Notes under the pieces: generated by a model
The model's database searches: none
Told to the model about the DNA's origin: nothing
The model's input: the letters and a program-made list of their open reading frames with translations, nothing else
Shown here: positions 1 to 64,000 of the stretch, in pieces
How positions within the stretch are numbered: the stretch's first letter is position 1
Layout: the number at the start of each line of letters is the position of its first letter
Made by a program: the position numbers and the translations under genes
Assembly: GCA_021307325.1 (NCBI GenBank)
Contig: CP089931.1
Coordinates: forward strand, 62,001-126,000
DNA from: Peptoniphilus sp. GNH
GTDB lineage: Bacteria; Bacillota; Clostridia; Tissierellales; Peptoniphilaceae
Direction of reading: 5' to 3'
DNA: 64,000 bases

Positions 1-1
1 C

Positions 2-340
2 TGGCAAGAAAAAGAACACGAAAAGTATTTAGAGCAGGTGGACAAGAAAAACCACTTGCTCTTTTTTTCGTCTCTAAATCACGATGGGAATTTTGTAGAT
101 AATCTAGAAGATAAAAATGTTGATGTTGAAAAAGTTGTAGCTACACAAATGATGATTGAAGCACTGAGAAATGCAATGTCAAAGTTAAATAAGGATGAAC
201 GAGAAATAATTGAAAGATTATATTTCAATGATGAAACACTTCGTGCAGTAGCAAAGACTCAAAATATATCACATCCTGCTTTAATAAAAAGGCGAGATAA
301 GATTTTAGAAAAACTAAAGAAATTTATAGAAGAAATATAG
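2..340 (+). CDS. Sigma-70 region-4-like ICE regulator, 5' end outside window
   Basis: The frame is open to the left edge of the window, so the 5' end is missing; a GTG at 38 would give 100 residues, but in-frame codons before it (W-Q-E-K-E-H-E-K) look coding. The C-terminal half (about residues 35-95 counted from the GTG) resembles sigma-70 region 4: a helix containing L-N-K-D-E-R-E-I-I-E-R-L-Y followed by a helix-turn-helix (S-H-P-A-L-I-K-R-R). Small sigma-like proteins of this kind sit just upstream of xis and int in Tn916/Tn1549-type elements, and xis and int follow here. They are thought to control element gene expression; that role is inferred from family and position. The gene ends in a strong terminator. 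Confidence 0.75.
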   Translation, partial: WQEKEHEKYLEQVDKKNHLLFFSSLNHDGNFVDNLEDKNVDVEKVVATQMMIEALRNAMSKLNKDEREIIERLYFNDETLRAVAKTQNISHPALIKRRDKILEKLKKFIEEI

Positions 341-352
341 TTTCTGGTTACC

Positions 353-407
353 AAAGAGGGCAAATTTTCCTTTATAAAGTGAGGGGAGTTTTGTCCTCTT
401 TCTATTT
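353..407 (+). terminator. Rho-independent terminator after sigma-like gene
   Basis: AAAGAGG (353-359) pairs with CCTCTTT (395-401), extended inward by GCAAA against TTTTG with one mismatch, and is followed by T-rich sequence. It closes the sigma-like gene. Confidence 0.65.
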
Positions 408-775
408 TAAAAGAAATTTAAACAATATTTGAACCATAACAATTAAATAGACCAAGACAAGACATTAATCATTTTTGGAGCGTGATAACCTATCCGCCAA
501 GATCTTTCTGCTGAATAATTCGGCAAAACAAGTACTGCTAAGCTTAAAGCAAGGGAAGAAGAAAGGGAGCGATAAGTAAGAGTTTGAATATAGGGAGGGA
601 TACCCTATTCGCTATGAAGAAAATGAGGATAATGATACTTCTAAGGTTGAAGCCGGCTCATCCTGAACAGAGGCGGAGGTGAGATTCCTATGTTGCTAAT
701 CCAAGGCACTTGTCAATGTCAAAAAACTTTAAAAATATTAAAATAAATATTTTAAATATATTATTTGGAGGATTT
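408..775 (+). other. Non-coding stretch ahead of xis
   Basis: No convincing long gene is visible in this stretch of about 370 bases. It is GC-richer than its surroundings. It contains one 22-codon open frame (614-682) rich in Arg and Pro at its C-terminus, without a good ribosome binding site. Short translated pieces look like decayed element coding sequence. A good ribosome binding site, GGAGG, lies at 767-771 just before the excisionase start. Confidence 0.4.
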
Positions 776-985
776 ATGATTAACGAAAATATAAAAGGTG
801 TACGTGTTTCTGAGAAAGCATTTCTAACATTAAAAGAAGCATCTGAATATTTTAATATTGGTCAAGATAAAGTTAGACAATTAACGGATGAAAATGATTG
901 CGATTTTGTATTATTTAATGGAAGTAAGCGTCTTATTAAGAAAAAATTAATGGAAGAATATTTAAATAGACAGTTCTCTATTTAA
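776..985 (+). CDS. xis: Excisionase (Xis), Tn916 type
   Basis: A 69-residue protein starting at ATG 776, chosen because GGAGG lies 4-8 bases upstream; the longer frame from 710 begins with low-complexity AT-rich codons and no binding site. The core L-T-L-K-E-A-S-E-Y-F-N-I-G is the winged-helix DNA-binding start of Tn916-type excisionases (MerR/Xis-like), followed by a basic wing (N-G-S-K-R-L-I-K-K-K). Xis is an architectural factor that bends the element ends so that the integrase favours excision. The size and its position directly before an integrase gene agree. It is separated from int by a short hairpin. Confidence 0.85.
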   Translation: MINENIKGVRVSEKAFLTLKEASEYFNIGQDKVRQLTDENDCDFVLFNGSKRLIKKKLMEEYLNRQFSI

Positions 986-1003
986 TCTAAAACTATATAT
1001 AAA

Positions 1004-1041
1004 ACACGCTTAATGCGGTATAATAATTATAGCGTGTCTTT
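1004..1041 (+). terminator. Hairpin between xis and int
   Basis: ACACGCT (1004-1010) pairs with AGCGTGT (1031-1037), followed by a short T-rich run. It could attenuate xis transcripts before they reach int. The loop also holds a TATAAT-like sequence, so a promoter role is possible too. Confidence 0.5.
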
Positions 1042-1062
1042 TATCAAAAAAGGAGAATTTTT

Positions 1063-2298
1063 ATGGTAAAAAGACGCAAAGATAGTAAAGGGGTTGTTTT
1101 AAAAGACGGTGAATATCAAAGGTCAAATGGCACTTATGAATTTAAGTGGCAAGACAAAATAGGTCGTAGAAAATCTATCTATGCGAAAACTCTAAAAGAA
1201 TTAAGAGAAAAGGAATTAGATATTTTACGCAATACTATAGATGGAATCAACAACGAAGGAAGTAGCTTGTCTGTAAATGATGCTTTTAAGCTATGGACAA
1301 AGGTTAAAAGAGGTTTAAAGGATAATACCTTTAAAAATTACATCTATATGTATCAACAATTTGTAGAACCGACTTTTGGTCGCATTAAACTATCTGATAT
1401 TAAAAGATCTGATGTTAGAAGTTTTTATAACAGATTAAAGGAAGATCAGGGATTGATGGTTTCTACCATAGATTGTGTCCATACTGTCTTACATCAGGTT
1501 TTAGAATTAGCAGTGGATGACGAATATATAAGGTTTAATCCATCTGACAATGCTTTGAAGGAATTGAAAGTAGCTTATCGAAATGAATCTCCGAAGAAAA
1601 AAGCCATGACAATAGAAGAACAGGTGCTATTTGAAGAATATTTATCTAATAGTGACGAATATAAAAAATGGTATCCAATATTCATTGTTATGCTTTGGAC
1701 AGGAATGAGAGTTGGAGAAGTTACAGGATTGCAATGGGACGATCTAGATTTTGATAATGGTCTTATAAATGTAAATAGGACTTTGGTATATTATAGTAAA
1801 GGTAAAGGATTAAACAATAGATATGCTATTAATACACCGAAGACAGCATCAGGTAAGCGAAGTATTCCTATGGTTCAAAAAGTAAAAGATGCTTTTCTTA
1901 TGGAAAGAGAGTTACAAAAGACTTTTGGAATCGAATGTTGTGATTCAATTGATGGATTAAAAGACTTTGTATTTTTAAACAGATTCGGAAAGGTTCACAA
2001 TAATGGAACACTTAATAAAGCTTTAAGAAGAATTGTTAGAGATTGCAATTTAAGTATAATGGATAAAAATAAATCGAACTCTAATGATATTCTATTAGTT
2101 CCACATTTAAGCAATCACATTTTCAGACACACCTTTACTACAAGGCTTAATGAACAAAATATAAATACAAAAGCAATGCAGTCTATTCTAGGTCATTCTG
2201 ATATTAGTACAACAATGGATATATATGTAGATGCAACAGAAGATTTTAAGATAGAACAGATGGGAGAATTTGAAAAAGCGATGAAATTTATATTTTAG
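1063..2298 (+). CDS. int: Tyrosine integrase of a Tn916/Tn1549-type ICE
   Basis: A 411-residue site-specific recombinase that cuts and rejoins the element ends with the chromosome. Residues 10-60 form the N-terminal arm-binding domain (a Y-E-F-K-W-Q strand followed by a basic loop). Residues 70-170 are the SAM-like core-binding domain. The catalytic domain runs from about 185 to the end and contains the full catalytic set: Arg216 (T-G-M-R-V-G-E), His352 and Arg355 (H-I-F-R-H-T-F), His378 (L-G-H-S-D) and nucleophile Tyr388 (M-D-I-Y-V-D-A). The length is normal for the Tn916 family. An AGGAG site precedes ATG 1063. Arm-site repeats begin two bases after the stop codon, so this is the right-hand end of the element. 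It appears intact. Confidence 0.95.
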   Translation: MVKRRKDSKGVVLKDGEYQRSNGTYEFKWQDKIGRRKSIYAKTLKELREKELDILRNTIDGINNEGSSLSVNDAFKLWTKVKRGLKDNTFKNYIYMYQQFVEPTFGRIKLSDIKRSDVRSFYNRLKEDQGLMVSTIDCVHTVLHQVLELAVDDEYIRFNPSDNALKELKVAYRNESPKKKAMTIEEQVLFEEYLSNSDEYKKWYPIFIVMLWTGMRVGEVTGLQWDDLDFDNGLINVNRTLVYYSKGKGLNNRYAINTPKTASGKRSIPMVQKVKDAFLMERELQKTFGIECCDSIDGLKDFVFLNRFGKVHNNGTLNKALRRIVRDCNLSIMDKNKSNSNDILLVPHLSNHIFRHTFTTRLNEQNINTKAMQSILGHSDISTTMDIYVDATEDFKIEQMGEFEKAMKFIF

Positions 2299-2300
2299 AA

Positions 2301-2381
2301 TTTACGACAGCTTACGACAAATTTACGACAATTTGCTAGAAATCTATAGGCACTTATAGAGAGTTAGCAAATTGTCGTAAA
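2301..2381 (+). repeat. Integrase arm-site direct repeats (element right end)
   Basis: TTACGACA occurs three times directly after int, at 2302-2309, 2312-2319 and 2323-2330, with starts 10 and 11 bases apart, so all lie on one DNA face. An inverted copy, TGTCGTAA, lies at 2373-2380. In Tn916-type elements the N-terminal domain of Int binds such DR2-type repeats near the ends. A further copy (CTTACGACA, 2507-2515) lies downstream inside the next gene, so the exact element boundary is uncertain. Confidence 0.7.
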
Positions 2382-2454
2382 TGGAGAAGTACCATAAAAT
2401 AGACTTTTATAGAGATTTAGACAATTATCTAAGGTAGAGAGGATTTTCCCAACA

Positions 2455-2910
2455 ATGAAGCCAATAGGCCAAGAAAAGGCAGAAAATGGGGATTCATCAC
2501 AAGAAACTTACGACAAACTCACTACAGAAAAAATCGACTTTTCAAAAGTAAAGGTCGAACCTCTATTTGAGGACTTGGTAGACTTTGAAACTTTCTCAAA
2601 ATCAGATCTTAGAGTTGTAAAAGTTTTAAACTGCGAAGAAGTTCCAAAATCGAAAAAACTTTTGAAATTTACATTAGATGATGGTTCTGACAAAGAAAGA
2701 GTTATTTTATCTGGTATAAAGGAATATTATAGTGCAGAAGTCTTAATTGGAAAGACCCTGCTTGCGATTTGCAATCTTCCTCCACGTAAGATGATGGGAA
2801 TCGACTCAGAAGGTATGATTATATCTGCAATTTGTGAGTACGATGGAGAAGAAAAACTAAACTTAATAATGTTGGATAATAATATTCCAGCAGGATCAAA
2901 ATTATATTAA
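2455..2910 (+). CDS. Stand-alone C-terminal tRNA-binding domain of methionyl-tRNA synthetase (fragment)
   Basis: A 151-residue frame. From about residue 40 it matches the EMAP/ARC1-type OB-fold found at the C-terminus of bacterial methionyl-tRNA synthetase: F-S-K-S-D-L-R-V-V-K-V, then K-S-K-K-L-L-K-F-T-L-D-D-G and N-L-P-P-R-K-M-M-G-I-D-S-E-G-M. In MetRS this domain aids dimerisation and tRNA binding; the catalytic HIGH/KMSKS domains are absent here. In-frame codons upstream of the ATG (I-F-P-T) recall the MetRS linker, but a stop lies at 2410-2412 and no good ribosome binding site is seen. It lies right after the element end, so it may be the 3' remnant of a metG gene split by integration, or element cargo. 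Confidence 0.65.
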   Translation: MKPIGQEKAENGDSSQETYDKLTTEKIDFSKVKVEPLFEDLVDFETFSKSDLRVVKVLNCEEVPKSKKLLKFTLDDGSDKERVILSGIKEYYSAEVLIGKTLLAICNLPPRKMMGIDSEGMIISAICEYDGEEKLNLIMLDNNIPAGSKLY

Positions 2911-2927
2911 AGAACACGCTAATTATA

Positions 2928-2963
2928 AAACTGGGGTTTGTTATGAATCCCAGTTTCATTTTT
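2928..2963 (+). terminator. Terminator after the metG-like fragment
   Basis: AAACTGGG (2928-2935) pairs with CCCAGTTT (2949-2956), followed by CATTTTT. This is a standard intrinsic terminator and suggests the upstream coding region once ended a real transcript. Confidence 0.75.
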
Positions 2964-2973
2964 ATATGTATTT

Positions 2974-3090
2974 ATGAGAAGGATAATTAGAATAATTTTA
3001 TTGCCAGTAAGATTAGTATTGAGTTTGCTAATAGACTTTTTCACTTTTATATTAACTTCAAAATCTAAGGAGTTAAAAATAAGAATATAA
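2974..3090 (+). CDS. Small basic membrane peptide, CD1845-like remnant
   Basis: A 38-codon frame with a hydrophobic helix flanked by Arg/Lys (starts M-R-R-I-I-R-I-I-L-L-P). This start resembles the short CD1845-type proteins carried by clostridial conjugative elements, but the second hydrophobic part is missing, so it may be truncated. There is no clear ribosome binding site, and the frame starts just beyond the terminator. The element neighbours support it being a relic. Low certainty. Confidence 0.35.
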   Translation: MRRIIRIILLPVRLVLSLLIDFFTFILTSKSKELKIRI

Positions 3091-3121
3091 AAAACTAATT
3101 ATATGATTGAATATAGCAATA

Positions 3122-3153
3122 AACGATAGAAAGTAAAAATCTATCGTTTTTTT
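3122..3153 (+). terminator. Terminator of the CGATAG family
   Basis: AACGATAG (3122-3129) pairs with CTATCGTT (3141-3148), followed by T residues. The same stem core recurs at 3927 and 11337. Confidence 0.7.
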
Positions 3154-3252
3154 AGTTTAAGAAATTATTTTAAAAAGCAAAGTATGCTTGACGAAAAAAG
3201 TAAAGCAGACTATACTACATATGTAAAGCGAGCTTGCTATTGGAGGAGAAAA

Positions 3253-3453
3253 ATGAAAAATATAATTTCTCAATTAAGAAAACATAATAAAATAACTCAA
3301 GAAGAATTGGCAAATGAAGTTGGAGTAACAAGACAGACCATAACTTCCATTGAAACTGGAAAATATATAGCGTCACTACCGTTGGCTTTTAAAATTGCTA
3401 AGTTTTTTGATATGAGTATTGAAGAAATATTTAGTATAGAGGAGGATGATTAG
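3253..3453 (+). CDS. XRE-family repressor, 66 residues
   Basis: Almost the whole protein is a Cro/C1-type helix-turn-helix: I-S-Q-L-R-K-H-N-K-I-T-Q-E-E-L-A, then V-T-R-Q-T-I-T-S-I-E-T-G-K-Y, ending with the F-D-M-S-I-E-E-I-F motif typical of the short YvaO/YozG-like group. ATG 3253 is chosen because GGAGGAG stands just upstream; a frame open from 3184 lacks a binding site. The stop codon is one base from the start of the next gene, a membrane protein. This regulator plus small membrane protein arrangement is common in Firmicute accessory DNA, where the repressor probably controls its own operon. Its signal and targets are unknown. Confidence 0.85.
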   Translation: MKNIISQLRKHNKITQEELANEVGVTRQTITSIETGKYIASLPLAFKIAKFFDMSIEEIFSIEEDD

Positions 3454-3454
3454 G

Positions 3455-3904
3455 ATGAACAAATTAGAAAAATATAAAAAAGAAATAGGATTTAGAATTA
3501 ATATTTTATTCTTATTATGTATACTTGCATTACTCGCAGTTGTTATTGGCAATTTTTATTTAAAATATAAATTTCCATTAAAAGAAGATATGACAGATTA
3601 TGTAGTAGGATTTTTTATTGGAATTGAATTAGCATGTGTATTCTATATGTCAATGTTTATTAAAGCATATAGGAATAGAGATATATTGGAAAAGATGTAT
3701 ATTAAAGAAACAGATGAAAGAGTGATGTTAATAAAGATGAAGTCAGGAGCAAATATAATACCTATATTTTCAATGGTTATTGTAATTGTTTCTTTAATTG
3801 TAGCATATATAAGTTATGAAGCCTTTTTAGCGTTAATGATAGTTGCAATTGTACAAATAATATTTTCTAAAATATTAAAAATATATTGGTCAAAAAAGAT
3901 TTAA
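3455..3904 (+). CDS. Four-helix membrane protein paired with the XRE regulator
   Basis: A 149-residue protein starting at ATG 3455, one base after the regulator's stop codon, with the regulator's GAGGATG stretch acting as its ribosome binding site. Four hydrophobic segments lie at about residues 16-38, 49-70, 100-121 and 123-142. Between helices 2 and 3 a cytoplasmic loop carries the motif T-D-E-R-V-M-L-I-K-M-K-S-G. A D-E-R-x-x-x-I-K-x-K-x-G loop is typical of DUF2178-like small membrane proteins that travel with XRE genes. The biochemical role is unknown; the translational coupling implies joint function. It ends in a terminator. Confidence 0.7.
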   Translation: MNKLEKYKKEIGFRINILFLLCILALLAVVIGNFYLKYKFPLKEDMTDYVVGFFIGIELACVFYMSMFIKAYRNRDILEKMYIKETDERVMLIKMKSGANIIPIFSMVIVIVSLIVAYISYEAFLALMIVAIVQIIFSKILKIYWSKKI

Positions 3905-3926
3905 AAGTATCATAGCAAAGGTATTA

Positions 3927-3960
3927 GGCGATAGAAATTAAAACTCTATCGCCTTTTTTT
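3927..3960 (+). terminator. Terminator GGCGATAG family
   Basis: GGCGATAG (3927-3934) pairs with CTATCGCC (3946-3953) and is followed by seven T residues. It closes the XRE/membrane-protein pair and closely resembles the hairpin at 11337. Confidence 0.85.
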
Positions 3961-4003
3961 ATACTCAAAATTAGGAGGTTAAAATGGTAAGGATAAGAAA
4001 TTA

Positions 4004-4315
4004 ATGGATAGAGAAATGATAAATATAAATGCAAATTTAGTTAAGGAAGCTAAATTTTCAGAATTTGAAAAAGATGGAGAAAATGTTCAAGTAGCAAATT
4101 TTGCACTTGTTAAAAAATATGGAAAGAGCAAAGAATATACAAATTGCTCAGTATATGGAGAAAAGGTAGAAATTGTAAAAGAATTTGAAAAAGGAGATCT
4201 AATCCATGTCTTTGGATATTTCAAAGAAAATAAAAAAGGAGATAAGGTCTACAAGAATTTTATAGTTAAATCACTAAACAAAATAGAAAATAAGAAAGAA
4301 AACGAGGAGGAATAA
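4004..4315 (+). CDS. SSB-like single-stranded DNA-binding protein of a conjugative element
   Basis: A 103-residue OB-fold protein. Strands M-I-N-I-N-A-N-L-V-K-E-A-K, V-A-N-F-A-L-V-K-K-Y and C-S-V-Y-G-E-K-V-E-I-V followed by F-E-K-G-D-L-I-H-V-F-G resemble single-stranded DNA-binding proteins found in the transfer modules of Tn1549-like elements. The C-terminus is Glu-rich, as in SSB tails. The start is unclear: AGGAGG (3973-3978) points to ATG 3984, which is out of frame and stops after six codons, while ATG 4004 or 4016 lie 26 or more bases away. This suggests a small frame-disrupting change near the start. A truncated Maff2 gene follows directly, the normal order in such elements. Confidence 0.7.
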   Translation: MDREMININANLVKEAKFSEFEKDGENVQVANFALVKKYGKSKEYTNCSVYGEKVEIVKEFEKGDLIHVFGYFKENKKGDKVYKNFIVKSLNKIENKKENEEE

Positions 4316-4316
4316 T

Positions 4317-4475
4317 ATGGAATTTTTTACAGCTGGAGTTGGAGTTTTAAAGACACTTGTAACTGCAATTGGTGCAGGTTTAGGAGCATGGGGAGTTATT
4401 AACTTAATGGAAGGTTATGGTAATGATAACCCTGGTGCTAAATCTCAAGGTATTAAGCAATTTATGGCAAAATAA
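4317..4475 (+). pseudogene. Truncated Maff2-type conjugative-element membrane protein
   Basis: A 52-codon frame with the good site GAGGAGG upstream. The sequence T-L-V-T-A-I-G-A-G-L-G-A-W-G-V-I-N-L followed by M-E-G-Y-G-N-D-N-P-G-A-K-S-Q-G is the signature of Maff2-family small membrane proteins from conjugative elements. Full-length members continue after M-A-x-G-G into a second transmembrane helix. Here the frame stops right at M-A-K, so the second helix is lost. It sits two bases after the SSB-like gene, as in intact elements, and marks a decayed transfer module. Confidence 0.75.
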
Positions 4476-4592
4476 GGACGGAATAACACAACAAATTCTC
4501 TAAAACAAATCACTAAATCAATGTAAGATTGAATGAAATCAATATTTATACTATAATTAAATAAATCTAATGAAGAGAAAAAGAGGGATATT

Positions 4593-4811
4593 ATGGCACT
4601 TAACTATAAACCATTATGGATACAGTTAGCAAAAAAAGGATTAAAGAAAACAGATGTAATAGCTATGGCGGGACTAACAACAAATGTTATGGCACAAATG
4701 GGCAAGGATAAACCAATTACATTTAAGAATTTAGAAAGAATATGTAAGGCTCTATCTTGCACTCCTAATGATATTATTAGTTTTGAAGATGAATTTGAAA
4801 AAGAGATTTAA
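4593..4811 (+). CDS. Cro/C1-type (YozG-like) regulator, 72 residues
   Basis: A single helix-turn-helix domain of the small Cro-like group: Y-K-P-L-W-I-Q-L-A-K-K-G-L-K-K, then F-K-N-L-E-R-I-C-K-A-L-S-C-T-P-N-D-I-I-S-F, the C-terminal signature of this group. An AGAGGG site precedes ATG 4593. These proteins bind DNA as dimers; the target is unknown. The second helix reads L-T-T-N-V-M-A-Q-M-G, slightly unlike the usual S-x-x-T-L-x-x-I. It is alone between element relics, so it was probably brought in by an element. Confidence 0.8.
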   Translation: MALNYKPLWIQLAKKGLKKTDVIAMAGLTTNVMAQMGKDKPITFKNLERICKALSCTPNDIISFEDEFEKEI

Positions 4812-5234
4812 ATTCTTATAGTTCTTTACACTTGATTTACAAGGGATCAAAGAAAATCTTAATAAGGGTTTCTAAAATTTTATTGAAATAATGTATAATT
4901 TGTGATAGCTTACTTACAATTTTAGAATTGTAATCTTTATATAGGGTGTTTTTATATCTTGTCAATGATTTTGTAAATATCTTTTAGATTGGAATCCAAA
5001 GTTTTGTGAGTAATTTATTTGAGAATTTACAAAACTTCTTAATACATGACCTGTATGCGTATAATGACATTGACAATAAGACATCTGTGATTATAGATTT
5101 TAAATAACTATATAAATTGTAAAAAAGTATAGCACTAATACTAGCAAGAAAATTTATACGAATTTAGTTGACACAACTAAGAAAAATTGCTCCCATTTAC
5201 GAAATGGTTTATACTTCAAGAGAGGAGGTAAACT
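4812..5234. other. AT-rich intergenic region
   Basis: About 420 bases with no supported gene. A TATAAT (4893-4898) follows TTGAAA (4883-4888) too closely to be a standard pair. Several short direct and inverted AT-rich words are present. The region ends in the strong ribosome binding site of the next gene. Confidence 0.4.
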
Positions 5235-5237
5235 AAA

Positions 5238-5735
5238 TTGATGAAAACACTTGGTATGTTAACAATCATCTGCTTAACAGCATCAATTATGATGGTGAAT
5301 TTTATACTTATTATACCGAAATTTGGCTCGAAGCATTTCGGCGCACCTGATGATATCAAAGTTATGATGAGTAAGTTGCCAGATAAACCGATTTGGGTCA
5401 ATATAATCGGCGGACTTATCATGATACTTGGATTGCTAGCCATTGCAGCCGTTCTAGGCTGGGAAATTGTTGATACAGTAAAATTTAGTTTAACTTTTCA
5501 GCAAGCCCTTGTTAGATTTTTAATACTATTTGAAGGATATAAGCTTTTTGATATTATCTTTTTTGATTATCTCATGCTTACCAAGTTAAAATTGCCGACT
5601 AAAGTTTACCCAGAAACGGTTGGTGCTAAGGGTTATGATAATTTTGGTTTTAATGGGAAAAGTCAGATTGCAAAAATTATAATCTTCTTTTTCGTGAGCC
5701 TAATTTTGGCATATTTACTGACCGTTTTGGTTTAA
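5238..5735 (+). CDS. Membrane protein of unknown function, 165 residues
   Basis: Four hydrophobic segments at about residues 3-27, 52-76, 84-110 and 143-165, with a soluble loop (about 112-142) containing Y-P-E-T-V-G-A-K-G-Y-D-N-F-G-F-N. I do not recognise a named family with confidence. AGAGGAGG (5221-5228) favours TTG 5238, 9 bases away; ATG 5241 is the alternative and gives one residue fewer. No partner gene is adjacent: element debris lies on both sides. It might be a permease-like or stress membrane protein. Nothing in the sequence shows a substrate. Confidence 0.6.
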   Translation: MMKTLGMLTIICLTASIMMVNFILIIPKFGSKHFGAPDDIKVMMSKLPDKPIWVNIIGGLIMILGLLAIAAVLGWEIVDTVKFSLTFQQALVRFLILFEGYKLFDIIFFDYLMLTKLKLPTKVYPETVGAKGYDNFGFNGKSQIAKIIIFFFVSLILAYLLTVLV

Positions 5736-5799
5736 CTAGAAGTTCATAACTTGTAATGTTCAATTCGACTTCTTGGCTATTTGTTTTGAGGGGCTGTAG

Positions 5800-5949
5800 C
5801 TTAAAAAACAATTAACAGAAATAGATAGAAGCCATGAACAGTTATATGAAGATAGGTTAGAGGGAAATATAACCGAAAGAAACTTCAATTTAATGAATGT
5901 GAGCATATCTGAAAAACAAGACAAGAACCATTCCTATAGGAATGGCTAA
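5800..5949 (+). pseudogene. Fragment of a large serine recombinase (TndX-like)
   Basis: A stop-bounded frame of 49 codons with no start codon reads L-T-E-I-D-R-S-H-E-Q-L-Y-E-D-R-L-E-G-N-I and then T-E-R-N-F-N-L-M. This is the coiled-coil-like segment typical of the middle of large serine recombinases such as TndX/TnpX. A stop codon (5797-5799) precedes it and the reading leaves the family before its own stop. It is a relic of a second type of mobile element. Confidence 0.6.
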
Positions 5950-5966
5950 ATACTGACACAAAAAAA

Positions 5967-6010
5967 TGTATCAACCTTCGCCCTTTTATCGGGATTTAGG
6001 TTGATACACA
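5967..6010. terminator. Long hairpin, bidirectional terminator candidate
   Basis: TGTATCAACCT (5967-5977) pairs with AGGTTGATACA (5998-6008). A run of A residues lies before it, which would be T residues for minus-strand transcripts. It is placed to end the dps transcript coming from the right. An origin as an insertion-element end is an alternative. Confidence 0.6.
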
Positions 6011-6074
6011 AAATTATTTACAGACCCTAATTATAGGATCACAGTAATAAAAGTTCTGCAATAGTTAATTTTTC

Positions 6075-6503
6075 CTATTTAAGACTTGATTCCAAAAACC
6101 AAATTTGTTTGTTATAGTCCTCTATATGATTTTCCATAACATTAGCTACAGGGAAATTATCAGCTTCATCTGCTTCCTTTCTAATCTCTAGAGCGAGTTC
6201 TTTTTGAAGTTTTATGTCAGATAGGACTATTTCTAATGCTTCTTTAATAGATATTTCTTTAGAAGTTTCAATCTCTTTGATTGTAGAAATTTCTAAATAT
6301 TCTTTTATATTAGCAACTGGAAATTCCCCAGACATTCTGATGAGTTCTGCAACTTCATCAAGTCTTTCACCGGACTTATCATATTCGGATTCAAGATACT
6401 CATGTACAGATACAAATTTAGAGCCTACGATATTCCAATGTAGATTATGGATTTTAATGTTTATTACTGCAAGATTTGCAAGATATGTGTTTAATTTTGT
6501 CAT
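6075..6503 (-). CDS. dps: Dps-family ferritin-like DNA protection protein
   Basis: A 142-residue, all-helical mini-ferritin that stores iron and consumes peroxide with ferrous iron. The diagnostic ferroxidase stretch N-L-H-W-N-I-V-G-S-K-F-V-S-V-H-E-Y is near residues 20-36 and is followed by S-G-E-R-L-D-E-V-A-E, supplying the acidic ligands from the neighbouring subunit. Length is normal, though short at the N-terminus. ATG at 6503 is chosen because GTGAGG lies just upstream; an in-frame TTG at 6521 would include that binding site in the coding sequence. A Fur/PerR-like box lies 31-51 bases upstream, so iron or peroxide control is likely. It is the only minus-strand gene in this part of the window. 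Confidence 0.9.
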   Translation of the reverse strand: MTKLNTYLANLAVINIKIHNLHWNIVGSKFVSVHEYLESEYDKSGERLDEVAELIRMSGEFPVANIKEYLEISTIKEIETSKEISIKEALEIVLSDIKLQKELALEIRKEADEADNFPVANVMENHIEDYNKQIWFLESSLK

Positions 6504-6534
6504 TTTATTCCTCACTTTCAAATAATTTTAATTG

Positions 6535-6554
6535 TAATTATCATTATCATTATA
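6535..6554 (-). promoter_or_regulatory. Fur/PerR-like operator upstream of dps
   Basis: The bases TAATTATCATTATCATTATA match the repeated ATTATC/GATAAT units of Fur- and PerR-type boxes and lie in the dps promoter region. Dps genes are commonly PerR or Fur targets. Which protein binds here is inference; no fur or perR gene is in the window. Confidence 0.6.
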
Positions 6555-6832
6555 TACAATAATAAAAAACAAGTCAAGTCTATAATATTGAATAAAATTT
6601 ACTAGCAAATATTTATTATTTCATCCTAATATCGTAAAAATGAATAGAAGAAAATTATTTCATAGATACAAAATCACATCATGCAACAAAAAGGAATAGA
6701 TAGAAAGATAGAATCTATACAAAAGGAAATATCAGATATTATCGAAAGAGTATTTTATAAATTTTAATAATGAAACTTTGAAAGGGATAGCAGAAAATGT
6801 TATCTACTTTTATTACAAGAAAGGAGATTTAT
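6555..6832. other. Intergenic region with a 28-codon open frame
   Basis: Nothing strong is visible. A charged 28-codon frame (6681-6767: starts M-Q-Q-K-G-I-D-R-K, ends R-V-F-Y-K-F) has no clear ribosome binding site. It may be a scrap of an element gene. GAAAGGAG at 6818-6825 serves the next gene. Confidence 0.35.
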
Positions 6833-7123
6833 ATGAAAAAATTAGAACAACTAAGACAAGAATCAAAAGAAATAAAAGATAAAATTGACGATACAGAAGA
6901 AAGATTAAGGCAACTAAAAAATCAAGAAAAAAAGATATTAAAACAAGACATAGAAAAAAGAAGAAAAGAAAGAACTCATAGGCTCATAACAAGAGGAGCA
7001 ATCTTAGAAAGCCTTATAGAAAATGCAGAAAAACTAACAGATGAAGAAATAAAAATCCTACTAGAAGAAGCAACAAAGACAAAAGAATTTAAAGAAACAC
7101 TAAAAATAATGAGCGAAAATTAA
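6833..7123 (+). CDS. DUF3847-type small charged protein (intact copy)
   Basis: A 96-residue, highly charged protein. An N-terminal coiled coil (about 1-45, rich in Lys/Glu/Gln) is followed by a basic patch K-R-R-K-E-R-T-H-R-L-I-T-R-G-A and a helical tail with L-T-D-E-E-I-K-I-L-L. This is the layout of DUF3847 proteins, which sit beside relaxase genes in conjugative and mobilisable elements; a role in mobilisation or its control is likely but unproven. ATG 6833 has AAAGGAG upstream; an earlier in-frame start at 6797 would put that site inside the gene. Two broken copies follow at 8742 and 11393, and no relaxase gene remains. Confidence 0.75.
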   Translation: MKKLEQLRQESKEIKDKIDDTEERLRQLKNQEKKILKQDIEKRRKERTHRLITRGAILESLIENAEKLTDEEIKILLEEATKTKEFKETLKIMSEN

Positions 7124-7443
7124 AAAAAATAAACAGGAAGATTTTTACAATGAGCATACTGCATAACTTATTTTATTTAAAATTTTTAAGAAATATCTGA
7201 AAGAATACTTAGGAGAAAGCAAGATCTTAAATATATCCCAATGGAAATCGTAACTTGTCACTATGAAGAAAGAGAAAATAACCTTTACAATCAAATATTA
7301 GGGATATGAGAAGAAGTTAAACAGGCAGAAAAAGTTAAGACTTGCATAGAGCCGTTACAGGAACAATAAAAACGACTATCACAGGTAAAACAGAACGAGT
7401 TAGACCAATAAAAAACAAAAGTGAAATATTTATAACTTAAGCA
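7124..7443. other. Decayed element sequence
   Basis: About 320 bases without an intact gene. Short open pieces in several frames are charged and helical (for example E-E-V-K-Q-A-E-K-V-K-T near 7310) and are interrupted by stops, which suggests the remains of a mobilisation gene. I cannot name the family. Confidence 0.35.
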
Positions 7444-7500
7444 TTGACATCAAGTTTTTTTGTGTGATATATTTATAACATCGAGTTAGAAATATATCAC
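7444..7500 (+). promoter_or_regulatory. Promoter with palindromic operator for the second XRE pair
   Basis: TTGACA (7444-7449) stands 16-17 bases before GATATA/ATATAT (7466-7472). Overlapping the -10 is a perfect inverted repeat: GTGATATATTT (7464-7474) and AAATATATCAC (7490-7500). It is well placed for autorepression by the XRE protein encoded at 7948. Confidence 0.65.
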
Positions 7501-7528
7501 TTGAAATTATACGTAAGGAGAATTTGAC

Positions 7529-7945
7529 ATGAAAAACAAAGTATCTATACGAGAAGTTGTTGCAACAAAAATTATTATTGCAATTTTAATTGCGGGATAT
7601 TATTGGTTGTGGAGCAGAAACGACTATCAGCCTGAATACCAACAGTTTTCAAGCTATTGGGGTTTTATTCTATTTTTGATGCTGATAGTGCATTATTTTA
7701 GAGTAAAAAAATATAAGAAAGAATACTTTGATGAATTTGCAGAAAAAAATCTACACAGATGTGATTCAATATGCTTAAAAATTTTTTGTGTGTTAATGGT
7801 TATTATAGCGTATTTAGGAGGAATTTTAGGTCATGTAAACGCAATTTCAACAGCGTTGATGGGATGGCTTATTATCGGAAGCGTAATTGCAATTACAATA
7901 CTTCGTACGATTATATTTTTAATTATGGATTCTAAAGGGGTATAA
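7529..7945 (+). CDS. Membrane protein paired with the second XRE regulator
   Basis: A 138-residue protein with four hydrophobic segments (about 12-30, 43-58, 82-100 and 108-133) and a charged cytoplasmic loop after helix 2 (V-K-K-Y-K-K-E-Y-F-D-E-F). AAGGAG precedes ATG 7529. The stop codon is followed two bases later by the XRE gene, so the pair is one operon behind the palindromic promoter at 7444. I do not recognise a named family. It resembles the 3253/3455 pair in logic but with the gene order reversed. Confidence 0.65.
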   Translation: MKNKVSIREVVATKIIIAILIAGYYWLWSRNDYQPEYQQFSSYWGFILFLMLIVHYFRVKKYKKEYFDEFAEKNLHRCDSICLKIFCVLMVIIAYLGGILGHVNAISTALMGWLIIGSVIAITILRTIIFLIMDSKGV

Positions 7946-7947
7946 TT

Positions 7948-8151
7948 ATGGCATTTATAACGAAAGTGAAAGAATATCGAGAAAAGGCAAAATATAAGCA
8001 ATCTGAACTTGCTGAAATGGTAAATGCCAGAAGAGAAACTATTGTACATCTTGAAAATGGGAAATATAATCCATCATTAAAATTAGCCATGGATATTGCA
8101 AAAGTATTTAATGTTAGTGTAGAAGATTTATTTGAATTTACAGATGATTGA
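7948..8151 (+). CDS. XRE-family repressor, 67 residues
   Basis: A single Cro/C1-type helix-turn-helix: V-K-E-Y-R-E-K-A-K-Y-K-Q-S-E-L-A-E-M-V-N, then R-R-E-T-I-V-H-L-E-N-G-K-Y-N-P-S and V-F-N-V-S-V-E-D-L-F-E-F. The last motif is typical of the short YvaO/YozG-like group. It is probably co-transcribed with, and coupled to, the upstream membrane protein gene, whose last codons (AAAGGGG) provide the ribosome binding site. It probably represses its own operon at the inverted repeat 7464-7500. Confidence 0.85.
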   Translation: MAFITKVKEYREKAKYKQSELAEMVNARRETIVHLENGKYNPSLKLAMDIAKVFNVSVEDLFEFTDD

Positions 8152-8180
8152 GGCACACAATTTAATTTAGGAAATATAAT

Positions 8181-8606
8181 ATGCAATTCACAGGATTGCA
8201 ATGGGACGATATAGATTTTGATACGGTCGAAGATTTAGATAAATATGATAGGAAAAAATATCTTGCTCCTATTTCTGTTATAAACTTAAAAAAGACTCCT
8301 GGAAAGACAACCTCAAATGATTCTGAGATAGATAAGTTTGCAAAAGAAGATAGAGAATTTATAAAAAATCAAGTTGAAATATATAGACCTGACCTTATAA
8401 TTTGTGGAGGAACAGGAGATATATTCATTAAAAACATTCTTAATTTAGATACTAATTCTTGGACTTATGTTTATGACTATTTAAGTTATTTAATTTATAA
8501 TGATACGATTATAGTTAAGACATTTCACCCAGCCTGCCGAAAGAGTAAACAAGATTTATTTGAAAATATAGTTTTACCGATTAGGGATATATTGAATAAT
8601 AAATAG
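8181..8606 (+). pseudogene. Chimera: integrase scrap fused to a uracil-DNA-glycosylase-like domain
   Basis: The open frame is 141 codons. Codons 4-14 (T-G-L-Q-W-D-D-I-D-F-D) are an integrase catalytic-domain fragment: 8190-8223 matches 1723-1756 of the int gene at 33 of 34 bases. After that the sequence changes to a domain with V-I-N-L-K-K-T-P-G, R-P-D-L-I-I-C-G-G-T-G-D-I and F-H-P-A-C-R, features of a uracil-DNA-glycosylase-superfamily group of unknown function; full-length relatives have about 80-100 more N-terminal residues. So a 5'-truncated gene was joined to an integrase scrap. Whether the product is made or active is unknown. Confidence 0.55.
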
Positions 8607-8684
8607 CAGAGATTTTAGTAATTGTTTTAAAGGAGAATACAAACATTCATTTTAAATTTAATATTTAAGTCGAGAACAATCTAA

Positions 8685-8720
8685 AGACGGGGAGAGTATA
8701 TCTTCATCGTCTCTTTTTTT
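8685..8720 (+). terminator. Terminator before DUF3847 copy 2
   Basis: AGACG (8685-8689) pairs with CGTCT (8708-8712), with an inner GGAGA/TCTTC stem, followed by seven T residues. The following bases, ATTGCAAGAAAGGAG, are shared with the copies at 6833 and 11393. Confidence 0.6.
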
Positions 8721-8741
8721 ATTGCAAGAAAGGAGATTTAT

Positions 8742-9038
8742 ATGAAAAAATTAGAACAACTAAGACAAGAATCAAAATAAATAAAAGATAAAATTGACGA
8801 TACAGAAGAAAGATTAAGGCAACTAAAAAATCAAGAAAAAAAGATATTAAAACAAGATATAGTAAAAAGAAGAAAAGAAAGAACTCATAGGCTCATAACA
8901 AGAGGAGCAATCTTATAAAGCCTTATAGAAAATGCAGAAGAACTAACAGATGAAGAAATAAAAATCCTACTAGAAAAAGCAACAAAGACAAAAGAATTTA
9001 AAGAGATAGACCTTGAAGTATCGATTTTAGAAGACTAG
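8742..9038 (+). pseudogene. DUF3847 gene, broken copy 2
   Basis: Nearly identical to the intact copy at 6833 over most of its length, including the upstream ribosome binding site. Two in-frame stop codons break it: TAA at codon 13 (8778-8780) and TAA at 8916-8918. Each differs from the intact copy by one base. The C-terminus also differs, ending in L-E-V-S-I-L-E-D instead of the L-K-I-M-S-E-N of copy 1. Confidence 0.85.
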
Positions 9039-9169
9039 AAATAAGGTATATATAGGAGATAGAAATATTTTTGCTATAATACTACTATGCAACCAATAGA
9101 CTAAGAATAGAAAATGAAAAAACTGGGTATAATAATACGCACGATTTGATTACTTTTAAGGAGGTAATT

Positions 9170-9484
9170 ATGAAAAGTTTAAAGTGGTATACCATAGCTG
9201 CATGTATTTGGATATTTATATTTCCTATAACAGGAATAACTGGGTGGGCTTTTATGATTAGTGGTCCACTTGTTATAGTAGGAAGCATCTTGAAATTTGT
9301 GTTCAAATTATTTAGAATAGACCTGTATTGGTTAACTAAACCTAGCTTTGGTTTAGGAGTTTTACCAGACCTAATTATTTCTGTAATTGTTGGATTTTTA
9401 CTAACTATTATTGGGATATGGTTATGGAGAATTACTAAGAGATTATATAAATGGTTAGTCTTAATAAAGCCTGAGAATTGTTAG
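9170..9484 (+). CDS. Membrane protein of unknown function, 104 residues
   Basis: Two to three hydrophobic stretches: residues 7-25 with the I-F-I-F-P-I-T-G-I-T-G-W motif, 27-46, and 68-90, with a basic C-terminus. The site AAGGAGGT stands directly before ATG 9170; an in-frame ATG at 9146 would put the site inside the gene. A TATAAT (9075-9080) lies about 90 bases upstream. I do not recognise the family. It lies between two element relics and has no co-directional partner closer than the 9521 frame. Confidence 0.55.
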   Translation: MKSLKWYTIAACIWIFIFPITGITGWAFMISGPLVIVGSILKFVFKLFRIDLYWLTKPSFGLGVLPDLIISVIVGFLLTIIGIWLWRITKRLYKWLVLIKPENC

Positions 9485-9520
9485 ATTTAATTATGAAGAA
9501 GAGAGATATTTAAAGCTCAT

Positions 9521-9652
9521 ATGAGAAAATGGTCAGATGGAGCAACCAAAACTGCTACTTGGGAAGTATATAAGTTTTTTCATGTAAATACAGTAGCTCC
9601 CTTTGGAACATTTAGAACTAAGATTAGGAAATGGAAGAAGTTGGCACTATAA
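9521..9652 (+). CDS. Short hypothetical frame, 43 residues
   Basis: An open frame with coding-like composition ([10 protein letters not shown], ending [11 protein letters not shown]) but no clear ribosome binding site. It may be the tail of a lost gene. I can assign no function, and the call is weak. Confidence 0.25.
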
Positions 9653-9723
9653 TATTATAGAAAATTAAGATATCTAGGAGGTACAGAGCAATGGTAATTT
9701 ATAAATTTTCTTTTAAATAGTTA

Positions 9724-9756
9724 GAGAGGTTAAGTCCTCTCAAAAAATAGAGGAGG
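9724..9756 (+). promoter_or_regulatory. Leader hairpin of the ABC-F gene, possible ribosome-binding-site switch
   Basis: GAGAGG (9724-9729) pairs with CCTCTC (9736-9741), followed by six A residues. The same CCTCTC can instead pair with the gene's own ribosome binding site GAGGAGG (9750-9756). Such mutually exclusive pairings are typical of antibiotic-inducible ABC-F and Erm leaders. No clear leader peptide was identified, so the induction mechanism is inference. Confidence 0.5.
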
Positions 9757-9760
9757 ATTT

Positions 9761-11323
9761 ATGATATATATTGACAAATTAAAAAAGGAAGTTGGAACAA
9801 GAGAATTGTTTTTCATTGAAAATCTAAGCATAAATCAAGATGAAAAGATAGGACTAATAGGAAATAATGGAGTTGGCAAAACAACACTATTTAGAATACT
9901 TTTAGGAATAGATACTGAATATAGTGGTTATGTAGATGTAAAGATGAAAATTAGTTCTTTATTAAATAATGAAAAGAATGATTTAAAAATTCAAAAATCT
10001 TACAGCCCTGGTGAATATCAAAGGCTAAGATTAGATGAAGTTTTATTAAAAGAGGAAAGTTTTCTTTTAATAGATGAGCCAACATCACACTTAGATATAG
10101 ATCAGAAAGAAAAATTAGTAAAAGAATTAAAAAATAGAAACAAAGGATTTATAATTATTTCTCACGACCGTGATTTTATTAATCAAACTTGTGATAAAAT
10201 TTTTGAATTATCAAATAAAAGTTTAGAAGTTTATAATGGAAATTATACGTTCTACCTTGAGGAGAGAATAAAAAGACAAAAATTTCTACAAAGAGAATAT
10301 TTCAATTATATTTCTGAAAAGAATAGATTATTAAGTGTAGCAAGTGATATAAAAAAACAGTCTTCAAGGGTAAAAACAACACCTAAAAGAATGGGGAATT
10401 CTGAAGCAAGACTTCATAAAATGGGTGGTCAAGAAAATAAGAAAAAACTTGATAAACAAGTAAAAGCTATAGAATCAAGAATTAATCAATTAGAAGTTAA
10501 AGAAAGACCTAAAGAAGAAAAAGCAATTGAGCTTTCAATGCCTGAAAATAGAAAAATCCATTCAAAAATTTTGATTAGGTCGGAAAAACTTAATAAAAGA
10601 TTTGGAGATAAAGTTATCTTTAATAATGCAAAATTGGAAATAGAAAATAATAGGAAGATAGCTTTATTAGGTATTAATGGTTCAGGCAAAACTACCCTTA
10701 TAAATATGATTATAAATAAAGAAGTGTGGGTTCATCCAAACTTGAAAATTGGTTACTATAGTCAATTAGGAGAAATATTAAATCCATTAAATTCTATCTT
10801 AGAAAATGTTTTAGAAACTTCAATTTATGATCAGTCTATAACAAGGATAATATTAGCAAGATTAGGTTTTAAAAGAAATGACGTATTTAAAGATATAAAT
10901 ATTCTTAGTGATGGAGAGAGAGCAAAGGTAAAATTAGCTAAACTAATAACATCAGACTTTAATTTTATAATTATGGACGAGCCAACAAACTTTTTAGATA
11001 TAAGGGCAATAGAAGCTCTTGAGGGATTGCTAAAATACTATGATAGACCAATACTTTTTGTTACTCATGATATTTCATTTATAAATAACTTAGCAGATGA
11101 ATTGTTGATGATTGAGAATAAAAAGCTTAATAGATTCATTGGAAATCTGAGTCAGTATAGAGAAAGTAAAGCAAGATCTTCTAAAAAGACAAGTTCTAAA
11201 GATTTTCTTATAGATTTTAGATTAACGGCGATAAGCAATCGACTTGCTATGGAAATTCCAAAGAGTGAAAGAGAAGACTTGGAGGAAGAATATAAAAATT
11301 TATTAAGTCAGAAAAACAAATAG
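9761..11323 (+). CDS. ABC-F ATPase, probable antibiotic-resistance ribosome protection protein
   Basis: A 520-residue soluble protein with two ATPase domains and no membrane segments. ABC-F proteins of this size bind the ribosomal E site and displace antibiotics of the 50S subunit. Domain 1 has Walker A G-N-N-G-V-G-K-T-T (about 34-42), an unusual signature Y-S-P-G-E-Y-Q-R-L-R-L and Walker B F-L-L-I-D-E-P-T-S-H-L-D. Domain 2 has G-I-N-G-S-G-K-T-T, L-S-D-G-E-R-A-K-V and F-I-I-M-D-E-P-T-N-F-L-D. A charged interdomain linker (about 165-275) with a basic tip resembles Msr/Vga/Lsa-type proteins. The stretch between Walker A and the signature in domain 1 is short. A regulatory leader and mobile surroundings support acquired resistance; the drug spectrum cannot be read from sequence. 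Confidence 0.85.
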   Translation: MIYIDKLKKEVGTRELFFIENLSINQDEKIGLIGNNGVGKTTLFRILLGIDTEYSGYVDVKMKISSLLNNEKNDLKIQKSYSPGEYQRLRLDEVLLKEESFLLIDEPTSHLDIDQKEKLVKELKNRNKGFIIISHDRDFINQTCDKIFELSNKSLEVYNGNYTFYLEERIKRQKFLQREYFNYISEKNRLLSVASDIKKQSSRVKTTPKRMGNSEARLHKMGGQENKKKLDKQVKAIESRINQLEVKERPKEEKAIELSMPENRKIHSKILIRSEKLNKRFGDKVIFNNAKLEIENNRKIALLGINGSGKTTLINMIINKEVWVHPNLKIGYYSQLGEILNPLNSILENVLETSIYDQSITRIILARLGFKRNDVFKDINILSDGERAKVKLAKLITSDFNFIIMDEPTNFLDIRAIEALEGLLKYYDRPILFVTHDISFINNLADELLMIENKKLNRFIGNLSQYRESKARSSKKTSSKDFLIDFRLTAISNRLAMEIPKSEREDLEEEYKNLLSQKNK

Positions 11324-11336
11324 GATATATAGCCTA

Positions 11337-11371
11337 GGCGATAGAAATTAAAAAATCTATCGTCTTTTTTT
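11337..11371 (+). terminator. Terminator GGCGATAG family
   Basis: GGCGATAG (11337-11344) pairs with CTATCGTC (11357-11364), followed by seven T residues. It ends the ABC-F gene. The stem and the bases just upstream closely match the terminator at 3927. Confidence 0.85.
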
Positions 11372-11392
11372 ATTGCAAGAAAGGAGATTTAT

Positions 11393-11601
11393 ATGAAAAA
11401 ATTAGATCAACTAAGACAAGAGTCAAAAGAAAAAAGATATTAAAACAAGACATAGTGAAAAGAAGAAAAGAAAGAACTCATAGGCTCATAACAAGAGGAG
11501 AAATCTTAGAAAGCCTTATAGAAAATGCAGAAGAACTAACAGATGAAGAAATAAAAATCCTAGAAAAGCAACCAAGACAAAAAAATTTAGATAAACACTA
11601 A
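11393..11601 (+). pseudogene. DUF3847 gene, broken copy 3
   Basis: Starts with the same ribosome binding site and first codons as the copy at 6833, but has lost about 60 bases of the coiled-coil part and has a stop soon after the deletion. The middle (E-R-T-H-R-L-I-T-R-G) is still readable in another frame. A second small deletion near 11560 shifts the tail. It is clearly non-functional. Confidence 0.8.
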
Positions 11602-11743
11602 GAGTAATGAGAAAAAATGTAAAAATATTAGCATAGATATTATGTAAGGACTAATGAGGAAAAGGTAATCAAAAAAATATGAAAAGTATCGAAATTTAAA
11701 CAAAATTATGTTAAACTATAGCCAATTAAAGAAAGATGAAATA

Positions 11744-11812
11744 ATGAATAATAGAATTGAAAAATACCGTAAACCTTTAGGTTTATCGCAACATAGACTT
11801 GGGAAAAAGTAA
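11744..11812 (+). pseudogene. XRE helix-turn-helix fragment
   Basis: A 22-codon frame reads I-E-K-Y-R-K-P-L-G-L-S-Q-H-R-L-G-K-K and then stops. This is the first helix pair of an XRE repressor, cut off before the recognition helix. No intact continuation is seen downstream. Confidence 0.45.
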
Positions 11813-11906
11813 GGATATCAAGGACGAGTATAAACAAAATAATCTTGATTATAAAGATTTATATTTAGGACTGTTTCCTCATTAAAGGTATGAAAGGAGA
11901 TAAGGT

Positions 11907-12158
11907 TTGGATACACAAAATATAAACAAATGGATAAAAAATAATAAAATTCAAAAAATTCCGAAGAAAGAAAAAAATAAGATAGAATTATTTAATTATA
12001 TAGCTAATTTAACCTTTGAAAAAAACGTACAATATACTGAAAAAGAAATTAATGAGAAATTAAAAAATTTCTATATTGATTATGCGATATTAAGAAGATA
12101 CATGGTAGATTATAAAATATTATCTAGAACAAAAGATTGTAAGACATATTGGTATTAG
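11907..12158 (+). CDS. DUF2087-family protein
   Basis: An 83-residue protein matching DUF2087 over its whole length: I-P-K-K-E-K-N-K near residue 18, Q-Y-T-E-K-E-I-N-E-K-L in the middle and D-Y-A-I-L-R-R-Y-M-V-D-Y-K-I-L-S-R followed by Y-W-Y at the end. The fold is winged-helix-like. DUF2087 domains occur alone or fused to regulators and are often found with transcription factors, so a DNA-binding or regulatory role is likely but not established. TTG 11907 is chosen because AAAGGAGA lies 6-13 bases upstream; the next in-frame ATG would delete the N-terminal half. A terminator follows. Confidence 0.85.
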   Translation: MDTQNINKWIKNNKIQKIPKKEKNKIELFNYIANLTFEKNVQYTEKEINEKLKNFYIDYAILRRYMVDYKILSRTKDCKTYWY

Positions 12159-12189
12159 ATTATTATAAAGATTTATCATTAAATTAATG

Positions 12190-12223
12190 AAGCAACCAAA
12201 GAAATTATCTAGGTTGCTTTTTT
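12190..12223 (+). terminator. Terminator after the DUF2087 gene
   Basis: AGCAACC (12191-12197) pairs with GGTTGCT (12212-12218), followed by six T residues. Confidence 0.85.
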
Positions 12224-12300
12224 CTTATCCTTTTTTATGGCAACTAGAAGTTAAGTTGAAAATTAAAATATAAAGAAAATAAATAATATAGAAGGTAAAC

Positions 12301-12381
12301 ATGGCAAAAAGAAGACAGAGATATAAAAATGAAATGCTTGAATTAAAGCTATTAGAGATTCAAAAGAAAATTAAAAGATAA
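12301..12381 (+). CDS. Short basic peptide, 26 residues
   Basis: The frame M-A-K-R-R-Q-R-Y-K-N-E-M-L-E-L-K-L-L with GAAGG upstream is a plausible tiny helical protein. It lies just before the TetR promoter. It could be the remnant of an element gene. No family is recognised. Confidence 0.3.
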   Translation: MAKRRQRYKNEMLELKLLEIQKKIKR

Positions 12382-12396
12382 ATATTATTATACGGC

Positions 12397-12425
12397 TTGA
12401 CAATTTTTAAATTTGAATTTATATT
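12397..12425 (+). promoter_or_regulatory. Promoter of the tetR/ABC exporter operon
   Basis: TTGACA (12397-12402), a 17-base spacer and TATATT (12420-12425). A near-consensus sigma-A promoter, about 30 bases before the tetR start. Confidence 0.75.
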
Positions 12426-12459
12426 TTTCTTATAGACGCAATCGTCGGTAGAGGTGCTT

Positions 12460-13041
12460 ATGAATAGAAATAAAAGAATGTCATTTGAAAATAGAAAAGA
12501 AGAAATAAAAAAAGTGGCAGCAAAAGTCTTTGTAAAGAAGGGTTTTTCCAATACCAGCATGGAAGATTTAATTAAAGAGAGTGGTCTTTCGAAGGGAGGA
12601 TTTTATCATTACTATAAAAACACCACCGATATTATCTATGATCTGATGCTTGATGGTATCGAATATAGAAATGAAATAATGAAAAAATCTTTAGATGTTA
12701 AAGGGAAATTAAGCCCGGATTTTTTCGCTAGTGAAATGACAAAAAAAGTCACAGATAGGACTTCTTATATGGATGTTTATGTGGAATTTTTACTGGCGAA
12801 AAAGAGAAATGAAAAACTCGAAGGAGTGTTTGAGCTTTTGAAGCTAAGGACTATTGAAGCTTTTAAGAGCGTGAATAAAGATTTTAGCAAATATAGTATG
12901 CAAAGTGATAAGTTTGACCTCTTAACTTTTTTCGTAAACGCCATGATACTATCTTCAAACATTTTAAATGGTGAAGATATTTTAAATGCCAACAGAGATT
13001 TGTTAGATGAGATTTTTCTATTGATTTTAAATAAGGACTAA
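12460..13041 (+). CDS. TetR-family repressor
   Basis: A 193-residue regulator. The N-terminal helix-turn-helix (about residues 10-55) has the TetR pattern A-K-V-F-V-K-K-G-F-S-N-T-S-M-E-D-L, then S-G-L-S-K-G-G-F-Y-H-Y-Y-K-N. The C-terminal ligand and dimer domain is helical and not assigned to a ligand. ATG 12460 is preferred over GTG 12454, because AGAGG at 12450-12454 is at the right distance. It precedes two ABC exporter genes by 54 bases, and an imperfect inverted repeat in that gap is a likely operator. By analogy with HrtR/FhuR-type systems, it may sense haem or another exported compound; that is inference from the adjoining haem genes. Confidence 0.85.
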   Translation: MNRNKRMSFENRKEEIKKVAAKVFVKKGFSNTSMEDLIKESGLSKGGFYHYYKNTTDIIYDLMLDGIEYRNEIMKKSLDVKGKLSPDFFASEMTKKVTDRTSYMDVYVEFLLAKKRNEKLEGVFELLKLRTIEAFKSVNKDFSKYSMQSDKFDLLTFFVNAMILSSNILNGEDILNANRDLLDEIFLLILNKD

Positions 13042-13053
13042 TTTTTTTTAATT

Positions 13054-13079
13054 TGTATTGATAATTCGTATCGACAATA
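13054..13079 (+). promoter_or_regulatory. Candidate TetR operator
   Basis: An imperfect inverted repeat, ATTGATA and GTATCGACAAT around ATTC, lies between tetR and the first ABC gene, just upstream of the AAAGGAG ribosome binding site. It is a plausible TetR binding site. It also resembles the TGATA/TATCA dyads found upstream of the later haem genes. Confidence 0.45.
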
Positions 13080-13095
13080 AAAGAAAGGAGAAAGT

Positions 13096-14850
13096 ATGAA
13101 AGTATACAAAAAATTATTTAGCTATGTGGCAGATTTAAAGCCTTTTATATTTCTTGCTGTAATCATAGCCATAGCATCGTGTATTTTGACGAATTTTGGC
13201 TATTATCTAATTTATAAATTTTTAAAAGCGCTTATGATTGATTCTAATCTTGATGTGGCAAAAAGTTATGCTTTTAGGATTGCAGCCTTTATATTTACTG
13301 GAGTTTTATTATATTTTATATCCTTGCTCATGGCTCATAAAGTGGGTTTTCATTTGGAAAATGTACTTAGAAAAAAGGGAGTTGAGGGACTTAGTAAGGC
13401 AGGGTTTAGATTTTTTGACACTCATCCATCTGGCAGTTTGAGAAAGATAATAGATGATAATGCTTCTTTGACTCATACAATAGTTGCTCACATGATACCA
13501 GATAACACAAAAGCTTTTACAACACCGGTTTTGATCTTGATTTTGGGATTCTTCATAAGTCCAAGAGTTGGAATATGTATCTTGATTATGACGCTTACTT
13601 GTCTTGCGTGCCTTGCAAGCATGATGGGTGGCAGCGATTTTATGAAAGTTTATCAAGCTGCCCTAGATGAACTTTCGGCAGAAACTGTTGAATACATAAG
13701 AGGAATCTCCGTAATCAAAATCTTTGGAGTTTCCGTATCTTCTATGAAAAAGCTCTTTGAGCTGATAAATAAATATTCAGATTATGCCTATAAGTATTCT
13801 CAAAAATGTAAAAAGACATATATCATCTATCAAGTTCTATTTTTTGGTTTGGTTGCAATTTTGACTATTCCACTTGTATTTTTAATTGATAAGCTGGGGG
13901 ATCAAAGGCTAATCGCTTTAGACTTAATGATGATAATATTTTTGTCTGGGCTTATGTTTTCAGCCTTGATGCAGGTAATGTATGTTAGTATGTATTCCTT
14001 CCAAGGAAATTACGCAGTGGATTCTTTGACAAATCTTTATGAAAAAATGGAAAAAGAAAAAATTTCTTTTGGTAGCGAAGACAATTTTAAAAATCACAAT
14101 ATAGAATTTAAAAATGTAAGTTTTTCTTATGATGATAAAAAAGTCATAGAGAATCTTTCCTTTAGACTTGATGAGGGCAAAATATATGCCCTTGTAGGAG
14201 AATCAGGCTCTGGTAAATCAACTATAGCTAAACTATTGTGCGCCTATTACAAGATAGACTCTGGCGAAATTTTAATAGGCGATAAACCTATCGAAGCATA
14301 TTCTCAAGATGCCCTTATAAAAGAAATTTCTTTTGTATTTCAAGATACGAAACTTTTTTCTGATACTATTTATAATAATGTCTTAATAGCAAGAGAAGAT
14401 GCAAGCAGAAAGGACGTTTTACAAGCCATGTCGCTAGCTGGGTTGGATAGTCTTTTGGAAAAGCTTGAAGATAAAGAAGATACCCTAATAGGAACTGATG
14501 GTGTTTATCTTTCTGGTGGAGAGTCTCAAAGAGTTGCCATCGCAAGAGCAATTTTAAAAAATTCCAACATTATAATAATGGATGAGGCTTCGGCATCTAT
14601 AGATCCAGACAATGAATATGAACTTCAAAAGGCTTTCAAAAATTTGATGAAAGGCAAAACTGTTCTTATGATTGCCCACAGACTTTCTGCCATAAGAGGA
14701 GTGGATGAGATTTTACTTGCAGAAAATGGCAAGATAGTTGAAAGAGGATCCCACGAAGAGTTATTTGCAAAAGATGGAAAATACAAAAGACTTTACACTA
14801 TGTATACAGAGGCCAATGAATGGAGGGTTAGTGATGAAAAACTTTCTTAA
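13096..14850 (+). CDS. ABC exporter half-transporter A (permease-ATPase fusion)
   Basis: A 584-residue protein with six membrane helices in residues 1-310 and an ATPase domain from about 335. Motifs: Walker A V-G-E-S-G-S-G-K-S-T, signature L-S-G-G-E-S-Q-R-V, Walker B I-I-I-M-D-E-A-S-A-S-I-D and H-loop A-H-R, all with normal catalytic residues. Its 3' end overlaps the next ABC gene by 17 bases, so the two almost certainly form a heterodimer like the IrtAB, YbtPQ or SiaGH-type exporters. The substrate is unknown; location beside haem uptake genes and behind a TetR regulator suggests haem, a porphyrin or an iron chelator. Confidence 0.88.
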   Translation: MKVYKKLFSYVADLKPFIFLAVIIAIASCILTNFGYYLIYKFLKALMIDSNLDVAKSYAFRIAAFIFTGVLLYFISLLMAHKVGFHLENVLRKKGVEGLSKAGFRFFDTHPSGSLRKIIDDNASLTHTIVAHMIPDNTKAFTTPVLILILGFFISPRVGICILIMTLTCLACLASMMGGSDFMKVYQAALDELSAETVEYIRGISVIKIFGVSVSSMKKLFELINKYSDYAYKYSQKCKKTYIIYQVLFFGLVAILTIPLVFLIDKLGDQRLIALDLMMIIFLSGLMFSALMQVMYVSMYSFQGNYAVDSLTNLYEKMEKEKISFGSEDNFKNHNIEFKNVSFSYDDKKVIENLSFRLDEGKIYALVGESGSGKSTIAKLLCAYYKIDSGEILIGDKPIEAYSQDALIKEISFVFQDTKLFSDTIYNNVLIAREDASRKDVLQAMSLAGLDSLLEKLEDKEDTLIGTDGVYLSGGESQRVAIARAILKNSNIIIMDEASASIDPDNEYELQKAFKNLMKGKTVLMIAHRLSAIRGVDEILLAENGKIVERGSHEELFAKDGKYKRLYTMYTEANEWRVSDEKLS

Positions 14851-16552
14851 AAATAAATTTGCACTCACAGATCAAGGCGCAAGTGGAGCTATGAAGTCTG
14901 GATTATATAGCTTTTTAGTTTTTGTAATCAATATGTTTCCAGCTATCTTGCTTATGATTTTAATGGACAAATTCCTTTTAAATCATGTAAGAAGTAGGAG
15001 TTTTTATCTTATATTTTCTATACTTACTATAATAGCAATGATCATTCTTTTGAGCTTGGAATACGAATCTCAATATAATGAGACTTATAGGGAAGCCGCA
15101 AACTTGAGGATAGACTTGGCAAAAAAGTTATCGGAACTTGAAATGTCATATTTTTCCAAGCATGACCTTTCTGATTTGGCACAAAGCATCATGGCAGATG
15201 TTGCAAGCATAGAACACGCAGTAAGCCATGCCGTACCAAAGGCAATTGGATTTACTATATTTATTCCTCTTATAACTATTTTAATGTTAATTGGCAATTG
15301 GAAGATGACGCTTGTGGCAGTTGGCCCGACTATCTTATCTTTTTTACTAATTTTGCTTGCCAAGAACTACTCCAAGGCCCAATTCAATAAGCATTATGTA
15401 AAACTTAGAAAAAATTCCAAGGCTTATCAAGAAAGAATAGAGCTTTCGAAAGAAATCACATCCTTTAACCTTGCAGAAAAATTCAAAAAAGATCTTTATA
15501 AAAAACTAGATGAGAGTGAACAAATTCAATGGTCAAGCGAGAGAAACAATGCCTTTATAATGCTTTTTTCGGGCATTTCATCTCACTTATCACTGCCATT
15601 GACAATAATACTTGGAATTTTTCTACTTAGAAGTGGAGAAATTTCAATTCTCTATCTTTTAGGCTATATCTTGGCATCTATGAAAATTAAAGATGCAGTC
15701 GATGCCAATATGGAATTTTTCATGGAAATGTTTTATATGGATTCTGCAGTAAAAAGAATCAACGAAATAAGACAAGCCAAAGTTTTGCAAGGAAGAGATG
15801 CCAAGTTCAAAAATTTTGATGTAGAAGTCAAAAATTTAGACTTTTCCTATGTCAAAGAAAAGAAAATCTTAGACAATGTAAGCTTCACAGCACCCCAGGG
15901 TATGGTGACAGCCTTGGTAGGTGAATCCGGTTGTGGCAAGACCACTGTTTTGAGACTTATATCAAGACTCTACGACTTTGAAAAAGGAGAGATTTTAATA
16001 GGTGGCAAGGATATAAAAGAAGTCTCAACCAAGAGCCTTTATGAAAATATATCTATAGTTTTCCAAGATGTAAAACTTTTCAACACAAGCATTATGGAAA
16101 ATATCAGAATAGGAAGAAAGAACGCAAGCGATGAAGATGTAATGGAGGCAGCAAGACTTGCCAATTGCGACTTCATAAAGAACTTAAAAGACGGATTTGA
16201 AACAATTATAGGAGAAAATGGAGAGCAATTATCTGGGGGCGAACGTCAAAGAATTTCAATAGCAAGAGCATTTTTAAAAGACTCTCCAATACTGATTTTA
16301 GATGAAATAGCCTCAAGTTTAGATGTGGACAATGAAAGAAAAATTCAAGAATCCCTAAACAAATTAATAAAGAACAAGACAGTAATAATCATATCTCACA
16401 GGATGAAGTCCATAGAAAAAGCGGACAAGATAGTAGTTTTAAAAGAAGGTAGAGTCGAAAATGTGGGTAGTCACAAGGAACTATTAAAGATCAGCCCAAG
16501 CTATCAAAACCTAATAGAAAAAACTTTAGCCGCAGAAAAATTTGTCTACTAA
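14834..16552 (+). CDS. ABC exporter half-transporter B
   Basis: A 572-residue partner of the previous gene, starting at ATG 14834 inside its 3' end, with GGAGGG at 14822-14827; an open frame from 14738 is only a continuation without a start signal. Six membrane helices lie in about residues 15-300. Motifs: Walker A V-G-E-S-G-C-G-K-T-T, signature L-S-G-G-E-R-Q-R-I, Walker B I-L-I-L-D-E-I-A-S-S-L-D and H-loop S-H-R. Both ATP sites of the presumed heterodimer therefore look competent. A terminator follows about 85 bases after the stop codon, so tetR and the two exporter genes form a closed transcription unit. Confidence 0.88.
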   Translation: MKNFLKNKFALTDQGASGAMKSGLYSFLVFVINMFPAILLMILMDKFLLNHVRSRSFYLIFSILTIIAMIILLSLEYESQYNETYREAANLRIDLAKKLSELEMSYFSKHDLSDLAQSIMADVASIEHAVSHAVPKAIGFTIFIPLITILMLIGNWKMTLVAVGPTILSFLLILLAKNYSKAQFNKHYVKLRKNSKAYQERIELSKEITSFNLAEKFKKDLYKKLDESEQIQWSSERNNAFIMLFSGISSHLSLPLTIILGIFLLRSGEISILYLLGYILASMKIKDAVDANMEFFMEMFYMDSAVKRINEIRQAKVLQGRDAKFKNFDVEVKNLDFSYVKEKKILDNVSFTAPQGMVTALVGESGCGKTTVLRLISRLYDFEKGEILIGGKDIKEVSTKSLYENISIVFQDVKLFNTSIMENIRIGRKNASDEDVMEAARLANCDFIKNLKDGFETIIGENGEQLSGGERQRISIARAFLKDSPILILDEIASSLDVDNERKIQESLNKLIKNKTVIIISHRMKSIEKADKIVVLKEGRVENVGSHKELLKISPSYQNLIEKTLAAEKFVY

Positions 16553-16637
16553 TGAAAACTTTAAAAATAAAATAATAGAAGAAAATTTTAAGACTTTTTT
16601 CTTGTCATAATTTAAAAAGCTAAAGATGGCATAACCT

Positions 16638-16673
16638 AAAATAAACTCAGGAATTTTTCCTGGGTTTATTTTT
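16638..16673 (+). terminator. Terminator of the tetR/exporter operon
   Basis: AAATAAACTCAGGA pairs with TCCTGGGTTTATTT across a short loop, followed by T residues. A long and clear intrinsic terminator. Confidence 0.85.
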
Positions 16674-16747
16674 ATGCAATTTAGATTTGAACTTTAAAAT
16701 GTATCCGTAGATAAAAAAGAAGATTAAATTTTCAAAAAGTCACAAAA

Positions 16748-16765
16748 AGTTAACATGGGTTAACT
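16748..16765 (+). promoter_or_regulatory. Perfect palindrome AGTTAAC-N4-GTTAACT
   Basis: A perfect 7-4-7 inverted repeat about 155 bases upstream of the ybaN-like gene, in what should be its promoter region. It is a probable regulator site; the binding protein is unknown. Confidence 0.5.
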
Positions 16766-16806
16766 TTGATATAAGCTTGTAAAGTCAAGACGTATAAGGA
16801 GAAATT

Positions 16807-16836
16807 GTGAGAAAATCAAGCAAAAATGCAAAATAA
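16807..16836 (+). CDS. Possible 9-codon leader peptide
   Basis: GTG at 16807 with AAGGAG upstream opens a nine-codon frame (M-R-K-S-S-K-N-A-K) that stops before the TGATA palindrome. It could be a leader peptide or chance. Low certainty. Confidence 0.2.
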   Translation: MRKSSKNAK

Positions 16837-16869
16837 ATATTATCAAAAAACTTTACATAAAAAATTAGC

Positions 16870-16884
16870 TTTGATAGTATCAAA
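16870..16884 (+). promoter_or_regulatory. Fur-like 7-1-7 palindrome upstream of the ABC/haem operon
   Basis: TTTGATA-G-TATCAAA is a perfect 7-1-7 inverted repeat, the geometry of Fur-family boxes (TGATAAT-N-ATTATCA), 36 bases before the start codon at 16920. A haem- or iron-responsive repressor is a plausible binder. Confidence 0.55.
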
Positions 16885-16919
16885 ATAAGAATATTAATAT
16901 CAATTATCAGGAGGCGACT

Positions 16920-17294
16920 TTGAAATACATATATTTAATTTTAGGTTTTCTTTTTTTAGGCATAGGAGTGGTGGGGATATACTTGCCACTTTTGCCAGCA
17001 ACTCCATTTTTATTGTTGGCAGCGGCATTTTTTGCAAAGGGATCTGAAAAGTTTCATAAGTGGTTTACATCTACAAAAATTTACGAAAATAACATCAAAC
17101 CAATAAAGGACAAGGAAGGGCTCACTCTCAAGAAAAAATTTAAGATTTTGGGCATGATTACTCTTTTTATAGCCATATCTTTTTACTTTGTAAAAATCAG
17201 TCATGCAAGGATTTGTCTTATAGTGGTTTTAATATTTCATTATATTTACTTTTTCACAGCGATAAAAACTATAAAGGAGGCAAAAGATGCTTAA
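16920..17294 (+). CDS. YbaN-like (DUF454) inner-membrane protein
   Basis: A 124-residue protein matching the YbaN/DUF454 pattern: N-terminal helix with G-x-x-G-I-Y-L-P-L-L-P-A-T-P-F-L-L-L-A-A, then F-F-A-K-G-S-E-K-F-H-K-W-F-T, and two C-terminal helices. TTG 16920 has AGGAGG at 16909-16914, giving a start M-K-Y-I-Y-L. The gene overlaps the next ABC gene by eight bases, so they are translationally coupled. The molecular role of DUF454 is not established. Its fixed position ahead of a CydDC-like pair in a haem locus suggests a part in haem or thiol handling at the membrane; that is inference. Confidence 0.8.
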   Translation: MKYIYLILGFLFLGIGVVGIYLPLLPATPFLLLAAAFFAKGSEKFHKWFTSTKIYENNIKPIKDKEGLTLKKKFKILGMITLFIAISFYFVKISHARICLIVVLIFHYIYFFTAIKTIKEAKDA

Positions 17295-18993
17295 TAAAAA
17301 ACTCATAAGAGAAATTGGAAGGGAAAAAAACTCCCTCATAATTTTAATAAGTTTAAAAGTTTTAGAACTTTTAACTAATGTCGCTCTTATATTTAGCATA
17401 GGAAACTTTATAAATCAGCTCGTCAAAGCAAGTTATGATGAAAAAAAGTTTATAGTCCAAATATTTGCAATTTTACTTGTAAAAATTATAATCATAAAAC
17501 TAAACTCCTACATATCCTATAAGGTATCAATAAGGATAAAAAAATCTTTGAGGCAAAGACTTTTTAAAAAAGTTTATGGTTTCAAATTGGACTATGGGCA
17601 AAAGATATCGATATCAGAAATAATAAATCTGAGTGTAGAAGGTATAGAGCAACTTAATATATTTTATGGCGAACTCTTGCCTCAACTTATTTTTTCAATT
17701 CTTGGTCCACTCATATTATTTGTAATTATGGCAAGTATAAATATAAAGATTTCCTTAATAATACTTGTTTTTATCCCCTTTATACCCATAGCCATAATGA
17801 TGGTACAAAAATTAGCTAAAAAAGTTGTAAAATCATATTGGCGCTCCTACTCAAATCTGGGAGAAGTATTTATAGACTTTCTCTACGGGCTTAGCACACT
17901 TAAAATTTTCAATGCAGATGAGAAATACAATGATAAATTAAACGAGATGGCAGAAGATTTTAGATTAAAAACTATGAAACTTCTAATGGTTCAGCTAAAC
18001 AATATAACGGTTATGGACTTGGTTTCATACAGTGGCACTGCCACTAGTATTTTCATGACCCTCTACTACTTCTATCAAGGGCAGATTAGTATTTTCACAG
18101 GCTTTGTATTCATCCTGCTTTCTCAAGAATTTTTCAATCCTCTAAGAAGGCTGGGAGCCTTATTTCACGTCGCTATGAATGGCATTTCAGCAGCCAACTC
18201 CTTGTTTGAAGTTTTAGAAATAGAAGAAAGTGCGGATGGAAGTGGAGAAATAAAAGAAGATGAAGTTGAAATCAAAATAAAAAATCTTGATTTTTCTTAT
18301 GGCGACAAAAAAGTTTTAGAAGACATAAATTTAACTTGCAAGAAAAATCAAATAACCTGCTTTGTAGGCAAGAGTGGCTGCGGAAAATCAACTCTTGCAA
18401 AGCTCATATGTGGCATACTCAAAGACAAAAAATCTGTCATTTTTTACAATGATAAAAACGACATAAAATCAGATAGCATAATTGAAAATATCTGCATGAT
18501 AGACAATGATCCCTTTATATTCAGCCAAAGCTTGAGATATAATCTGTTATTTGCAAATCCTTCGGCAGAAGATAAGGAGCTAGAAGAGAGTTTGAAATCT
18601 GTCGGTCTATATGAATATTTTGAAAAGCAAAATGGACTCGATACTATATTAGAAGGCCAGGGCAATAATTTGTCTGGAGGACAAAAGCAGAGGATATCAA
18701 TAGCAAGAGCCATCTTAAAAAAGTCCAAAGTTCTAATTCTCGATGAGGCCATTTCCAATATTGATATAGAATCAGAACAAATAATATTGAAGCTTCTTCA
18801 AGACATGAAAAAAGATATGAACATAATTTTAATTACACATAGACTTAGGAATACGGAAAATTCTGACTATATATATTTCTTGGAGGACAAGAAAATAATT
18901 GAAGAAGGAACCTTCGACCAAATGATGACAAAAGATAAATTCAGCACGCTTTATAAATCTCAAATGGATTTGGAAATGTGGGGTGTTTTATGA
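17287..18993 (+). CDS. CydD-like ABC half-transporter
   Basis: A 568-residue permease-ATPase fusion with six predicted helices in residues 15-300 and an ATPase domain from about 325. Walker A V-G-K-S-G-C-G-K-S-T, signature L-S-G-G-Q-K-Q-R-I, Walker B V-L-I-L-D-E-A-I-S-N-I-D and H-loop T-H-R are intact. The overall layout resembles CydD of the CydDC cysteine/glutathione exporter, a system now linked to haem, and the ABC genes at the end of the streptococcal shr-shp-hts region. Its stop overlaps the next start by four bases, so the two products probably form a heterodimer. The substrate is not known. Confidence 0.8.
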   Translation: MLNKKLIREIGREKNSLIILISLKVLELLTNVALIFSIGNFINQLVKASYDEKKFIVQIFAILLVKIIIIKLNSYISYKVSIRIKKSLRQRLFKKVYGFKLDYGQKISISEIINLSVEGIEQLNIFYGELLPQLIFSILGPLILFVIMASINIKISLIILVFIPFIPIAIMMVQKLAKKVVKSYWRSYSNLGEVFIDFLYGLSTLKIFNADEKYNDKLNEMAEDFRLKTMKLLMVQLNNITVMDLVSYSGTATSIFMTLYYFYQGQISIFTGFVFILLSQEFFNPLRRLGALFHVAMNGISAANSLFEVLEIEESADGSGEIKEDEVEIKIKNLDFSYGDKKVLEDINLTCKKNQITCFVGKSGCGKSTLAKLICGILKDKKSVIFYNDKNDIKSDSIIENICMIDNDPFIFSQSLRYNLLFANPSAEDKELEESLKSVGLYEYFEKQNGLDTILEGQGNNLSGGQKQRISIARAILKKSKVLILDEAISNIDIESEQIILKLLQDMKKDMNIILITHRLRNTENSDYIYFLEDKKIIEEGTFDQMMTKDKFSTLYKSQMDLEMWGVL

Positions 18994-20648
18994 GAAATTT
19001 AAAAGAGAAAAAGATTTTGCTAAAAGAGCTTTTAAAACTAGTAGAACCACTTAAAATACCCATGATTTTTGCGGTTATATTTGGACTCTCGGGCCATGTT
19101 TTTGCAACCCTTATTCCAGGACTTGGAGCTTTTTACTTCGGTAAAATTTATATGGGGGAACAAATAAATCTCAAGTTAATTTTATTTATCCTACTTATGC
19201 TTGCAGTCTTGAGATCTCTATTTAAATACACAGAGCAACTTTTCAACCACTATGTTGCATTTAAGACTCTTGCGATAATAAGGGACTTAGTTTTTAAAAG
19301 CTTAAGAAGACTATGCCCAGCTAAGATGGACACCAAAAACAAGGGCCAGCTCATATCTATAATAACCTCAGACATAGAGCTCTTAGAAGTTTTCTATGCC
19401 CATACGATTTCACCAGTTTTAATAGCATTTTTCCATACGCTCATATTTTTTATAATTTTATTTGGAATAAATGTAAAATATGCCATCTGCCTTTTGATTT
19501 TTCATATTTTGTTGGGACTAATAATCCCCACGCTAACTCAAAAATTTGGCAAAAAACTGGGTGAAGACCAAAGAAAAGACCTATCCAATTTAAATTCGTC
19601 AATTCTTGAAAGTTTAAAAGGCATAAAAGAAATAATAAATTTTTCAAGACAAAAAGAAAGACTTGCAGAGATAGACAAATTAACTAGAAACTTGAACAAG
19701 TCATCCAAGAAATTGTCAAAAAATATGGGCAACAATTTTTCAGTATCCTCAAGCCTTATAATATTTGCTAACCTCGTATTTATCCTACTAGGAGCAAGCC
19801 TATATAAAATCGGCCAAATAAACTTTAAAGATTTAATTTTCGCAACGGCAATCTTCATATCGTCCTTTGGCCCTACATCAGCCCTAGCATCACTTGGGAA
19901 CAATTTAGTCCTGACCTTTGCATGCGGCAAAAGAGTGATTGAGCTTCTAAAAGAAGAGGCTCAAGTGGATGAAGTAATCAACAAAAAAGACATAAAATAC
20001 GAAAACTTGAGGCTAGAGAATGTGGCATTTTCCTATGACGAAACCGAGCTTATAAAAGATTTTTCCCTAAAAGCTGACCTAAATAGAATAATAGGCCTAA
20101 AGGGAAAGAGTGGCTGTGGAAAATCGACCATCCTAAAACTTATAATGAGGTTTTTCGACCCGAATCAAGGGGAAATACTTTTTAACGAAGAAAATATAAA
20201 AGAAATAAACAGCAAAAATCTCAGAGAAAACATCTCCTATGTCGCCCAAGAAAGCCATCTATTCAAGGGAAGCATAAGAGAAAACTTGCTAATAGCAAAA
20301 GAAGATGCAAGCGAAGAAGAATTAAAAATAGCCACACAAAAAGCAAATATCTACGATTTCATAATCTCACTTGAAGAAGGCTTTGACACAGAAATTGTAA
20401 AAGACAAGACCCTCCTATCGACAGGTCAGATTCAAAGGCTTGCCATAGCGAGAATCTTTTTGAGAGATGCAAAGCTATATATCTTAGACGAGCCGACAGC
20501 AAACATTGACGCCTACAACGAAGGCATAATATTGAAATCCCTCTACGAAGAAAAAGATGAAAAGACAATTCTAATATCATCACATAGACAAAGCACACTT
20601 AGAATATGCGACCAAGTAATAAATATGCAAAGGAGCATCAGTTCTTAA
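18990..20648 (+). CDS. CydC-like ABC half-transporter with degenerate signature
   Basis: A 552-residue partner of the previous gene. ATG 18990 overlaps its stop in ATGA; an upstream GTG at 18978 is less likely. Six helices lie in about residues 15-300. Walker A is G-K-S-G-C-G-K-S-T and Walker B L-Y-I-L-D-E-P-T-A-N-I-D, but the signature reads L-L-S-T-G-Q-I-Q-R-L rather than LSGGQ. The H-loop S-S-H-R is present. Such a change predicts one weakened ATP site in the heterodimer, a known property of many heterodimeric ABC exporters. The stop codon is followed one base later by the regulator gene. Confidence 0.8.
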   Translation: MRNLKEKKILLKELLKLVEPLKIPMIFAVIFGLSGHVFATLIPGLGAFYFGKIYMGEQINLKLILFILLMLAVLRSLFKYTEQLFNHYVAFKTLAIIRDLVFKSLRRLCPAKMDTKNKGQLISIITSDIELLEVFYAHTISPVLIAFFHTLIFFIILFGINVKYAICLLIFHILLGLIIPTLTQKFGKKLGEDQRKDLSNLNSSILESLKGIKEIINFSRQKERLAEIDKLTRNLNKSSKKLSKNMGNNFSVSSSLIIFANLVFILLGASLYKIGQINFKDLIFATAIFISSFGPTSALASLGNNLVLTFACGKRVIELLKEEAQVDEVINKKDIKYENLRLENVAFSYDETELIKDFSLKADLNRIIGLKGKSGCGKSTILKLIMRFFDPNQGEILFNEENIKEINSKNLRENISYVAQESHLFKGSIRENLLIAKEDASEEELKIATQKANIYDFIISLEEGFDTEIVKDKTLLSTGQIQRLAIARIFLRDAKLYILDEPTANIDAYNEGIILKSLYEEKDEKTILISSHRQSTLRICDQVINMQRSISS

Positions 20649-20649
20649 A

Positions 20650-21471
20650 ATGAATGAAATGAATTTGACCAAAGTACAAGTCGAATATTTGTTATTTATA
20701 AAAAATACAAAAAGAGAAAAAACAATAACAGAAGCAGCTAGACATTTCGACTGCTCCAAGGTAAACGCCAAAAAAATAATGGATAGAATGCTCATTTTGG
20801 GAATTTTCTATAAAGACCTAAACCAATATAATCTCACAGCCATAGGCGAAAAATATGCCAAAGATTACAGCAAAATGCTAGATGACGCAAGAATATTTAC
20901 AAAAAATCTTGCCAAGATTGAAGGAGAAAATTTAGAAAAAATTGCTGGCGAATTGATACACATACAAAACTTAAAAGACACAATAGAAAAGTATGCAGGA
21001 AGAAGAAGGAAAATTGATAAATTAGGAAATAAAGTAAAAAACGAAGACTTTTTAAAAATTTATTCAAAAGATTCTTGCGACATAAGCATGATTATCTATA
21101 AAATAAGTCACAACAATTTAGGCTCATTTTTAGATAATTCAATGGCAATGATGGGCTTTGAGCAAAAAGTCCAAATTGTGGCAGACAAAGAAGATTATAT
21201 CTTGCTAAAAACTCGTCTAGTAGAAAGAGCCCAAAATGGCTACCATAAAAAAGCCATGGCAGTAAACCTATTTTATGAAGACGAAAAAGCTGAACACAAA
21301 ATAGATTCAGAAGATAGAAGTTTTAAAGTTCCCTTAAAAATCATAAAATTTTGGAATAACTTGGGGAATGGAGTCCTTCAAGCATCAATAAATTTGACAT
21401 TGAAAGCTCAAATTGGTTTCGGTTCCCACGTAGAAAAGGCAAATTTTGTTTTTTCTGTTAACCTACATTAA
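20650..21471 (+). CDS. Regulator with DtxR/MntR-like winged helix and an unrecognised C-terminal domain
   Basis: A 273-residue protein. Residues 6-72 read like the N-terminal winged helix of DtxR-family metal regulators: V-E-Y-L-L-F-I, I-T-E-A-A-R-H-F-D-C-S-K-V-N-A-K-K-I, M-D-R-M-L-I-L-G-I-F-Y and L-T-A-I-G-E-K-Y-A-K-D-Y. The middle (70-130) is helical and charged. The C-terminal half (about 140-273) is strand-rich, does not look like the DtxR metal or SH3 domain, and ends in a hydrophobic strand. It follows the CydDC-like genes after one base and precedes the NEAT/Shp operon, so it is a good candidate for a haem- or iron-responsive regulator of the locus. The ligand is unknown. Confidence 0.6.
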   Translation: MNEMNLTKVQVEYLLFIKNTKREKTITEAARHFDCSKVNAKKIMDRMLILGIFYKDLNQYNLTAIGEKYAKDYSKMLDDARIFTKNLAKIEGENLEKIAGELIHIQNLKDTIEKYAGRRRKIDKLGNKVKNEDFLKIYSKDSCDISMIIYKISHNNLGSFLDNSMAMMGFEQKVQIVADKEDYILLKTRLVERAQNGYHKKAMAVNLFYEDEKAEHKIDSEDRSFKVPLKIIKFWNNLGNGVLQASINLTLKAQIGFGSHVEKANFVFSVNLH

Positions 21472-21529
21472 TATCAAAAACTCCTGGCAAAGAATAGAAA
21501 AACATAGCAAGAACAAGCCTTTATTAAAA

Positions 21530-21540
21530 ATGATTATCAT
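21530..21540 (+). promoter_or_regulatory. Short palindrome ATGATTATCAT
   Basis: A perfect 5-1-5 inverted repeat, similar to half of a Fur box, in the gap before the NEAT/Shp operon. It lies upstream of the terminator, so its role is unclear. Confidence 0.35.
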
Positions 21541-21557
21541 AAAAGAATAAAAAAACC

Positions 21558-21597
21558 AAGAAATAAGTTAGCTGCGGTTAACTTATTTCTTTTTTTT
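21558..21597 (+). terminator. Strong terminator between the CydDC-like operon and the NEAT operon
   Basis: AAGAAATAAGTTA (21558-21570) pairs perfectly with TAACTTATTTCTT (21579-21591), followed by T residues. It separates two transcription units of the haem locus. Confidence 0.9.
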
Positions 21598-21670
21598 AAA
21601 AGCTATTAAAATAAAAAAATATAACTTAATATGATGATATAAATTATCAAATAAAAAGGAGGTCTTTAAA

Positions 21671-23110
21671 ATAAAGAAAACATATATTTTTTTGATGGCT
21701 TTGTTTTTGATTCTTTTGCCAAAAGCAAACTTTTCTGTTGAAAAAAATTTCGATCAGGATTTACCACCTGCAAAAGAAGAAATCAATCTAGAAGACGGTT
21801 ATTATAAAGTGCCAATAAAACTTTGGCATGCCTACGAAGAAAAAGAAAGCATGGGCAACAAGGCCCTTATACAGACAGCAGAGATTGAAGTAGAAGGCAA
21901 AAAGGCTTTCTTATACATAGGATCGGGCAAGATGGAATACATGAATATAACTGCATCGCTTGTAAGCATATATTTTCAAAAGGAAGATGGCAAATATCAT
22001 GCAGCAGAAGCAGGATGTTTTGAATTAGAAGTGCCCAAGGAAAAAGACAAGAGACCAGAAGTGTTTAGGACTTCTTTGATAAACATGGATGAAATGACCA
22101 AGGTATATGTAGATCCAAAAGTTGAACCCATGGGAGATGAGCCAATCAGGGCAAGAATCAAGCTTGATTTCAAAGACGTAGAGAAAATAAATGAAAGCGA
22201 CGCAGTCCTTATAAACAAGTTTAAAAATGGAGCCCCAAAACCAAAATTCAACAAAAGCGACTCTGGCCAAGTAGAAAACAAAAACATAATAGTCAAATAT
22301 GAACCAGAAACTTTCACAGAAGAATTCACCTTTTACGGCAACAAATTGTCTGGCAAAAAAGCAGAAGAATATAGCAAAGATTTCAATAGCCTAGACCAAG
22401 TAAACGTATTTGAAATAGAATTTTTGGGTCCTCTAGACCAAATTGAAGACAACGAAAAAGACATACAGAAAAAAAGAAATAAAATCTATGCCGAAAAAGA
22501 TTTTTGCTTGGACTTGCCCTTGCTCAAATTTAATAAAGATGACAAATTGACAATCTACAAGGTAAAAAAAGGAGAAAAGTCCAAATTAGACTTTGAAATC
22601 AAAGACCAGCACCTTGAAATAAAAACCAAGGATTCGGGAATTTATCTACTAGTAAAAAGTGCGAATGGGGCAAGCCTTAAAGAAAATAAAGACGAGATGC
22701 CAAAAACTGATATGACAAAAGAAAAAAGAGCTGAGTCTTTTATGAAAACTGTAAAAAAACCTCAAGCAAGAAAAATTTCACAGCAAAAGGCACAAATAAA
22801 GACTCAAGTAGAAGAAAAACTTAAAGCACCTGCTAATCAGCTAAATGCAAGTTTAAACTCGGCTGCAAATGAGCAAATAAAAAGCAAGCTAGATTCTGAA
22901 TCTGCAAATAGTAAGGCTCGAGATGTAAAAGTTCAAGCTGAGATTGAAGAAAAAGAATCCAAAGCATTAATAGTTTGTATTGTTTTAGTCTTCATAGCCT
23001 TAAATGCAATCTCTATATTTTTTATAAGGAAGAATTTGAAAGAAATAAAAGAGATGAAAGAAGAAATAATATTTTTAGGAGGGCTTGGGAAAAATGAAAA
23101 AAATAATTAA
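21671..23110 (+). CDS. Membrane-anchored NEAT-domain haem-binding protein (Shr-like position)
   Basis: A 479-residue exported protein if it starts at ATA 21671. AAGGAGGT (21656-21663) stands 7 bases before that codon and the resulting signal peptide begins M-K-K-T-Y-I-F-L-M-A-L-F; the first conventional start, TTG 21692, is 28 bases from the site and lacks the basic end. Residues about 42-165 form a NEAT domain: Y-K-V-P-I-K-L-W-H-A, K-E-S-M-G-N-K-A-L and V-Y-V-D-P-K-V-E-P-M. The canonical YxxxY haem motif is not seen. A second, unassigned domain, a Lys/Gln/Ala-rich stalk and a C-terminal helix (about 430-452) follow, so it probably reaches from membrane through wall. It is first in the shp-hts operon, like Shr in streptococci. 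Confidence 0.8.
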   Translation: MKKTYIFLMALFLILLPKANFSVEKNFDQDLPPAKEEINLEDGYYKVPIKLWHAYEEKESMGNKALIQTAEIEVEGKKAFLYIGSGKMEYMNITASLVSIYFQKEDGKYHAAEAGCFELEVPKEKDKRPEVFRTSLINMDEMTKVYVDPKVEPMGDEPIRARIKLDFKDVEKINESDAVLINKFKNGAPKPKFNKSDSGQVENKNIIVKYEPETFTEEFTFYGNKLSGKKAEEYSKDFNSLDQVNVFEIEFLGPLDQIEDNEKDIQKKRNKIYAEKDFCLDLPLLKFNKDDKLTIYKVKKGEKSKLDFEIKDQHLEIKTKDSGIYLLVKSANGASLKENKDEMPKTDMTKEKRAESFMKTVKKPQARKISQQKAQIKTQVEEKLKAPANQLNASLNSAANEQIKSKLDSESANSKARDVKVQAEIEEKESKALIVCIVLVFIALNAISIFFIRKNLKEIKEMKEEIIFLGGLGKNEKNN

Positions 23111-24056
23111 CGGGTTCCTTCTAGTCTTAATCATAATAATAAGCTCAACAAATATGGCTTTCTCTTACACCCAGGATATAGTAAAAGCAACTCCCTACTA
23201 CGCTCACCCAGTGACAGGAGCAATTGAAGATCCCGGAAATAATCCGGGCATAGGTCAGGGAATGACAGAAAATGTCGTATGTCCCCAAGCTCTTATGGAA
23301 ACCACAGATGATGGACGAATCTTTTTATCAGTTCGCTACAATCTAGCCAACTACATAAAAAACGAAACATTTGCTGTGCAAAATTATGGAGATACCGATT
23401 TTTATTCAGTAGCCGCTAAGGTCACAGCACAAACAGAAGAAACGAGAGATTACAGATTTGAAATACCAAGCAAAAATACAGTGGTTAGAGCAACATTTTT
23501 TGTGGGGCCAATGGGAAGAGATGTAATTTTCTACTACACCATATCTGATCCGGTAGAAGGAAATACGGACTTTGTTCCATTGCAAAGCGAAAGCACGAGC
23601 GAGGGCCAAGGACAAGTCATAGAAGATAAAAGACAAGAAACAATCATCCAAAGTCCAGAAACCAAAAATCCCTTGCCAAATATGGAAGGCCTTACACCTG
23701 TAGAGAACAATGTGCAAGTAGGACAAGTATTAGGACCTCAAAGCGAAGGAGAAAAGATAGAACAAAAAATAGTAAACTCCAAAATGTCGGCGGGAGACTT
23801 GGGATACTCTCACGGACTTCTCACAAAGGACTCTCCCATAATTAAAAAACTATATTATTCAGAAGACAGTAAGGGAGAAGAAGAGTCAAAAGAAAAAACA
23901 CAGCCCGGCAAGATAACCATGGCTTTTATATACGGTCTTATAGGACTTCTTGTAATTTTGACAGCATCTAGCATAAGCTTGGCAACCTTGTCATATTTTT
24001 ACAAGCAAAAAGTAGAAGAAGACTTAGAAGAAAAGAGGAGACAATCCTATGAATAA
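23094..24056 (+). CDS. shp: Shp-like haem-binding surface protein
   Basis: A 320-residue protein with signal peptide (residues 1-24), a haem-binding Shp domain (about 30-155), a linker and a C-terminal membrane helix (about 282-306). The Shp pattern is clear: Y-A-H-P-V-T-G-A-I-E-D, G-I-G-Q-G-M-T-E-N-V and F-F-V-G-P-M-G-R-D-V. Streptococcal Shp binds haem through two methionines; both have counterparts here, Met57 (G-Q-G-M) and Met140 (G-P-M-G). Shp takes haem from surface receptors and gives it to HtsA, whose homologue is the next gene (8-base overlap). ATG 23094 has AGGAGGG 10 bases upstream; TTG 23085 is too close to it. Confidence 0.88.
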   Translation: MKKIINGFLLVLIIIISSTNMAFSYTQDIVKATPYYAHPVTGAIEDPGNNPGIGQGMTENVVCPQALMETTDDGRIFLSVRYNLANYIKNETFAVQNYGDTDFYSVAAKVTAQTEETRDYRFEIPSKNTVVRATFFVGPMGRDVIFYYTISDPVEGNTDFVPLQSESTSEGQGQVIEDKRQETIIQSPETKNPLPNMEGLTPVENNVQVGQVLGPQSEGEKIEQKIVNSKMSAGDLGYSHGLLTKDSPIIKKLYYSEDSKGEEESKEKTQPGKITMAFIYGLIGLLVILTASSISLATLSYFYKQKVEEDLEEKRRQSYE

Positions 24057-24960
24057 AATAAAAAAACTTCTGATTTTATTCTCGCTTTGCCTAATGCTTT
24101 CAGCTTGTGTAAATCAAAACGTAGGCAAAAAGAGTGGCGATGGTCAAATAAAAATAGCGGCAACATCTATGGCGACAGTTTACATAATGGAAAAACTGAA
24201 CATAGACTTGGTAGCCGTCCCCGACTCCGACATAGATAAGATGCCTGAAAGGTACAAGGACGTACCCAAGGTAGGCATGGCAATGACACCTGATATAGAA
24301 AAATTAAAACAACTAAATCCAGACTATGTATTTTCGCCTGTATCTTTAATATCAGACTTGCTGCCGAAATACAAGGCGGCAAATTTGGACTATGGATTTT
24401 TAAACCTAAACAATATAGATGGCATGTATAAATCCATAGAAGATTTAGGCAAGCTTTTAGACAGAAAAAAAGAAGCTGATGAGCTAATAGCTGATTATAA
24501 AAAATTCATAAAAGACTACAAAGAAAATCATAAGGACAAAAAAGCGCCTCGAGTTTTAGTCTTGATGGGACTGCCAGGCTCCTATGTAGTCGCAACTGAA
24601 AATTCCTACGCAGGAAGCCTAATAAAATTGGCGGGAGCAGAAAATGTCTACGAAGGCACCGATCAACAATTCATAACAATAAATACCGAAGACATGTTAA
24701 AGAAAGATCCAGACATGATATTAAGGACAGCACATGCCTTGCCCGAAGATGTAATGGCAATGTTTAAAAAAGACTTTGCAGAAAATGACATTTGGAAGCA
24801 CTTCAGAGCCGTAAAAGAAAATCAAGTCTATGACCTAGACTATAAAAAATTTGGTATGAGTGCAAAATTCAACTACAAGGAAGCTCTGGATGACTTAGAA
24901 AAATTATTCTATTCAAATGAGAACAAGCAAATAGAAACAAATAAAGGAGATGGCAAATGA
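24049..24960 (+). CDS. htsA: Haem ABC importer substrate-binding lipoprotein (HtsA/IsdE type)
   Basis: A 303-residue lipoprotein: a lipobox L-S-A-C with Cys20 after a basic, hydrophobic leader, then a type III (BtuF-like) binding fold. HtsA and IsdE hold haem with a methionine and a histidine. Here the V-G-M-A-M-T-P-D motif offers Met77/Met79, and R-T-A-H-A-L-P-E-D offers His229, matching the IsdE ligand region. This protein should receive haem from Shp and deliver it to the permease encoded next. It overlaps its neighbours on both sides (8 and 4 bases), so the operon is tightly coupled. Confidence 0.9.
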   Translation: MNKIKKLLILFSLCLMLSACVNQNVGKKSGDGQIKIAATSMATVYIMEKLNIDLVAVPDSDIDKMPERYKDVPKVGMAMTPDIEKLKQLNPDYVFSPVSLISDLLPKYKAANLDYGFLNLNNIDGMYKSIEDLGKLLDRKKEADELIADYKKFIKDYKENHKDKKAPRVLVLMGLPGSYVVATENSYAGSLIKLAGAENVYEGTDQQFITINTEDMLKKDPDMILRTAHALPEDVMAMFKKDFAENDIWKHFRAVKENQVYDLDYKKFGMSAKFNYKEALDDLEKLFYSNENKQIETNKGDGK

Positions 24961-25946
24961 AAAAGGGTAAAATCATCAGAGCCTATCTCATATCAATACT
25001 AATTCTATTAGGCTTAATACTCTATTCAGCCAAAACTGGCTCCATAGAGATGACTTTTGGAAAATTAATAAGAGGTCTATTCATAGAATACGATGCAGAC
25101 GTGGCAACAGTTTATGACCTAAGATTTCCGAGGATAATAATATCAATCATAGCCGGAGCATCACTAGCAACATCCGGAGTATTATTGCAAGCTGTAATGC
25201 AAAACCCACTTACAGATCCAGGCATCATAGGCATATCATCAGCAGCAAGCTTAGCAGCAAGCCTTGGCATGATAATTTTTCCAAGTCTCTATGCCCTAAG
25301 CCCGGCTTTTTCTGTGACGGGAGGTCTTATAGCCTACCTTCTCATCTATTCCCTAGCTTGGAATGGAGGGAGCAATCCGATAAAACTAATCCTAGTTGGA
25401 GTCGCTTTAAATATGACCCTCATGGGAATCAATGAAGCAATAAAATCCATGATGGGAGGCAATCTTACAAATGTCCAATCAATAATCGAGGGAAATGTAG
25501 CCCAAAAGACTTGGGCAGACGTAAAAATCATGGCAATATACGGAATAATTTTTCTGATATTAGCTCTTTTTACTATAAGGACAGCGAACCTACTCCAACT
25601 AGAAGACCAAACAGCCAAATCCCTAGGTGTAAATGTGAACCGAGACAGATTCATCCTAGCCTTAATAGCCATAATACTCGCTTCTGTATCAACAGCAATA
25701 GTAGGCGTAATAGGATTTTTGGGTCTAGTAGTACCACATATAGCAAGGATAATACTCGGATCCAATCACAAGAATCTCATACCTTACTCAATGATACTAG
25801 GAGCAATAACCCTCCTCTTATCAGATACACTCGGACGAGTGATAGCCTATCCCTATGAGATAAAACCGTCGGTAGTCATGACAGTGGTAGGCGGGATTTT
25901 CTTTATAACACTTCTGAAAATAGGAGGAAAAAATTATGGAAATTAA
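24957..25946 (+). CDS. htsB: Haem ABC importer permease (FecCD family)
   Basis: A 329-residue integral membrane protein of the FecCD/BtuC family with about ten helices. Typical stretches are L-R-F-P-R-I-I-I-S-I-I-A-G-A-S-L-A near residue 50, Q-N-P-L-T-D-P-G-I-I-G-I near 85 and G-F-L-G-L-V-V-P-H-I-A-R near 255, the last being the region contacting the ATPase. It probably works as a homodimer with the lipoprotein before it and the ATPase after it. Its start lies in ATGA overlapping the stop of htsA, and its 3' end overlaps the ATPase gene by 11 bases. Confidence 0.92.
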   Translation: MKKGKIIRAYLISILILLGLILYSAKTGSIEMTFGKLIRGLFIEYDADVATVYDLRFPRIIISIIAGASLATSGVLLQAVMQNPLTDPGIIGISSAASLAASLGMIIFPSLYALSPAFSVTGGLIAYLLIYSLAWNGGSNPIKLILVGVALNMTLMGINEAIKSMMGGNLTNVQSIIEGNVAQKTWADVKIMAIYGIIFLILALFTIRTANLLQLEDQTAKSLGVNVNRDRFILALIAIILASVSTAIVGVIGFLGLVVPHIARIILGSNHKNLIPYSMILGAITLLLSDTLGRVIAYPYEIKPSVVMTVVGGIFFITLLKIGGKNYGN

Positions 25947-26697
25947 ACATCTGTTTTTCTCCTATGGCAAAAATGTGGTAATAAAAGATCTGAGTTTGAA
26001 AATCGAAAAAGAAAAAATAACGACCCTGCTAGGAGCCAATGGCTGTGGCAAATCCACCCTTTTTAAGTTGATAACAAGAGTAGAAAAACCCAAAATGGGC
26101 CTCATAAGCCTAGATGGCAAAAATATAAAAAATATAGAAAGAAGGGAATTTGCAAAAAAAGTAGCCATAGTAAGACAAAAAAACCAAATCGCAGGAGACA
26201 TAAAAGTTGAAGAACTAGTAGCCTATGGCAGAAACCCATATGTAGGATTTATGCAAAAGCCTAGCCTGGAAGACAAGCAAAAAATAAACGAAGCAATAGA
26301 AGTTTGCGGATTAGAAAAAATACGAAAAGAAAGAGTCAACTCACTTTCGGGAGGTCAGGTTCAAAGAGCGTGGATTGCAATGGCAATAGCTCAAGATAGC
26401 GAAATTCTGCTTTTAGACGAGCCAACAACCTATCTGGACATCAAATACCAAGTAGAAATATTAAAACTCATAAAAGATTTAAATAAAAACTTAGGCAAAA
26501 CCATCATCATGGTACTTCACGACATCAATCAGTCCATAGAATACTCGGACACAATAGTAGGCATGATGAACGGGAGAATAGAATTTCAAGGCAAAGCAAA
26601 AGAAGTCTTAACATCAGAAAAAATTAGCAAGATATACGACACCAAACTAAAAATCATGGACATAGAAGACAGAAAATATGTCCTTGCAGAAGATTAA
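25936..26697 (+). CDS. htsC: Haem ABC importer ATPase
   Basis: A 253-residue ATPase with Walker A G-A-N-G-C-G-K-S-T, Q-loop in I-V-R-Q-K-N-Q, signature L-S-G-G-Q-V-Q-R-A-W, Walker B I-L-L-L-D-E-P-T-T-Y-L-D and switch His in V-L-H-D-I-N. This is the FepC/FhuC pattern and completes the importer with the two preceding genes. AGGAGG lies before ATG 25936. The flavodoxin gene starts 10 bases after its stop codon, so incoming haem is probably met by that redox protein. Confidence 0.92.
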   Translation: MEIKHLFFSYGKNVVIKDLSLKIEKEKITTLLGANGCGKSTLFKLITRVEKPKMGLISLDGKNIKNIERREFAKKVAIVRQKNQIAGDIKVEELVAYGRNPYVGFMQKPSLEDKQKINEAIEVCGLEKIRKERVNSLSGGQVQRAWIAMAIAQDSEILLLDEPTTYLDIKYQVEILKLIKDLNKNLGKTIIMVLHDINQSIEYSDTIVGMMNGRIEFQGKAKEVLTSEKISKIYDTKLKIMDIEDRKYVLAED

Positions 26698-26707
26698 AGG
26701 AGGAAAA

Positions 26708-27223
26708 TTGAAGGGACTAATAATATATTCATCAAGAACGGGCAATACAAAAAGAATGGCGGAAAAAATTTATCAAGTCTTAAAAGAGAAACACCAGATG
26801 ATAATAAGAGATATGAAAGATTTAAAAGACACAGAAAATTGTGACTTTATACTCTTGGGTGCGTGGATAGACAGAGGAACATTAGAAACAAAAGCACTAA
26901 AGTTATTAAAAACAATAGAAAACAAAAAAATTGGACTCTTTGCCACTCTAGGAGCCATGCCAGACTCAGAACATGGAAAGAAGGTGATAAAAAACTTAGA
27001 GAATCTTTTAATAGACAGGGATTCCTTGGGACAATACATATGCCCAGGCCTAGTTGACCCCAAGATGATAGAAAAACTAAAAGGGATAACAGGTCTTGTA
27101 GTGCCGAAGAAGATTAAAGAAAAAATGATAGAAACAAGCCTTAAATCAAGAGAGGCGACAGAAGAAGAACTATTAAAAGCTGCAAACTATTTTGCAGAGA
27201 ATATAAAACAGTTAGCAAACTAA
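26708..27223 (+). CDS. Flavodoxin-domain protein, probable partner in haem utilisation
   Basis: A 171-residue soluble flavodoxin. The FMN phosphate loop is near the N-terminus (Y-S-S-R-T-G-N-T-K), followed by L-L-G-A-W-I-D-R-G-T (about 50-60) and A-T-L-G-A-M-P-D-S-E (about 80-90). TTG 26708 with AAAGGAGG just upstream puts the first strand at residue 2, as expected for flavodoxins; longer frames start inside htsC. Flavodoxins next to haem importers have been linked to anaerobic haem breakdown (HmuF) or bilirubin reduction (BilS); which, if either, applies here is inference. No haem oxygenase gene is visible in the window, which makes an oxygen-free route attractive. Confidence 0.8.
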   Translation: MKGLIIYSSRTGNTKRMAEKIYQVLKEKHQMIIRDMKDLKDTENCDFILLGAWIDRGTLETKALKLLKTIENKKIGLFATLGAMPDSEHGKKVIKNLENLLIDRDSLGQYICPGLVDPKMIEKLKGITGLVVPKKIKEKMIETSLKSREATEEELLKAANYFAENIKQLAN

Positions 27224-27263
27224 GAGCTAAAAAGTAAGACAAAAAAATATGAAAGGAGTACCA

Positions 27264-30200
27264 ATGAATAAAATAAAAAGAATAATATCGGCAACACTTG
27301 TCGGAATTATGATAATCCCTTCAGCAGTATCAGCATTCCAGACAGCACCTGTGGAGAATATAAACCCGATAATTCAAACAGTTGAGCTACGAGAAGCAGC
27401 AAATAAGGCAGATATTCCATCGATCAAGTATGAAGCAATGCCTCTTATTGATGAAAATGACGCAATGAATGCAGGTATAAAAGGGCTTTGGGAAAATGGA
27501 AAGTTTAAATACACCAAAGAAGAATATAATAAGATGCTTGCGGCTCGTTATAAAGATAACAACAGTCTTTTTAACGTGGAAATAGGAGTTAATCCATATT
27601 ACGAAGTTGAAATTAAAGACAATAAAGCAAATCTTACAGTATCTTATGTAAACAATGTAATGGGAGAAGAAAGTCCCGAAGAATATGGTTTAGTAAAAAT
27701 AGATGACGATGAAGACATCATATATAAAACTGCCGATGGAAACTCACAGCCTGTCGAAATACTGGATGCAGAAGAGTTTACTTTAGACCCGGCTAGAGAC
27801 GAGTATGGAGAGAGAATTACAAAGATAAGACTTGATAATGTACCTTTGTCTAAACTTGGAGATGCAAATCAATTCATATATCTTGAAAATGCCAGATATG
27901 TACGTTGCTATAGTGAGTGGGAAGATCTAAAAGTTGATGCCAAACCGGCCAAAGGGGAAGAGTCTACTGAAAACATGTATGGCATTTTTAACTTTGACTT
28001 GAATAAAATGGTCCTTGTGGAGAGTGCAAAACCTGGCTTAAATAAAGCTACCCTACAAGAAAAGGTCAATGAAGCTAAGGCTATTGAACAAGGCAAGAAG
28101 ACAGACGAAGCCTTCGCCAAACTTAAAGCAGCAATCGCAGCAGCAGAAGAAACATTAAAAACTGCAACAGATCAAAAAGCTTTAAACCAAGGAGTAGCGA
28201 CACTACAGGCAGCAGTAGAGGCTTTTAAAACAAGTGAAGACGTAAAGATTCCGGTAGAAGACGGAATATACACCGCACCTGTGAGAGTGGATCATGCATA
28301 TGACCTGGGAAAGCAATCTATGGCAAACGGTGCAATAGAACACACTGCAAAAGTAGTCTACAGAGGAGACAAAGTTACACTTGAACTTACATTTAATGGC
28401 ATGGATCTAATGAAAATGAAAGGCCATTTGACAAACCTCTTCTTTTACAAAGACAACAAAGACCCCAAAAATAATAATGATGTAATAGAAGCGGAAGTAA
28501 TAAAGACACAGTTGGACCTTGGCTTAGACGGTAAAAAGCATAATTATCCCCAAATATTCAAATACACAATGGACAAAAGTGTATTTGAAGCATCAGACTT
28601 CTTATGGATCAAAGTTTGGGTAGATGCAATGGATGCTATTGCTTCAATAGGAGAACCAACTGTTATTCCGGGGAAAGGAGCACAAAACGCCAAGATAGTA
28701 ATAGACAAGACCAACTTCACAAAAGTTATTTTAAATACACAAGACTTGTCAAATGCAATCAAAGCGGCAAAAGAGATAGTTAAAGGCAATAAAAAAGTAG
28801 AAGAATTTAACATACTTCAAAGCGTAATTACAGAAGCTGAAAAGGTATTAAAAGAAGCAACGGACCAAGATGATTTGGACAAAGAAGTAACAACACTTAA
28901 GGCAGCAGTAGAAGACTTTAAAGCAAGTGAAGACGTAAAGCTCCCGACAGAAGACGGAATATATTTGGCATCTGTGGAAATAGGACACGCATCCAATCCT
29001 GGACAAAAATCCATGGCAAACGGTGCGATAGAACACATTGCAAAACTAATTTTAAAAGAAGACAAAGTAAAAGTAGAGCTTACATTTAAAGGCATGGATC
29101 TAAGCGGAATGAAAGGTCACTTGACAAATCTGTTCTATTTTGAAAATAACCAAGATCCAAGAAGTGGTGGACGTGCAGTAGAAACAAAAATAGAAAAAAA
29201 CTTTACAGACATGGGTCTGGACGGACAAGAGAAAGAGTTCCCACAAGTCTTCAGTTTCACAATGGACAGAAATCTATTTGAAGCATCGGAATTCTTATGG
29301 TGCAGAGTTTGGGTAGATGCAATGGACTTTATAATGGGCGGCCCCGGAAAAGGAGCACAAGAAGCAAGAATAATTATAAATAAAGAGCATCTTCAAAAAG
29401 TTGTTTTAAATACAGAAGCTTTAACAAAAGAAATTGCAGCGGCAAAAGAAATAGTTAAAGGCAAGAAAACAGAAGAAGCATTTAAAAAACTTAAAGCAGC
29501 AATAACAGCAGCAGAAGAAACATTAAAAACTGCAACAGATCAAGAAGCTTTAAACCAAGGAGTAGCGACACTAAAAGCAGCAGTAGAAACCTTTAACAAC
29601 AGTCCTAATGTATTAGAAAAAGAAGCTTTAACAAAAGAAATAGCAGAAGCTAAGAAGATTGAACAAGGCAAGAAAACAGACGAAGCATTTAAAAAACTTA
29701 AAGCAGCAATCGCAGCAGCAGAAGAAACATTAAAAACTGCAACAGATCAAGAAGCTTTAAACCAAGGAGTAGCGACACTAAAAGCAGCAGTAGAAACCTT
29801 TAACAACAGTCCTAATGTATTAGAAAAAGAAGCTTTAACAAAAGAAATAGCAGAAGCTAAGAAGATTGAACAAGGCAAGAAGACAGACGAAGCATTTAAA
29901 AAACTTAAAGCAGCAATAACAGCAGCAGAAGAAACATTGAAAACTGCAACAGATCAAGAAGCTTTAAACCAAGGAGTAGCGACACTAAAAGCAGCAGTAG
30001 AAACCTTTAACAACAGTCCTAATGTATTAGAAAAAGAAGCTTTAACAAAAGAAATAGCAGAAGCTAAGAAGATTGAACAAGGCAAGAAGACAGAAGAAGC
30101 ATTTAATACCCTTAAAGCAGCAATCGCAGCAGCAGAAGAAACATTAAAAACTGCAACAGATCAAGAAGCTTTAAACCAAGGAGTATCGACATTAAAAGCA

Positions 30201-31622
30201 GCAGTAGAAACCTTTAAAAACAGTCCTAATGTATTAGAAAAAGAAGCTTTAACAAAAGAAATAGCAGCGGCAAAAGAAATAGTTAAAGGCAAGAAAACAG
30301 AAGAAGCATTTAAAAAACTTAAAAAAGCAATAACAGCAGCAGAAGAAACATTAAAAACTGCAACAGATCAAGAAGCTTTAAACCAAGCAGTAGCGACACT
30401 AAAAGCAGCAGTAGAAACCTTTAAAAATAGTCCTAATGTATTAGAAAAAGAAGCTTTAACAAAAGAAATAGCAGAAGCTAAGAAGATTGAACAAGGCAAG
30501 AAAACAGACGAAGCATTTAGCAAACTTAAAAAAGCAATCGCAGCAGCAGAAAAAGTATTAGGTGAAGCAACAGAGCAAACTCAATTAGATGAAGCGGTTA
30601 AAGCATTAAAAACAGCAGTAAAAGCCTTTAAAGAAAGTGCAGATAAAGTTGAACCACAAGCACCACTAAAAAAAGAAGCTTTAACAAAAGAAATAGCAGA
30701 AGCTAAGAAGATTGAACAAGGCAAGAAAACAGACGAAGCATTTAAAAAACTTAAAGCAGCAATCGCAGCAGCAGAAAAAGTATTAGGGGAAGCAACAGAG
30801 CAAACCCAACTAGATGAAGCAGCAACTACATTAAAAGCAGCAGTAGAAACCTTTAACAACAGTCCGGACAAGAAGGTAACACCGACACCTACACCTACAC
30901 CTACACCGCAACCGGATCCGAAGCCGACACCTAATTATCCAAGCTACCCATCATACCCGAGGGATAATTCCACAACAGCGGGTTCAACTACCAAGCCGAC
31001 AGCGGATAAAGGTACAAAGAACGCAGAAACAAAATCACCTGCCAAAGAAGTAAAAAGAGAAGCACAAAATAGTAAGGCTGACAACTTCACAGACATTGAA
31101 GGCCACTGGGCAAAAGAAGCCATCAAATATGTAGTCAACAAAGGCTACTTCCAAGGAGTAAATGATAGGGAATTTGCACCGAACAAAGGCATCACAAGAG
31201 GACAACTTGTAACGGTACTTGGAAGAATATTAAACATCGACAAGACAGCATTTAAATCAAATAATTTCAAAGACGTCAAAGCAGATGCATACTACGCACC
31301 ATATATAGCTTGGGCGGAAAGCGTCGGCATAACCAAGGGTAGAGGAAACGGAAGCTTTGACCCGGACAAAGAAATCACAAGAGAAGAAATGGCAGTTATG
31401 ATGGTTAAATTCTTAAAGCTTTCAGGCAAAAAAATAAATGTCAAGGGAACTGCAAGTGCATTTAAAGACGACACAAATATAGAATCTTGGGCAAAAGATG
31501 CAGTAGTAGAAATGGCTAAACTTGGACTTGTAAAAGGCATGGAAGATGGAAGCTTCTCACCCAAGACACAATTTACAAGAGCACAAGTAGCACAAATTCT
31601 ATACAACATAGACAAGAACTAA
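27264..31622 (+). CDS. Giant NEAT-FIVAR-SLH surface haem-binding protein
   Basis: A 1452-residue exported protein; ATG 27264 has AAAGGAG upstream and gives a signal peptide (about 1-24). Order: an N-terminal unassigned domain (25-255), FIVAR helical repeat, NEAT 1 (about 330-480), FIVAR, NEAT 2 (about 560-710), seven more FIVAR-type repeats of about 69 residues, a Thr/Pro-rich wall-spanning linker, and three SLH domains at the end. NEAT domains carry S-M-A-N-G-A-I and the end motif V-W-V-D-A-M-D; the classical YxxxY is absent. SLH domains bind secondary cell-wall polymer, so the protein is displayed on the surface. The FIVAR stack likely acts as a stalk. It lies 40 bases after the flavodoxin gene with no terminator between, so it is probably part of that operon. 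Confidence 0.88.
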   Translation: MNKIKRIISATLVGIMIIPSAVSAFQTAPVENINPIIQTVELREAANKADIPSIKYEAMPLIDENDAMNAGIKGLWENGKFKYTKEEYNKMLAARYKDNNSLFNVEIGVNPYYEVEIKDNKANLTVSYVNNVMGEESPEEYGLVKIDDDEDIIYKTADGNSQPVEILDAEEFTLDPARDEYGERITKIRLDNVPLSKLGDANQFIYLENARYVRCYSEWEDLKVDAKPAKGEESTENMYGIFNFDLNKMVLVESAKPGLNKATLQEKVNEAKAIEQGKKTDEAFAKLKAAIAAAEETLKTATDQKALNQGVATLQAAVEAFKTSEDVKIPVEDGIYTAPVRVDHAYDLGKQSMANGAIEHTAKVVYRGDKVTLELTFNGMDLMKMKGHLTNLFFYKDNKDPKNNNDVIEAEVIKTQLDLGLDGKKHNYPQIFKYTMDKSVFEASDFLWIKVWVDAMDAIASIGEPTVIPGKGAQNAKIVIDKTNFTKVILNTQDLSNAIKAAKEIVKGNKKVEEFNILQSVITEAEKVLKEATDQDDLDKEVTTLKAAVEDFKASEDVKLPTEDGIYLASVEIGHASNPGQKSMANGAIEHIAKLILKEDKVKVELTFKGMDLSGMKGHLTNLFYFENNQDPRSGGRAVETKIEKNFTDMGLDGQEKEFPQVFSFTMDRNLFEASEFLWCRVWVDAMDFIMGGPGKGAQEARIIINKEHLQKVVLNTEALTKEIAAAKEIVKGKKTEEAFKKLKAAITAAEETLKTATDQEALNQGVATLKAAVETFNNSPNVLEKEALTKEIAEAKKIEQGKKTDEAFKKLKAAIAAAEETLKTATDQEALNQGVATLKAAVETFNNSPNVLEKEALTKEIAEAKKIEQGKKTDEAFKKLKAAITAAEETLKTATDQEALNQGVATLKAAVETFNNSPNVLEKEALTKEIAEAKKIEQGKKTEEAFNTLKAAIAAAEETLKTATDQEALNQGVSTLKAAVETFKNSPNVLEKEALTKEIAAAKEIVKGKKTEEAFKKLKKAITAAEETLKTATDQEALNQAVATLKAAVETFKNSPNVLEKEALTKEIAEAKKIEQGKKTDEAFSKLKKAIAAAEKVLGEATEQTQLDEAVKALKTAVKAFKESADKVEPQAPLKKEALTKEIAEAKKIEQGKKTDEAFKKLKAAIAAAEKVLGEATEQTQLDEAATTLKAAVETFNNSPDKKVTPTPTPTPTPQPDPKPTPNYPSYPSYPRDNSTTAGSTTKPTADKGTKNAETKSPAKEVKREAQNSKADNFTDIEGHWAKEAIKYVVNKGYFQGVNDREFAPNKGITRGQLVTVLGRILNIDKTAFKSNNFKDVKADAYYAPYIAWAESVGITKGRGNGSFDPDKEITREEMAVMMVKFLKLSGKKINVKGTASAFKDDTNIESWAKDAVVEMAKLGLVKGMEDGSFSPKTQFTRAQVAQILYNIDKN
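29415..30865 (+). repeat. Seven tandem repeats, 207-bp period
   Basis: Unit starts, aligned on GAAGCTTTAACAAAAG, are 29415, 29622, 29829, 30036, 30243, 30450 and 30675. The first six are exactly 207 bases (69 codons) apart; the last gap is 225. The central units are almost identical in DNA, showing recent duplication or conversion, so copy number may vary between strains. Confidence 0.95.
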
Positions 31623-31665
31623 TTGTAAGAATAACTGATATTTCAGTTTGAAAGATAATTAAATA

Positions 31666-31698
31666 AGGTGGTCTTAGGAATAAATTTTAAGGCCACCT
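31666..31698 (+). other. Intergenic hairpin between two NEAT-SLH genes
   Basis: AGGTGGTCTTA (31666-31676) pairs with TAAGGCCACCT (31688-31698), giving an 11-bp stem. There is no T run, so it could stabilise or process the transcript rather than end it. Confidence 0.55.
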
Positions 31699-31722
31699 AA
31701 TAATTGAGAGAAGGAGAGAGTG

Positions 31723-34700
31723 ATGAAAAATATAAAAAACATACTGTTGATATTTATATTATCTGTACTTGTTTTGCCGATAAATATATTTGCAGAAGAG
31801 GCTGGACCAAAAACTTGGGACGATATAGCAATTAAAGATGAGAAGACAGGTATAATTTTAACTGAATATTTTCAAGCTTTAGATATTGATAATCTACCTG
31901 AAGAAATAAAACAAGAATATTTGCAGAATCAAGGAATAAGAGCTGGTTCTAAATCTTTTAAAATCATTGGAGAAAAAGCAAAGGAAGATTTTAGATTTGA
32001 AGTAGAAGAACTAACTGATGAAGACCCTAATATGAAAGAGTTCTTGGAAAAATTCAATGATAAAATATATTCTGATTATAATGGAAAACTTAATTATTTT
32101 GGATATAAAATAAAGGTAATTCCATTAAAAGGTCAAGAGAATTTAGGAACTTCAAAGATAAAAATGCCAATTAACAAATTTATAGAAATACAAGAAGAAG
32201 GTAAGCCTTTAATAACTAGAATGGAAAGACCTATTTGGGAACACGGTGTTATAATTTGCGAAAAAAGCAATGAATACGCCGAAAGCTATAGAAATTTACA
32301 TGAAATTAGATATGGTCAATGGTTATATAATGAAGAACGTATAGGTGCCAAAGGATATGATGTAGAAAAAATTCCTGCTGAAATTGTACTACCAGAAATT
32401 TTAAAAGAACATTATATATTCATTGCAAGTAGAAAAGAAATGCCTAAGATTCCTGAAAACATGATGCCGGGAACATATGAAGTTCCAACAATAGCCAGAA
32501 AGCAAGGAGATGTTGGCTGGTATTCAATGGCGAAGGGTGCTTTAAAAGAAATTGCTGAAATTAAAGTTAATAAATATGGACAAAGATATTTATATCCTAA
32601 ATTTCAAAATATGCATTTAATGGGTCTAAATGGTCATTTATTAAATTTACAATATTATAAAACACTTGCTGATTCTGAATTAACCCAAGCCAAGCTTATA
32701 GATTACTATGAGGACCCGGAAGATGGATATAAGAAATATCCCCAAACATATGAAATCCCATTAAAAAATAGTGAAGCTACAAAAGCAGTATATGTTACTG
32801 TAGATGCTATGGGCGATCAAAGCCAGTGTTTTTGGTTGACTTTAAATGTAGAAGGATATCTAAAAGGCACACGAACAAATAGAGAAGGCTTAAGAATAAA
32901 AAACATAGATATGTCTGATGGAGAGTATTTGGCAGATGTTGTATCAATAAGTTCTTCAAAACCTGTAAAATTTATGTATGAAGAAGAATTATTTGGTCAA
33001 GAAAGTGACTATAAGTTTAAAATTACAATAAAAAATGGGAAGGCTAATTTAGAATTAGATACTGGAGATATATATGTAGATACAAATCCAGGTGATGTTA
33101 AAGTTCTTGGAGATAAAGAGGTAGAATTTGGAGAAACTAAAGATATTGAAGCGTGGGGCTTTAAACGAAGAACTAAAAAATGGTTTAATATGGGAACCAA
33201 AAAAGTAACAAATAAAATTACAATAAAGGATATTGATTTAAATGATTTGTTGGACAAAACTTCATTAGGATTGCTTAATGAAAATACAACATTTAAATAT
33301 AACACTACTACCAATCGATATGAAAGAGAAAATAGTTTTTTTGGAATTCCAAATATCAATTTCTATAGGGTTAAATCTTTAAATAAGAAACCGACTCTGA
33401 ATACAAAAGGTTTAGAGGAATTAATTGCACAAGCTGAAAAATTAAATCAGGGAAATAAAACAAAAAAGGCCTTTGATGATCTTAAATCAGCTATAGCAAG
33501 TGCTAAGTTAGCTCTAAAAGCGACTGAACAAGCTGCAATAGATGAAGCTGTAACTACATTAAATAATGCAATAGAAGCTTTTAATAAAAGTGCCGATGTT
33601 ACGCCGGGAGCAAGTGAAAAAGTTTACAACATACCTGTTAAGCTTATGCACTCGGTAGAAAAGAAGGAGTCTATGGGCAATAAAGCCTTAATATCTCCTG
33701 CCAAGGTAAGCATAAAGGGCGATGATGTATATATTGATTTAACTTTCCAAGGCATTGAAGTACCTTTAGGGGCAACTAAATTTTACGGACATTTAACTAA
33801 TTTATTTAGCTTTAAGGACAATGTCCTTGGGGGAGATGCAATTGCAGCTGAAGTTTTAGAACAAATGCAAGATAAAGCCATGGATGGATCTCAAAAACAA
33901 TTCCCCAAGGTATTTAGAATTAAACTTACTAAGGCTGAGTTTGATAATCTAAAGGACAACACTATTTATGTAAAAGTTTGGGTAGATGCTATGGACGGCC
34001 TTGCCGGTGGCACACCAGGTGCAGGGGCACAAAATGCAAGACTTGTATTTGACAAGAGCAATATGGCTGAAGATAAACCGGGCGGAGAGGTGCCACCAAC
34101 ACCGCCAACACCACTTACGCCACCTACACCTAGTAGGGAAGATGTTGTAGATGCTTTGAGAAGATATGCCAACTTAGGTGGGCCTCAATACACTTATCAA
34201 AGTAACATGATGTATGTTAACGCATATAATTCCTTAATGAGTTTGTTGAATAAGCCTAACGTTACGGACATGCAAGTAAAATTTGCCATTGACAATCTAA
34301 AAGCTGCTGCGGAAGGACTTAAATTAGATACAAGTAAGCAAAACAATTCAGGCAACAATAACTCGGCTTGGGGCAATAACTCAGGATGGGGAAACAATAA
34401 TTCATCTTGGGGAAGCAATAACAATAACTCAAGATGGGGTAACAATAACCAAAATAACAATCAAAACAACAACCAAAACAATGGACCTTTAACTATCCAA
34501 TATGAAGTGCCTGTTGAGGTTCTTCACGCATACCAAAGCGGTTACTCAATGGCAAATGCTGCAATAAATCACACTGCTAGAGTTGAAGAAAGAAACGGAC
34601 AATTTAGATACAGTGTTAATTTCCACTCTATACAAAGAGAGTTCGGCGGCAAGCCTTTAACAGGTAACTTAACAAATCTGTTTATCATTGACGGAGGCAA

Positions 34701-35508
34701 GAACAGAGCAGATCAATCAGGTAGCACTTGGTCATGGATCATGAATGGCAAATATGACAGAGTAAATATTGCTGTTTGGGTAGATGCTATGGACCAAATA
34801 GCAGGAAAGGGTCCTGGTGGAGGAGAACAAAATGCAATTCTTTCCTTTAACTGGAACGCTGCAAGAGAAGTTGGAAGATATGGCGGCAATAATAATCAAC
34901 AAAGCCAACAAAATCAACAAAATCAACAAACTCAAACTCAAAGCTCTAAGTCCGGCAGCTCATCCAATTCATTTACAGACATAAACGGTCACTGGGCAAA
35001 ACAATCAATTGACTATGTAGTAAGCAAGGGATACTTTAACGGACTTACAAGATCTGAATTTGGTCCTGACAAATCAATAACAAGAGGACAATTTGTAACG
35101 GTACTTGGAAGAATGTTAAATGTAAATACATCTAACTACATGAGCCAAAACTTTACAGACGTTAACTCACAAATGTACTACAGCCCCTACATCGCTTGGG
35201 CGAACAAGATGGGCATAGTAGGAGGAGTAGGACAAGGAAGGTTTGCACCGGACAAAGTCTTAACAAGAGAAGAAATGGCAGTCATGATGAGCAAATTCTT
35301 AAAAGTTTCAGGCAAGAATTTAAATGCCAAGGGAACTGTTACAAGCTTTAACGACGGAAGCAACATAGAATCTTGGGCAAAAGACGCAGTAAGTGAAATG
35401 GCAAGACTTGGAGTAGTAAGTGGAATGGGCGGCGGCAACTTCGCACCTAAAAAACCATTTACAAGAGCACAAGTAGCACAAGTATTATTTAATATCGATC
35501 ACAATTAA
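31723..35508 (+). CDS. Triple-NEAT SLH surface haem-binding protein
   Basis: A 1261-residue exported protein; ATG 31723 has AAGGAG upstream, and the overlapping GTG 31720 is less likely. Order: signal peptide (1-24), unassigned N-terminal domain to about 245, NEAT 1 (about 248-385, ending in Y-V-T-V-D-A-M-G-D-Q), a strand-rich unassigned region, FIVAR (about 560-625), NEAT 2 (about 630-780, with K-E-S-M-G-N-K-A-L and V-K-V-W-V-D-A-M-D), a second helical segment, an Asn/Trp/Gly low-complexity linker, NEAT 3 (about 925-1050), a Gln-rich linker and three SLH domains. NEAT 1 is divergent, with W-Y-S-M-A-K. The protein probably captures or relays haem at the S-layer together with the preceding gene product. 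Confidence 0.88.
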   Translation: MKNIKNILLIFILSVLVLPINIFAEEAGPKTWDDIAIKDEKTGIILTEYFQALDIDNLPEEIKQEYLQNQGIRAGSKSFKIIGEKAKEDFRFEVEELTDEDPNMKEFLEKFNDKIYSDYNGKLNYFGYKIKVIPLKGQENLGTSKIKMPINKFIEIQEEGKPLITRMERPIWEHGVIICEKSNEYAESYRNLHEIRYGQWLYNEERIGAKGYDVEKIPAEIVLPEILKEHYIFIASRKEMPKIPENMMPGTYEVPTIARKQGDVGWYSMAKGALKEIAEIKVNKYGQRYLYPKFQNMHLMGLNGHLLNLQYYKTLADSELTQAKLIDYYEDPEDGYKKYPQTYEIPLKNSEATKAVYVTVDAMGDQSQCFWLTLNVEGYLKGTRTNREGLRIKNIDMSDGEYLADVVSISSSKPVKFMYEEELFGQESDYKFKITIKNGKANLELDTGDIYVDTNPGDVKVLGDKEVEFGETKDIEAWGFKRRTKKWFNMGTKKVTNKITIKDIDLNDLLDKTSLGLLNENTTFKYNTTTNRYERENSFFGIPNINFYRVKSLNKKPTLNTKGLEELIAQAEKLNQGNKTKKAFDDLKSAIASAKLALKATEQAAIDEAVTTLNNAIEAFNKSADVTPGASEKVYNIPVKLMHSVEKKESMGNKALISPAKVSIKGDDVYIDLTFQGIEVPLGATKFYGHLTNLFSFKDNVLGGDAIAAEVLEQMQDKAMDGSQKQFPKVFRIKLTKAEFDNLKDNTIYVKVWVDAMDGLAGGTPGAGAQNARLVFDKSNMAEDKPGGEVPPTPPTPLTPPTPSREDVVDALRRYANLGGPQYTYQSNMMYVNAYNSLMSLLNKPNVTDMQVKFAIDNLKAAAEGLKLDTSKQNNSGNNNSAWGNNSGWGNNNSSWGSNNNNSRWGNNNQNNNQNNNQNNGPLTIQYEVPVEVLHAYQSGYSMANAAINHTARVEERNGQFRYSVNFHSIQREFGGKPLTGNLTNLFIIDGGKNRADQSGSTWSWIMNGKYDRVNIAVWVDAMDQIAGKGPGGGEQNAILSFNWNAAREVGRYGGNNNQQSQQNQQNQQTQTQSSKSGSSSNSFTDINGHWAKQSIDYVVSKGYFNGLTRSEFGPDKSITRGQFVTVLGRMLNVNTSNYMSQNFTDVNSQMYYSPYIAWANKMGIVGGVGQGRFAPDKVLTREEMAVMMSKFLKVSGKNLNAKGTVTSFNDGSNIESWAKDAVSEMARLGVVSGMGGGNFAPKKPFTRAQVAQVLFNIDHN

Positions 35509-35518
35509 TTATTAAACA

Positions 35519-35540
35519 GGGACAGTCAAAGGGCTGTCCC
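35519..35540 (+). other. Hairpin between NEAT genes
   Basis: GGGACAG (35519-35525) pairs with CTGTCCC (35534-35540). There is no T run, and the ribosome binding site GAGGTG follows at 35547. It is more likely a transcript-stabilising stem than a terminator. Confidence 0.5.
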
Positions 35541-35556
35541 CCAAACGAGGTGTAAT

Positions 35557-36417
35557 ATGAAAAAAATATTTTTATCAATAGTATTGGCATTAGTTTTAGT
35601 ATCCTCATTCGGATTTGCAGCGACAAAGTATGAAGTGCCTGTCAAGCTCGAAAAGTTTGGAGAGCCGGGCAAGGAATCTATGGGAAATCCTTCACTAAAA
35701 CAAATAGCAGATGTAGAAGAAAGGGATGGCAAATTTATTTATAATCTTTATTTGAAAAAGATGGAGTTTATGAATATGGAAGGAGAACTCACAAATTTAT
35801 TTATCTATGAAGGGGACAAGGACTCCAACAGAGTTGAAACTAAGCAAAGTCCTATAAGTGGTGAATATTCTAAACGTCATGAGTTTGAAAGAAAAAATGC
35901 CAAAGAAGATAAAATTTTGGTGGCTGTTTGGGTTGATGCTATGGATGCAATAGCAGGAGGTGGCAAGGGTTCTGGTGAACAAAAGGCCTATTTAGTCTTT
36001 GACTGGAAAAATGCCAAGGCTCTTGATGCAAAAGAAGATGTTAAGGCTCCTATAAAGGATGACAAGAAAGCAGGGACTCAAATTAAAATTCTCATAAATG
36101 AAAAGGAAATGACTCCTGAGACTCCCGCTTATATTGAAAGTGGAAGGACCATGGTGCCACTTAGATTTATATCTGAAGCTCTTGGAGAAAAGGTGGACTG
36201 GAACAATGCTAAAAGGACTGTGACTATCGGAGATAATAAGGCAAGTTTAGTGATCGGTTCAAAAGAAATTGATGCCAATGGCAAGAAGATTTTGATAGAT
36301 TCTCCAGCAGTTATTAAAAGTTCTAGGACTTTTGTACCCCTAAGGGCAATTTCTGAAATTCTGGGGGCAAAAGTTTCATGGGAAGGAGCGACCAAGACTG
36401 TAAAGATAATAAAATAG
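35557..36417 (+). CDS. Secreted NEAT protein with copper-amine-oxidase-N-type wall domain
   Basis: A 286-residue exported protein. Signal peptide at 1-22, one NEAT domain (about 24-155: Y-E-V-P-V-K-L-E-K-F, K-E-S-M-G-N-P-S-L, V-A-V-W-V-D-A-M-D), then two copper-amine-oxidase-N-terminal-like repeats (about 175-286; M-V-P-L-R-F-I-S-E-A-L-G and F-V-P-L-R-A-I-S-E-I-L-G). The latter module is a common wall-associated domain in Firmicutes and need not bind copper. With no SLH repeats this is the smallest NEAT protein here and may be a mobile haem carrier. It is the last gene of the haem locus and is followed by a clear terminator. Confidence 0.88.
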   Translation: MKKIFLSIVLALVLVSSFGFAATKYEVPVKLEKFGEPGKESMGNPSLKQIADVEERDGKFIYNLYLKKMEFMNMEGELTNLFIYEGDKDSNRVETKQSPISGEYSKRHEFERKNAKEDKILVAVWVDAMDAIAGGGKGSGEQKAYLVFDWKNAKALDAKEDVKAPIKDDKKAGTQIKILINEKEMTPETPAYIESGRTMVPLRFISEALGEKVDWNNAKRTVTIGDNKASLVIGSKEIDANGKKILIDSPAVIKSSRTFVPLRAISEILGAKVSWEGATKTVKIIK

Positions 36418-36432
36418 TTTTGGCTATGGGAT

Positions 36433-36460
36433 GAGGCGAGTTTTATCTCGCCTTATTTTT
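36433..36460 (+). terminator. Terminator closing the haem locus
   Basis: AGGCGAG (36434-36440) pairs with CTCGCCT (36447-36453), followed by TATTTTTTT. Confidence 0.9.
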
Positions 36461-36516
36461 TTACTTTTTTCTGCCTATATGATATATTTTTCATATTAAA
36501 TTAGATAGAGGATGAA

Positions 36517-37857
36517 ATGAAAAATTATATAAATAAACTCACAAATAAACCCCAAAAGCTTTTGGCTATGAGTTTTTTTCTTGCCATTATGCTGGGGACA
36601 ATATTACTTATGCTGCCTATTTCGTCGCAAGATGGGAGTATTTTGAATTTTTTTGATGCTCTTTTTACGGCGACTAGTGCCACTTGTGTGACCGGGCTTA
36701 CTGTCGTGAATACGTCTACTTATTTTTCTTTTTTTGGAAAGCTTGTCATAATCTTATTGATTCAAATAGGTGGACTGGGTACTATGACTATTCTTTATTG
36801 GATTTTATCCATGCTCAATTTGAGGATTGGTCTTTCTTCTAGAAATCTTATAAGAGAACAACTTTCTTATTCGTCTATGACAGGAGTTGTTCGACTTATA
36901 AAGTATGTTGTGCTGGTTTCTTTTGCTATTGAACTGGTGGGAGCCTTTTTCCTTTCCTGTGTTTTTGTGCCAGAGTTTGGATTTGTGAAGGGGATTTTGT
37001 ATGGGGTCTTTCATTCGATTTCCGCTTTTTGCAATGCCGGATTTGACATCTTGGGTGATTCTATTAGGCCTTATAACACTAATGTGATTGTAAATTTTAC
37101 AATTATGATACTTATAAGTCTGGGCGGACTTGGTTTTATGGTTTATATTGAAATCTTCAAAAAGAAAAGATTCAGACGTCTTAATGTGCATACTAAGATG
37201 GTCTTGTCCGTGTCCTTGCTCTTGTTTTTATCTGGATTTTTTTCGTTTTTGATTTTGGAATACCACAATCCTCATACAATTGCCGGGATGAAATTTCAAG
37301 ATAAGCTTATGGTTTCATCTTTTCAATCTGTAACTTTGAGGACAGCGGGTTTCTATTCGATTGATTTTTCTAAGATAAAAGATGCGACTAGTTTTTCTAT
37401 GATTCCTCTTATGTTTATAGGTGGAAGTCCGGCATCAACAGCTGGCGGCATCAAGACCACGACTTTTGGGGTCTTGCTTTTTGCAGCTTTTTCTTATATG
37501 AGGGGTAATGACTATCCTCATGTATTTAAGAAGACTATATCTAGAGATGTGGTTTTTAAATCTTTGACAATTTTTGTCATGGCAATTTTTTTGGTGACTG
37601 GTGTTTCTTTTATAATAGAAGTCGCAGAGCATGAGAAGTTTAAGTTTTTGGATGTCTTATTTGAAACTGTTTCAGCCTTTGGTACTGTCGGTATAAGTAA
37701 GGGCATCACACCAGACTTGTCGCTTCCTTCTAAGCTTTTAGTTACCATGACTATGTTTCTTGGCAGAGTAGGGCCTATAAGTTTGGCTATGGGTATCATA
37801 GGAAGAAAGGAAAAATCAAAAATAAATTATGCTGAAGGGAAAATATTGGTGGGATAA
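36517..37857 (+). CDS. ktrB: Potassium uptake channel subunit KtrB/TrkH
   Basis: A 446-residue membrane protein of the TrkH/KtrB superfamily. Four pore loops, each with the selectivity-filter glycine, are visible in order: T-C-V-T-G-L (about 54-59), A-F-C-N-A-G-F (about 171), L-R-T-A-G-F (about 275) and A-F-G-T-V-G-I (about 387). Length fits KtrB better than TrkH. The next gene, starting directly after the stop codon, is the gating subunit KtrA, so the pair forms a complete ring-gated potassium system. Confidence 0.93.
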   Translation: MKNYINKLTNKPQKLLAMSFFLAIMLGTILLMLPISSQDGSILNFFDALFTATSATCVTGLTVVNTSTYFSFFGKLVIILLIQIGGLGTMTILYWILSMLNLRIGLSSRNLIREQLSYSSMTGVVRLIKYVVLVSFAIELVGAFFLSCVFVPEFGFVKGILYGVFHSISAFCNAGFDILGDSIRPYNTNVIVNFTIMILISLGGLGFMVYIEIFKKKRFRRLNVHTKMVLSVSLLLFLSGFFSFLILEYHNPHTIAGMKFQDKLMVSSFQSVTLRTAGFYSIDFSKIKDATSFSMIPLMFIGGSPASTAGGIKTTTFGVLLFAAFSYMRGNDYPHVFKKTISRDVVFKSLTIFVMAIFLVTGVSFIIEVAEHEKFKFLDVLFETVSAFGTVGISKGITPDLSLPSKLLVTMTMFLGRVGPISLAMGIIGRKEKSKINYAEGKILVG

Positions 37858-38505
37858 ATGAAAAATTATGTAGTATTCGGATCGGGTAGATTCGGCTCGG
37901 AAGTGGCCATGACTTTGATGGACCTTGGTAATGAGGTTTTGGTGATTGACAAGGACTATGACAAGGTGCAAGCCATTTCTGAATATGTGACAACGGCCTT
38001 GCAGGCTGATACCATGGATGAGAATGTAGAAAAAGATTTGGGACTTTCCAATTTTGATGGCGCCATAATTGCCATTGGAGAAAGTTTGGAGGCATCTATT
38101 ATGGCTGTTTTGGTTTGTAAGGATGCTGGTATAAAAGAGATTATAGCAAAGTCGACCAGTGTGAGAAATGGCGAGATTTTGAGAAAACTTGGAGCTGATA
38201 GGATAATTTATCCTGAAAAGGATATGGGCAAGAGGTTGGCCTATAATCTTTCTAATAGCAATTTTTATGACTACATTTCGCTTTCTAAAGAATTTACAAT
38301 TGCAGAGCTAAAGATTCCAGATGATTGGGTCAATAAGACCATAAGTCAAATTGACATTCGAAGGAGTTTTGGATTTTCTGTCTTGGCTATAAAAAAGCAA
38401 AAGGATGCCATAATCCAACCCCAACCCACAGAAATGTTGGAAAAAGGAGATTATATAATAGTCCTTGGCAAAAAATCTTCTCTGGCAAAGTTTAAAGATC
38501 GATGA
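37858..38505 (+). CDS. ktrA: Potassium uptake regulatory subunit KtrA/TrkA
   Basis: A 215-residue cytoplasmic RCK protein. An N-terminal Rossmann domain begins with G-S-G-R-F-G-S-E (nucleotide-binding glycines) and V-L-V-I-D-K-D (ribose-binding acid). The C-terminal RCK_C domain spans about 135-215. The octameric KtrA ring opens KtrB when ATP replaces ADP. It overlaps the next gene by four bases, which is unusual because a methyltransferase is not functionally linked. Confidence 0.92.
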   Translation: MKNYVVFGSGRFGSEVAMTLMDLGNEVLVIDKDYDKVQAISEYVTTALQADTMDENVEKDLGLSNFDGAIIAIGESLEASIMAVLVCKDAGIKEIIAKSTSVRNGEILRKLGADRIIYPEKDMGKRLAYNLSNSNFYDYISLSKEFTIAELKIPDDWVNKTISQIDIRRSFGFSVLAIKKQKDAIIQPQPTEMLEKGDYIIVLGKKSSLAKFKDR

Positions 38506-39242
38506 AAATAATAAATTCTAAAGATAACAAGACTTATAAATTTTTAAAATCCCTGCTTCAAAAAAAATATAGAAAGGAATCTAGACTTTTTCCAGTGGAA
38601 GGTTCGGTTGTTCTTTCAGAGATAGATAGAGATTTCAAATACCTTTGCATGTCCAAGACATATTATGAAAAGTTAGAAAACAAAGATGTAAAAGAAAAGG
38701 TGTTAGTATTTGATGATAATCTCTTCAAAGACCTCTGCGACACACAAAACCCCCAGGGTATACTTGCCTATTTTGATTTTATAGAAAAAGATGCGGCCGA
38801 TTTGCCAGATTGTGGAAAGTTTCTCTACCTAGATGACTTGCAAGATCCAGGCAATGTTGGCACTCTTATCAGAACTTGTGACGCTCTTTCTATGGATGGG
38901 CTTATAGTATCTCCTGAAACTGTGGATTTATATTCTCCTAAGCTTGTCAGATCATCTATGGCATCCTTATTTAGGCTGCCCATATATAGGCTTGATAAAA
39001 AGAGCCTCTTAAAGTGCCGCAAAAATTTTAAAATTTATGCGACTGCCTTGCATGGAGCCAAAGATTTGAGGAGTATAACCTTTGAGAAAAATTCTATTTT
39101 GATTTTGGGAAACGAAGCAAGGGGAGTGAGCAAGGACTTGTTAGAAGGAGCAGATGAAAAGATTTCTATAAGGATGAGAGAGGGAGTAGATTCTCTTAAT
39201 GTTGCCATTTCTGGTGGGATTATAATTTATTCTATGCTATGA
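38502..39242 (+). CDS. SpoU/TrmH-family RNA 2'-O-methyltransferase
   Basis: A 246-residue SPOUT enzyme that transfers a methyl group from S-adenosylmethionine to a ribose in RNA. An N-terminal substrate-binding domain (about 1-95, including N-P-Q-G-I-L-A-Y) leads into the knotted catalytic domain with motif 1 D-D-L-Q-D-P-G-N-V-G-T-L-I-R-T, motif 2 I-L-I-L-G-N-E-A-R-G-V and motif 3 S-L-N-V-A-I-S-G. This is the TsnR/RlmB-like rRNA type; the modified base cannot be told. It starts within ATGA overlapping ktrA and is overlapped by the next gene. Confidence 0.9.
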   Translation: MKIINSKDNKTYKFLKSLLQKKYRKESRLFPVEGSVVLSEIDRDFKYLCMSKTYYEKLENKDVKEKVLVFDDNLFKDLCDTQNPQGILAYFDFIEKDAADLPDCGKFLYLDDLQDPGNVGTLIRTCDALSMDGLIVSPETVDLYSPKLVRSSMASLFRLPIYRLDKKSLLKCRKNFKIYATALHGAKDLRSITFEKNSILILGNEARGVSKDLLEGADEKISIRMREGVDSLNVAISGGIIIYSML

Positions 39243-39922
39243 AAAATGCTATGAAAAAAATTTTGATAAATAAAAACATGCCCCCTGAAATGAGGGCATC
39301 TTTAAATGAATTTCAAATAATTACAAGTTGTGCCAAAAAGGGCATAGAAAACTCTCTTGCCTTGCATCCCGATATGCAATTTTTCTGCCATGGGGATTTT
39401 AAAATTTGCGACAAAAATCTCCATAGCTATTATAAAAATTTTTTTGAAGATATAAAGGCATCTACCTTTTCAGGCACTTCCTATCCAACCTATATAGGTC
39501 TAAATGGACTTGTATTTGAGGATAAATTCATCCACAATTTAAAATACACAGACCCTCTGATATTGGATTATATGAAAGAAAAGCATATAGACCTAATTCA
39601 TGTAAACCAAGGTTATAGCAAGTGCAATGTGCTGGCTTGCGAAGATGTGCTTATAACATCGGATAAGATGATTTATGAAAAGACCAAGGGCTTTTGTCAC
39701 GCTCTTTTGATAAGACCAGGTGGCATAAGACTAAAAGATTTTCCCTATGGGTTTATAGGTGGAGCAAGTGGGGTAATAAATAATAAGATTTATTTTACCG
39801 GAGTTTTTGAAGATGAGGACACCAAGGAGCAAGTGCTTTCATTTTTGGATAGGCATGGCAAGGAGTATGTTTTTTTGTCAAAGCTGCCCTTAGAAGATTT
39901 TGGCTCAATTTTGGAAATTTAA
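39239..39922 (+). CDS. DUF6873-like protein of unknown function
   Basis: A 227-residue soluble protein. Conserved-looking features are V-N-Q-G-Y-S-K-C-N-V (about 117-126), I-T-S-D-K-M-I-Y, L-I-R-P-G-G-I-R-L and Y-G-F-I-G-G-A-S-G-V, which match the clostridial DUF6873 group as I recall it, thought to have a guanidine-modifying-enzyme-like fold. No activity is known. Cys125 and several Gly/Asp positions would be candidates for a catalytic site. Start ATG 39239 overlaps the preceding stop codon; ATG 39251 is an equally good alternative. Confidence 0.6.
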   Translation: MKNAMKKILINKNMPPEMRASLNEFQIITSCAKKGIENSLALHPDMQFFCHGDFKICDKNLHSYYKNFFEDIKASTFSGTSYPTYIGLNGLVFEDKFIHNLKYTDPLILDYMKEKHIDLIHVNQGYSKCNVLACEDVLITSDKMIYEKTKGFCHALLIRPGGIRLKDFPYGFIGGASGVINNKIYFTGVFEDEDTKEQVLSFLDRHGKEYVFLSKLPLEDFGSILEI

Positions 39923-39936
39923 ATCTTAAATTTAGT

Positions 39937-39965
39937 TTTACTTATTTTTAAATATGTGCTAATAT
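39937..39965 (+). promoter_or_regulatory. Promoter of thrS leader
   Basis: TTTACT (39937-39942), a 17-base spacer and TAATAT (39960-39965), just upstream of the T-box leader. Confidence 0.6.
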
Positions 39966-39971
39966 AGGTTG

Positions 39972-40167
39972 CAGCAAAGAAGGGACGAGTAGTTTTTTAA
40001 AGGCTTGTAGAGAGAAAATCCAAGGCTGAAAGATTTTTAGAACCGTAAATTACGAAGACTAACCCCGAGCTCTGCGGTAATGCGCAGCGTATGCCACGTT
40101 ACGGCGAGAAAGTATTAATTAAGGTGGAACCACGGTTGCTCGTCCTTTGGGATGGGCGACTTTTTTT
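39972..40167 (+). ncRNA. T-box riboswitch (threonine) with terminator
   Basis: A leader of about 195 bases with the universal T-box AAGGTGGAACCACGG (40121-40135), which pairs with the free acceptor end of uncharged tRNA. The terminator GTTGCTCGTCC (40135-40145) pairs fully with GGATGGGCGAC (40150-40160), followed by seven T residues; the T-box overlaps its 5' arm, the standard switch. Stem I carries an AG-rich bulge (AGAGAG, 40010-40015) and, on its 3' side, GAAGACTAACC. ACT or ACC there would be a threonine specifier, in agreement with the thrS gene that follows. Confidence 0.9.
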
Positions 40168-40184
40168 ATTATTAGGAGGAAATT

Positions 40185-42098
40185 ATGAAGATAAAATTAC
40201 CTGATGGCTCAATTAAATCTTATGAAAAGTCGGTGAGTGTTCTAGATGTTACCAAAGACATCTCAGAAGGATTGGCAAGAGTAGCCCTAGGAGCTGTTGT
40301 AAATGGCAAGACCATGGGCATGGAAGAGATGATAAATGAAGATTCAGATTTTAAAGTTGTAAAATTTGAAGACAAGGAAGGCAAGGAAATTTTCTGGCAC
40401 ACCAGCTCTCATCTCATGGCTCACGCTATCCAAAATCTTTTCCCTGATGCAAAGTTTGCAATAGGACCTGCCATAGAAAATGGTTTTTATTATGATATAG
40501 ACTTAGATCACAGATTCACACCAGATGATCTTGTTCATATAGAAAATGAAATGAAAAAACTTGTGAAGGAGAATTTGTCTGTGAAAAAAATCAGTATCTC
40601 CCACAAGGATGCCATAGAATATTTCAAAAATAAGGGACAAGACTACAAGGTTGAACTAATAGAAGACCTACCAGAGGATGAAGCCCTGTCAATATATGAG
40701 ATGGGAGACTTTGCAGATCTTTGCAAGGGACCTCATCTAAGCTCCATAAAGGCTATAAAGGCTTTCAAGCTTTTATCAATTGCTGGAGCTTATTGGAGAG
40801 GCGATGAAAATAGAAAGATGCTCCAAAGGATTTATGGAATTTCTTTCGAGAAAAAATCTCAACTCGATGAATATCTTCAAAGATTGGAAGAAGCAGAAAA
40901 AAGAGACCACAGAAAAATCGGCAAGGAAATGGATCTTTTCAGTATGCACGAAGAAGGCCCAGGTTTTCCTTTCTTTCATCCAAATGGCATGATTTTGAGA
41001 AGCGAATTGGAATCTTGGTGGAGAAATATCCTAATCAAAAATGGCTATGGAGAAATAAAGACACCAATAATTTTAAATGAAGAACTTTGGCACAAGTCTG
41101 GCCACTGGGATCACTATAAAGAAAACATGTATTTCACAAAAATAGATGACAAGGATTATGCCATCAAGCCGATGAACTGCCCTGGTTCTACAATTATATA
41201 TGCAAACAGCATGCACTCTTATAGAGACTTGCCTATAAGGCTTTCAGAATTTGGTCAAGTACACAGACACGAATTGTCAGGAGCCCTTCACGGACTTTTC
41301 AGAGTGAGAACTTTCACTCAAGATGATGCCCATGTATATTGTCTACCCAGCCAAGTTGAAGACGAAGTATTTAAGATAATAGATTTGGCAGATCTCTTGT
41401 ATTCAACTTTTGGATTTAAATATAATGTTGAACTTTCAACTAGACCGGAAGATTTCATGGGAGATATAGAAACTTGGAATGTAGCCGAAGAAAAATTAAA
41501 GGCAGCTCTCAAAAAGAGAAATATCCCCTACACCATAAATGAAGGAGACGGAGCTTTTTATGGTCCCAAGATAGACTATCACCTTGAAGATGCCATAGGT
41601 AGAACTTGGCAATGTGGTACAATCCAATTAGACTTTCAAATGCCACAAAATTTTGACCTCACTTATGTAAACGAAGATGGTCAAAAGGCAAGACCTGTAA
41701 TGCTACACAGAGCGCTTTTTGGTTCTATGGAAAGATTTATGGGAATTCTAATCGAACACTTCGCTGGCAAGTTCCCCTTGTGGTTGGCACCAGTTCAAGT
41801 AAAAGTTATGCCTATATCCAACAAATTCAATGACTATGCAGAAAAAGTGAGCAAGAAGTTGGAAGAAAGTGGCATCAGAGTAAGATTTGATAGCAGGGCC
41901 GAAAAAATCGGATACAAGATTCGTCAAGCCCAATTGGAAAAAGTAAACTACATGGTAATCGTGGGCGAAAAAGAAGTAGAAACAGGAAAAATTTCAATCA
42001 GAAAGAGAAATGGTGAAGAGTTAAAAGACCAAGACTTGGATAAATTCATAGAGGATTTGAAAAAAGAAATAGAAGCCAAAGAAATATTCAACAACTAA
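40185..42098 (+). CDS. thrS: Threonyl-tRNA synthetase
   Basis: A 637-residue class II synthetase of normal length. Domains: TGS (1-60), editing domain with H-T-S-S-H-L-M-A-H-A and G-D-F-A-D-L-C-K-G-P-H, catalytic core with N-C-P-G-S-T, V-H-R-H-E-L-S-G and F-T-Q-D-D-A-H, and the anticodon-binding domain (about 540-637). The zinc-site residues are present (Cys in M-N-C-P-G, His in Q-D-D-A-H and H in M-L-H-R-A). AGGAGG precedes ATG 40185. Expression is controlled by the T-box just upstream, so synthesis rises when threonyl-tRNA is scarce. Confidence 0.97.
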   Translation: MKIKLPDGSIKSYEKSVSVLDVTKDISEGLARVALGAVVNGKTMGMEEMINEDSDFKVVKFEDKEGKEIFWHTSSHLMAHAIQNLFPDAKFAIGPAIENGFYYDIDLDHRFTPDDLVHIENEMKKLVKENLSVKKISISHKDAIEYFKNKGQDYKVELIEDLPEDEALSIYEMGDFADLCKGPHLSSIKAIKAFKLLSIAGAYWRGDENRKMLQRIYGISFEKKSQLDEYLQRLEEAEKRDHRKIGKEMDLFSMHEEGPGFPFFHPNGMILRSELESWWRNILIKNGYGEIKTPIILNEELWHKSGHWDHYKENMYFTKIDDKDYAIKPMNCPGSTIIYANSMHSYRDLPIRLSEFGQVHRHELSGALHGLFRVRTFTQDDAHVYCLPSQVEDEVFKIIDLADLLYSTFGFKYNVELSTRPEDFMGDIETWNVAEEKLKAALKKRNIPYTINEGDGAFYGPKIDYHLEDAIGRTWQCGTIQLDFQMPQNFDLTYVNEDGQKARPVMLHRALFGSMERFMGILIEHFAGKFPLWLAPVQVKVMPISNKFNDYAEKVSKKLEESGIRVRFDSRAEKIGYKIRQAQLEKVNYMVIVGEKEVETGKISIRKRNGEELKDQDLDKFIEDLKKEIEAKEIFNN

Positions 42099-42130
42099 AA
42101 TTCAAAAAATATTTAATAAAAATGACTAAA

Positions 42131-42162
42131 AGGCTATGAGGATAAAAACTCATAGCTTTTTC
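42131..42162 (+). terminator. Terminator of thrS
   Basis: GCTATGAG (42133-42140) pairs with CTCATAGC (42149-42156), followed by TTTTT. The rest of the gap to 42348 is AT-rich; a TATAAT (42329-42334) lies 15 bases before the next gene. Confidence 0.85.
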
Positions 42163-42348
42163 GTTTAAAATTTTTAGAATATCAAATTTATATTTACTCA
42201 TTTTAAGATAAGAGTTTTTCAAATTTTTAGTTTTTTATTCTTCAAAATTTATACTTTTTATAATTCAATCTGATTTGAAATTGAAAAGCTCTTTTCTCGC
42301 AAAAAGTGAATATTTCTCCTCGTTTTGGTATAATCATTTTGGTGCAAT

Positions 42349-42969
42349 ATGAACAATATTAATTATAACAATGAAATGGAAAAAATTATAAATTCGCTAG
42401 ACAAGAGGCCTAGACTTCTGCTGCACTCATGCTGTGGACCTTGCTCGACTTCGGTTTTAGAAAGATTGGCAAGTCATTTTGATTTGACTATATTTTTTTA
42501 CAATCCCAACATATATCCGGAGGAAGAATTTTACAAGAGGGCAAGGGTTCAAAAGGAGCTTTTGAAGAAAATGGGACTTAGCATCTCGCTTGTTTTGGGG
42601 GAATATGATGATTCAATCTATTATTCCTCTGTAAAGGGCTTTGAAAATCAAAAAGAAGGCTCTTTGAGATGTTACAAGTGTTATGAATTTAGAATGAGAG
42701 AGGCTGCCTTGTATGCTAAAAAGCATGCTTTCGATTATTTTACAACTACTCTGTCTGTTTCTCCTTACAAGAGAGCCAACTGGATTAATGAAATAGGCCT
42801 TGAGCTGGAGAAAACAGTGGGTATCAAGTTTCTCTATTCAGATTTTAAAAAGAAAGACGGTTATAAAAGGAGCATAGAATTGTCTAAGACTTATGACCTT
42901 TATAGACAGGATTATTGTGGCTGCAGCTTTTCTAAAAAAGAGGCTGAAGAAAAATTGGAAGAGTCATGA
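42349..42969 (+). CDS. queH: Epoxyqueuosine reductase QueH
   Basis: A 206-residue enzyme for the last step of queuosine synthesis, reduction of epoxyqueuosine in tRNA. The QueH (former DUF208) cysteine pairs are all present: H-S-C-C-G-P-C near the N-terminus, R-C-Y-K-C-Y near residue 105 and D-Y-C-G-C-S near the C-terminus, together with Y-N-P-N-I-Y-P and T-T-L-S-V-S-P-Y-K. These bind an iron-sulfur cluster and a second metal. It is the first gene of a run of seven overlapping or closely spaced genes ending with apt. Confidence 0.93.
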   Translation: MNNINYNNEMEKIINSLDKRPRLLLHSCCGPCSTSVLERLASHFDLTIFFYNPNIYPEEEFYKRARVQKELLKKMGLSISLVLGEYDDSIYYSSVKGFENQKEGSLRCYKCYEFRMREAALYAKKHAFDYFTTTLSVSPYKRANWINEIGLELEKTVGIKFLYSDFKKKDGYKRSIELSKTYDLYRQDYCGCSFSKKEAEEKLEES

Positions 42970-44168
42970 AAAAAATTTTAATATCTATCTTCGTCCTTCT
43001 GGGTATAGTGGCTATCTGCCTTCTATATAGGCACAACAAAGAAGTGAGTTTTCAAACTCCAAGTGAAAGTAAGATTTTTAGCGAAAAGACTAAAAGGATA
43101 GAGGATAAAGAAAATTCTAAAAATAAAGAAGATGAGAAAAATCCCAAGAGGGTATTAATATATAGTGTGGGAGATATAATTTTTCATCAGATTATGTATT
43201 TGAATACCAAGGATGGGGAGGGCAACTACTCATTTAATCATATGTTTGAGGATATGAAAGATTTTTTTGCTGATAGGCTCGTCATAGGCAACTATGAAAC
43301 TACCAGCAACCCAAATAGAAAGTGGTCGGGCTATCCCATGTTTAATACTCCACCCCAAGCCATCAAGGCTTTGAAAGAGGTAGGCTTTGATGTTTTGACA
43401 ACTGCCAATAATCACTGCATGGATACAGGAGCTCAGGGCATAGCAACGACTATTGAAGAGCTTGAAAAAAATGGACTTGCCCATACGGGGACTTTTAAAT
43501 CTATTGATGACACAAGGGGCATAATATTTGAAAAAAATGGCATCAAGATAGGCATTATTGCTTATAGCGAAATGTTTAATGGCAATGATTGCAGCTTAAA
43601 AAAAGAGCAAAGGTATATGATAAATCCTCTTGATAAAGACAAGATAAGAAAAGACATAGAAGATTTAAAAGGAAGAGGGGCAGATTTTATAATAGCCTAT
43701 CCCCACTTTGGCAATGAATATCAGGTCGAGCCGACAGATAGCCAAAAGTTTTGGGCGAAGTTTTTGCTAGAAGAAGGAGCTGATATAGTAATAGGCTCAC
43801 ATCCTCATGTGCCACAAAAGTGTGAGGCTTTTGATTTTAATGGCAAAGAAAAGTATGTGGTCTATTCACTTGGAAACTTCATCTCCAACCAGAATAGACA
43901 GAGTATAGGCAAAAAGCTCACAGAAGTGGGAAGTGGAATTGAATTGAATCTAATAAAGGATGATAGGGGTACTAGGCTTGAGAATTTTAAGCTAAACCCC
44001 ATCTATACCAGTAGGGTTAGAAATGACAAGGGCTATTTTGAGTTTAGAAGTAGAGATTTGAATAAACTAATAGAAAAAACCGAAGATGCTAATATGAAAA
44101 AAAGTCTACTTGAACTAAAGGATATTTGGACTCAAGTTGTTGAAATTACAAATAGAGAATTTGATTAA
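42966..44168 (+). CDS. CapA-family poly-gamma-glutamate/metallophosphatase-like exported protein
   Basis: A 400-residue protein with an N-terminal signal anchor (about 5-22) and a CapA domain (about 65-330): S-V-G-D-I-I-F-H-Q, T-T-A-N-N-H-C-M-D-T-G, I-A-Y-P-H-F-G-N-E-Y and I-G-S-H-P-H-V-P-Q, the metal-binding His/Asn/Asp set of this calcineurin-like fold. CapA takes part in poly-gamma-glutamate capsule anchoring in bacilli. In organisms without capBC, as far as the window shows here, CapA-like proteins have other, mostly unknown cell-envelope roles. ATG overlaps the queH stop. Confidence 0.88.
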   Translation: MKKILISIFVLLGIVAICLLYRHNKEVSFQTPSESKIFSEKTKRIEDKENSKNKEDEKNPKRVLIYSVGDIIFHQIMYLNTKDGEGNYSFNHMFEDMKDFFADRLVIGNYETTSNPNRKWSGYPMFNTPPQAIKALKEVGFDVLTTANNHCMDTGAQGIATTIEELEKNGLAHTGTFKSIDDTRGIIFEKNGIKIGIIAYSEMFNGNDCSLKKEQRYMINPLDKDKIRKDIEDLKGRGADFIIAYPHFGNEYQVEPTDSQKFWAKFLLEEGADIVIGSHPHVPQKCEAFDFNGKEKYVVYSLGNFISNQNRQSIGKKLTEVGSGIELNLIKDDRGTRLENFKLNPIYTSRVRNDKGYFEFRSRDLNKLIEKTEDANMKKSLLELKDIWTQVVEITNREFD

Positions 44169-44183
44169 AGTATAGAGGTATGT

Positions 44184-45722
44184 ATGAATATATATTTAGT
44201 AAGACATGGACAAACTGAAAATAATGTAAAAATGATTTTGCAAGGCTGGAATGACTCAGCTCTTACAGAAGAAGGAATAAGAGTCGCCAAGGACTTGGGA
44301 GAGGAATTAAAGGACGTAAAGTTTGACAGAGTGTTTTCTTCTGATTTGAAAAGAGCATCTGACACAGCGAGATATATAAGTGGAAAAGAGCCTATCACAA
44401 CACCGCTTCTAAGAGAAATAGATATGGGCGATTGGTCGGGAAGACATATTGATGATGTTTTAAAGACTGACTATGAAGCCTATAAGATTTTTACAGAAAG
44501 GGCAGATCTCTATAAAAAAGAAGGAGCGGAGGATTATAAAACTTTTCTTGAAAGAATAAAAAAATTCTTCGAAGAAAATTTGCTGGGAAAAGACTATGAG
44601 AATGTCCTCTTGGTAGCACATGGGGTCACTTGTGTGGGAGTCCTTGCGCTAGCTGAGGGTCTTGCTTTAAAAGATTTTTGGTCTAATAGAGTACCCAAAA
44701 ATGCAAGCCCCAGTATTTTATCCTACGAAGATGGAGTTCTCAGAGTCATAAAAAAGGCTCCCAGCCAAGTACCCAAGGAAAAATTTCAGCAGTATATAAA
44801 TGACAGAGCAGTCTTAAAAGAAACTAGTAAGGATATAATGGTCATTTTAAATCCCACATCTGGAGGAGAAGACCATGAGAAAATGTTGGGACATCTGCTC
44901 TACAAGCTAAATGACTACTATGACAATGTGTATATAAAATTTACAGCTAAACAATTTGATGCCAAAGAATTTTCGAAAAAGGCAGCAAGAGAAAAGTTGG
45001 ACTCGGTTTGTGTCATTGGTGGCGATGGAACTTTGAATGAGGTAATAAGTGGCATGATAGAAGAAACCTATAAGCCAAAACTCATGATAATACCCGGAGG
45101 GACTGTAAACTGCCTTGCGAGAGTCTTGCAAATCCCTATGGATTCTAAAAAAGCCATAGACAATATGGATATGGAAAACACAATCAAGGTTGACATAGGT
45201 AAGGCGGGCAATCGCTACTTCTCGTATATGTTATCTCTAGGACCTGTTTCAGAGGCCATTCATGAGTCTACTAGTGAAGAAAAAACCAAGTATGGACCTA
45301 TGGCATATTTTATAGAGTCTACAAAAAAACTCTTGGGAAACAATCTTAAAAAAGTAAGAGTCACCTGTGATGATGGTGATTTCGAAGGGGAAGTCGACCA
45401 CGTTGTAGTATGTCTTACCAATAAGTTTGGCAAATATGAATTTTCTCAATCCAAATTGGATATAGATGATGGCTATGCCAATGTCTTTATCATGACAGAA
45501 GATGATATGCTCTCTAGGTTGTCGCTTTTAGGAGATGCCATCTGGTCTAGAATCGAGGAAAATGAAAATATAAAATATTTTAGGACTAAAAAAGTCAGAA
45601 TAGAAAGCTTGGAAGACAAGGAAATCTGCACAGATATAGACGGAGATAAGGGGGACAATCTACCAATAGATGTGGAAGTCCTTCAAAAGAGTCTGGAAGT
45701 ATTTATACCGAGGTCAAAATGA
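44184..45722 (+). CDS. Fusion: histidine phosphatase domain + diacylglycerol/sphingosine-kinase-type lipid kinase
   Basis: A 512-residue two-domain protein. Residues 1-200 form a phosphoglycerate-mutase-like phosphatase with the catalytic L-V-R-H-G-Q-T-E-N at the start and the second histidine in V-A-H-G-V-T. After a short linker, residues 215-510 form a DAGK-catalytic domain with N-P-T-S-G-G, I-G-G-D-G-T-L-N-E-V and P-G-G-T-V-N-C-L-A-R. The phosphatase and kinase are normally separate genes. The fused protein may couple dephosphorylation and phosphorylation of a lipid intermediate. The next gene, overlapping by four bases, is a HAD phosphatase of the lipid-phosphatase type, which supports a lipid role. 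Confidence 0.88.
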   Translation: MNIYLVRHGQTENNVKMILQGWNDSALTEEGIRVAKDLGEELKDVKFDRVFSSDLKRASDTARYISGKEPITTPLLREIDMGDWSGRHIDDVLKTDYEAYKIFTERADLYKKEGAEDYKTFLERIKKFFEENLLGKDYENVLLVAHGVTCVGVLALAEGLALKDFWSNRVPKNASPSILSYEDGVLRVIKKAPSQVPKEKFQQYINDRAVLKETSKDIMVILNPTSGGEDHEKMLGHLLYKLNDYYDNVYIKFTAKQFDAKEFSKKAAREKLDSVCVIGGDGTLNEVISGMIEETYKPKLMIIPGGTVNCLARVLQIPMDSKKAIDNMDMENTIKVDIGKAGNRYFSYMLSLGPVSEAIHESTSEEKTKYGPMAYFIESTKKLLGNNLKKVRVTCDDGDFEGEVDHVVVCLTNKFGKYEFSQSKLDIDDGYANVFIMTEDDMLSRLSLLGDAIWSRIEENENIKYFRTKKVRIESLEDKEICTDIDGDKGDNLPIDVEVLQKSLEVFIPRSK

Positions 45723-46315
45723 AAGCAGCACTTTTTGATTTTGACAAGACCTTGACCGATAAGGACTCCATAGTTTATCTTGTGAAATTAGCTTTCAAGA
45801 AAAAACCCCTACAAATGTTTTGGCTTTCATGCAAATTGATTCTTTTGGGTCTTTTTAGAATAAAGGATGAACTGGGCTTAAAAGAGCAGCTATATTCTTG
45901 CCTTTCCTATTTTTCGGAAGACGAATTTAGAGAATTTGCCAAATATTTGATAGATAAGCACACTTATAGAGATGGGATTTTTTGCTTAAAAAAATTAAAA
46001 GACGAAGGCTACTTTCTCATTCTCTCATCAGCTTCAGCATACGAATATATAAAATATATTAAAGACTTCTTGCCCTTTGATATCTGCATAGGAACTTTCA
46101 GTAAAGCTGGGAAAATAGTCCACAACAACAAACATCAAAACAAGGTGGAAAAGTTAAAAGAAGTCCTTGGACCTTCTTATGAGGACTATGAGTTTGAAAA
46201 GGCGTATTCAGACTCCTATAAGGCAGATAAGCCTCTATTAGACTTGGCTAAAGAAAGGTACTTGATAAATTCAAAATTAAAAATTTCAGGATATACAAAT
46301 CTATGGTGGCAATGA
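45719..46315 (+). CDS. HAD-IB phosphatase, PgpC/SerB-like
   Basis: A 198-residue haloacid-dehalogenase phosphatase. Motif 1 F-D-F-D-K-T-L-T (nucleophile Asp7, acid Asp9), motif 2 L-S-S-A-S-A-Y-E-Y and motif 3 with A-Y-S-D-S-Y-K-A-D-K-P-L are present. S-A-S-x-x-x-Y and a helical cap rich in hydrophobic residues (about 20-60) are typical of the IB group, which includes phosphatidylglycerophosphatase C and phosphoserine phosphatases. Next to a lipid kinase, a phospholipid substrate is the better guess. Start in ATGA overlapping the previous gene. Confidence 0.85.
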   Translation: MKAALFDFDKTLTDKDSIVYLVKLAFKKKPLQMFWLSCKLILLGLFRIKDELGLKEQLYSCLSYFSEDEFREFAKYLIDKHTYRDGIFCLKKLKDEGYFLILSSASAYEYIKYIKDFLPFDICIGTFSKAGKIVHNNKHQNKVEKLKEVLGPSYEDYEFEKAYSDSYKADKPLLDLAKERYLINSKLKISGYTNLWWQ

Positions 46316-47379
46316 TGGAGTATTCAGTATGCCATCTGGACTTAGATGCCTTTTTTGCTTCGGTAGAAGAGGCTGATAATCCAAAACTAAGAGGTAAACC
46401 CCTAGTTGTAGGAGGAAGGTCTAAAAGAGGAATAATTACCACCGCCAATTACGAGGCCAGAAAATATGGCATACATTCAGCTATGCCACTTTTCATGGCA
46501 AGGGAGCTCTGCCCCCAACTTTTAGTTGTAAGAGGGAGAATGGATAGGTACATAGAAGTTAGCCACCAAGTCTTTCAAATATTTAAAAAATATTCAGACA
46601 AGGTCGAACAAGTGTCGATAGATGAAGCTTATTTAGATTTTTCAAATATAAGAGATCCTCTTATAACCATAGACAAGCTAAAAAAAGACCTCAAAAAAAG
46701 TTTGGACTTGACTATTTCAGCTGGTATATCTTACAATAAGTTTCTGGCAAAAATGGCGAGCGATTGGAATAAACCAAACGGACTTATGGTTATTTCAAAA
46801 GACCAGGTGCCAGATATATATCTGGACTTTGCTTGTGGAAAGATTCATGGCATAGGCAAAAAGACGGACAAGAAACTTAGAGACTTGGGGATTTTCACAG
46901 TAAGAGATATGCTAAACCTCTCTCTTGATTTTATGGAAGAGCATTTTGGCAAGGCAGGAGAAGAAATTTACCATAGGATAAGGGGAGAAGATAATAGAAA
47001 GATAGAACCCAATCAGAAAAGAAAATCGTACGGAGTCGAAAGGACTTTTACTCCTACAAGAGATATTGAAGGTCTTAAAATTTTGTTGACATCCTATGCT
47101 CAAGAAATTTGGCAATTTTTGGAAAAGTCAAAATTATCTGCTGCTACTTTAAATTTAAAGATTAAAACAGGTGATTTTAAAACAATAAGTAGATCTAAGA
47201 CTAATCAGTTTTATTTTAAAGATAAAGAGATTATAATAAATACGGCGCTAGACTTGTTTAAGCAAGTGAAAGTAAAAAATCAGATTAGGCTTTTGGGTCT
47301 TAGCGTTTCAAATTTCAAAGACAGGACTAAGGAGCAGCTGGATTTTTTATCTAGCAGAAGTTACAAGAGGGAGAAGTAA
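46312..47379 (+). CDS. dinB: DNA polymerase IV (Y-family)
   Basis: A 355-residue error-prone translesion polymerase. Catalytic motifs H-L-D-L-D-A-F-F-A-S-V-E at the N-terminus and Q-V-S-I-D-E-A-Y-L-D at about 101-110 carry the metal-binding acids. A helix-hairpin-helix region (G-I-G-K-K-T-D-K-K-L) and a little-finger domain follow. ATG 46312 overlaps the previous stop codon in ATGA; ATG 46303 or 46315 are alternatives. No LexA-like box is visible before it, and it is translated as part of the queH operon rather than as an SOS unit. Confidence 0.93.
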   Translation: MMEYSVCHLDLDAFFASVEEADNPKLRGKPLVVGGRSKRGIITTANYEARKYGIHSAMPLFMARELCPQLLVVRGRMDRYIEVSHQVFQIFKKYSDKVEQVSIDEAYLDFSNIRDPLITIDKLKKDLKKSLDLTISAGISYNKFLAKMASDWNKPNGLMVISKDQVPDIYLDFACGKIHGIGKKTDKKLRDLGIFTVRDMLNLSLDFMEEHFGKAGEEIYHRIRGEDNRKIEPNQKRKSYGVERTFTPTRDIEGLKILLTSYAQEIWQFLEKSKLSAATLNLKIKTGDFKTISRSKTNQFYFKDKEIIINTALDLFKQVKVKNQIRLLGLSVSNFKDRTKEQLDFLSSRSYKREK

Positions 47380-47382
47380 TAA

Positions 47383-47811
47383 GTGGAAGAAAAAATAATC
47401 AAGGTTTTAATAGAAGACGAGTTTGCAAAAGAAAACGGGATTTACTTTTCGAAGCTTGAAGGAGATAATCTGGTCTTTAAAATGCCTATAAAATCCCAAC
47501 ACAGAAACCCCTTGGGTTTAGTCCATGGAGCAGTTTTATTTGCACTCGCAGACGAAGTCTCAGGTTATTTTTGCAGCCAAGTATTAGAAAAACCATCAGT
47601 TACATTGAGTTCAAGCATAAATTATATAAAAGGCTCTCAAGCCAAAGAAATTCAAAGCGAAACTAGGCTGATTCAAAATACAAGCAGCATAAGCCTAATT
47701 GAAGTGTCGATTTTTGATGAAAATAAAGAGTTACTTGCAATCTGTAATATGACATATTACAAGTTGAAAAATTTTGAAGAAAAGAGGAAAAATTATGAGA
47801 CTGGAAGATAA
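47383..47811 (+). CDS. PaaI-type hotdog thioesterase
   Basis: A 142-residue hotdog-fold acyl-CoA thioesterase. The signature N-P-L-G-L-V-H-G-A-V-L-F-A-L-A-D-E (about 48-64) includes the active-site HGG/HGA region and the catalytic Asp. GTG 47383 is the start, with GAGGGAGAAG upstream. The 3' end overlaps the apt gene by 17 bases. Its substrate is not evident. Confidence 0.88.
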   Translation: MEEKIIKVLIEDEFAKENGIYFSKLEGDNLVFKMPIKSQHRNPLGLVHGAVLFALADEVSGYFCSQVLEKPSVTLSSSINYIKGSQAKEIQSETRLIQNTSSISLIEVSIFDENKELLAICNMTYYKLKNFEEKRKNYETGR

Positions 47812-48316
47812 AATTAGAAGCATCCCCGACTATCCCAAAAAGGGAATAATCTTTAGAGACATCACAACTCTCTTAGGGGACAAAGATGCCTTTAAAACTT
47901 GCATAGATCAAATGGCAGAGCTTTGCGATGGCATGGATATAGATTATATTGCAGGCATAGATGCTAGGGGATTTATAATAGGCTCAGCCATGGCTTACAA
48001 GTTGGGATGTGCCTTTATACCAGTTAGAAAGCCTGGTAAACTACCCTATGATAAAATCTCCATGTCTTATGACTTGGAATATGGAAAAGACTCTGTTGAA
48101 ATTCATAAAGACGCAGCACCAGCAGGTTCAAAAGTCCTTGTAGTAGATGACCTTTTGGCAACTGGAGGCACAGCAAAGGCTGCAATAGATCTTTTAAAAC
48201 AAATAAACTTGGAAGTTCTAGGAGCTTTTTTCACAGTGGAACTTATAGACCTAAAGGGTCGCGACCACCTAAAAGGAGTAAAAGTAAAATCTCTTGTAAA
48301 ATACGAGGGAGAATGA
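47795..48316 (+). CDS. apt: Adenine phosphoribosyltransferase
   Basis: A 173-residue purine salvage enzyme making AMP from adenine and PRPP. R-S-I-P-D-Y-P-K-K-G-I-I-F-R-D-I-T begins the fold, D-A-R-G-F-I-I-G holds the base-binding part and V-L-V-V-D-D-L-L-A-T-G-G-T is the PRPP motif. ATG 47795 is used because AAGAGG lies just upstream; the earlier in-frame start at 47774 includes that site. It is the last gene of the queH operon and is followed by a strong terminator. Confidence 0.96.
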   Translation: MRLEDKIRSIPDYPKKGIIFRDITTLLGDKDAFKTCIDQMAELCDGMDIDYIAGIDARGFIIGSAMAYKLGCAFIPVRKPGKLPYDKISMSYDLEYGKDSVEIHKDAAPAGSKVLVVDDLLATGGTAKAAIDLLKQINLEVLGAFFTVELIDLKGRDHLKGVKVKSLVKYEGE

Positions 48317-48327
48317 CAAGACCAAAT

Positions 48328-48381
48328 AAAAAGACAGACTTAGGTAAGTCCCAAAAGGACTATCCTAGCCTGTCTTTTTTT
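48328..48381. terminator. Bidirectional terminator between apt and yjjW
   Basis: AAAGACAG near 48330-48337 pairs with CTGTCTTT (48369-48376); inner TAGG/CCTA and AGTCC/GGACT steps extend the stem. A residues on the left and T residues on the right suit both convergent genes. Confidence 0.88.
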
Positions 48382-49225
48382 ATATTAAGATCACTTCGTA
48401 ATTGCCATTTTTCTCGGCAATTTTTTTGAGTTCCTCTTTTTCTTTTTCACTCACGCTTTTTAGATTTAAAAATTCTTCCCTCACACCAAAGGGTCTATAA
48501 GAAATGAGCTTGTATCTGATTTTTTTATGCTCGGAGTAGGGTGCCAATAAACTTGTAATTTCATTTACGATTTTAAAATTGTCATGCCCATCCAAAAGCA
48601 CAGTCCTTAGCTCGTCAAGCTTGCCAATAGATGCAAGGTAGATTGCATTTTCTATTATGGTCTTATTAGACTTGCCAGTAAGCTCTATATGGTCTTTTTC
48701 ATCAAAGGCCTTGACATCCAGCATAAACCCGTCACAATTATCTATCAGCTTTTTGAAACGATCACCCCTAAAGGGGATATATCCATTTGTATCACACAAA
48801 ACAGAAAGGCCCAAAGCCTTGACATGTTCATAAAAATCTGCCAAAAACTGATATTGAATACTGCACTCACCGCCGCTAGTAGTGACGCCACTTATAAAGG
48901 GCATATAGGATGCTACGACTTCTTTTAACTCTTCAGGCTCATAAGACTTGGTCTTGGGCGAGGAGCCATAAGGGCAAGCCTTGATGCAAGCATCACAATT
49001 TATACATTTTTTCTCATCCCAAGCCATTAGTCCATCAGACCTACTAAGGGCAGAAACGGGACAAACTTCAAGACAAATCCCGCAATTTTTACAAAAATTT
49101 ATAGTTTCGGGATTGTGGCAATACATGCAGTTTAGATTGCAGCCTTGAAAAAATATAGCACATCTATTGCCGGGACCATCGACCAGAGATGAGGGGATGA
49201 TTTTATTTACAATCCCCTTAAGCAT
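48380..49225 (-). CDS. yjjW: YjjW-type glycyl-radical enzyme activase
   Basis: A 281-residue radical-SAM protein that makes the glycyl radical on its partner enzyme. The radical-SAM cluster motif C-N-L-N-C-M-Y-C is Cys29/33/36. Two extra ferredoxin-type clusters follow, C-K-N-C-G-I-C-L-E-V-C-P (Cys45-55) and C-I-N-C-D-A-C-I-K-A-C-P (Cys74-84), as in YjjW. Its start overlaps the end of the glycyl-radical enzyme gene by eight bases. Confidence 0.93.
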   Translation of the reverse strand: MLKGIVNKIIPSSLVDGPGNRCAIFFQGCNLNCMYCHNPETINFCKNCGICLEVCPVSALSRSDGLMAWDEKKCINCDACIKACPYGSSPKTKSYEPEELKEVVASYMPFISGVTTSGGECSIQYQFLADFYEHVKALGLSVLCDTNGYIPFRGDRFKKLIDNCDGFMLDVKAFDEKDHIELTGKSNKTIIENAIYLASIGKLDELRTVLLDGHDNFKIVNEITSLLAPYSEHKKIRYKLISYRPFGVREEFLNLKSVSEKEKEELKKIAEKNGNYEVILI

Positions 49226-50753
49226 TTCTGACTTTTCTATCTAAAATGCCAAATTTGTTTAGAGGATCTTGGGCATATTGGATTGTGTCATAGGAAACTT
49301 GTTGACCCTTGTTGAATTTTTCCAAATCTGACTTCTTGACAAGATATCCGGTAACTCTGATTAGATCGCCAGTATCGCAGTAGCAAGAAATATATCTCAT
49401 ATCCATTTTGAAAGCTGCCTTAAACACATCCAAAACAGCACCAGGATTTTTGATTGCAGTTTCTTCAAATGGGAAGTGGTCGCCAGTTCCTGAAGGGAAG
49501 TATCTTTGGAAGTGAGCAGCATTTTTAATATGTGAATAAAGATCTGGTTCATTGCCTATCTTAATTCTAGTTCCTGGAGAAGTAGTTTCATCTCCAGCAG
49601 CTCCAACTTGAGCATGGAGCATGAACTTGTGGTTCCAAACTGGAGAATACTTGGATGTGAAATTGGAAACTAGAAGAGCAAGTCTATCCATTATTTTTTC
49701 ACCGACTTCAATAGCCAAGTCATCCTTGCCAAGAATCATGGAAGAGCCTTCTTTTTGACCTATAATTTCAAGACATTCGGCCATGCCGACAACTCCGAAA
49801 AGACCAACAAAATTTTCCAGCTTTACAAATCCTTCTTTTACTAAAAAGTTGCTCTTAAAGAAGGCTGTTTCATTTACCAACCAGTCGATTTTATTTTCCA
49901 TGAAATTGCAGAAGTGTTCAACAACCTTTGGAAGTCTAACATCTAACATATCTTGAAGATTGGCAGACTTTTCTGCTATATAATTTAGTCTGATTCTGGA
50001 AAGAGAAAAGGCACCGCCAGCCTTGGGCAGAGCATTGTAGCATGATGCAATCCCATAAGGAGTAGATCCGAAGTCCTTGTTATAGAACTTCAAATTTGCA
50101 AAAGCTGGATTTGCAGATTCCAAGGAAGCCACGATGGCTTTTTTGCCAAATTCTTCTGGAGTTATATCTTCATCATATAGAATTGTCATATTGGGAGTTA
50201 CATTTTGAAGTTCGCCGAGCAAGTCCAAAATTATATTTCCAACTTTGGTTTCATAAGGACCTATATTTGCGTGACAGAAAGAGTCATCTATGGTCCTATC
50301 TAATTGATTTAAAAATAGTTTGATGGCAAACTTAGCCTCTTCATAATTTTCATCAGTCACAAAAGGTTCTAAAAGCTCATCCAAATTGCCTATAAAGACT
50401 GGGAATCTAGTAACACTTGGCACATGATGATAGAAGATCAAAAGGTTGTTTATAGCTTCGTGGATATTAGTAGCTTTTTTAAGTCGCAAAAATTCGCAGC
50501 CTTCGTTTATTACCTTCTCATAATCTGGAAGTATATATCTGGGGGCGATTGGAGCCATACCTTCTGAAAGGTCACAGATTTCTTTGTCCTCAACCATCTC
50601 TATAAAAGTTGGGTCATCAGAAAAAGGGTAGTCCAAAGTATTTTCAGCAAGCTTTGCCAGAGCTGACACCTGTTGTCCATAAGTAAGACTTGTATTTTGA
50701 ATAATAGCCTTTGCGGCATTTTTAACTTCATCAAGAGTGAAATATCTTTCCAT
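49218..50753 (-). CDS. yjjI: YjjI-family glycyl-radical enzyme
   Basis: A 511-residue member of the YjjI (DUF3029) family, shorter than pyruvate formate-lyase. The radical glycine is in I-R-V-T-G-Y-L near the C-terminus (Gly469). The single cysteine in G-I-A-S-C-Y-N-A-L-P (about 237-246) is a likely active-site thiyl residue. The substrate of YjjI enzymes is not established. The gene pairs with its activase, and the diverging Crp/Fnr regulator at 50848 suggests oxygen- or redox-dependent control. Confidence 0.9.
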   Translation of the reverse strand: MERYFTLDEVKNAAKAIIQNTSLTYGQQVSALAKLAENTLDYPFSDDPTFIEMVEDKEICDLSEGMAPIAPRYILPDYEKVINEGCEFLRLKKATNIHEAINNLLIFYHHVPSVTRFPVFIGNLDELLEPFVTDENYEEAKFAIKLFLNQLDRTIDDSFCHANIGPYETKVGNIILDLLGELQNVTPNMTILYDEDITPEEFGKKAIVASLESANPAFANLKFYNKDFGSTPYGIASCYNALPKAGGAFSLSRIRLNYIAEKSANLQDMLDVRLPKVVEHFCNFMENKIDWLVNETAFFKSNFLVKEGFVKLENFVGLFGVVGMAECLEIIGQKEGSSMILGKDDLAIEVGEKIMDRLALLVSNFTSKYSPVWNHKFMLHAQVGAAGDETTSPGTRIKIGNEPDLYSHIKNAAHFQRYFPSGTGDHFPFEETAIKNPGAVLDVFKAAFKMDMRYISCYCDTGDLIRVTGYLVKKSDLEKFNKGQQVSYDTIQYAQDPLNKFGILDRKVRNA

Positions 50754-50847
50754 AAATATACCTCCATAATTCTTTTGATTTTTTTCAGCTTAATTATATA
50801 ATCATAGATGAATAAATAATATGACAGATGTCAGTTTGGAGGACAAA

Positions 50848-51528
50848 ATGTTAGGAGAAATCATAAAAAAACTCTTAGAAGAAAAGAAAAATTTTAAAAA
50901 TTCACTCCTGAAGGAAGCAAATTTAGAAATAAAAGACTATAAGCCGGGAGATTTTATAGCCAAAGAGGGCGAGAGACCGGGCAAAATTAAAATTTTATTA
51001 GAGGGGACAGTATTTGTATCCAGATTTTCAAATAGAGGAGAGAGAATAATATCCCACACCATGGATGGGGTTGGGTTTTTTTGCCTTCTAGAAGCCATCA
51101 AGGGTTTAAAAGAAAACATAGGATCTGTGATCTGCTTAAACCAAACTAGTCTTTTGGAAGTGCCTCTTAAAGTTTATCTTGACGAATTAAAAAAAGACCC
51201 TCTGCTCGTTCAGATGTCCTTAGAATACTTGACTAACTTCTCGCTTGCTCTCATAGACCAGATGAACAAAAAAACTACCATGACCCCAGAAGAAAATATG
51301 CTAACCTATATCTACTATCTGGCAAAGGACAAGAGTCTGCCTATGGAGATAAGAGAAAAGAAATCCTTCTATGCAGATCTTTTTGGCGTCAATGTCAGAT
51401 CAATCTATCGCTATTTAAACGAGTGGGAATCAAAAAAATACATATATCGACAAGAAAGAAAAGTATTTGTTGACAAAAAAAACCTCGCCCATATAAGGCG
51501 AGATTTTGAAGATTTAATATCTGATTGA
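50848..51528 (+). CDS. Crp/Fnr-family regulator
   Basis: A 226-residue regulator with an N-terminal cyclic-nucleotide-binding fold (Y-K-P-G-D-F-I-A-K-E-G-E, I-K-I-L-L-E-G-T-V-F-V-S) and a C-terminal winged helix containing F-Y-A-D-L-F-G-V-N-V-R-S-I-Y-R-Y-L. No Fnr-type N-terminal cysteine cluster is visible. ATG 50848 is chosen because GGAGG ends five bases upstream; ATG 50821 has no site. It diverges from yjjI, so it may regulate that enzyme; an alternative is a YeiL-like nutritional regulator. Confidence 0.85.
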   Translation: MLGEIIKKLLEEKKNFKNSLLKEANLEIKDYKPGDFIAKEGERPGKIKILLEGTVFVSRFSNRGERIISHTMDGVGFFCLLEAIKGLKENIGSVICLNQTSLLEVPLKVYLDELKKDPLLVQMSLEYLTNFSLALIDQMNKKTTMTPEENMLTYIYYLAKDKSLPMEIREKKSFYADLFGVNVRSIYRYLNEWESKKYIYRQERKVFVDKKNLAHIRRDFEDLISD

Positions 51529-52329
51529 TTATAAGAACTTGGACTTGATGTTATCCCAATAAGACTTTCTCGAAAAGCTCAGATGGGAAACGTACTTGCC
51601 TTGACTTCTGAAATTTATCCTGTGAAGGTCTTTTACGAAAATTTCTCTACCATCGACCAAGACCAGATTGGAGTTTGCATACCTTTTTTCGGGCACCAGA
51701 GAAATGGTAAAATCACCAGGCACAATTATGCTTGTCGGTAGAGATCTGTAAGCTACGGAATTGACGGGACAAAGAGGAGTCATCTGCAAAGAATCCAAGT
51801 CGGGATGCAAAATTGACCCGCCGCCAGAGAAGTTGTAGGCAGTAGAACCAGAAGCCGAGCAAATTAAAATCCCGTCTCCAGAAAATTTTTGAACATGATT
51901 TCTATTTATAAATACATCAATATGAATTATTTTAGAGTGATTAGCCTTTAGGACAACTTCATTTAGGGCATTTATAGAGAAAGAGCGCTTGTTTGTGTAG
52001 ACCTCGGCACTTACAAGCTGAAGCTTATCGACAGTGTACTTGCCATCTGCATATCTTTTTACAAAATCCTCCAAACCGTCGGGGTGGATCTCCTGAAAAA
52101 AGCCTAAATGACCAGTATTTATGCCGACAAAATTTTGACAGGGGAAATTGTACTTGTGAAGAGCCTTTAAAAAGGCCCCATCTCCACCTATACAGACCAC
52201 AAGTTCTGCCTCCTTATAGTATCCAAAATCAGCCTGGTAGCCATAAGATTCAAAAATTTCTTTTAATTGTTTGCCTGTCTGCTTGGATTGGATATTTGCA
52301 TTTGAAACAATGCTAATCATTTTGCTCAT
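51529..52329 (-). CDS. nadK: NAD kinase
   Basis: A 266-residue NAD kinase making NADP. Key motifs are C-I-G-G-D-G-A-F-L (GGDG catalytic loop), G-I-N-T-G-H-L-G-F, L-N-E-V-V-L (NE motif) and S-A-S-G-S-T-A-Y. Length and order are normal for the Gram-positive type. It converges tail to tail with the Crp/Fnr gene with no gap; a shared terminator is not obvious. Confidence 0.95.
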   Translation of the reverse strand: MSKMISIVSNANIQSKQTGKQLKEIFESYGYQADFGYYKEAELVVCIGGDGAFLKALHKYNFPCQNFVGINTGHLGFFQEIHPDGLEDFVKRYADGKYTVDKLQLVSAEVYTNKRSFSINALNEVVLKANHSKIIHIDVFINRNHVQKFSGDGILICSASGSTAYNFSGGGSILHPDLDSLQMTPLCPVNSVAYRSLPTSIIVPGDFTISLVPEKRYANSNLVLVDGREIFVKDLHRINFRSQGKYVSHLSFSRKSYWDNIKSKFL

Positions 52330-52416
52330 ATAATTCTCCCATCTCTAAATATATGGTATATTATACACTAAACTGATACTAAGACCTAATCAAAAATTTC
52401 AAAAAGGGGGCAGAGC

Positions 52417-53307
52417 TTGAATCTAAACTTTGAAGACAAAAACAAATTTTACACCTTGCAAGTGAAAAAAAGCTATAAAAAGCTTAGAGATTTTTTAAAA
52501 GCTCAAGAAATCTCATCCAGATATATAAAAAGAGCCATAAAAAATCAAGAAATCTTTTTGAATTTTCAAAAAGTTACAAAAAATCACGAGTTAAAAGCAA
52601 AAGACACCATCTCTTTATATATTCCTGACGAAGAGTACAATGTGATTTGTCAAGAAAAAAAACTAGATATAATCTATGAAGACGAAGACCTTTTAGCGGT
52701 AAATAAGCCGGGTGGTATCATAGTCCACGCTGTTGGCATAGAGCAAGAAGGCACTCTTTCTAATTTTGTAGGAGGCTATTTTCAAAAAAATGGCATCAAA
52801 AGAAAAGTAAGAGTTATAAATAGACTGGATAGGGATACATCAGGACTAGTATTATTTGCCAAAAATTCTATGGCTCATTCGGTCTTGGCAGCTCAATTTA
52901 TAGATAGATCCATAGAAAAAATCTATATAGCAGCAATAAAAGGTTATCTTGAAGGGAGGGGGAGAATAGAAGCCCCCATAGGACTAGGCGAAGACGGAAT
53001 AAAAAGAGAGGTAAGAAGCGATGGCAAGATGGCTATAACAGAATACGAAGAAATAGGAAAGACTCAAGAAGGCTCTATTTTAAGACTAAAACTTTTAACA
53101 GGAAGAACTCATCAAATAAGAGTCCACTTAAAAAGCCTGGGTCATCCCATTTTGGGAGATAGCCTCTACGAAGGCCAGTCAGACCTTATAAAAAGACAAG
53201 CCCTTCATTCGAAAGAACTAACCTTCAAGCATCCAAGAAATGGAAAAATAATAAAACTTGACGCAGCTCTGCCAGAAGACATGGAAAAACTCATAAGCGG
53301 CAAATAG
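52417..53307 (+). CDS. RluD/RluA-family pseudouridine synthase
   Basis: A 296-residue enzyme converting uridines in rRNA (or tRNA) to pseudouridine. An S4-type RNA-binding domain (about 12-75) precedes the catalytic domain with I-I-Y-E-D-E-D-L-L-A-V-N-K-P-G-G and the active-site motif N-R-L-D-R-D-T-S-G (catalytic Asp), followed by L-L-T-G-R-T-H-Q-I-R-V-H. TTG 52417 with GGGGGCAG upstream is the start. The exact target uridine cannot be told. Confidence 0.93.
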   Translation: MNLNFEDKNKFYTLQVKKSYKKLRDFLKAQEISSRYIKRAIKNQEIFLNFQKVTKNHELKAKDTISLYIPDEEYNVICQEKKLDIIYEDEDLLAVNKPGGIIVHAVGIEQEGTLSNFVGGYFQKNGIKRKVRVINRLDRDTSGLVLFAKNSMAHSVLAAQFIDRSIEKIYIAAIKGYLEGRGRIEAPIGLGEDGIKREVRSDGKMAITEYEEIGKTQEGSILRLKLLTGRTHQIRVHLKSLGHPILGDSLYEGQSDLIKRQALHSKELTFKHPRNGKIIKLDAALPEDMEKLISGK

Positions 53308-53391
53308 AATCTAAAAAGACATGACTTTATCCTATCGTCTCTGATGCATAAGTGATTAAAATTGAAAAAAATCTAGAGAGACTATCCAAGA

Positions 53392-53420
53392 TTGAAAAAA
53401 CATCTACTTAGTTATATAAT
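53392..53420 (+). promoter_or_regulatory. Promoter of 6S RNA
   Basis: TTGAAA (53392-53397), a 17-base spacer and TATAAT (53415-53420). Transcription would begin near 53427. Confidence 0.8.
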
Positions 53421-53426
53421 CAAATA

Positions 53427-53616
53427 AAAGGTAGTGGACTCTGCGGTGTTCGTATTAATCCTTTTAATTCAACCGACAAAGTAGATACGGGACATCTAGC
53501 CGTTGGCAGTGGATAAAAAGCCTTCACTGAAAGGACTTTAGAAGCTGTCACCAAGACACCCACCTTATTTTTAGGCGGGTATGAATTAAAAGGGGGACGG
53601 CATTGTGGAGTTTTTT
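53427..53616 (+). ncRNA. ssrS: 6S RNA
   Basis: A transcript of about 190 bases that binds sigma-A RNA polymerase by imitating an open promoter. The closing stem is complete: ACTCTGCGGTG (53438-53448) pairs at all eleven positions, with G-U pairs, with CATTGTGGAGT (53601-53611), and a T run follows. The internal words CGGTGTTCG, AGCCGTTGGCAG and GCTGTCACCAAGAC match the Firmicute 6S RNA layout as I know it. The large central bubble needed for polymerase binding lies between the two arms. A strong promoter precedes it and no open frame covers it. Confidence 0.85.
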
Positions 53617-53697
53617 ACATATTTTGTTTAAAACTAGCCCCAAAGGGTAAAAAATACTTAGACGAAATTTAAAGACGAAGGTGAAAGGAGAACGAAA

Positions 53698-54192
53698 ATG
53701 GGTTTTTTATACAACTTATTTGAAGAAAAAAGAAAAAAAGAAATCAGAAGAAAGAGAGTCGAAGACATATCTAAGGTAGCAGCAGGTACAGTGCTGGGAG
53801 CCTTGACAGGTATCCTCTTTGCGCCTCAATCAGGTCAAGAAACTAGAAAGCAAATCAAAGAAACAGCAGTAGATGTAAAAGACAAGACTGTGTCAGCGGC
53901 TAAAAATGTTGCAGACGATGTATCAGAAAAGGCGGGCAAGGTAAAAGACCAAGTATCTAAGACCTATGGAGACCTAAAAGACAAGGCATCAAAGATGGGC
54001 GAAGATATAAAAGACAGATTCTCCTCAGCTAAGGAAGATTTCGAAGAAGCTAAAGAAGAAGCTAAAGACAAGGCTAAAGAAGTGAAAGAAGATATAAAAG
54101 AAGGCGCCGAAGAAGCTGGAAAAGATTTAAAAGAAGCCGGCAAAGATGTAAAAAAAGCCGGAGAAAATATAAAAGAAGATCTCAAGAAATAA
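53698..54192 (+). CDS. YtxH-like envelope stress protein
   Basis: A 164-residue protein with a short membrane or amphipathic segment near residues 26-42 (A-A-G-T-V-L-G-A-L-T-G-I-L-F-A-P), the YtxH hallmark, followed by a long, strongly charged Lys/Asp/Glu helix with 11-residue repeats of the K-D-K-A-K-E-V-K-E-D type, resembling LEA/apolipoprotein-like coils. Such proteins are general-stress and desiccation-type proteins; molecular role unknown. AAAGGAG precedes ATG 53698. The next gene follows after 16 bases. Confidence 0.8.
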   Translation: MGFLYNLFEEKRKKEIRRKRVEDISKVAAGTVLGALTGILFAPQSGQETRKQIKETAVDVKDKTVSAAKNVADDVSEKAGKVKDQVSKTYGDLKDKASKMGEDIKDRFSSAKEDFEEAKEEAKDKAKEVKEDIKEGAEEAGKDLKEAGKDVKKAGENIKEDLKK

Positions 54193-54208
54193 GAATTAGG
54201 AGGCGAAA

Positions 54209-54700
54209 ATGGGAGCCACAATAACTCTACATGACTTGCTTTTGATAATTCTATTCTTGGCAGGCATTTTTGCTCTTGTCTATTTAGCATTGGCATTCAA
54301 AAACTTAGTCGCTTTTTTAAAAAAACTAACAGAGCTTTTAGAAGACAATGAAGAAGCCTTAAATATCAGTCTTAAAAAGCTTCCAAGCATTACTGACAAT
54401 ATAGACGAACTATCCAAAAGCGCCAGTTCCATATCAAAAGATGCTGAAGGTCTTGTAAAAGAATTAAAGCCAGAAGTTTCAAAAGCAGCCAAGGCAGTCG
54501 GCGGAGTCTCTGACACCGTTACACTAGTGAGCAGAAATTTAGACACAATAGCTAACAGAGTTACAGATGGGGTAGTGTCTGTAGCTGACACCTTTACAGG
54601 AGCTGGCAAGACTATTAGCTCAAGCGCATCGTCTTTCTTGGACTATTTCTACATCGGCAGAGAAGTCATAGATGCGGTAAGAGAGATTATTAGAAAGTAA
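54209..54700 (+). CDS. DUF948-like membrane protein with coiled tail
   Basis: A 163-residue protein: an N-terminal membrane helix (about 9-33), a coiled coil (about 35-120) with regular Leu/Ile/Val spacing, and a C-terminal amphipathic part. DUF948 proteins are commonly paired with YtxH-type proteins in Firmicutes, as here. Function is unknown; a part in envelope stress or division-site structure is likely by analogy only. AGGAGG precedes ATG 54209. Confidence 0.75.
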   Translation: MGATITLHDLLLIILFLAGIFALVYLALAFKNLVAFLKKLTELLEDNEEALNISLKKLPSITDNIDELSKSASSISKDAEGLVKELKPEVSKAAKAVGGVSDTVTLVSRNLDTIANRVTDGVVSVADTFTGAGKTISSSASSFLDYFYIGREVIDAVREIIRK

Positions 54701-54803
54701 GTCGAGCATAAATTTTTAAAAAATACTATTAAAAGACTTACGTTTACAAGCTAGAACAAGCACTTACAAAAATACAACTTTAAATACAAGAAAAAGTATA
54801 ATA

Positions 54804-54842
54804 AAATAAGCAGTTTTTATTAAATATACTGCTTATTTTTTA
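54804..54842 (+). terminator. Terminator after the DUF948-like gene
   Basis: AAATAAGCAGT (54804-54814) pairs with ACTGCTTATTT (54828-54838), followed by T residues. Confidence 0.88.
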
Positions 54843-54928
54843 TGTTAAAACAAGAAAAAATACTTTTAACTAACTAAAGCAAAAATCTTAAAACTTGATT
54901 TAAAGCTTGTGAAATACTAACTTTTTCA

Positions 54929-54957
54929 TTGTACACGAGAAAGAAATATGTTATAGT
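54929..54957 (+). promoter_or_regulatory. Promoter of the giant adhesin gene
   Basis: TTGTAC (54929-54934), a 17-base spacer and TATAGT (54952-54957). A leader of about 330 bases follows before the start codon. Confidence 0.6.
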
Positions 54958-54963
54958 AGCCTT

Positions 54964-55297
54964 ATAGAATGTACATTTTTCCAATAGAGTATTTGACCTC
55001 ATATTCATTTTAATTAACCATTTTAAGAGCCTTTCATTTTGAATGACTTTGGGCCTTGAGGGTTATCTTAAAGGATTAAAATACAAAATTGAAAAATATA
55101 AGTGACTTAAACTAAGCACGGGTAAGTTAAAATTTAAAGCGTTCATAGCTGAAATTGAAGCAGTTTAAAAGAGAAAATAAGAATCTTAGAATGGGAATTT
55201 GTCGTATTTTGGTTACAAATCCCCTTAAAACTCGGTCTACTTCTCTTAGAGCTTGAAAAACATAAGAGACTATACCGTGAAGTAAGGAGGAGAAAAA
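54964..55297 (+). promoter_or_regulatory. Long structured 5' leader of the giant adhesin gene
   Basis: There is no supported gene in about 330 bases. Two hairpins stand near the 3' end: GGGA-A-TTTG (55193-55201) with CAAATCCC (55216-55223), and CGGT plus TCTCTTA (55233-55248) with TAAGAGA plus ACCG (55263-55277). The second ends six bases before AAGGAGG (55284-55290). It could govern translation or stability of the message; no known riboswitch is recognised. Confidence 0.5.
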
Positions 55298-58200
55298 TTG
55301 AAAAAAAGAAGCATAGCACTTTTGATGACCCTTTTGATTTTGGCTCAAACTTTTTTGCCAAGCATGACTTGGGCATCGAATGAAACTCCACCTTTGACTC
55401 AAAGTGAAAAGCTTGTCAAGGTAGGAAGTCTCGATCTCAAAAGAGATGTAAGGCGGGATCAAGGAGAAATTTTCAAAATACAGGCAAGGGCCAACAAAAA
55501 CGCCAGAAGAAGAAGATCTGTCCAAGGGACGACCTTTATGAGTGCAGATAGCCCTTATCTACCAGGACAAAGTCCGACAGACGAGGAAAAGGCATCTGCC
55601 TATGGCAATGTGACTGCTAAATTTTCTGCCGTTGGCTTAAAAGATGGAAGCACCACACTGCCCTTCCAATGGAAAGAAATTTTCGGTCAGGATTCAAATG
55701 GCAACCCTAGCAATGCCAAGATTTATTTTCTGCAAAAATCAGCTGAAGATGGCAGCGAAATCAATAGGTTCACCCTTCTTATCAATGAAGCGGGCGACTA
55801 CAAGTGGACTGACCAATATGGCAAAGAGGCAAAGTTGCCCCTTTATTCAAAAGATCTAAAACCCTACAAGTATGAAGTGGCTTTAGATTATGATGTTTCT
55901 GATAAAGTCAAACTTTTGACCATGGAGGTCGGAGTTACAAATGACGAGCATGAATCAAATTCAAAGTTTGAAAAAGACTCGGATGGAAATGTATGCGCTA
56001 AAATAAGCTTGGAAATAGGAATAGCTCAAGTAGCATCCACTAAGTTTGTAGCAAAATGGAATACGGATCTAGCTGAAGCTGACCGTCCTAAGGTAGAAGC
56101 CCTGTATAATACAAAAAATAAAGATACAGAGGGCGTGGATATAGAAAACTCTGTGTTCTTTCCTACAAGCGATGGTGAAATAAAACTTAGAAATGACGAA
56201 AACGCTCAAGAACCAGATCAATTCAACTCTCAATTTTTAAGAAATGTTCCAGAGGTCAAAGTTGTAGAAGGTATAAAATTCAAGGATGAAGAAGATTTAA
56301 CTGGAACTCCTACCTATAAGTTTGATGAAACAAATAAAACAATCACAACTAACGACGGAAATCATAAATTCAAATACGACTTTTCATATGATGTAATAAA
56401 TGGCGGCAAGCTAACCATGACTGAAGTTTTAAAAGTCACTTTTAATGCAAATGGTGGCAAGTTTGAAGCTTCGCAAGATCCTATAATTAAAGAAGTCGAT
56501 TATGATAAGGCTGTAGAGCTGCCATCTGATCCGACAAATGCCACCAATACATTCTTAGGTTGGGGGAATGCAGCTGCTGACAAAACTTCGGTTGCAGAAA
56601 CGGAACTTAAAAACATAAGGCAAGACAAGACCTTATATGCGATTTGGTCAAATGATGTAATAGAGGAAATTGAAGGACAAGAACTCAAAAAGCCGCAAAA
56701 TTATGTAAAAGTAACAGTTGATAAAACTGACAAGGCAAAACTTAAGGAAAATGAGAAACAAACAAGGATTTTCTGGGTAAACCCAGATAAGCAAGTGACT
56801 CTGCCGGTTTTTAAACCTGAAGGTATAAAATATAAAGTATCTCCGGACACTTCATTTAGAGATGAAAAACAATACGTTTTTAAAGAATGGACTTCTATTG
56901 AAACTCCCAAAAGAACATGGTCCAGCGAAAACATAACTGGCAAATTTTCTCAAGAAACTACGATAGAAGCGTCTTGGACTAGAACTTCTGATGGAGGGGT
57001 TAGACAAAAGGGCAATACAAAACCGGATGTGCCCGACAATTATATCCAAGTTGTATTCGATCCCACATACAAGGGAAAATTTTCAGGCGAAGAAGATTTA
57101 ACTGATGGAAGAATTATATATTGGGTAAATCCAAAGCTAAGTGAATATGTACTAGGAATCAAAAACCCTTACGGCAAAGAATACATCCCTGGTTTTTCTG
57201 AAAATTGGGAATACAGCAATTGGGGAAAACAAAATGGAGTGGAGCCAAAAGACCCTAATAAACCAAAAAAAGGATATACTGATGTTAAATTAATTCCAAA
57301 TCAGCTCGGAAGTCTTACCATAATAAAAGCTGAATACGACCTAGATAACATAATGGCATTCGACCAAAAAACTCCGATGGCAAGACCGGAATACACAAAG
57401 AGCGGCAAAAAAGTACAATACTGGAAGGTCGAATTTGATTCGGACGACGGATTGACTCTAAAAAATCAAAAGTCCTATTATGTAAAAGTTGGTAGCGACT
57501 CGAAATTTAGTTATCCTCCAATAACGTTCACAAAACCTGTGGAAAAAACGGGTTACAAGTTTGACGGCTGGTATAAGGGCAATCAAAAGCTAAACGAGTA
57601 CGATATTATAAACTCTGATGTTGTCCTGACTGCTAGATCTATAAATTTAAGCAATGTCATCCCGGAAAAAGATTCCACTGGTAATAAAAATGAAAAGCCA
57701 GAAGGATATATCACTGTAACCTTCAAATCGGAAGATGAAAGCAAGGGAAAGGTTACAAGTAATAATGTCTTTTATGTAAATCCCAAGGAGTATGTGACTC
57801 TCAATGCCCCGGCAACAAAAGCTGAGCATGGCTATGAATTTGCAGCTTGGGATAAGAACATAAGCACACCCACTCTTTATGAGAAAGATATTGAAATAAA
57901 AGCATCTTTTAATCAATTGGGGGTTCTCGTTCCAAAGATTGGAAATCAATCTAAGCCGACGAACTATGTTGAAATTACCTTTGTCACAAGTGGAGATGGT
58001 GGCAAAATAGCAGATGGAGAAACGACAACCTACTATGCGGATCCGACCAAGGATGTTAAAATTCCTGCACCGACGATAAAAACTGAAATAGGGTATGTAT
58101 TTAAAGGCTGGAATCAGGATACGACTAAAGCCCAAAAGTATCCCAGCGATACAACCATAAAGGGCGAATTTGAAAAAAAACAAGATATAATCCCATCAAA

Positions 58201-61200
58201 AGATCCAGTAACTAAGAAAGCAAACCCAAAGCCGGAAGGCTATGTTAGAGTAAAATTCGTTGCAGGAAATGATGGCAGTATAGCTAATGAAAGCTTAGAA
58301 AAAGGCCAAGACCTCTACTATGTAAATCCTAAGGCTAACAAAAAGTTGAAAGATCTAACTGCTCCTATCATAAATGCTAAAGTGGGTTATGAGTTAGATA
58401 AAACTAACCAATGGAAGATACTAAATCTTATAAACGAAAAACCAGAATATATACTAGAGGATTTGATTGTTGAAGCACAGTATAAGTCGCTTCCCGACCA
58501 AATGCCTAAAAAAAACTCAGCTGGTGGAGATAACGAACAACCAAACGGATATGTAAAAGTTACTTTCAAGGCAGGAGATAATGGCAAAGTCACAGAAACA
58601 AGCTACTATGTAAATCCTAAAAAACTTGTGAGCTTGAATCCACCGACAGATGCAAAGGGAAATGTTGGCTATAAGTTTGCTGGATGGAGCGAAAACATAT
58701 CTAATTATAGGCTATACGATAAAGACACGGATATAACAGCATCCTTTAATCCTATTGATGCTTGTCTACCTAATACGAGCGGCCAAGCGAAGCCAGATGG
58801 TTATGTAGAAGTTAAATTCGAAATAGAAGGCTCTGGCGGAAATATAGAGAGTGGACAAACGACAACCTACTACGCTGATCCGAACAAGGATGTCACAATT
58901 CCAAGTCCGAAAATAAAAGCTGAAATAGGCTATGAATTTGGTGGATGGAATCTAGATACGACTGAAGCCCAAAAGTATCCCGGAAATACAACCATAAAAG
59001 GGGCATTTACTCCGCTAAGCGACGTAGTGCCTGGAGACAAAGCAAAGCCAGAAGGCTACAAGACCGTAACATTTAAAGCGGATGCAAATGGAAGCCTTTC
59101 CGGCACGACAATTTACTATGTAAATCCGAATAAAAGTGTAGACCTTACAACTCAAGCAGAAGGCATCGCCAAAAATCCTAAGGTCGGATTTGCTGAAGGA
59201 ACTTGGAGCGAGGCTATAAGCACCAAGGAATATAAAAATGATGTAACTTATACATTCAAGTTCACATCACTTCCAGATGTTGATACGACAAGCCATCTCG
59301 GCTATGTAAGGGTCGAATTCCAAACAGATGGCAATGGAAGCCTTGAAGGAAACACTATTTACTATGTAAATCCAACTAAAGATGTAAAGATAGGATCTGC
59401 TAATTTACAAATTCCAAATCGAAAACCAAACACTGGTTACGAATTTGATAAGTGGAATGAAACTATTGATCCCCAAGAACCTGTAAAATCGGACAAGACC
59501 TATGTTGCTTATTTCAAAAAGATTCAAGTAACTATGACCTATAAGGCTGATGATGCTGATTCTGCAAGCAAGAATCGAGTGATTTCCTACGACAAGGGAA
59601 AGACTATAACCATAGCTGGAGCAAATGGACTTACAAAAGCAAATCACAAATTTAAAGGATGGAAGATAGGAGAAACGACATATCAACCAGGTCAAAGTTT
59701 TATAATAAATGAAGACACAATTGCGACAGCGGATTGGGACAAGAGTCTTCATGACGTAGCATTTGACACGGATGGTGGAAGCTTCATATCACCGCAAAAA
59801 GTAGAGCATGATTCTAAGCTTGCATCTTTTACAAATCCAAATAAACAAGACTACACATTTGTGGGCTGGGTTTATAAAGAAAACAATAATGAGGTAAAAT
59901 TTGATCCAAATACAGATACGATTAAAAAGGATCTGACACTGATTGCAAAGTATGAACCAAATGTAATCCAACAAATGGGTCAAGACAAACCTCAAAATGT
60001 GCCAGCTTCATTTGTTCAAGTAGTTATAGAAAGCACGGATAAGGCGACAGTAGCTGAAACCAAGACTTTTTGGGTGGCAAAGGACACAGAGGTAAATCTG
60101 CCGGTTTCTAAGCCTGTAGGCAAAACTGTGCCAAAGGCAGAGAGCAAACCAGAGTTTAGCTATCTATTCTCTAAGTGGGAATCAGATGAGGATACGCCGA
60201 GAGAATGGACAGATTTAATTAAAGGAGCATTCTCAAAAGACAAGACTACAATAAGTGCCCAATATACAGAAAAAGCGTCAGTTGCTGGAGATGTAAAAAT
60301 CAATCCAATCTACGTTTCGGAATCTATAAAAGATGCAAGAGGCGCTTGGATAAATAAATATATCCCAACAGAAGCTGATTTGAAAAAAGCCGTTGTTTTG
60401 GGCGCTGGAGATAAAATAGAAATCTTGCCTGAAAACAACGACCTTCAAACTGAACTTTACGAAAAACTAAAAGAAAATGGCAAGACTGATAGAGAAGAGC
60501 TTTCGAGAGTTGCAAATATAAAAGCTAAGGTGACTTTTAATAATGGAACTACTAAGGAAATTGAAATTCCAATTGTAGTATACAAAAACATCTATCAAGC
60601 TCTGACCTTTTATAGCAAGCCCGACTATGTAAAATCTATCGAGCGAAGCCTTGGTGATGAATATATAAGAGTACTGCTTATTCCGACTGAAAAAGCTGTA
60701 AATCAACAAAGAGCAGCCTTCTATGTAAGAAAGAATGCAGCTGTAATAATACCCGGTCAAGATCCGACTGGCAGAGATAATTACACCTTTATCGAATGGA
60801 AAGCTAATAATCAGAATCCGCTTGCAGCACCGCAATTTAGAATGTTTAGATCTGCAGGGCTTGATCCAAAGGTTGTAGAAAACGATGAAAAAGTTGAGCT
60901 TGGCTCAAGACACAGATTTGATAAAGACACAGATATAGTGGCTCAATATTCTGAAAGACCAGTTCAACCTCAAAACCCGGGAGTGAATCCTGGACCAGGA
61001 GCTCCTGGCAGGATAATCGTTGTAGAAAGAAATAAAAACACAAGCAAAAACGATCTTCAAAAAGTCGAAACTATTCGAAAAGAAATAAGCTATATGCAAG
61101 GTTATGAAAATGAATTTAGACCTTATGATGGCTTGACCAGAGCTGAAGCAGCTCAAATTCTTGCGAATGCCTTGAAAGAAGATGGCTTTAGATATGATCC

Positions 61201-61777
61201 GAACTACAAGATTTCCTATCCAGATGTCGGAGACTATTGGTACACGCAAGCTGTAAAGATTGTAACTCAAGCTGGCGTCTTCGAAGGTCATTTGGATGGA
61301 TACTTTAAACCACAGGAAAAGATAACTAGAGCACAATGGATTGCGACCATCAAGAGATTCCAAGGACTTGCTGACAAAAATGGAAATCACATGATGCTCA
61401 AGGAAGGACACTGGGCTACAGCAGAAGTTGAAGCAGCCTATAACGAAGGATGGCTTGAAATTTATGACAGAAAGTTGGTTGACTTTAAATCTGACGAGCC
61501 AATAAGCAGACAAGAAGTTGCGGCTGTGACAAACAGAGCCTTCAAAAGACTTGTTGACAAGACATATTTGAGGAGAAATGACCGCAGTCTTATAAATTAT
61601 AGCGACATAAATCCTGAAATGTGGTCCTATGAAGATATACTTTGCGCAAGCAATACCTTGCTTTGCAAAGGCGCTTTCTACACAGCTCATTGGATAAACA
61701 AAGAAAAGAATGTATTCAACATCAACACTGAAGGTTGGAATATCATTCAAGAAAAATTTCAAAGAAATCCGAGATAA
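55298..61777 (+). CDS. Giant InlB-repeat, SLH-anchored surface protein
   Basis: A 2159-residue exported protein. TTG 55298 has AAGGAGG seven bases upstream; the signal peptide (about 1-26) ends at T-W-A-S. The N-terminal 375 residues are an unassigned strand-rich domain. From about 380 to 1900 there are many InlB-B/Listeria-Bacteroides-type repeats of 70-80 residues, with the core pattern Y-V-K-V-T-F-K, Y-Y-V-N-P-K, G-Y-K-F-x-G-W and D-T-D-I-T-A-S-F. The last 230 residues contain SLH-type repeats (G-L-T-R-A-E-A-A-Q-I-L, F-K-P-Q-E-K-I-T-R-A-Q-W and I-S-R-Q-E-V-A-A-V) that would attach it to the wall. It is most likely an adhesin or matrix protein; the ligand is unknown. Confidence 0.88.
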   Translation: MKKRSIALLMTLLILAQTFLPSMTWASNETPPLTQSEKLVKVGSLDLKRDVRRDQGEIFKIQARANKNARRRRSVQGTTFMSADSPYLPGQSPTDEEKASAYGNVTAKFSAVGLKDGSTTLPFQWKEIFGQDSNGNPSNAKIYFLQKSAEDGSEINRFTLLINEAGDYKWTDQYGKEAKLPLYSKDLKPYKYEVALDYDVSDKVKLLTMEVGVTNDEHESNSKFEKDSDGNVCAKISLEIGIAQVASTKFVAKWNTDLAEADRPKVEALYNTKNKDTEGVDIENSVFFPTSDGEIKLRNDENAQEPDQFNSQFLRNVPEVKVVEGIKFKDEEDLTGTPTYKFDETNKTITTNDGNHKFKYDFSYDVINGGKLTMTEVLKVTFNANGGKFEASQDPIIKEVDYDKAVELPSDPTNATNTFLGWGNAAADKTSVAETELKNIRQDKTLYAIWSNDVIEEIEGQELKKPQNYVKVTVDKTDKAKLKENEKQTRIFWVNPDKQVTLPVFKPEGIKYKVSPDTSFRDEKQYVFKEWTSIETPKRTWSSENITGKFSQETTIEASWTRTSDGGVRQKGNTKPDVPDNYIQVVFDPTYKGKFSGEEDLTDGRIIYWVNPKLSEYVLGIKNPYGKEYIPGFSENWEYSNWGKQNGVEPKDPNKPKKGYTDVKLIPNQLGSLTIIKAEYDLDNIMAFDQKTPMARPEYTKSGKKVQYWKVEFDSDDGLTLKNQKSYYVKVGSDSKFSYPPITFTKPVEKTGYKFDGWYKGNQKLNEYDIINSDVVLTARSINLSNVIPEKDSTGNKNEKPEGYITVTFKSEDESKGKVTSNNVFYVNPKEYVTLNAPATKAEHGYEFAAWDKNISTPTLYEKDIEIKASFNQLGVLVPKIGNQSKPTNYVEITFVTSGDGGKIADGETTTYYADPTKDVKIPAPTIKTEIGYVFKGWNQDTTKAQKYPSDTTIKGEFEKKQDIIPSKDPVTKKANPKPEGYVRVKFVAGNDGSIANESLEKGQDLYYVNPKANKKLKDLTAPIINAKVGYELDKTNQWKILNLINEKPEYILEDLIVEAQYKSLPDQMPKKNSAGGDNEQPNGYVKVTFKAGDNGKVTETSYYVNPKKLVSLNPPTDAKGNVGYKFAGWSENISNYRLYDKDTDITASFNPIDACLPNTSGQAKPDGYVEVKFEIEGSGGNIESGQTTTYYADPNKDVTIPSPKIKAEIGYEFGGWNLDTTEAQKYPGNTTIKGAFTPLSDVVPGDKAKPEGYKTVTFKADANGSLSGTTIYYVNPNKSVDLTTQAEGIAKNPKVGFAEGTWSEAISTKEYKNDVTYTFKFTSLPDVDTTSHLGYVRVEFQTDGNGSLEGNTIYYVNPTKDVKIGSANLQIPNRKPNTGYEFDKWNETIDPQEPVKSDKTYVAYFKKIQVTMTYKADDADSASKNRVISYDKGKTITIAGANGLTKANHKFKGWKIGETTYQPGQSFIINEDTIATADWDKSLHDVAFDTDGGSFISPQKVEHDSKLASFTNPNKQDYTFVGWVYKENNNEVKFDPNTDTIKKDLTLIAKYEPNVIQQMGQDKPQNVPASFVQVVIESTDKATVAETKTFWVAKDTEVNLPVSKPVGKTVPKAESKPEFSYLFSKWESDEDTPREWTDLIKGAFSKDKTTISAQYTEKASVAGDVKINPIYVSESIKDARGAWINKYIPTEADLKKAVVLGAGDKIEILPENNDLQTELYEKLKENGKTDREELSRVANIKAKVTFNNGTTKEIEIPIVVYKNIYQALTFYSKPDYVKSIERSLGDEYIRVLLIPTEKAVNQQRAAFYVRKNAAVIIPGQDPTGRDNYTFIEWKANNQNPLAAPQFRMFRSAGLDPKVVENDEKVELGSRHRFDKDTDIVAQYSERPVQPQNPGVNPGPGAPGRIIVVERNKNTSKNDLQKVETIRKEISYMQGYENEFRPYDGLTRAEAAQILANALKEDGFRYDPNYKISYPDVGDYWYTQAVKIVTQAGVFEGHLDGYFKPQEKITRAQWIATIKRFQGLADKNGNHMMLKEGHWATAEVEAAYNEGWLEIYDRKLVDFKSDEPISRQEVAAVTNRAFKRLVDKTYLRRNDRSLINYSDINPEMWSYEDILCASNTLLCKGAFYTAHWINKEKNVFNINTEGWNIIQEKFQRNPR

Positions 61778-61790
61778 AACTCGCAAAGAT

Positions 61791-61827
61791 TAAAGAAAGA
61801 TCCTTTTTTGGGTCTTTCTTTTTTTAT
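61791..61827 (+). terminator. Terminator of the giant adhesin gene
   Basis: AAAGAAAGATCC (61792-61803) pairs with GGGTCTTTCTTT (61810-61821), with T residues following. Confidence 0.9.
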
Positions 61828-61881
61828 TTCATACAAGTGGGAAAAATAAGGAAAAGAAATGACAATAGATGGCTTTTTAGC

Positions 61882-61910
61882 TTGTACGAGAATAAAAAAC
61901 ATTATATTAT
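61882..61910 (+). promoter_or_regulatory. Promoter of the LacI-family gene
   Basis: TTGTAC (61882-61887), a 17-base spacer and TATTAT (61905-61910). The -35 region is the same as that of the giant adhesin gene. Confidence 0.6.
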
Positions 61911-61940
61911 TATAATATAGAAATTTGAAAGGAGATAAAA

Positions 61941-62948
61941 ATGGCTTCAACAATAAAAGACGTGGCAAAGATGGCCGATGTTTCCATCTCCACAGTCTCA
62001 AGGGTTATAAACGAGTCTAAACCTGTGAGTCCTGAAACCAGAAGAAGAGTCCTGCATGCAATCGAAGTCTTGGATTACAAACCAAACGAGATAGCAAGGT
62101 CCTTGGTAAAGAAAAAATCGAACATAATTGGAGTTATCGTAAATGATCTGGGGACAACTTACACTTCTCAAATTCTAAGAGGTGTAGAAGAAATAGGGAG
62201 AATGTACGGATACGATATTATTGTCGCATCATCCTATGACAACACAGAGTTAGAAATAAAATTTGCAAAAATATTTTCTCAAAAACAAGCTGAAGGGATA
62301 ATAGTAATCTCAGAAAGCCTAAACCAAAAACTCATGTTCACACTTGAAGAAATGAAAGTGCCACATTTGAACATAAACAGATTTTACAATTTGGAAGAGG
62401 GCGAAGCTACCATAAATCAAGAAAAGGCAACCGAAGAAATAACCGAATACGTAATAAATAAGGGGCACAAGAAAATCGCCTACCTTGCAATGGCAAAAGA
62501 CCTAGACAGAACTTTGGAAAAACAAAAGGTAGACGCCTTCAAAAATGCTATGAAAAAACATAATCTCGAAAGAGAAATAGTCTATGCACCAAGTGTTGAC
62601 GAAAAAGGTGCCCAAGACATCTACGGCAAGGTCAAAGCTCTTTATCAATCTGGCTACACTGCAATGATCTGTACCCAAGATGAACTAGCAATCCACATAG
62701 CAAACCTCTTTTATGGCGAAGGAATCCGAGTACCAGACGACATATCCCTTGCGGGATTTGGAGGAGGACCCTTGGCAGACATATACAGGCCAAGAATCAC
62801 GACTATTAAAATTCCTTACTATAATATAGGAGCTGTCTCCATTAGAAAGATTTTAAAAGCTATAGAAAACAATAGAGAAATGGAAAAACAAGAAATAGTC
62901 CTCCAAGCTAAATTAGTAGAAGGTGGATCAGTAAAAGATATTAGATAA
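61941..62948 (+). CDS. LacI/GalR-family transcriptional regulator
   Basis: A 335-residue regulator. The helix-turn-helix and hinge are classical: T-I-K-D-V-A-K-M-A-D-V-S-I-S-T-V-S-R-V-I, then V-L-D-Y-K-P-N-E-I-A-R-S-L. The periplasmic-binding-protein-like domain follows from about 60, with I-I-G-V-I-V-N-D and the dimerisation part near I-R-V-P-D-D-I-S-L-A-G-F-G. No sugar operon is adjacent, so it may act in trans; CcpA-type global control is possible but not shown. AAAGGAG precedes ATG 61941. Confidence 0.92.
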   Translation: MASTIKDVAKMADVSISTVSRVINESKPVSPETRRRVLHAIEVLDYKPNEIARSLVKKKSNIIGVIVNDLGTTYTSQILRGVEEIGRMYGYDIIVASSYDNTELEIKFAKIFSQKQAEGIIVISESLNQKLMFTLEEMKVPHLNINRFYNLEEGEATINQEKATEEITEYVINKGHKKIAYLAMAKDLDRTLEKQKVDAFKNAMKKHNLEREIVYAPSVDEKGAQDIYGKVKALYQSGYTAMICTQDELAIHIANLFYGEGIRVPDDISLAGFGGGPLADIYRPRITTIKIPYYNIGAVSIRKILKAIENNREMEKQEIVLQAKLVEGGSVKDIR

Positions 62949-63250
62949 AATTCAAAAAAACATTTGACAAGCTAAAAATACGATGTTAAGATAGATGAGG
63001 TCATTTAAAAATGACTGCGACAAGTTGGCAAAAAAGTAAAAAAACTTTCAAAAAGGACTTTACAAAAAGGAGCAAACTTGTTATACTAATAAAGCTGATT
63101 CCTTGAATTAGCAGACCATGAAAATTAAATAGTGTAAGGAAAAAAAGACTTCAAAGAAGTCAGCTTCACAAGAAGCACATGAAAGCAAAAAAGCGGAAAA
63201 AGTCAGTGAAACGAAAAAGTTGAGCTAGAAATTTTCGAAAAAAAGAAATT
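62949..63250 (+). promoter_or_regulatory. rRNA operon promoter region with two promoters
   Basis: P1: TTGACA (62964-62969), 17 bases, TAAGAT (62987-62992). P2: TTTACA (63059-63064), 17 bases, TATACT (63082-63087). Both have correct spacing and lie about 95 bases apart, as in many bacterial rRNA operons. The leader to the 16S start (about 160 bases) contains a short GACTTC/GAAGTC hairpin (63148-63162). Confidence 0.8.

Positions 63251-64000
<750 letters not shown>

What the first reader, a model, noticed from the sequence alone, without database searches (positions are those of the whole stretch)
12397..36460. A 24-kb one-direction haem-economy locus: export, regulation, capture, relay, import and processing
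Two ABC exporter pairs, two regulators, a membrane NEAT protein, an Shp-like protein, an Hts-type importer, a flavodoxin and three surface NEAT proteins are collinear with few breaks. Parts resemble the streptococcal shr-shp-hts region, but the SLH-anchored NEAT proteins, TetR-exporter unit, YbaN/CydDC-like set and flavodoxin form a combination I do not know as a described system. It suggests uptake balanced by export of haem or its products in an anaerobe.
Basis: partly seen in the sequence, partly recalled or inferred. Interest (0 to 1): 0.85.

Follow-up and report, generated by a model that had tools for sequence, protein, structure and literature searches.

The report
Haem-uptake locus with NEAT-domain haem sensor
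This anaerobe's haem-scavenging gene cluster is a widespread, largely known type, but its switch protein appears to be a new kind: an iron-regulator DNA-binding half fused to NEAT, the haem-gripping domain otherwise known only outside cells, which would let the cell read its own haem level.

Summary
The genes are real and collinear, but the 24 kb is two units. The conserved core (16.75-36.42 kb) is two operons: DUF454-CydDC-like-regulator, and mNEAT-Shp-HtsABC-flavodoxin-three surface NEAT proteins. This order is syntenic across Peptoniphilaceae, and Shp-HtsABC-CydDC recurs in Lachnospiraceae and Coriobacteriales. It is an elaborated shp/hts (sia-like) haem-uptake locus in an organism without HemB or cytochrome bd. 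The TetR-ABC pair (12.45-16.55 kb) is absent beside the locus in the closest relatives, but a related pair recurs beside haem loci in five other genomes.

The surprise is the 'second regulator' (20650-21471). Its N-half is a DtxR/MntR-type repressor whose metal ligands are mostly lost. Its C-half is a NEAT domain: a predicted fold matching haem-NEATs at Z 10.9, NEATs alone heading a profile search of the PDB, and Pfam NEAT in relatives. Described NEATs are extracellular. A palindrome AGTTARC-N4-GYTAACT precedes both operons and, at one mismatch or fewer, occurs nowhere else in the genome.

Best reading: a cytoplasmic haem sensor repressing both operons. Haem binding, DNA binding and transport direction are untested. 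'Uptake balanced by export' is not established: the CydDC-like pair shares the uptake operator, so it may import or process haem.

The parts
12397..12425 (+). Promoter-like site of the TetR-ABC unit (TTGACA, 17 nt, TATATT)
   Evidence: 11 of 12 consensus matches, best in the region; not evidence of function
12454..13041 (+). TetR-family regulator of the adjoining ABC pair
   Evidence: PF00440 E 2e-11
13096..14850 (+). ExpA: ABC half-transporter with exporter fold (YbtP/IrtA/MsbA-like)
   Evidence: PF00664+PF00005; PDB half-transporters: YbtP 6p6i 248 bits, IrtA 232, MsbA up to 225
14837..16552 (+). ExpB: partner ABC half-transporter (ORF opens at 14738; likely ATG at 14837)
   Evidence: PF00664+PF00005; MsbA ~230-235 and YbtQ 229 bits
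16748..16765 (+). Operator palindrome AGTTAAC-ATGG-GTTAACT, about 155 bp before DUF454
   Evidence: exact match; only two sites with at most 1 mismatch in the 1.86-Mb genome, both in this locus; same place in relatives
16920..17294 (+). DUF454 (YbaN-like) small membrane protein
   Evidence: PF04304 E 9e-36
17287..18993 (+). CydD-like ABC half-transporter
   Evidence: TIGR02857 348 bits (cut-off 435); E. coli haem ligand H312 = H294, invariant in 56/56
18978..20648 (+). CydC-like ABC half-transporter
   Evidence: TIGR02868 291 bits (cut-off 329); E. coli haem ligand H85 = H91, invariant in 60/60
20650..21471 (+). DtxR/MntR-like winged-helix half fused to a NEAT domain: proposed cytoplasmic haem-responsive repressor (residues 1-123 and about 139-273)
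21034..21471 (+). NEAT domain of that regulator
   Evidence: AF2 pLDDT 88.1, pTM 0.83; VIA Z 10.9 to IsdX2-NEAT5; profile vs PDB: IsdX1 E 3.7e-6
21566..21583 (+). Operator palindrome AGTTAGC-TGCG-GTTAACT before the mNEAT operon
   Evidence: 1 mismatch; also scored as a hairpin followed by a T-run
21635..21649 (+). Fur-box-like palindrome TGATATAAATTATCA
   Evidence: 2 mismatches to TGATAATNATTATCA; similar position in most close relatives; count alone not above chance; one FUR protein in the genome
21671..23110 (+). mNEAT: secreted, membrane-anchored NEAT protein, probably starting at ATA
   Evidence: PF05031 E 5e-5, below cut-off; signal peptide only complete from 21671, 8 nt after GGAGG; C-terminal TM
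23085..24056 (+). Shp: membrane-anchored haem-relay protein
   Evidence: PF11545 164 bits; PDB 2q7a E 1e-21
24049..24960 (+). HtsA/IsdE haem-binding lipoprotein
   Evidence: TIGR03659 367 bits, cut-off 298.65
24957..25946 (+). HtsB permease
   Evidence: PF01032 E 1e-82
25936..26697 (+). HtsC ATPase
   Evidence: PF00005 E 3e-35
26678..27223 (+). Flavodoxin_3 protein, HmuF/FldH-like
   Evidence: PF12641 E 6e-37; best PDB match 8g64 E 1e-18, next 0.038
27249..31622 (+). Surface protein with NEAT domains and 3 SLH
   Evidence: PF05031, PF00395
31720..35508 (+). Surface protein with NEAT domains and 3 SLH
   Evidence: PF05031 58 bits, PF00395
35557..36417 (+). Secreted NEAT protein with Cu_amine_oxidN1 domain
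   Evidence: PF07833 E 2e-36; NEAT by alignment with the others

Best explanation
The conserved core is a haem-acquisition locus of the shp-hts type. SLH-anchored and secreted NEAT proteins capture haem; membrane-anchored NEAT and Shp relay it; HtsABC imports it; the FldH-like flavodoxin handles haem or its breakdown product inside. The CydDC-like pair with DUF454 moves haem or a derivative across the membrane, direction open. A dedicated cytoplasmic regulator, a DtxR/MntR-type winged-helix half fused to a NEAT domain, senses haem directly. It holds the palindrome AGTTARC-N4-GYTAACT before both operons, its own included, and most likely shuts them when haem is plentiful, while Fur may add iron control at the second promoter. 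Shown by computation: gene content, synteny, the NEAT fold, loss of most metal ligands, conservation of S-M and His, operator placement, conserved haem-ligand histidines in CydDC. Inferred: haem binding by the regulator, its binding to the palindrome, the sign of regulation, and all transport directions.
For: NEAT identity by four routes: Pfam NEAT in 10 of 39 homologues, best E 3.6e-6; a C-terminal-only HMM pulls out surface NEAT proteins as its first non-regulator hits, E down to 4e-15; the profile against the PDB ranks NEATs first, IsdX1 E 3.7e-6, non-NEATs from E 0.6; the domain-alone model matches NEATs at Z 10.9 with the first non-NEAT at 5.7. N-half: DtxR/MntR fold, Z 14.2, MntR E 8e-11. 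Metal ligands largely lost in the NEAT type, kept in five of six tandem paralogues in other loci. S164 38/39, M165 36/39, H260 33/39 with Tyr in two. No TM or signal. Operator: the only two genomic sites with at most 1 mismatch lie before the two operons, same places in relatives; related palindromes in distant clostridial loci, 48 observed against 5.4 expected. The regulator lies next to Shp/Hts genes in 8 of 8 genomes of other families. E. coli CydDC haem ligands invariant in 60/60 and 56/56.
Against: The window's own regulator has no Pfam NEAT match. Foldseek alone gave only a weak top hit, IsdB E 0.034, prob 0.96. No haem- or DNA-binding data exist. The His was not superposed residue by residue on the classical Tyr, and a MAFFT alignment with surface NEATs leaves gaps there. 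The 21566 palindrome is also a hairpin before a T-run, so it could be a terminator; the 16748 one is not. The pattern with 3 mismatches is not enriched in the window. No HutW-type haem-degrading radical SAM enzyme passes its cut-off.
Confidence: 0.62

Rival explanations
1. The regulator's NEAT domain no longer binds haem. It serves dimerisation or senses another ligand such as a haem breakdown product or bare porphyrin, and Fur does the iron/haem control.
For: Fur-like box before mNEAT and a FUR protein in the genome. Propionate-contacting residues of the CydDC pair differ from E. coli, hinting at a non-haem tetrapyrrole. Some described NEATs bind no haem (own knowledge).
Against: The S-M lip is kept in 38 and 36 of 39, and a potential ligand His in 33 of 39, across families about 20% identical. 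Strict linkage to haem loci.
Confidence: 0.25
2. One reading: haem economy by balanced uptake and export, with the CydDC-like pair and the TetR-ABC pair as exporters of haem or its products.
For: E. coli CydDC moves haem outward (PMC10374445) and its two axial His are invariant here. TetR- or MarR-controlled haem exporters exist (HrtR-HrtBA, PefR-PefCD; PMC12670364, PMC4837585). TetR-ExpAB recurs by haem loci, in two of them with the palindrome 32-33 bp before ExpA.
Against: The CydDC operon shares the uptake operon's operator, odd for a detoxifying exporter. There is no cytochrome bd to supply. ExpA scores best with the importers YbtP and IrtA. No palindrome precedes ExpA in the window.
Confidence: 0.25
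3. The CydDC-like pair with DUF454 is an importer or membrane extractor of haem with an exporter fold, working beside HtsABC, and the same may hold for ExpAB (YbtPQ/IrtAB-like).
For: Shared operator with uptake genes. Conserved position next to HtsC in many Clostridia. S. pyogenes siaDE are up-regulated with shr-shp-siaABC on mucosa (PMC6593403). ExpA: YbtP 248 bits above MsbA 225.
Against: Similarity scores cannot tell direction. CydDC of E. coli exports. ExpB shows no preference for YbtQ over MsbA.
Confidence: 0.3
4. The palindromes are RNA hairpins or terminators, or TetR or Fur sites, not operators of the NEAT regulator.
For: The 21566 site scores as a terminator; both intergenic regions are AT-rich.
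Against: The 16748 site has no T-run. The motif sits at the same two promoters in relatives, and in distant loci before regulator, NEAT and Shp genes, which fits an operator. Only two genomic sites at 1 mismatch or fewer.
Confidence: 0.15

Closest known systems
Streptococcus pyogenes sia operon (shr-shp-siaABC-siaDE-siaFGH) under MtsR
   Same: Shp plus HtsABC importer, a NEAT receptor, two further ABC genes after siaC; a DtxR-family repressor controls it (PMC6593403, PMC12796733)
   Different: Here there are SLH-anchored multi-NEAT receptors, DUF454, a flavodoxin inside the uptake operon, no ECF trio in the operon, and the regulator is local and carries a NEAT domain in place of MtsR metal sensing. 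Whether siaDE are orthologues of the CydDC-like pair was not tested
Staphylococcal Isd system and other NEAT proteins
   Same: NEAT-domain haem capture and IsdE-type lipoprotein
   Different: NEATs reviewed as surface-displayed or secreted (PMC7815599); here one sits in a transcription factor
DtxR/MntR/IdeR metalloregulators
   Same: N-terminal winged helix and dimerisation fold (Z 14.2)
   Different: Metal ligands mostly lost; the C-terminal domain is a NEAT
Cytoplasmic haem-sensing repressors HrtR, FhtR, HatR (TetR) and PefR, HsmR (MarR)
   Same: One-component regulators that read haem (PMC12670364)
   Different: Those bind haem in TetR/MarR scaffolds and mostly control efflux; this one would use a haem-chaperone domain and sits with uptake genes
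Escherichia coli CydDC
   Same: Two-gene ABC pair; both haem axial His conserved
   Different: R81 to Gln, R136 to His, Y311 to Phe, K314 to Ala; below the family cut-offs; no cytochrome bd in the genome
Fusobacterium nucleatum HmuF/FldH
   Same: Closest solved relative of the flavodoxin (8g64, E 1e-18)
   Different: No HutW/HmuW-type partner above cut-off in this genome; the His134 ligand position not resolved
YbtPQ and IrtAB siderophore importers
   Same: ExpA's best bacterial half-transporter match of known structure
   Different: ExpB shows no such preference; substrate unknown

Membership tests
shp-hts haem uptake locus | Shp (PF11545) next to an IsdE/HtsA-type importer | tested here: met
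   PF11545 164 bits; TIGR03659 367 bits above cut-off; 2q7a E 1e-21
NEAT domain (regulator C-half) | Match above the Pfam gathering score | tested here: not met
   No NEAT match for the window protein; 10 of 39 homologues match, best E 3.6e-6; those shown score below the cut-off
NEAT domain (regulator C-half) | NEAT beta-sandwich fold | tested here: met
   VIA: top 39 rows all NEAT domains, Z 7.4-10.9, then Shp 6.0, first unrelated 5.7; profile vs PDB E 3.7e-6
NEAT domain (regulator C-half) | Haem binding by Ser in the lip helix and Tyr in the last hairpin | tested here: inconclusive
   S-M conserved 38/39 and 36/39; in the last hairpin His in 33, Tyr in 2 of 39; binding untested, superposition not residue-resolved
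DtxR/MntR family | Winged helix plus dimerisation helices | tested here: met
   Z 14.2 over 120 residues to MntR; MntR E 8e-11
DtxR/MntR family | Metal-binding residues | tested here: not met
   MntR D8, H77, E99 equivalents not conserved; E102/H103 fell in a gap; kept in 5 of 6 tandem paralogues of other loci
CydDC | NCBIfam equivalog cut-offs | tested here: not met
   CydD 348 of 435, CydC 291 of 329 bits
CydDC | Axial haem histidines H85(C) and H312(D) | tested here: met
   60/60 and 56/56
CydDC | Serves cytochrome bd | tested here: not met
   No PF01654 in this genome or 60 relatives
HmuF/FldH flavodoxin | Sequence relationship to FldH | tested here: met
   8g64 E 1e-18, next flavodoxin 0.038
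HmuF/FldH flavodoxin | His134 haem ligand | tested here: inconclusive
   Local alignment stops before it
HutW anaerobilin synthase pathway | TIGR04107 above 400 bits in the genome | tested here: not met
   Best 165 bits
YbtPQ/IrtAB importers | Closer to these than to MsbA-type exporters | tested here: inconclusive
   ExpA yes, ExpB tie

The most novel reading that the evidence does not exclude
A widespread clostridial family of one-component haem sensors arose by replacing metal sensing in a DtxR-type repressor with a cytoplasmic NEAT domain, in which a His stands for the classical Tyr so that ferrous haem in a reducing cell can be bound. In some Lachnospiraceae it works in tandem with a metal-binding DtxR paralogue, so that iron and haem are read side by side on haem-uptake operons.
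Probability: 0.5. Interest if true: 0.85.

Novelty: new variant of a known kind. Interest (0 to 1): 0.74.

Why it matters
NEAT domains have been described as surface-displayed or secreted haem carriers. A NEAT domain inside the cell, fused to a DNA-binding half and sitting in the haem operon, would be a new way to sense haem and would show the capture domain reused as the gauge. It gives a ready prediction (protein, 18-bp operator, putative ligand residue) that can be tested with purified parts, and a handle on how anaerobes that cannot make haem control its uptake. The conserved haem histidines in a CydDC-like pair without cytochrome bd also make the debated substrate and direction of that transporter class testable.

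Tried and rejected
Treating 12.4-36.5 kb as one unit: rejected on synteny and operator positions. HutW/anaerobilin route: no match above cut-off. CydDC serving cytochrome bd: no oxidase. Foldseek on the full regulator model found only DtxR folds; the NEAT half had to be modelled alone. MAFFT mixing of regulator and surface NEATs to read the residue at the H260 column failed: gaps in surface proteins. Palindrome search with 3 mismatches in the window is not above chance; only the stricter count and cross-species position carry weight. Fur-box counts are not above chance in this AT-rich DNA; only position is suggestive. One HMM iteration let short or partial proteins in, so later tests used the curated A3/A4 sets. 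The relation of streptococcal siaDE to the CydDC-like pair could not be tested: no streptococcal locus among the 79 fetched. The PDB score preference of ExpA for YbtP is not taken as proof of import. SiaFGH paper search returned nothing in the held library.
Full report
WHAT IS THERE. The window lies in a 1.86-Mb single-contig genome of a Peptoniphilaceae (nearest named loci: Peptoniphilus duerdenii, P. asaccharolyticus). Shp and the HtsA/IsdE lipoprotein pass their family cut-offs, and the S. pyogenes Shp structure matches at E 1e-21.

SYNTENY. I mapped about 30 loci from the order and 79 named loci found with a Shp alignment. In Peptoniphilaceae (Peptoniphilus, Urinicoccus, Anaerosphaera, Aedoeadaptatus and MAGs) the order DUF454-CydD-CydC-regulator-mNEAT-Shp-HtsABC-(flavodoxin)-SLH/NEAT-NEAT3 is conserved; in Aedoeadaptatus the CydDC pair moves to the end. 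In Lachnospiraceae, Coriobacteriales and other Clostridia the core NEAT-Shp-HtsABC-DUF454-CydDC recurs. The locus as such is therefore a common type. The organism has no HemB, no cytochrome bd in any of 61 genomes searched and no HutW above cut-off: it appears unable to make haem, and the CydDC-like pair cannot be a cytochrome bd maturation factor here.

THE TETR-ABC UNIT (12454-16552). It has its own promoter-like site and is absent beside the locus in the closest relatives. Yet a related ABC pair sits near haem loci in five other genomes, with a TetR gene in four of them (G119, G533, G282, L131, L136). In all five it is the best genome-wide match to ExpA; the five were picked because an ExpA-like gene lies near, so this is suggestive, not a rate. 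In L131 and L136 the palindrome described below lies 33 and 32 bp before ExpA. ExpA's best bacterial half-transporter in the PDB is the importer YbtP, then IrtA, then MsbA; ExpB is undecided. Export is thus an assumption.

THE CYDDC-LIKE PAIR. Below the CydD and CydC cut-offs, but each is best matched by its own model. Aligned with E. coli K-12 CydD and CydC, both axial haem ligands of the E. coli haem transporter (H85 of CydC, H312 of CydD; PMC10374445) are invariant in 60/60 and 56/56 locus homologues, while R81, R136 and Y311 are replaced uniformly and K314 in all 56. A haem-like substrate is likely; direction is open.

THE REGULATOR (20650-21471). No Pfam or NCBIfam hit for the window protein at E 0.001. 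Homologues were gathered from named loci (39 sequences, A3). The N-half is DtxR/MntR: VIA Z 14.2 over 120 residues, Foldseek E 6e-5, profile E 8e-11 to MntR. In a survey of 391 class genomes only 12 hold the full-length protein, most other hits covering just the DtxR-like half; in the eight of these from other families the gene lies next to NEAT/Shp/Hts genes every time. The MntR ligands D8, H77 and E99 are not conserved in the family, whereas a second, tandem regulator in several Lachnospiraceae keeps D/N8, E11, H77, C99, E102 and H103 in five of six cases, and one scores E 9e-11 with the DtxR metal/dimerisation domain.

THE C-HALF IS A NEAT DOMAIN. (i) Pfam NEAT hits in 10 of 39 homologues. 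(ii) An HMM of the C-half alone finds long surface NEAT proteins as its first non-regulator hits among all locus ORFs, E to 4e-15. (iii) Against the PDB the nine best distinct sequences are all NEATs (IsdX1, IsdX2-N5, Shr, Hbp2, IsdC), E 3.7e-6 to 0.17, the first unrelated at 0.6. (iv) The domain modelled alone (pLDDT 88.1, pTM 0.83) aligns with 39 NEAT entries at Z 7.4 to 10.9, then Shp at 6.0, then the first unrelated at 5.7; Foldseek by itself is weak (IsdB E 0.034). The protein has no TM or signal segment. Conserved in the regulators: S164 38/39, M165 36/39, Y209 39/39, P228 38/39, H260 33/39 with Tyr in two others. S-M is the lip motif of the surface NEATs too (111 and 112 of 113). H260 lies in the last hairpin, where classical NEATs carry the iron-ligand Tyr (own knowledge; PMC7815599 for the conserved Tyr linkage); that it is the ligand, and suits ferrous haem, is inference.

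OPERATOR. Between regulator and mNEAT, and before DUF454, lies AGTTAAC/AGTTAGC-N4-GTTAACT. At one mismatch or fewer it occurs at exactly two places in the genome, both here (the reversed control pattern hits once). Relatives carry it at about 170-180 bp before DUF454 and 100-155 bp before mNEAT. In distant clostridial loci the form TTAGC-N4-GCTAA precedes regulator, NEAT and Shp genes, 48 matches with up to 2 mismatches against 5.4 expected (Markov model) in 971 kb. The streptococcal DtxR-family protein SloR also binds TTAA-type inverted repeats (PMC12096823). Caveats: the 21566 site also looks like a terminator, and with 3 mismatches the window holds no excess. A Fur-box-like site sits 57 bp before the ORF call of mNEAT (36 bp before the proposed ATA start), at a similar place in most close relatives, and the genome has one FUR protein.

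MECHANISM. Haem scarce: regulator off the operators, both operons on; NEAT receptors and Shp pass haem to HtsABC; the FldH-like flavodoxin (8g64, E 1e-18; FldH and HmuF carry haem and HmuF reduces anaerobilin, PMC10404700) receives it. Haem plentiful: haem in the NEAT half switches the regulator to repression. The sign is inferred from co-regulation with uptake genes and from MtsR precedent; the opposite sign is possible.

NOVELTY. Searches of the held library for NEAT with regulators found only papers without such a protein; most subscription journals are not held, so absence is not proof. The locus is a new variant of a known kind; the regulator architecture is, as far as I could check, undescribed.

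Noticed in passing
21671-23110: The mNEAT gene seems to start with ATA (8 nt after GGAGG); the relatives L099 (ATT) and L095 (ATA) also lack ATG/GTG/TTG there, while L091 and L093 use ATG. A rare start codon on a surface receptor gene may keep its level low.
   Followed up: partly
L140:1713-2576, L128:615-1442, L146:520-1395, L156:269-1132, L163:1119-1994: Tandem second regulator in Lachnospiraceae haem loci with intact DtxR/MntR metal ligands and a degenerate C-half without the S-M lip: an iron reader beside a haem reader.
   Followed up: partly
9761-11323: ABC-F ribosomal-protection-type protein (Vga/CplR-like, NF000355 428 bits over cut-off 380) upstream of the locus.
   Followed up: no
G000:C1:1019696-1023143 (outside the window): A paralogous ABC pair whose first subunit is 58% identical to ExpA, inside a stretch with many ABC half-transporters (about 0.99-1.05 Mb).
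   Followed up: no
13057-13076: Imperfect inverted repeat TTGATAATTCGTATCGACAA between TetR and ExpA, a possible TetR operator.
   Followed up: no
G098:C59 (locus L049): One MAG carries two flavodoxins of this family in the same locus (57% and 49% identity to the window's).
   Followed up: no
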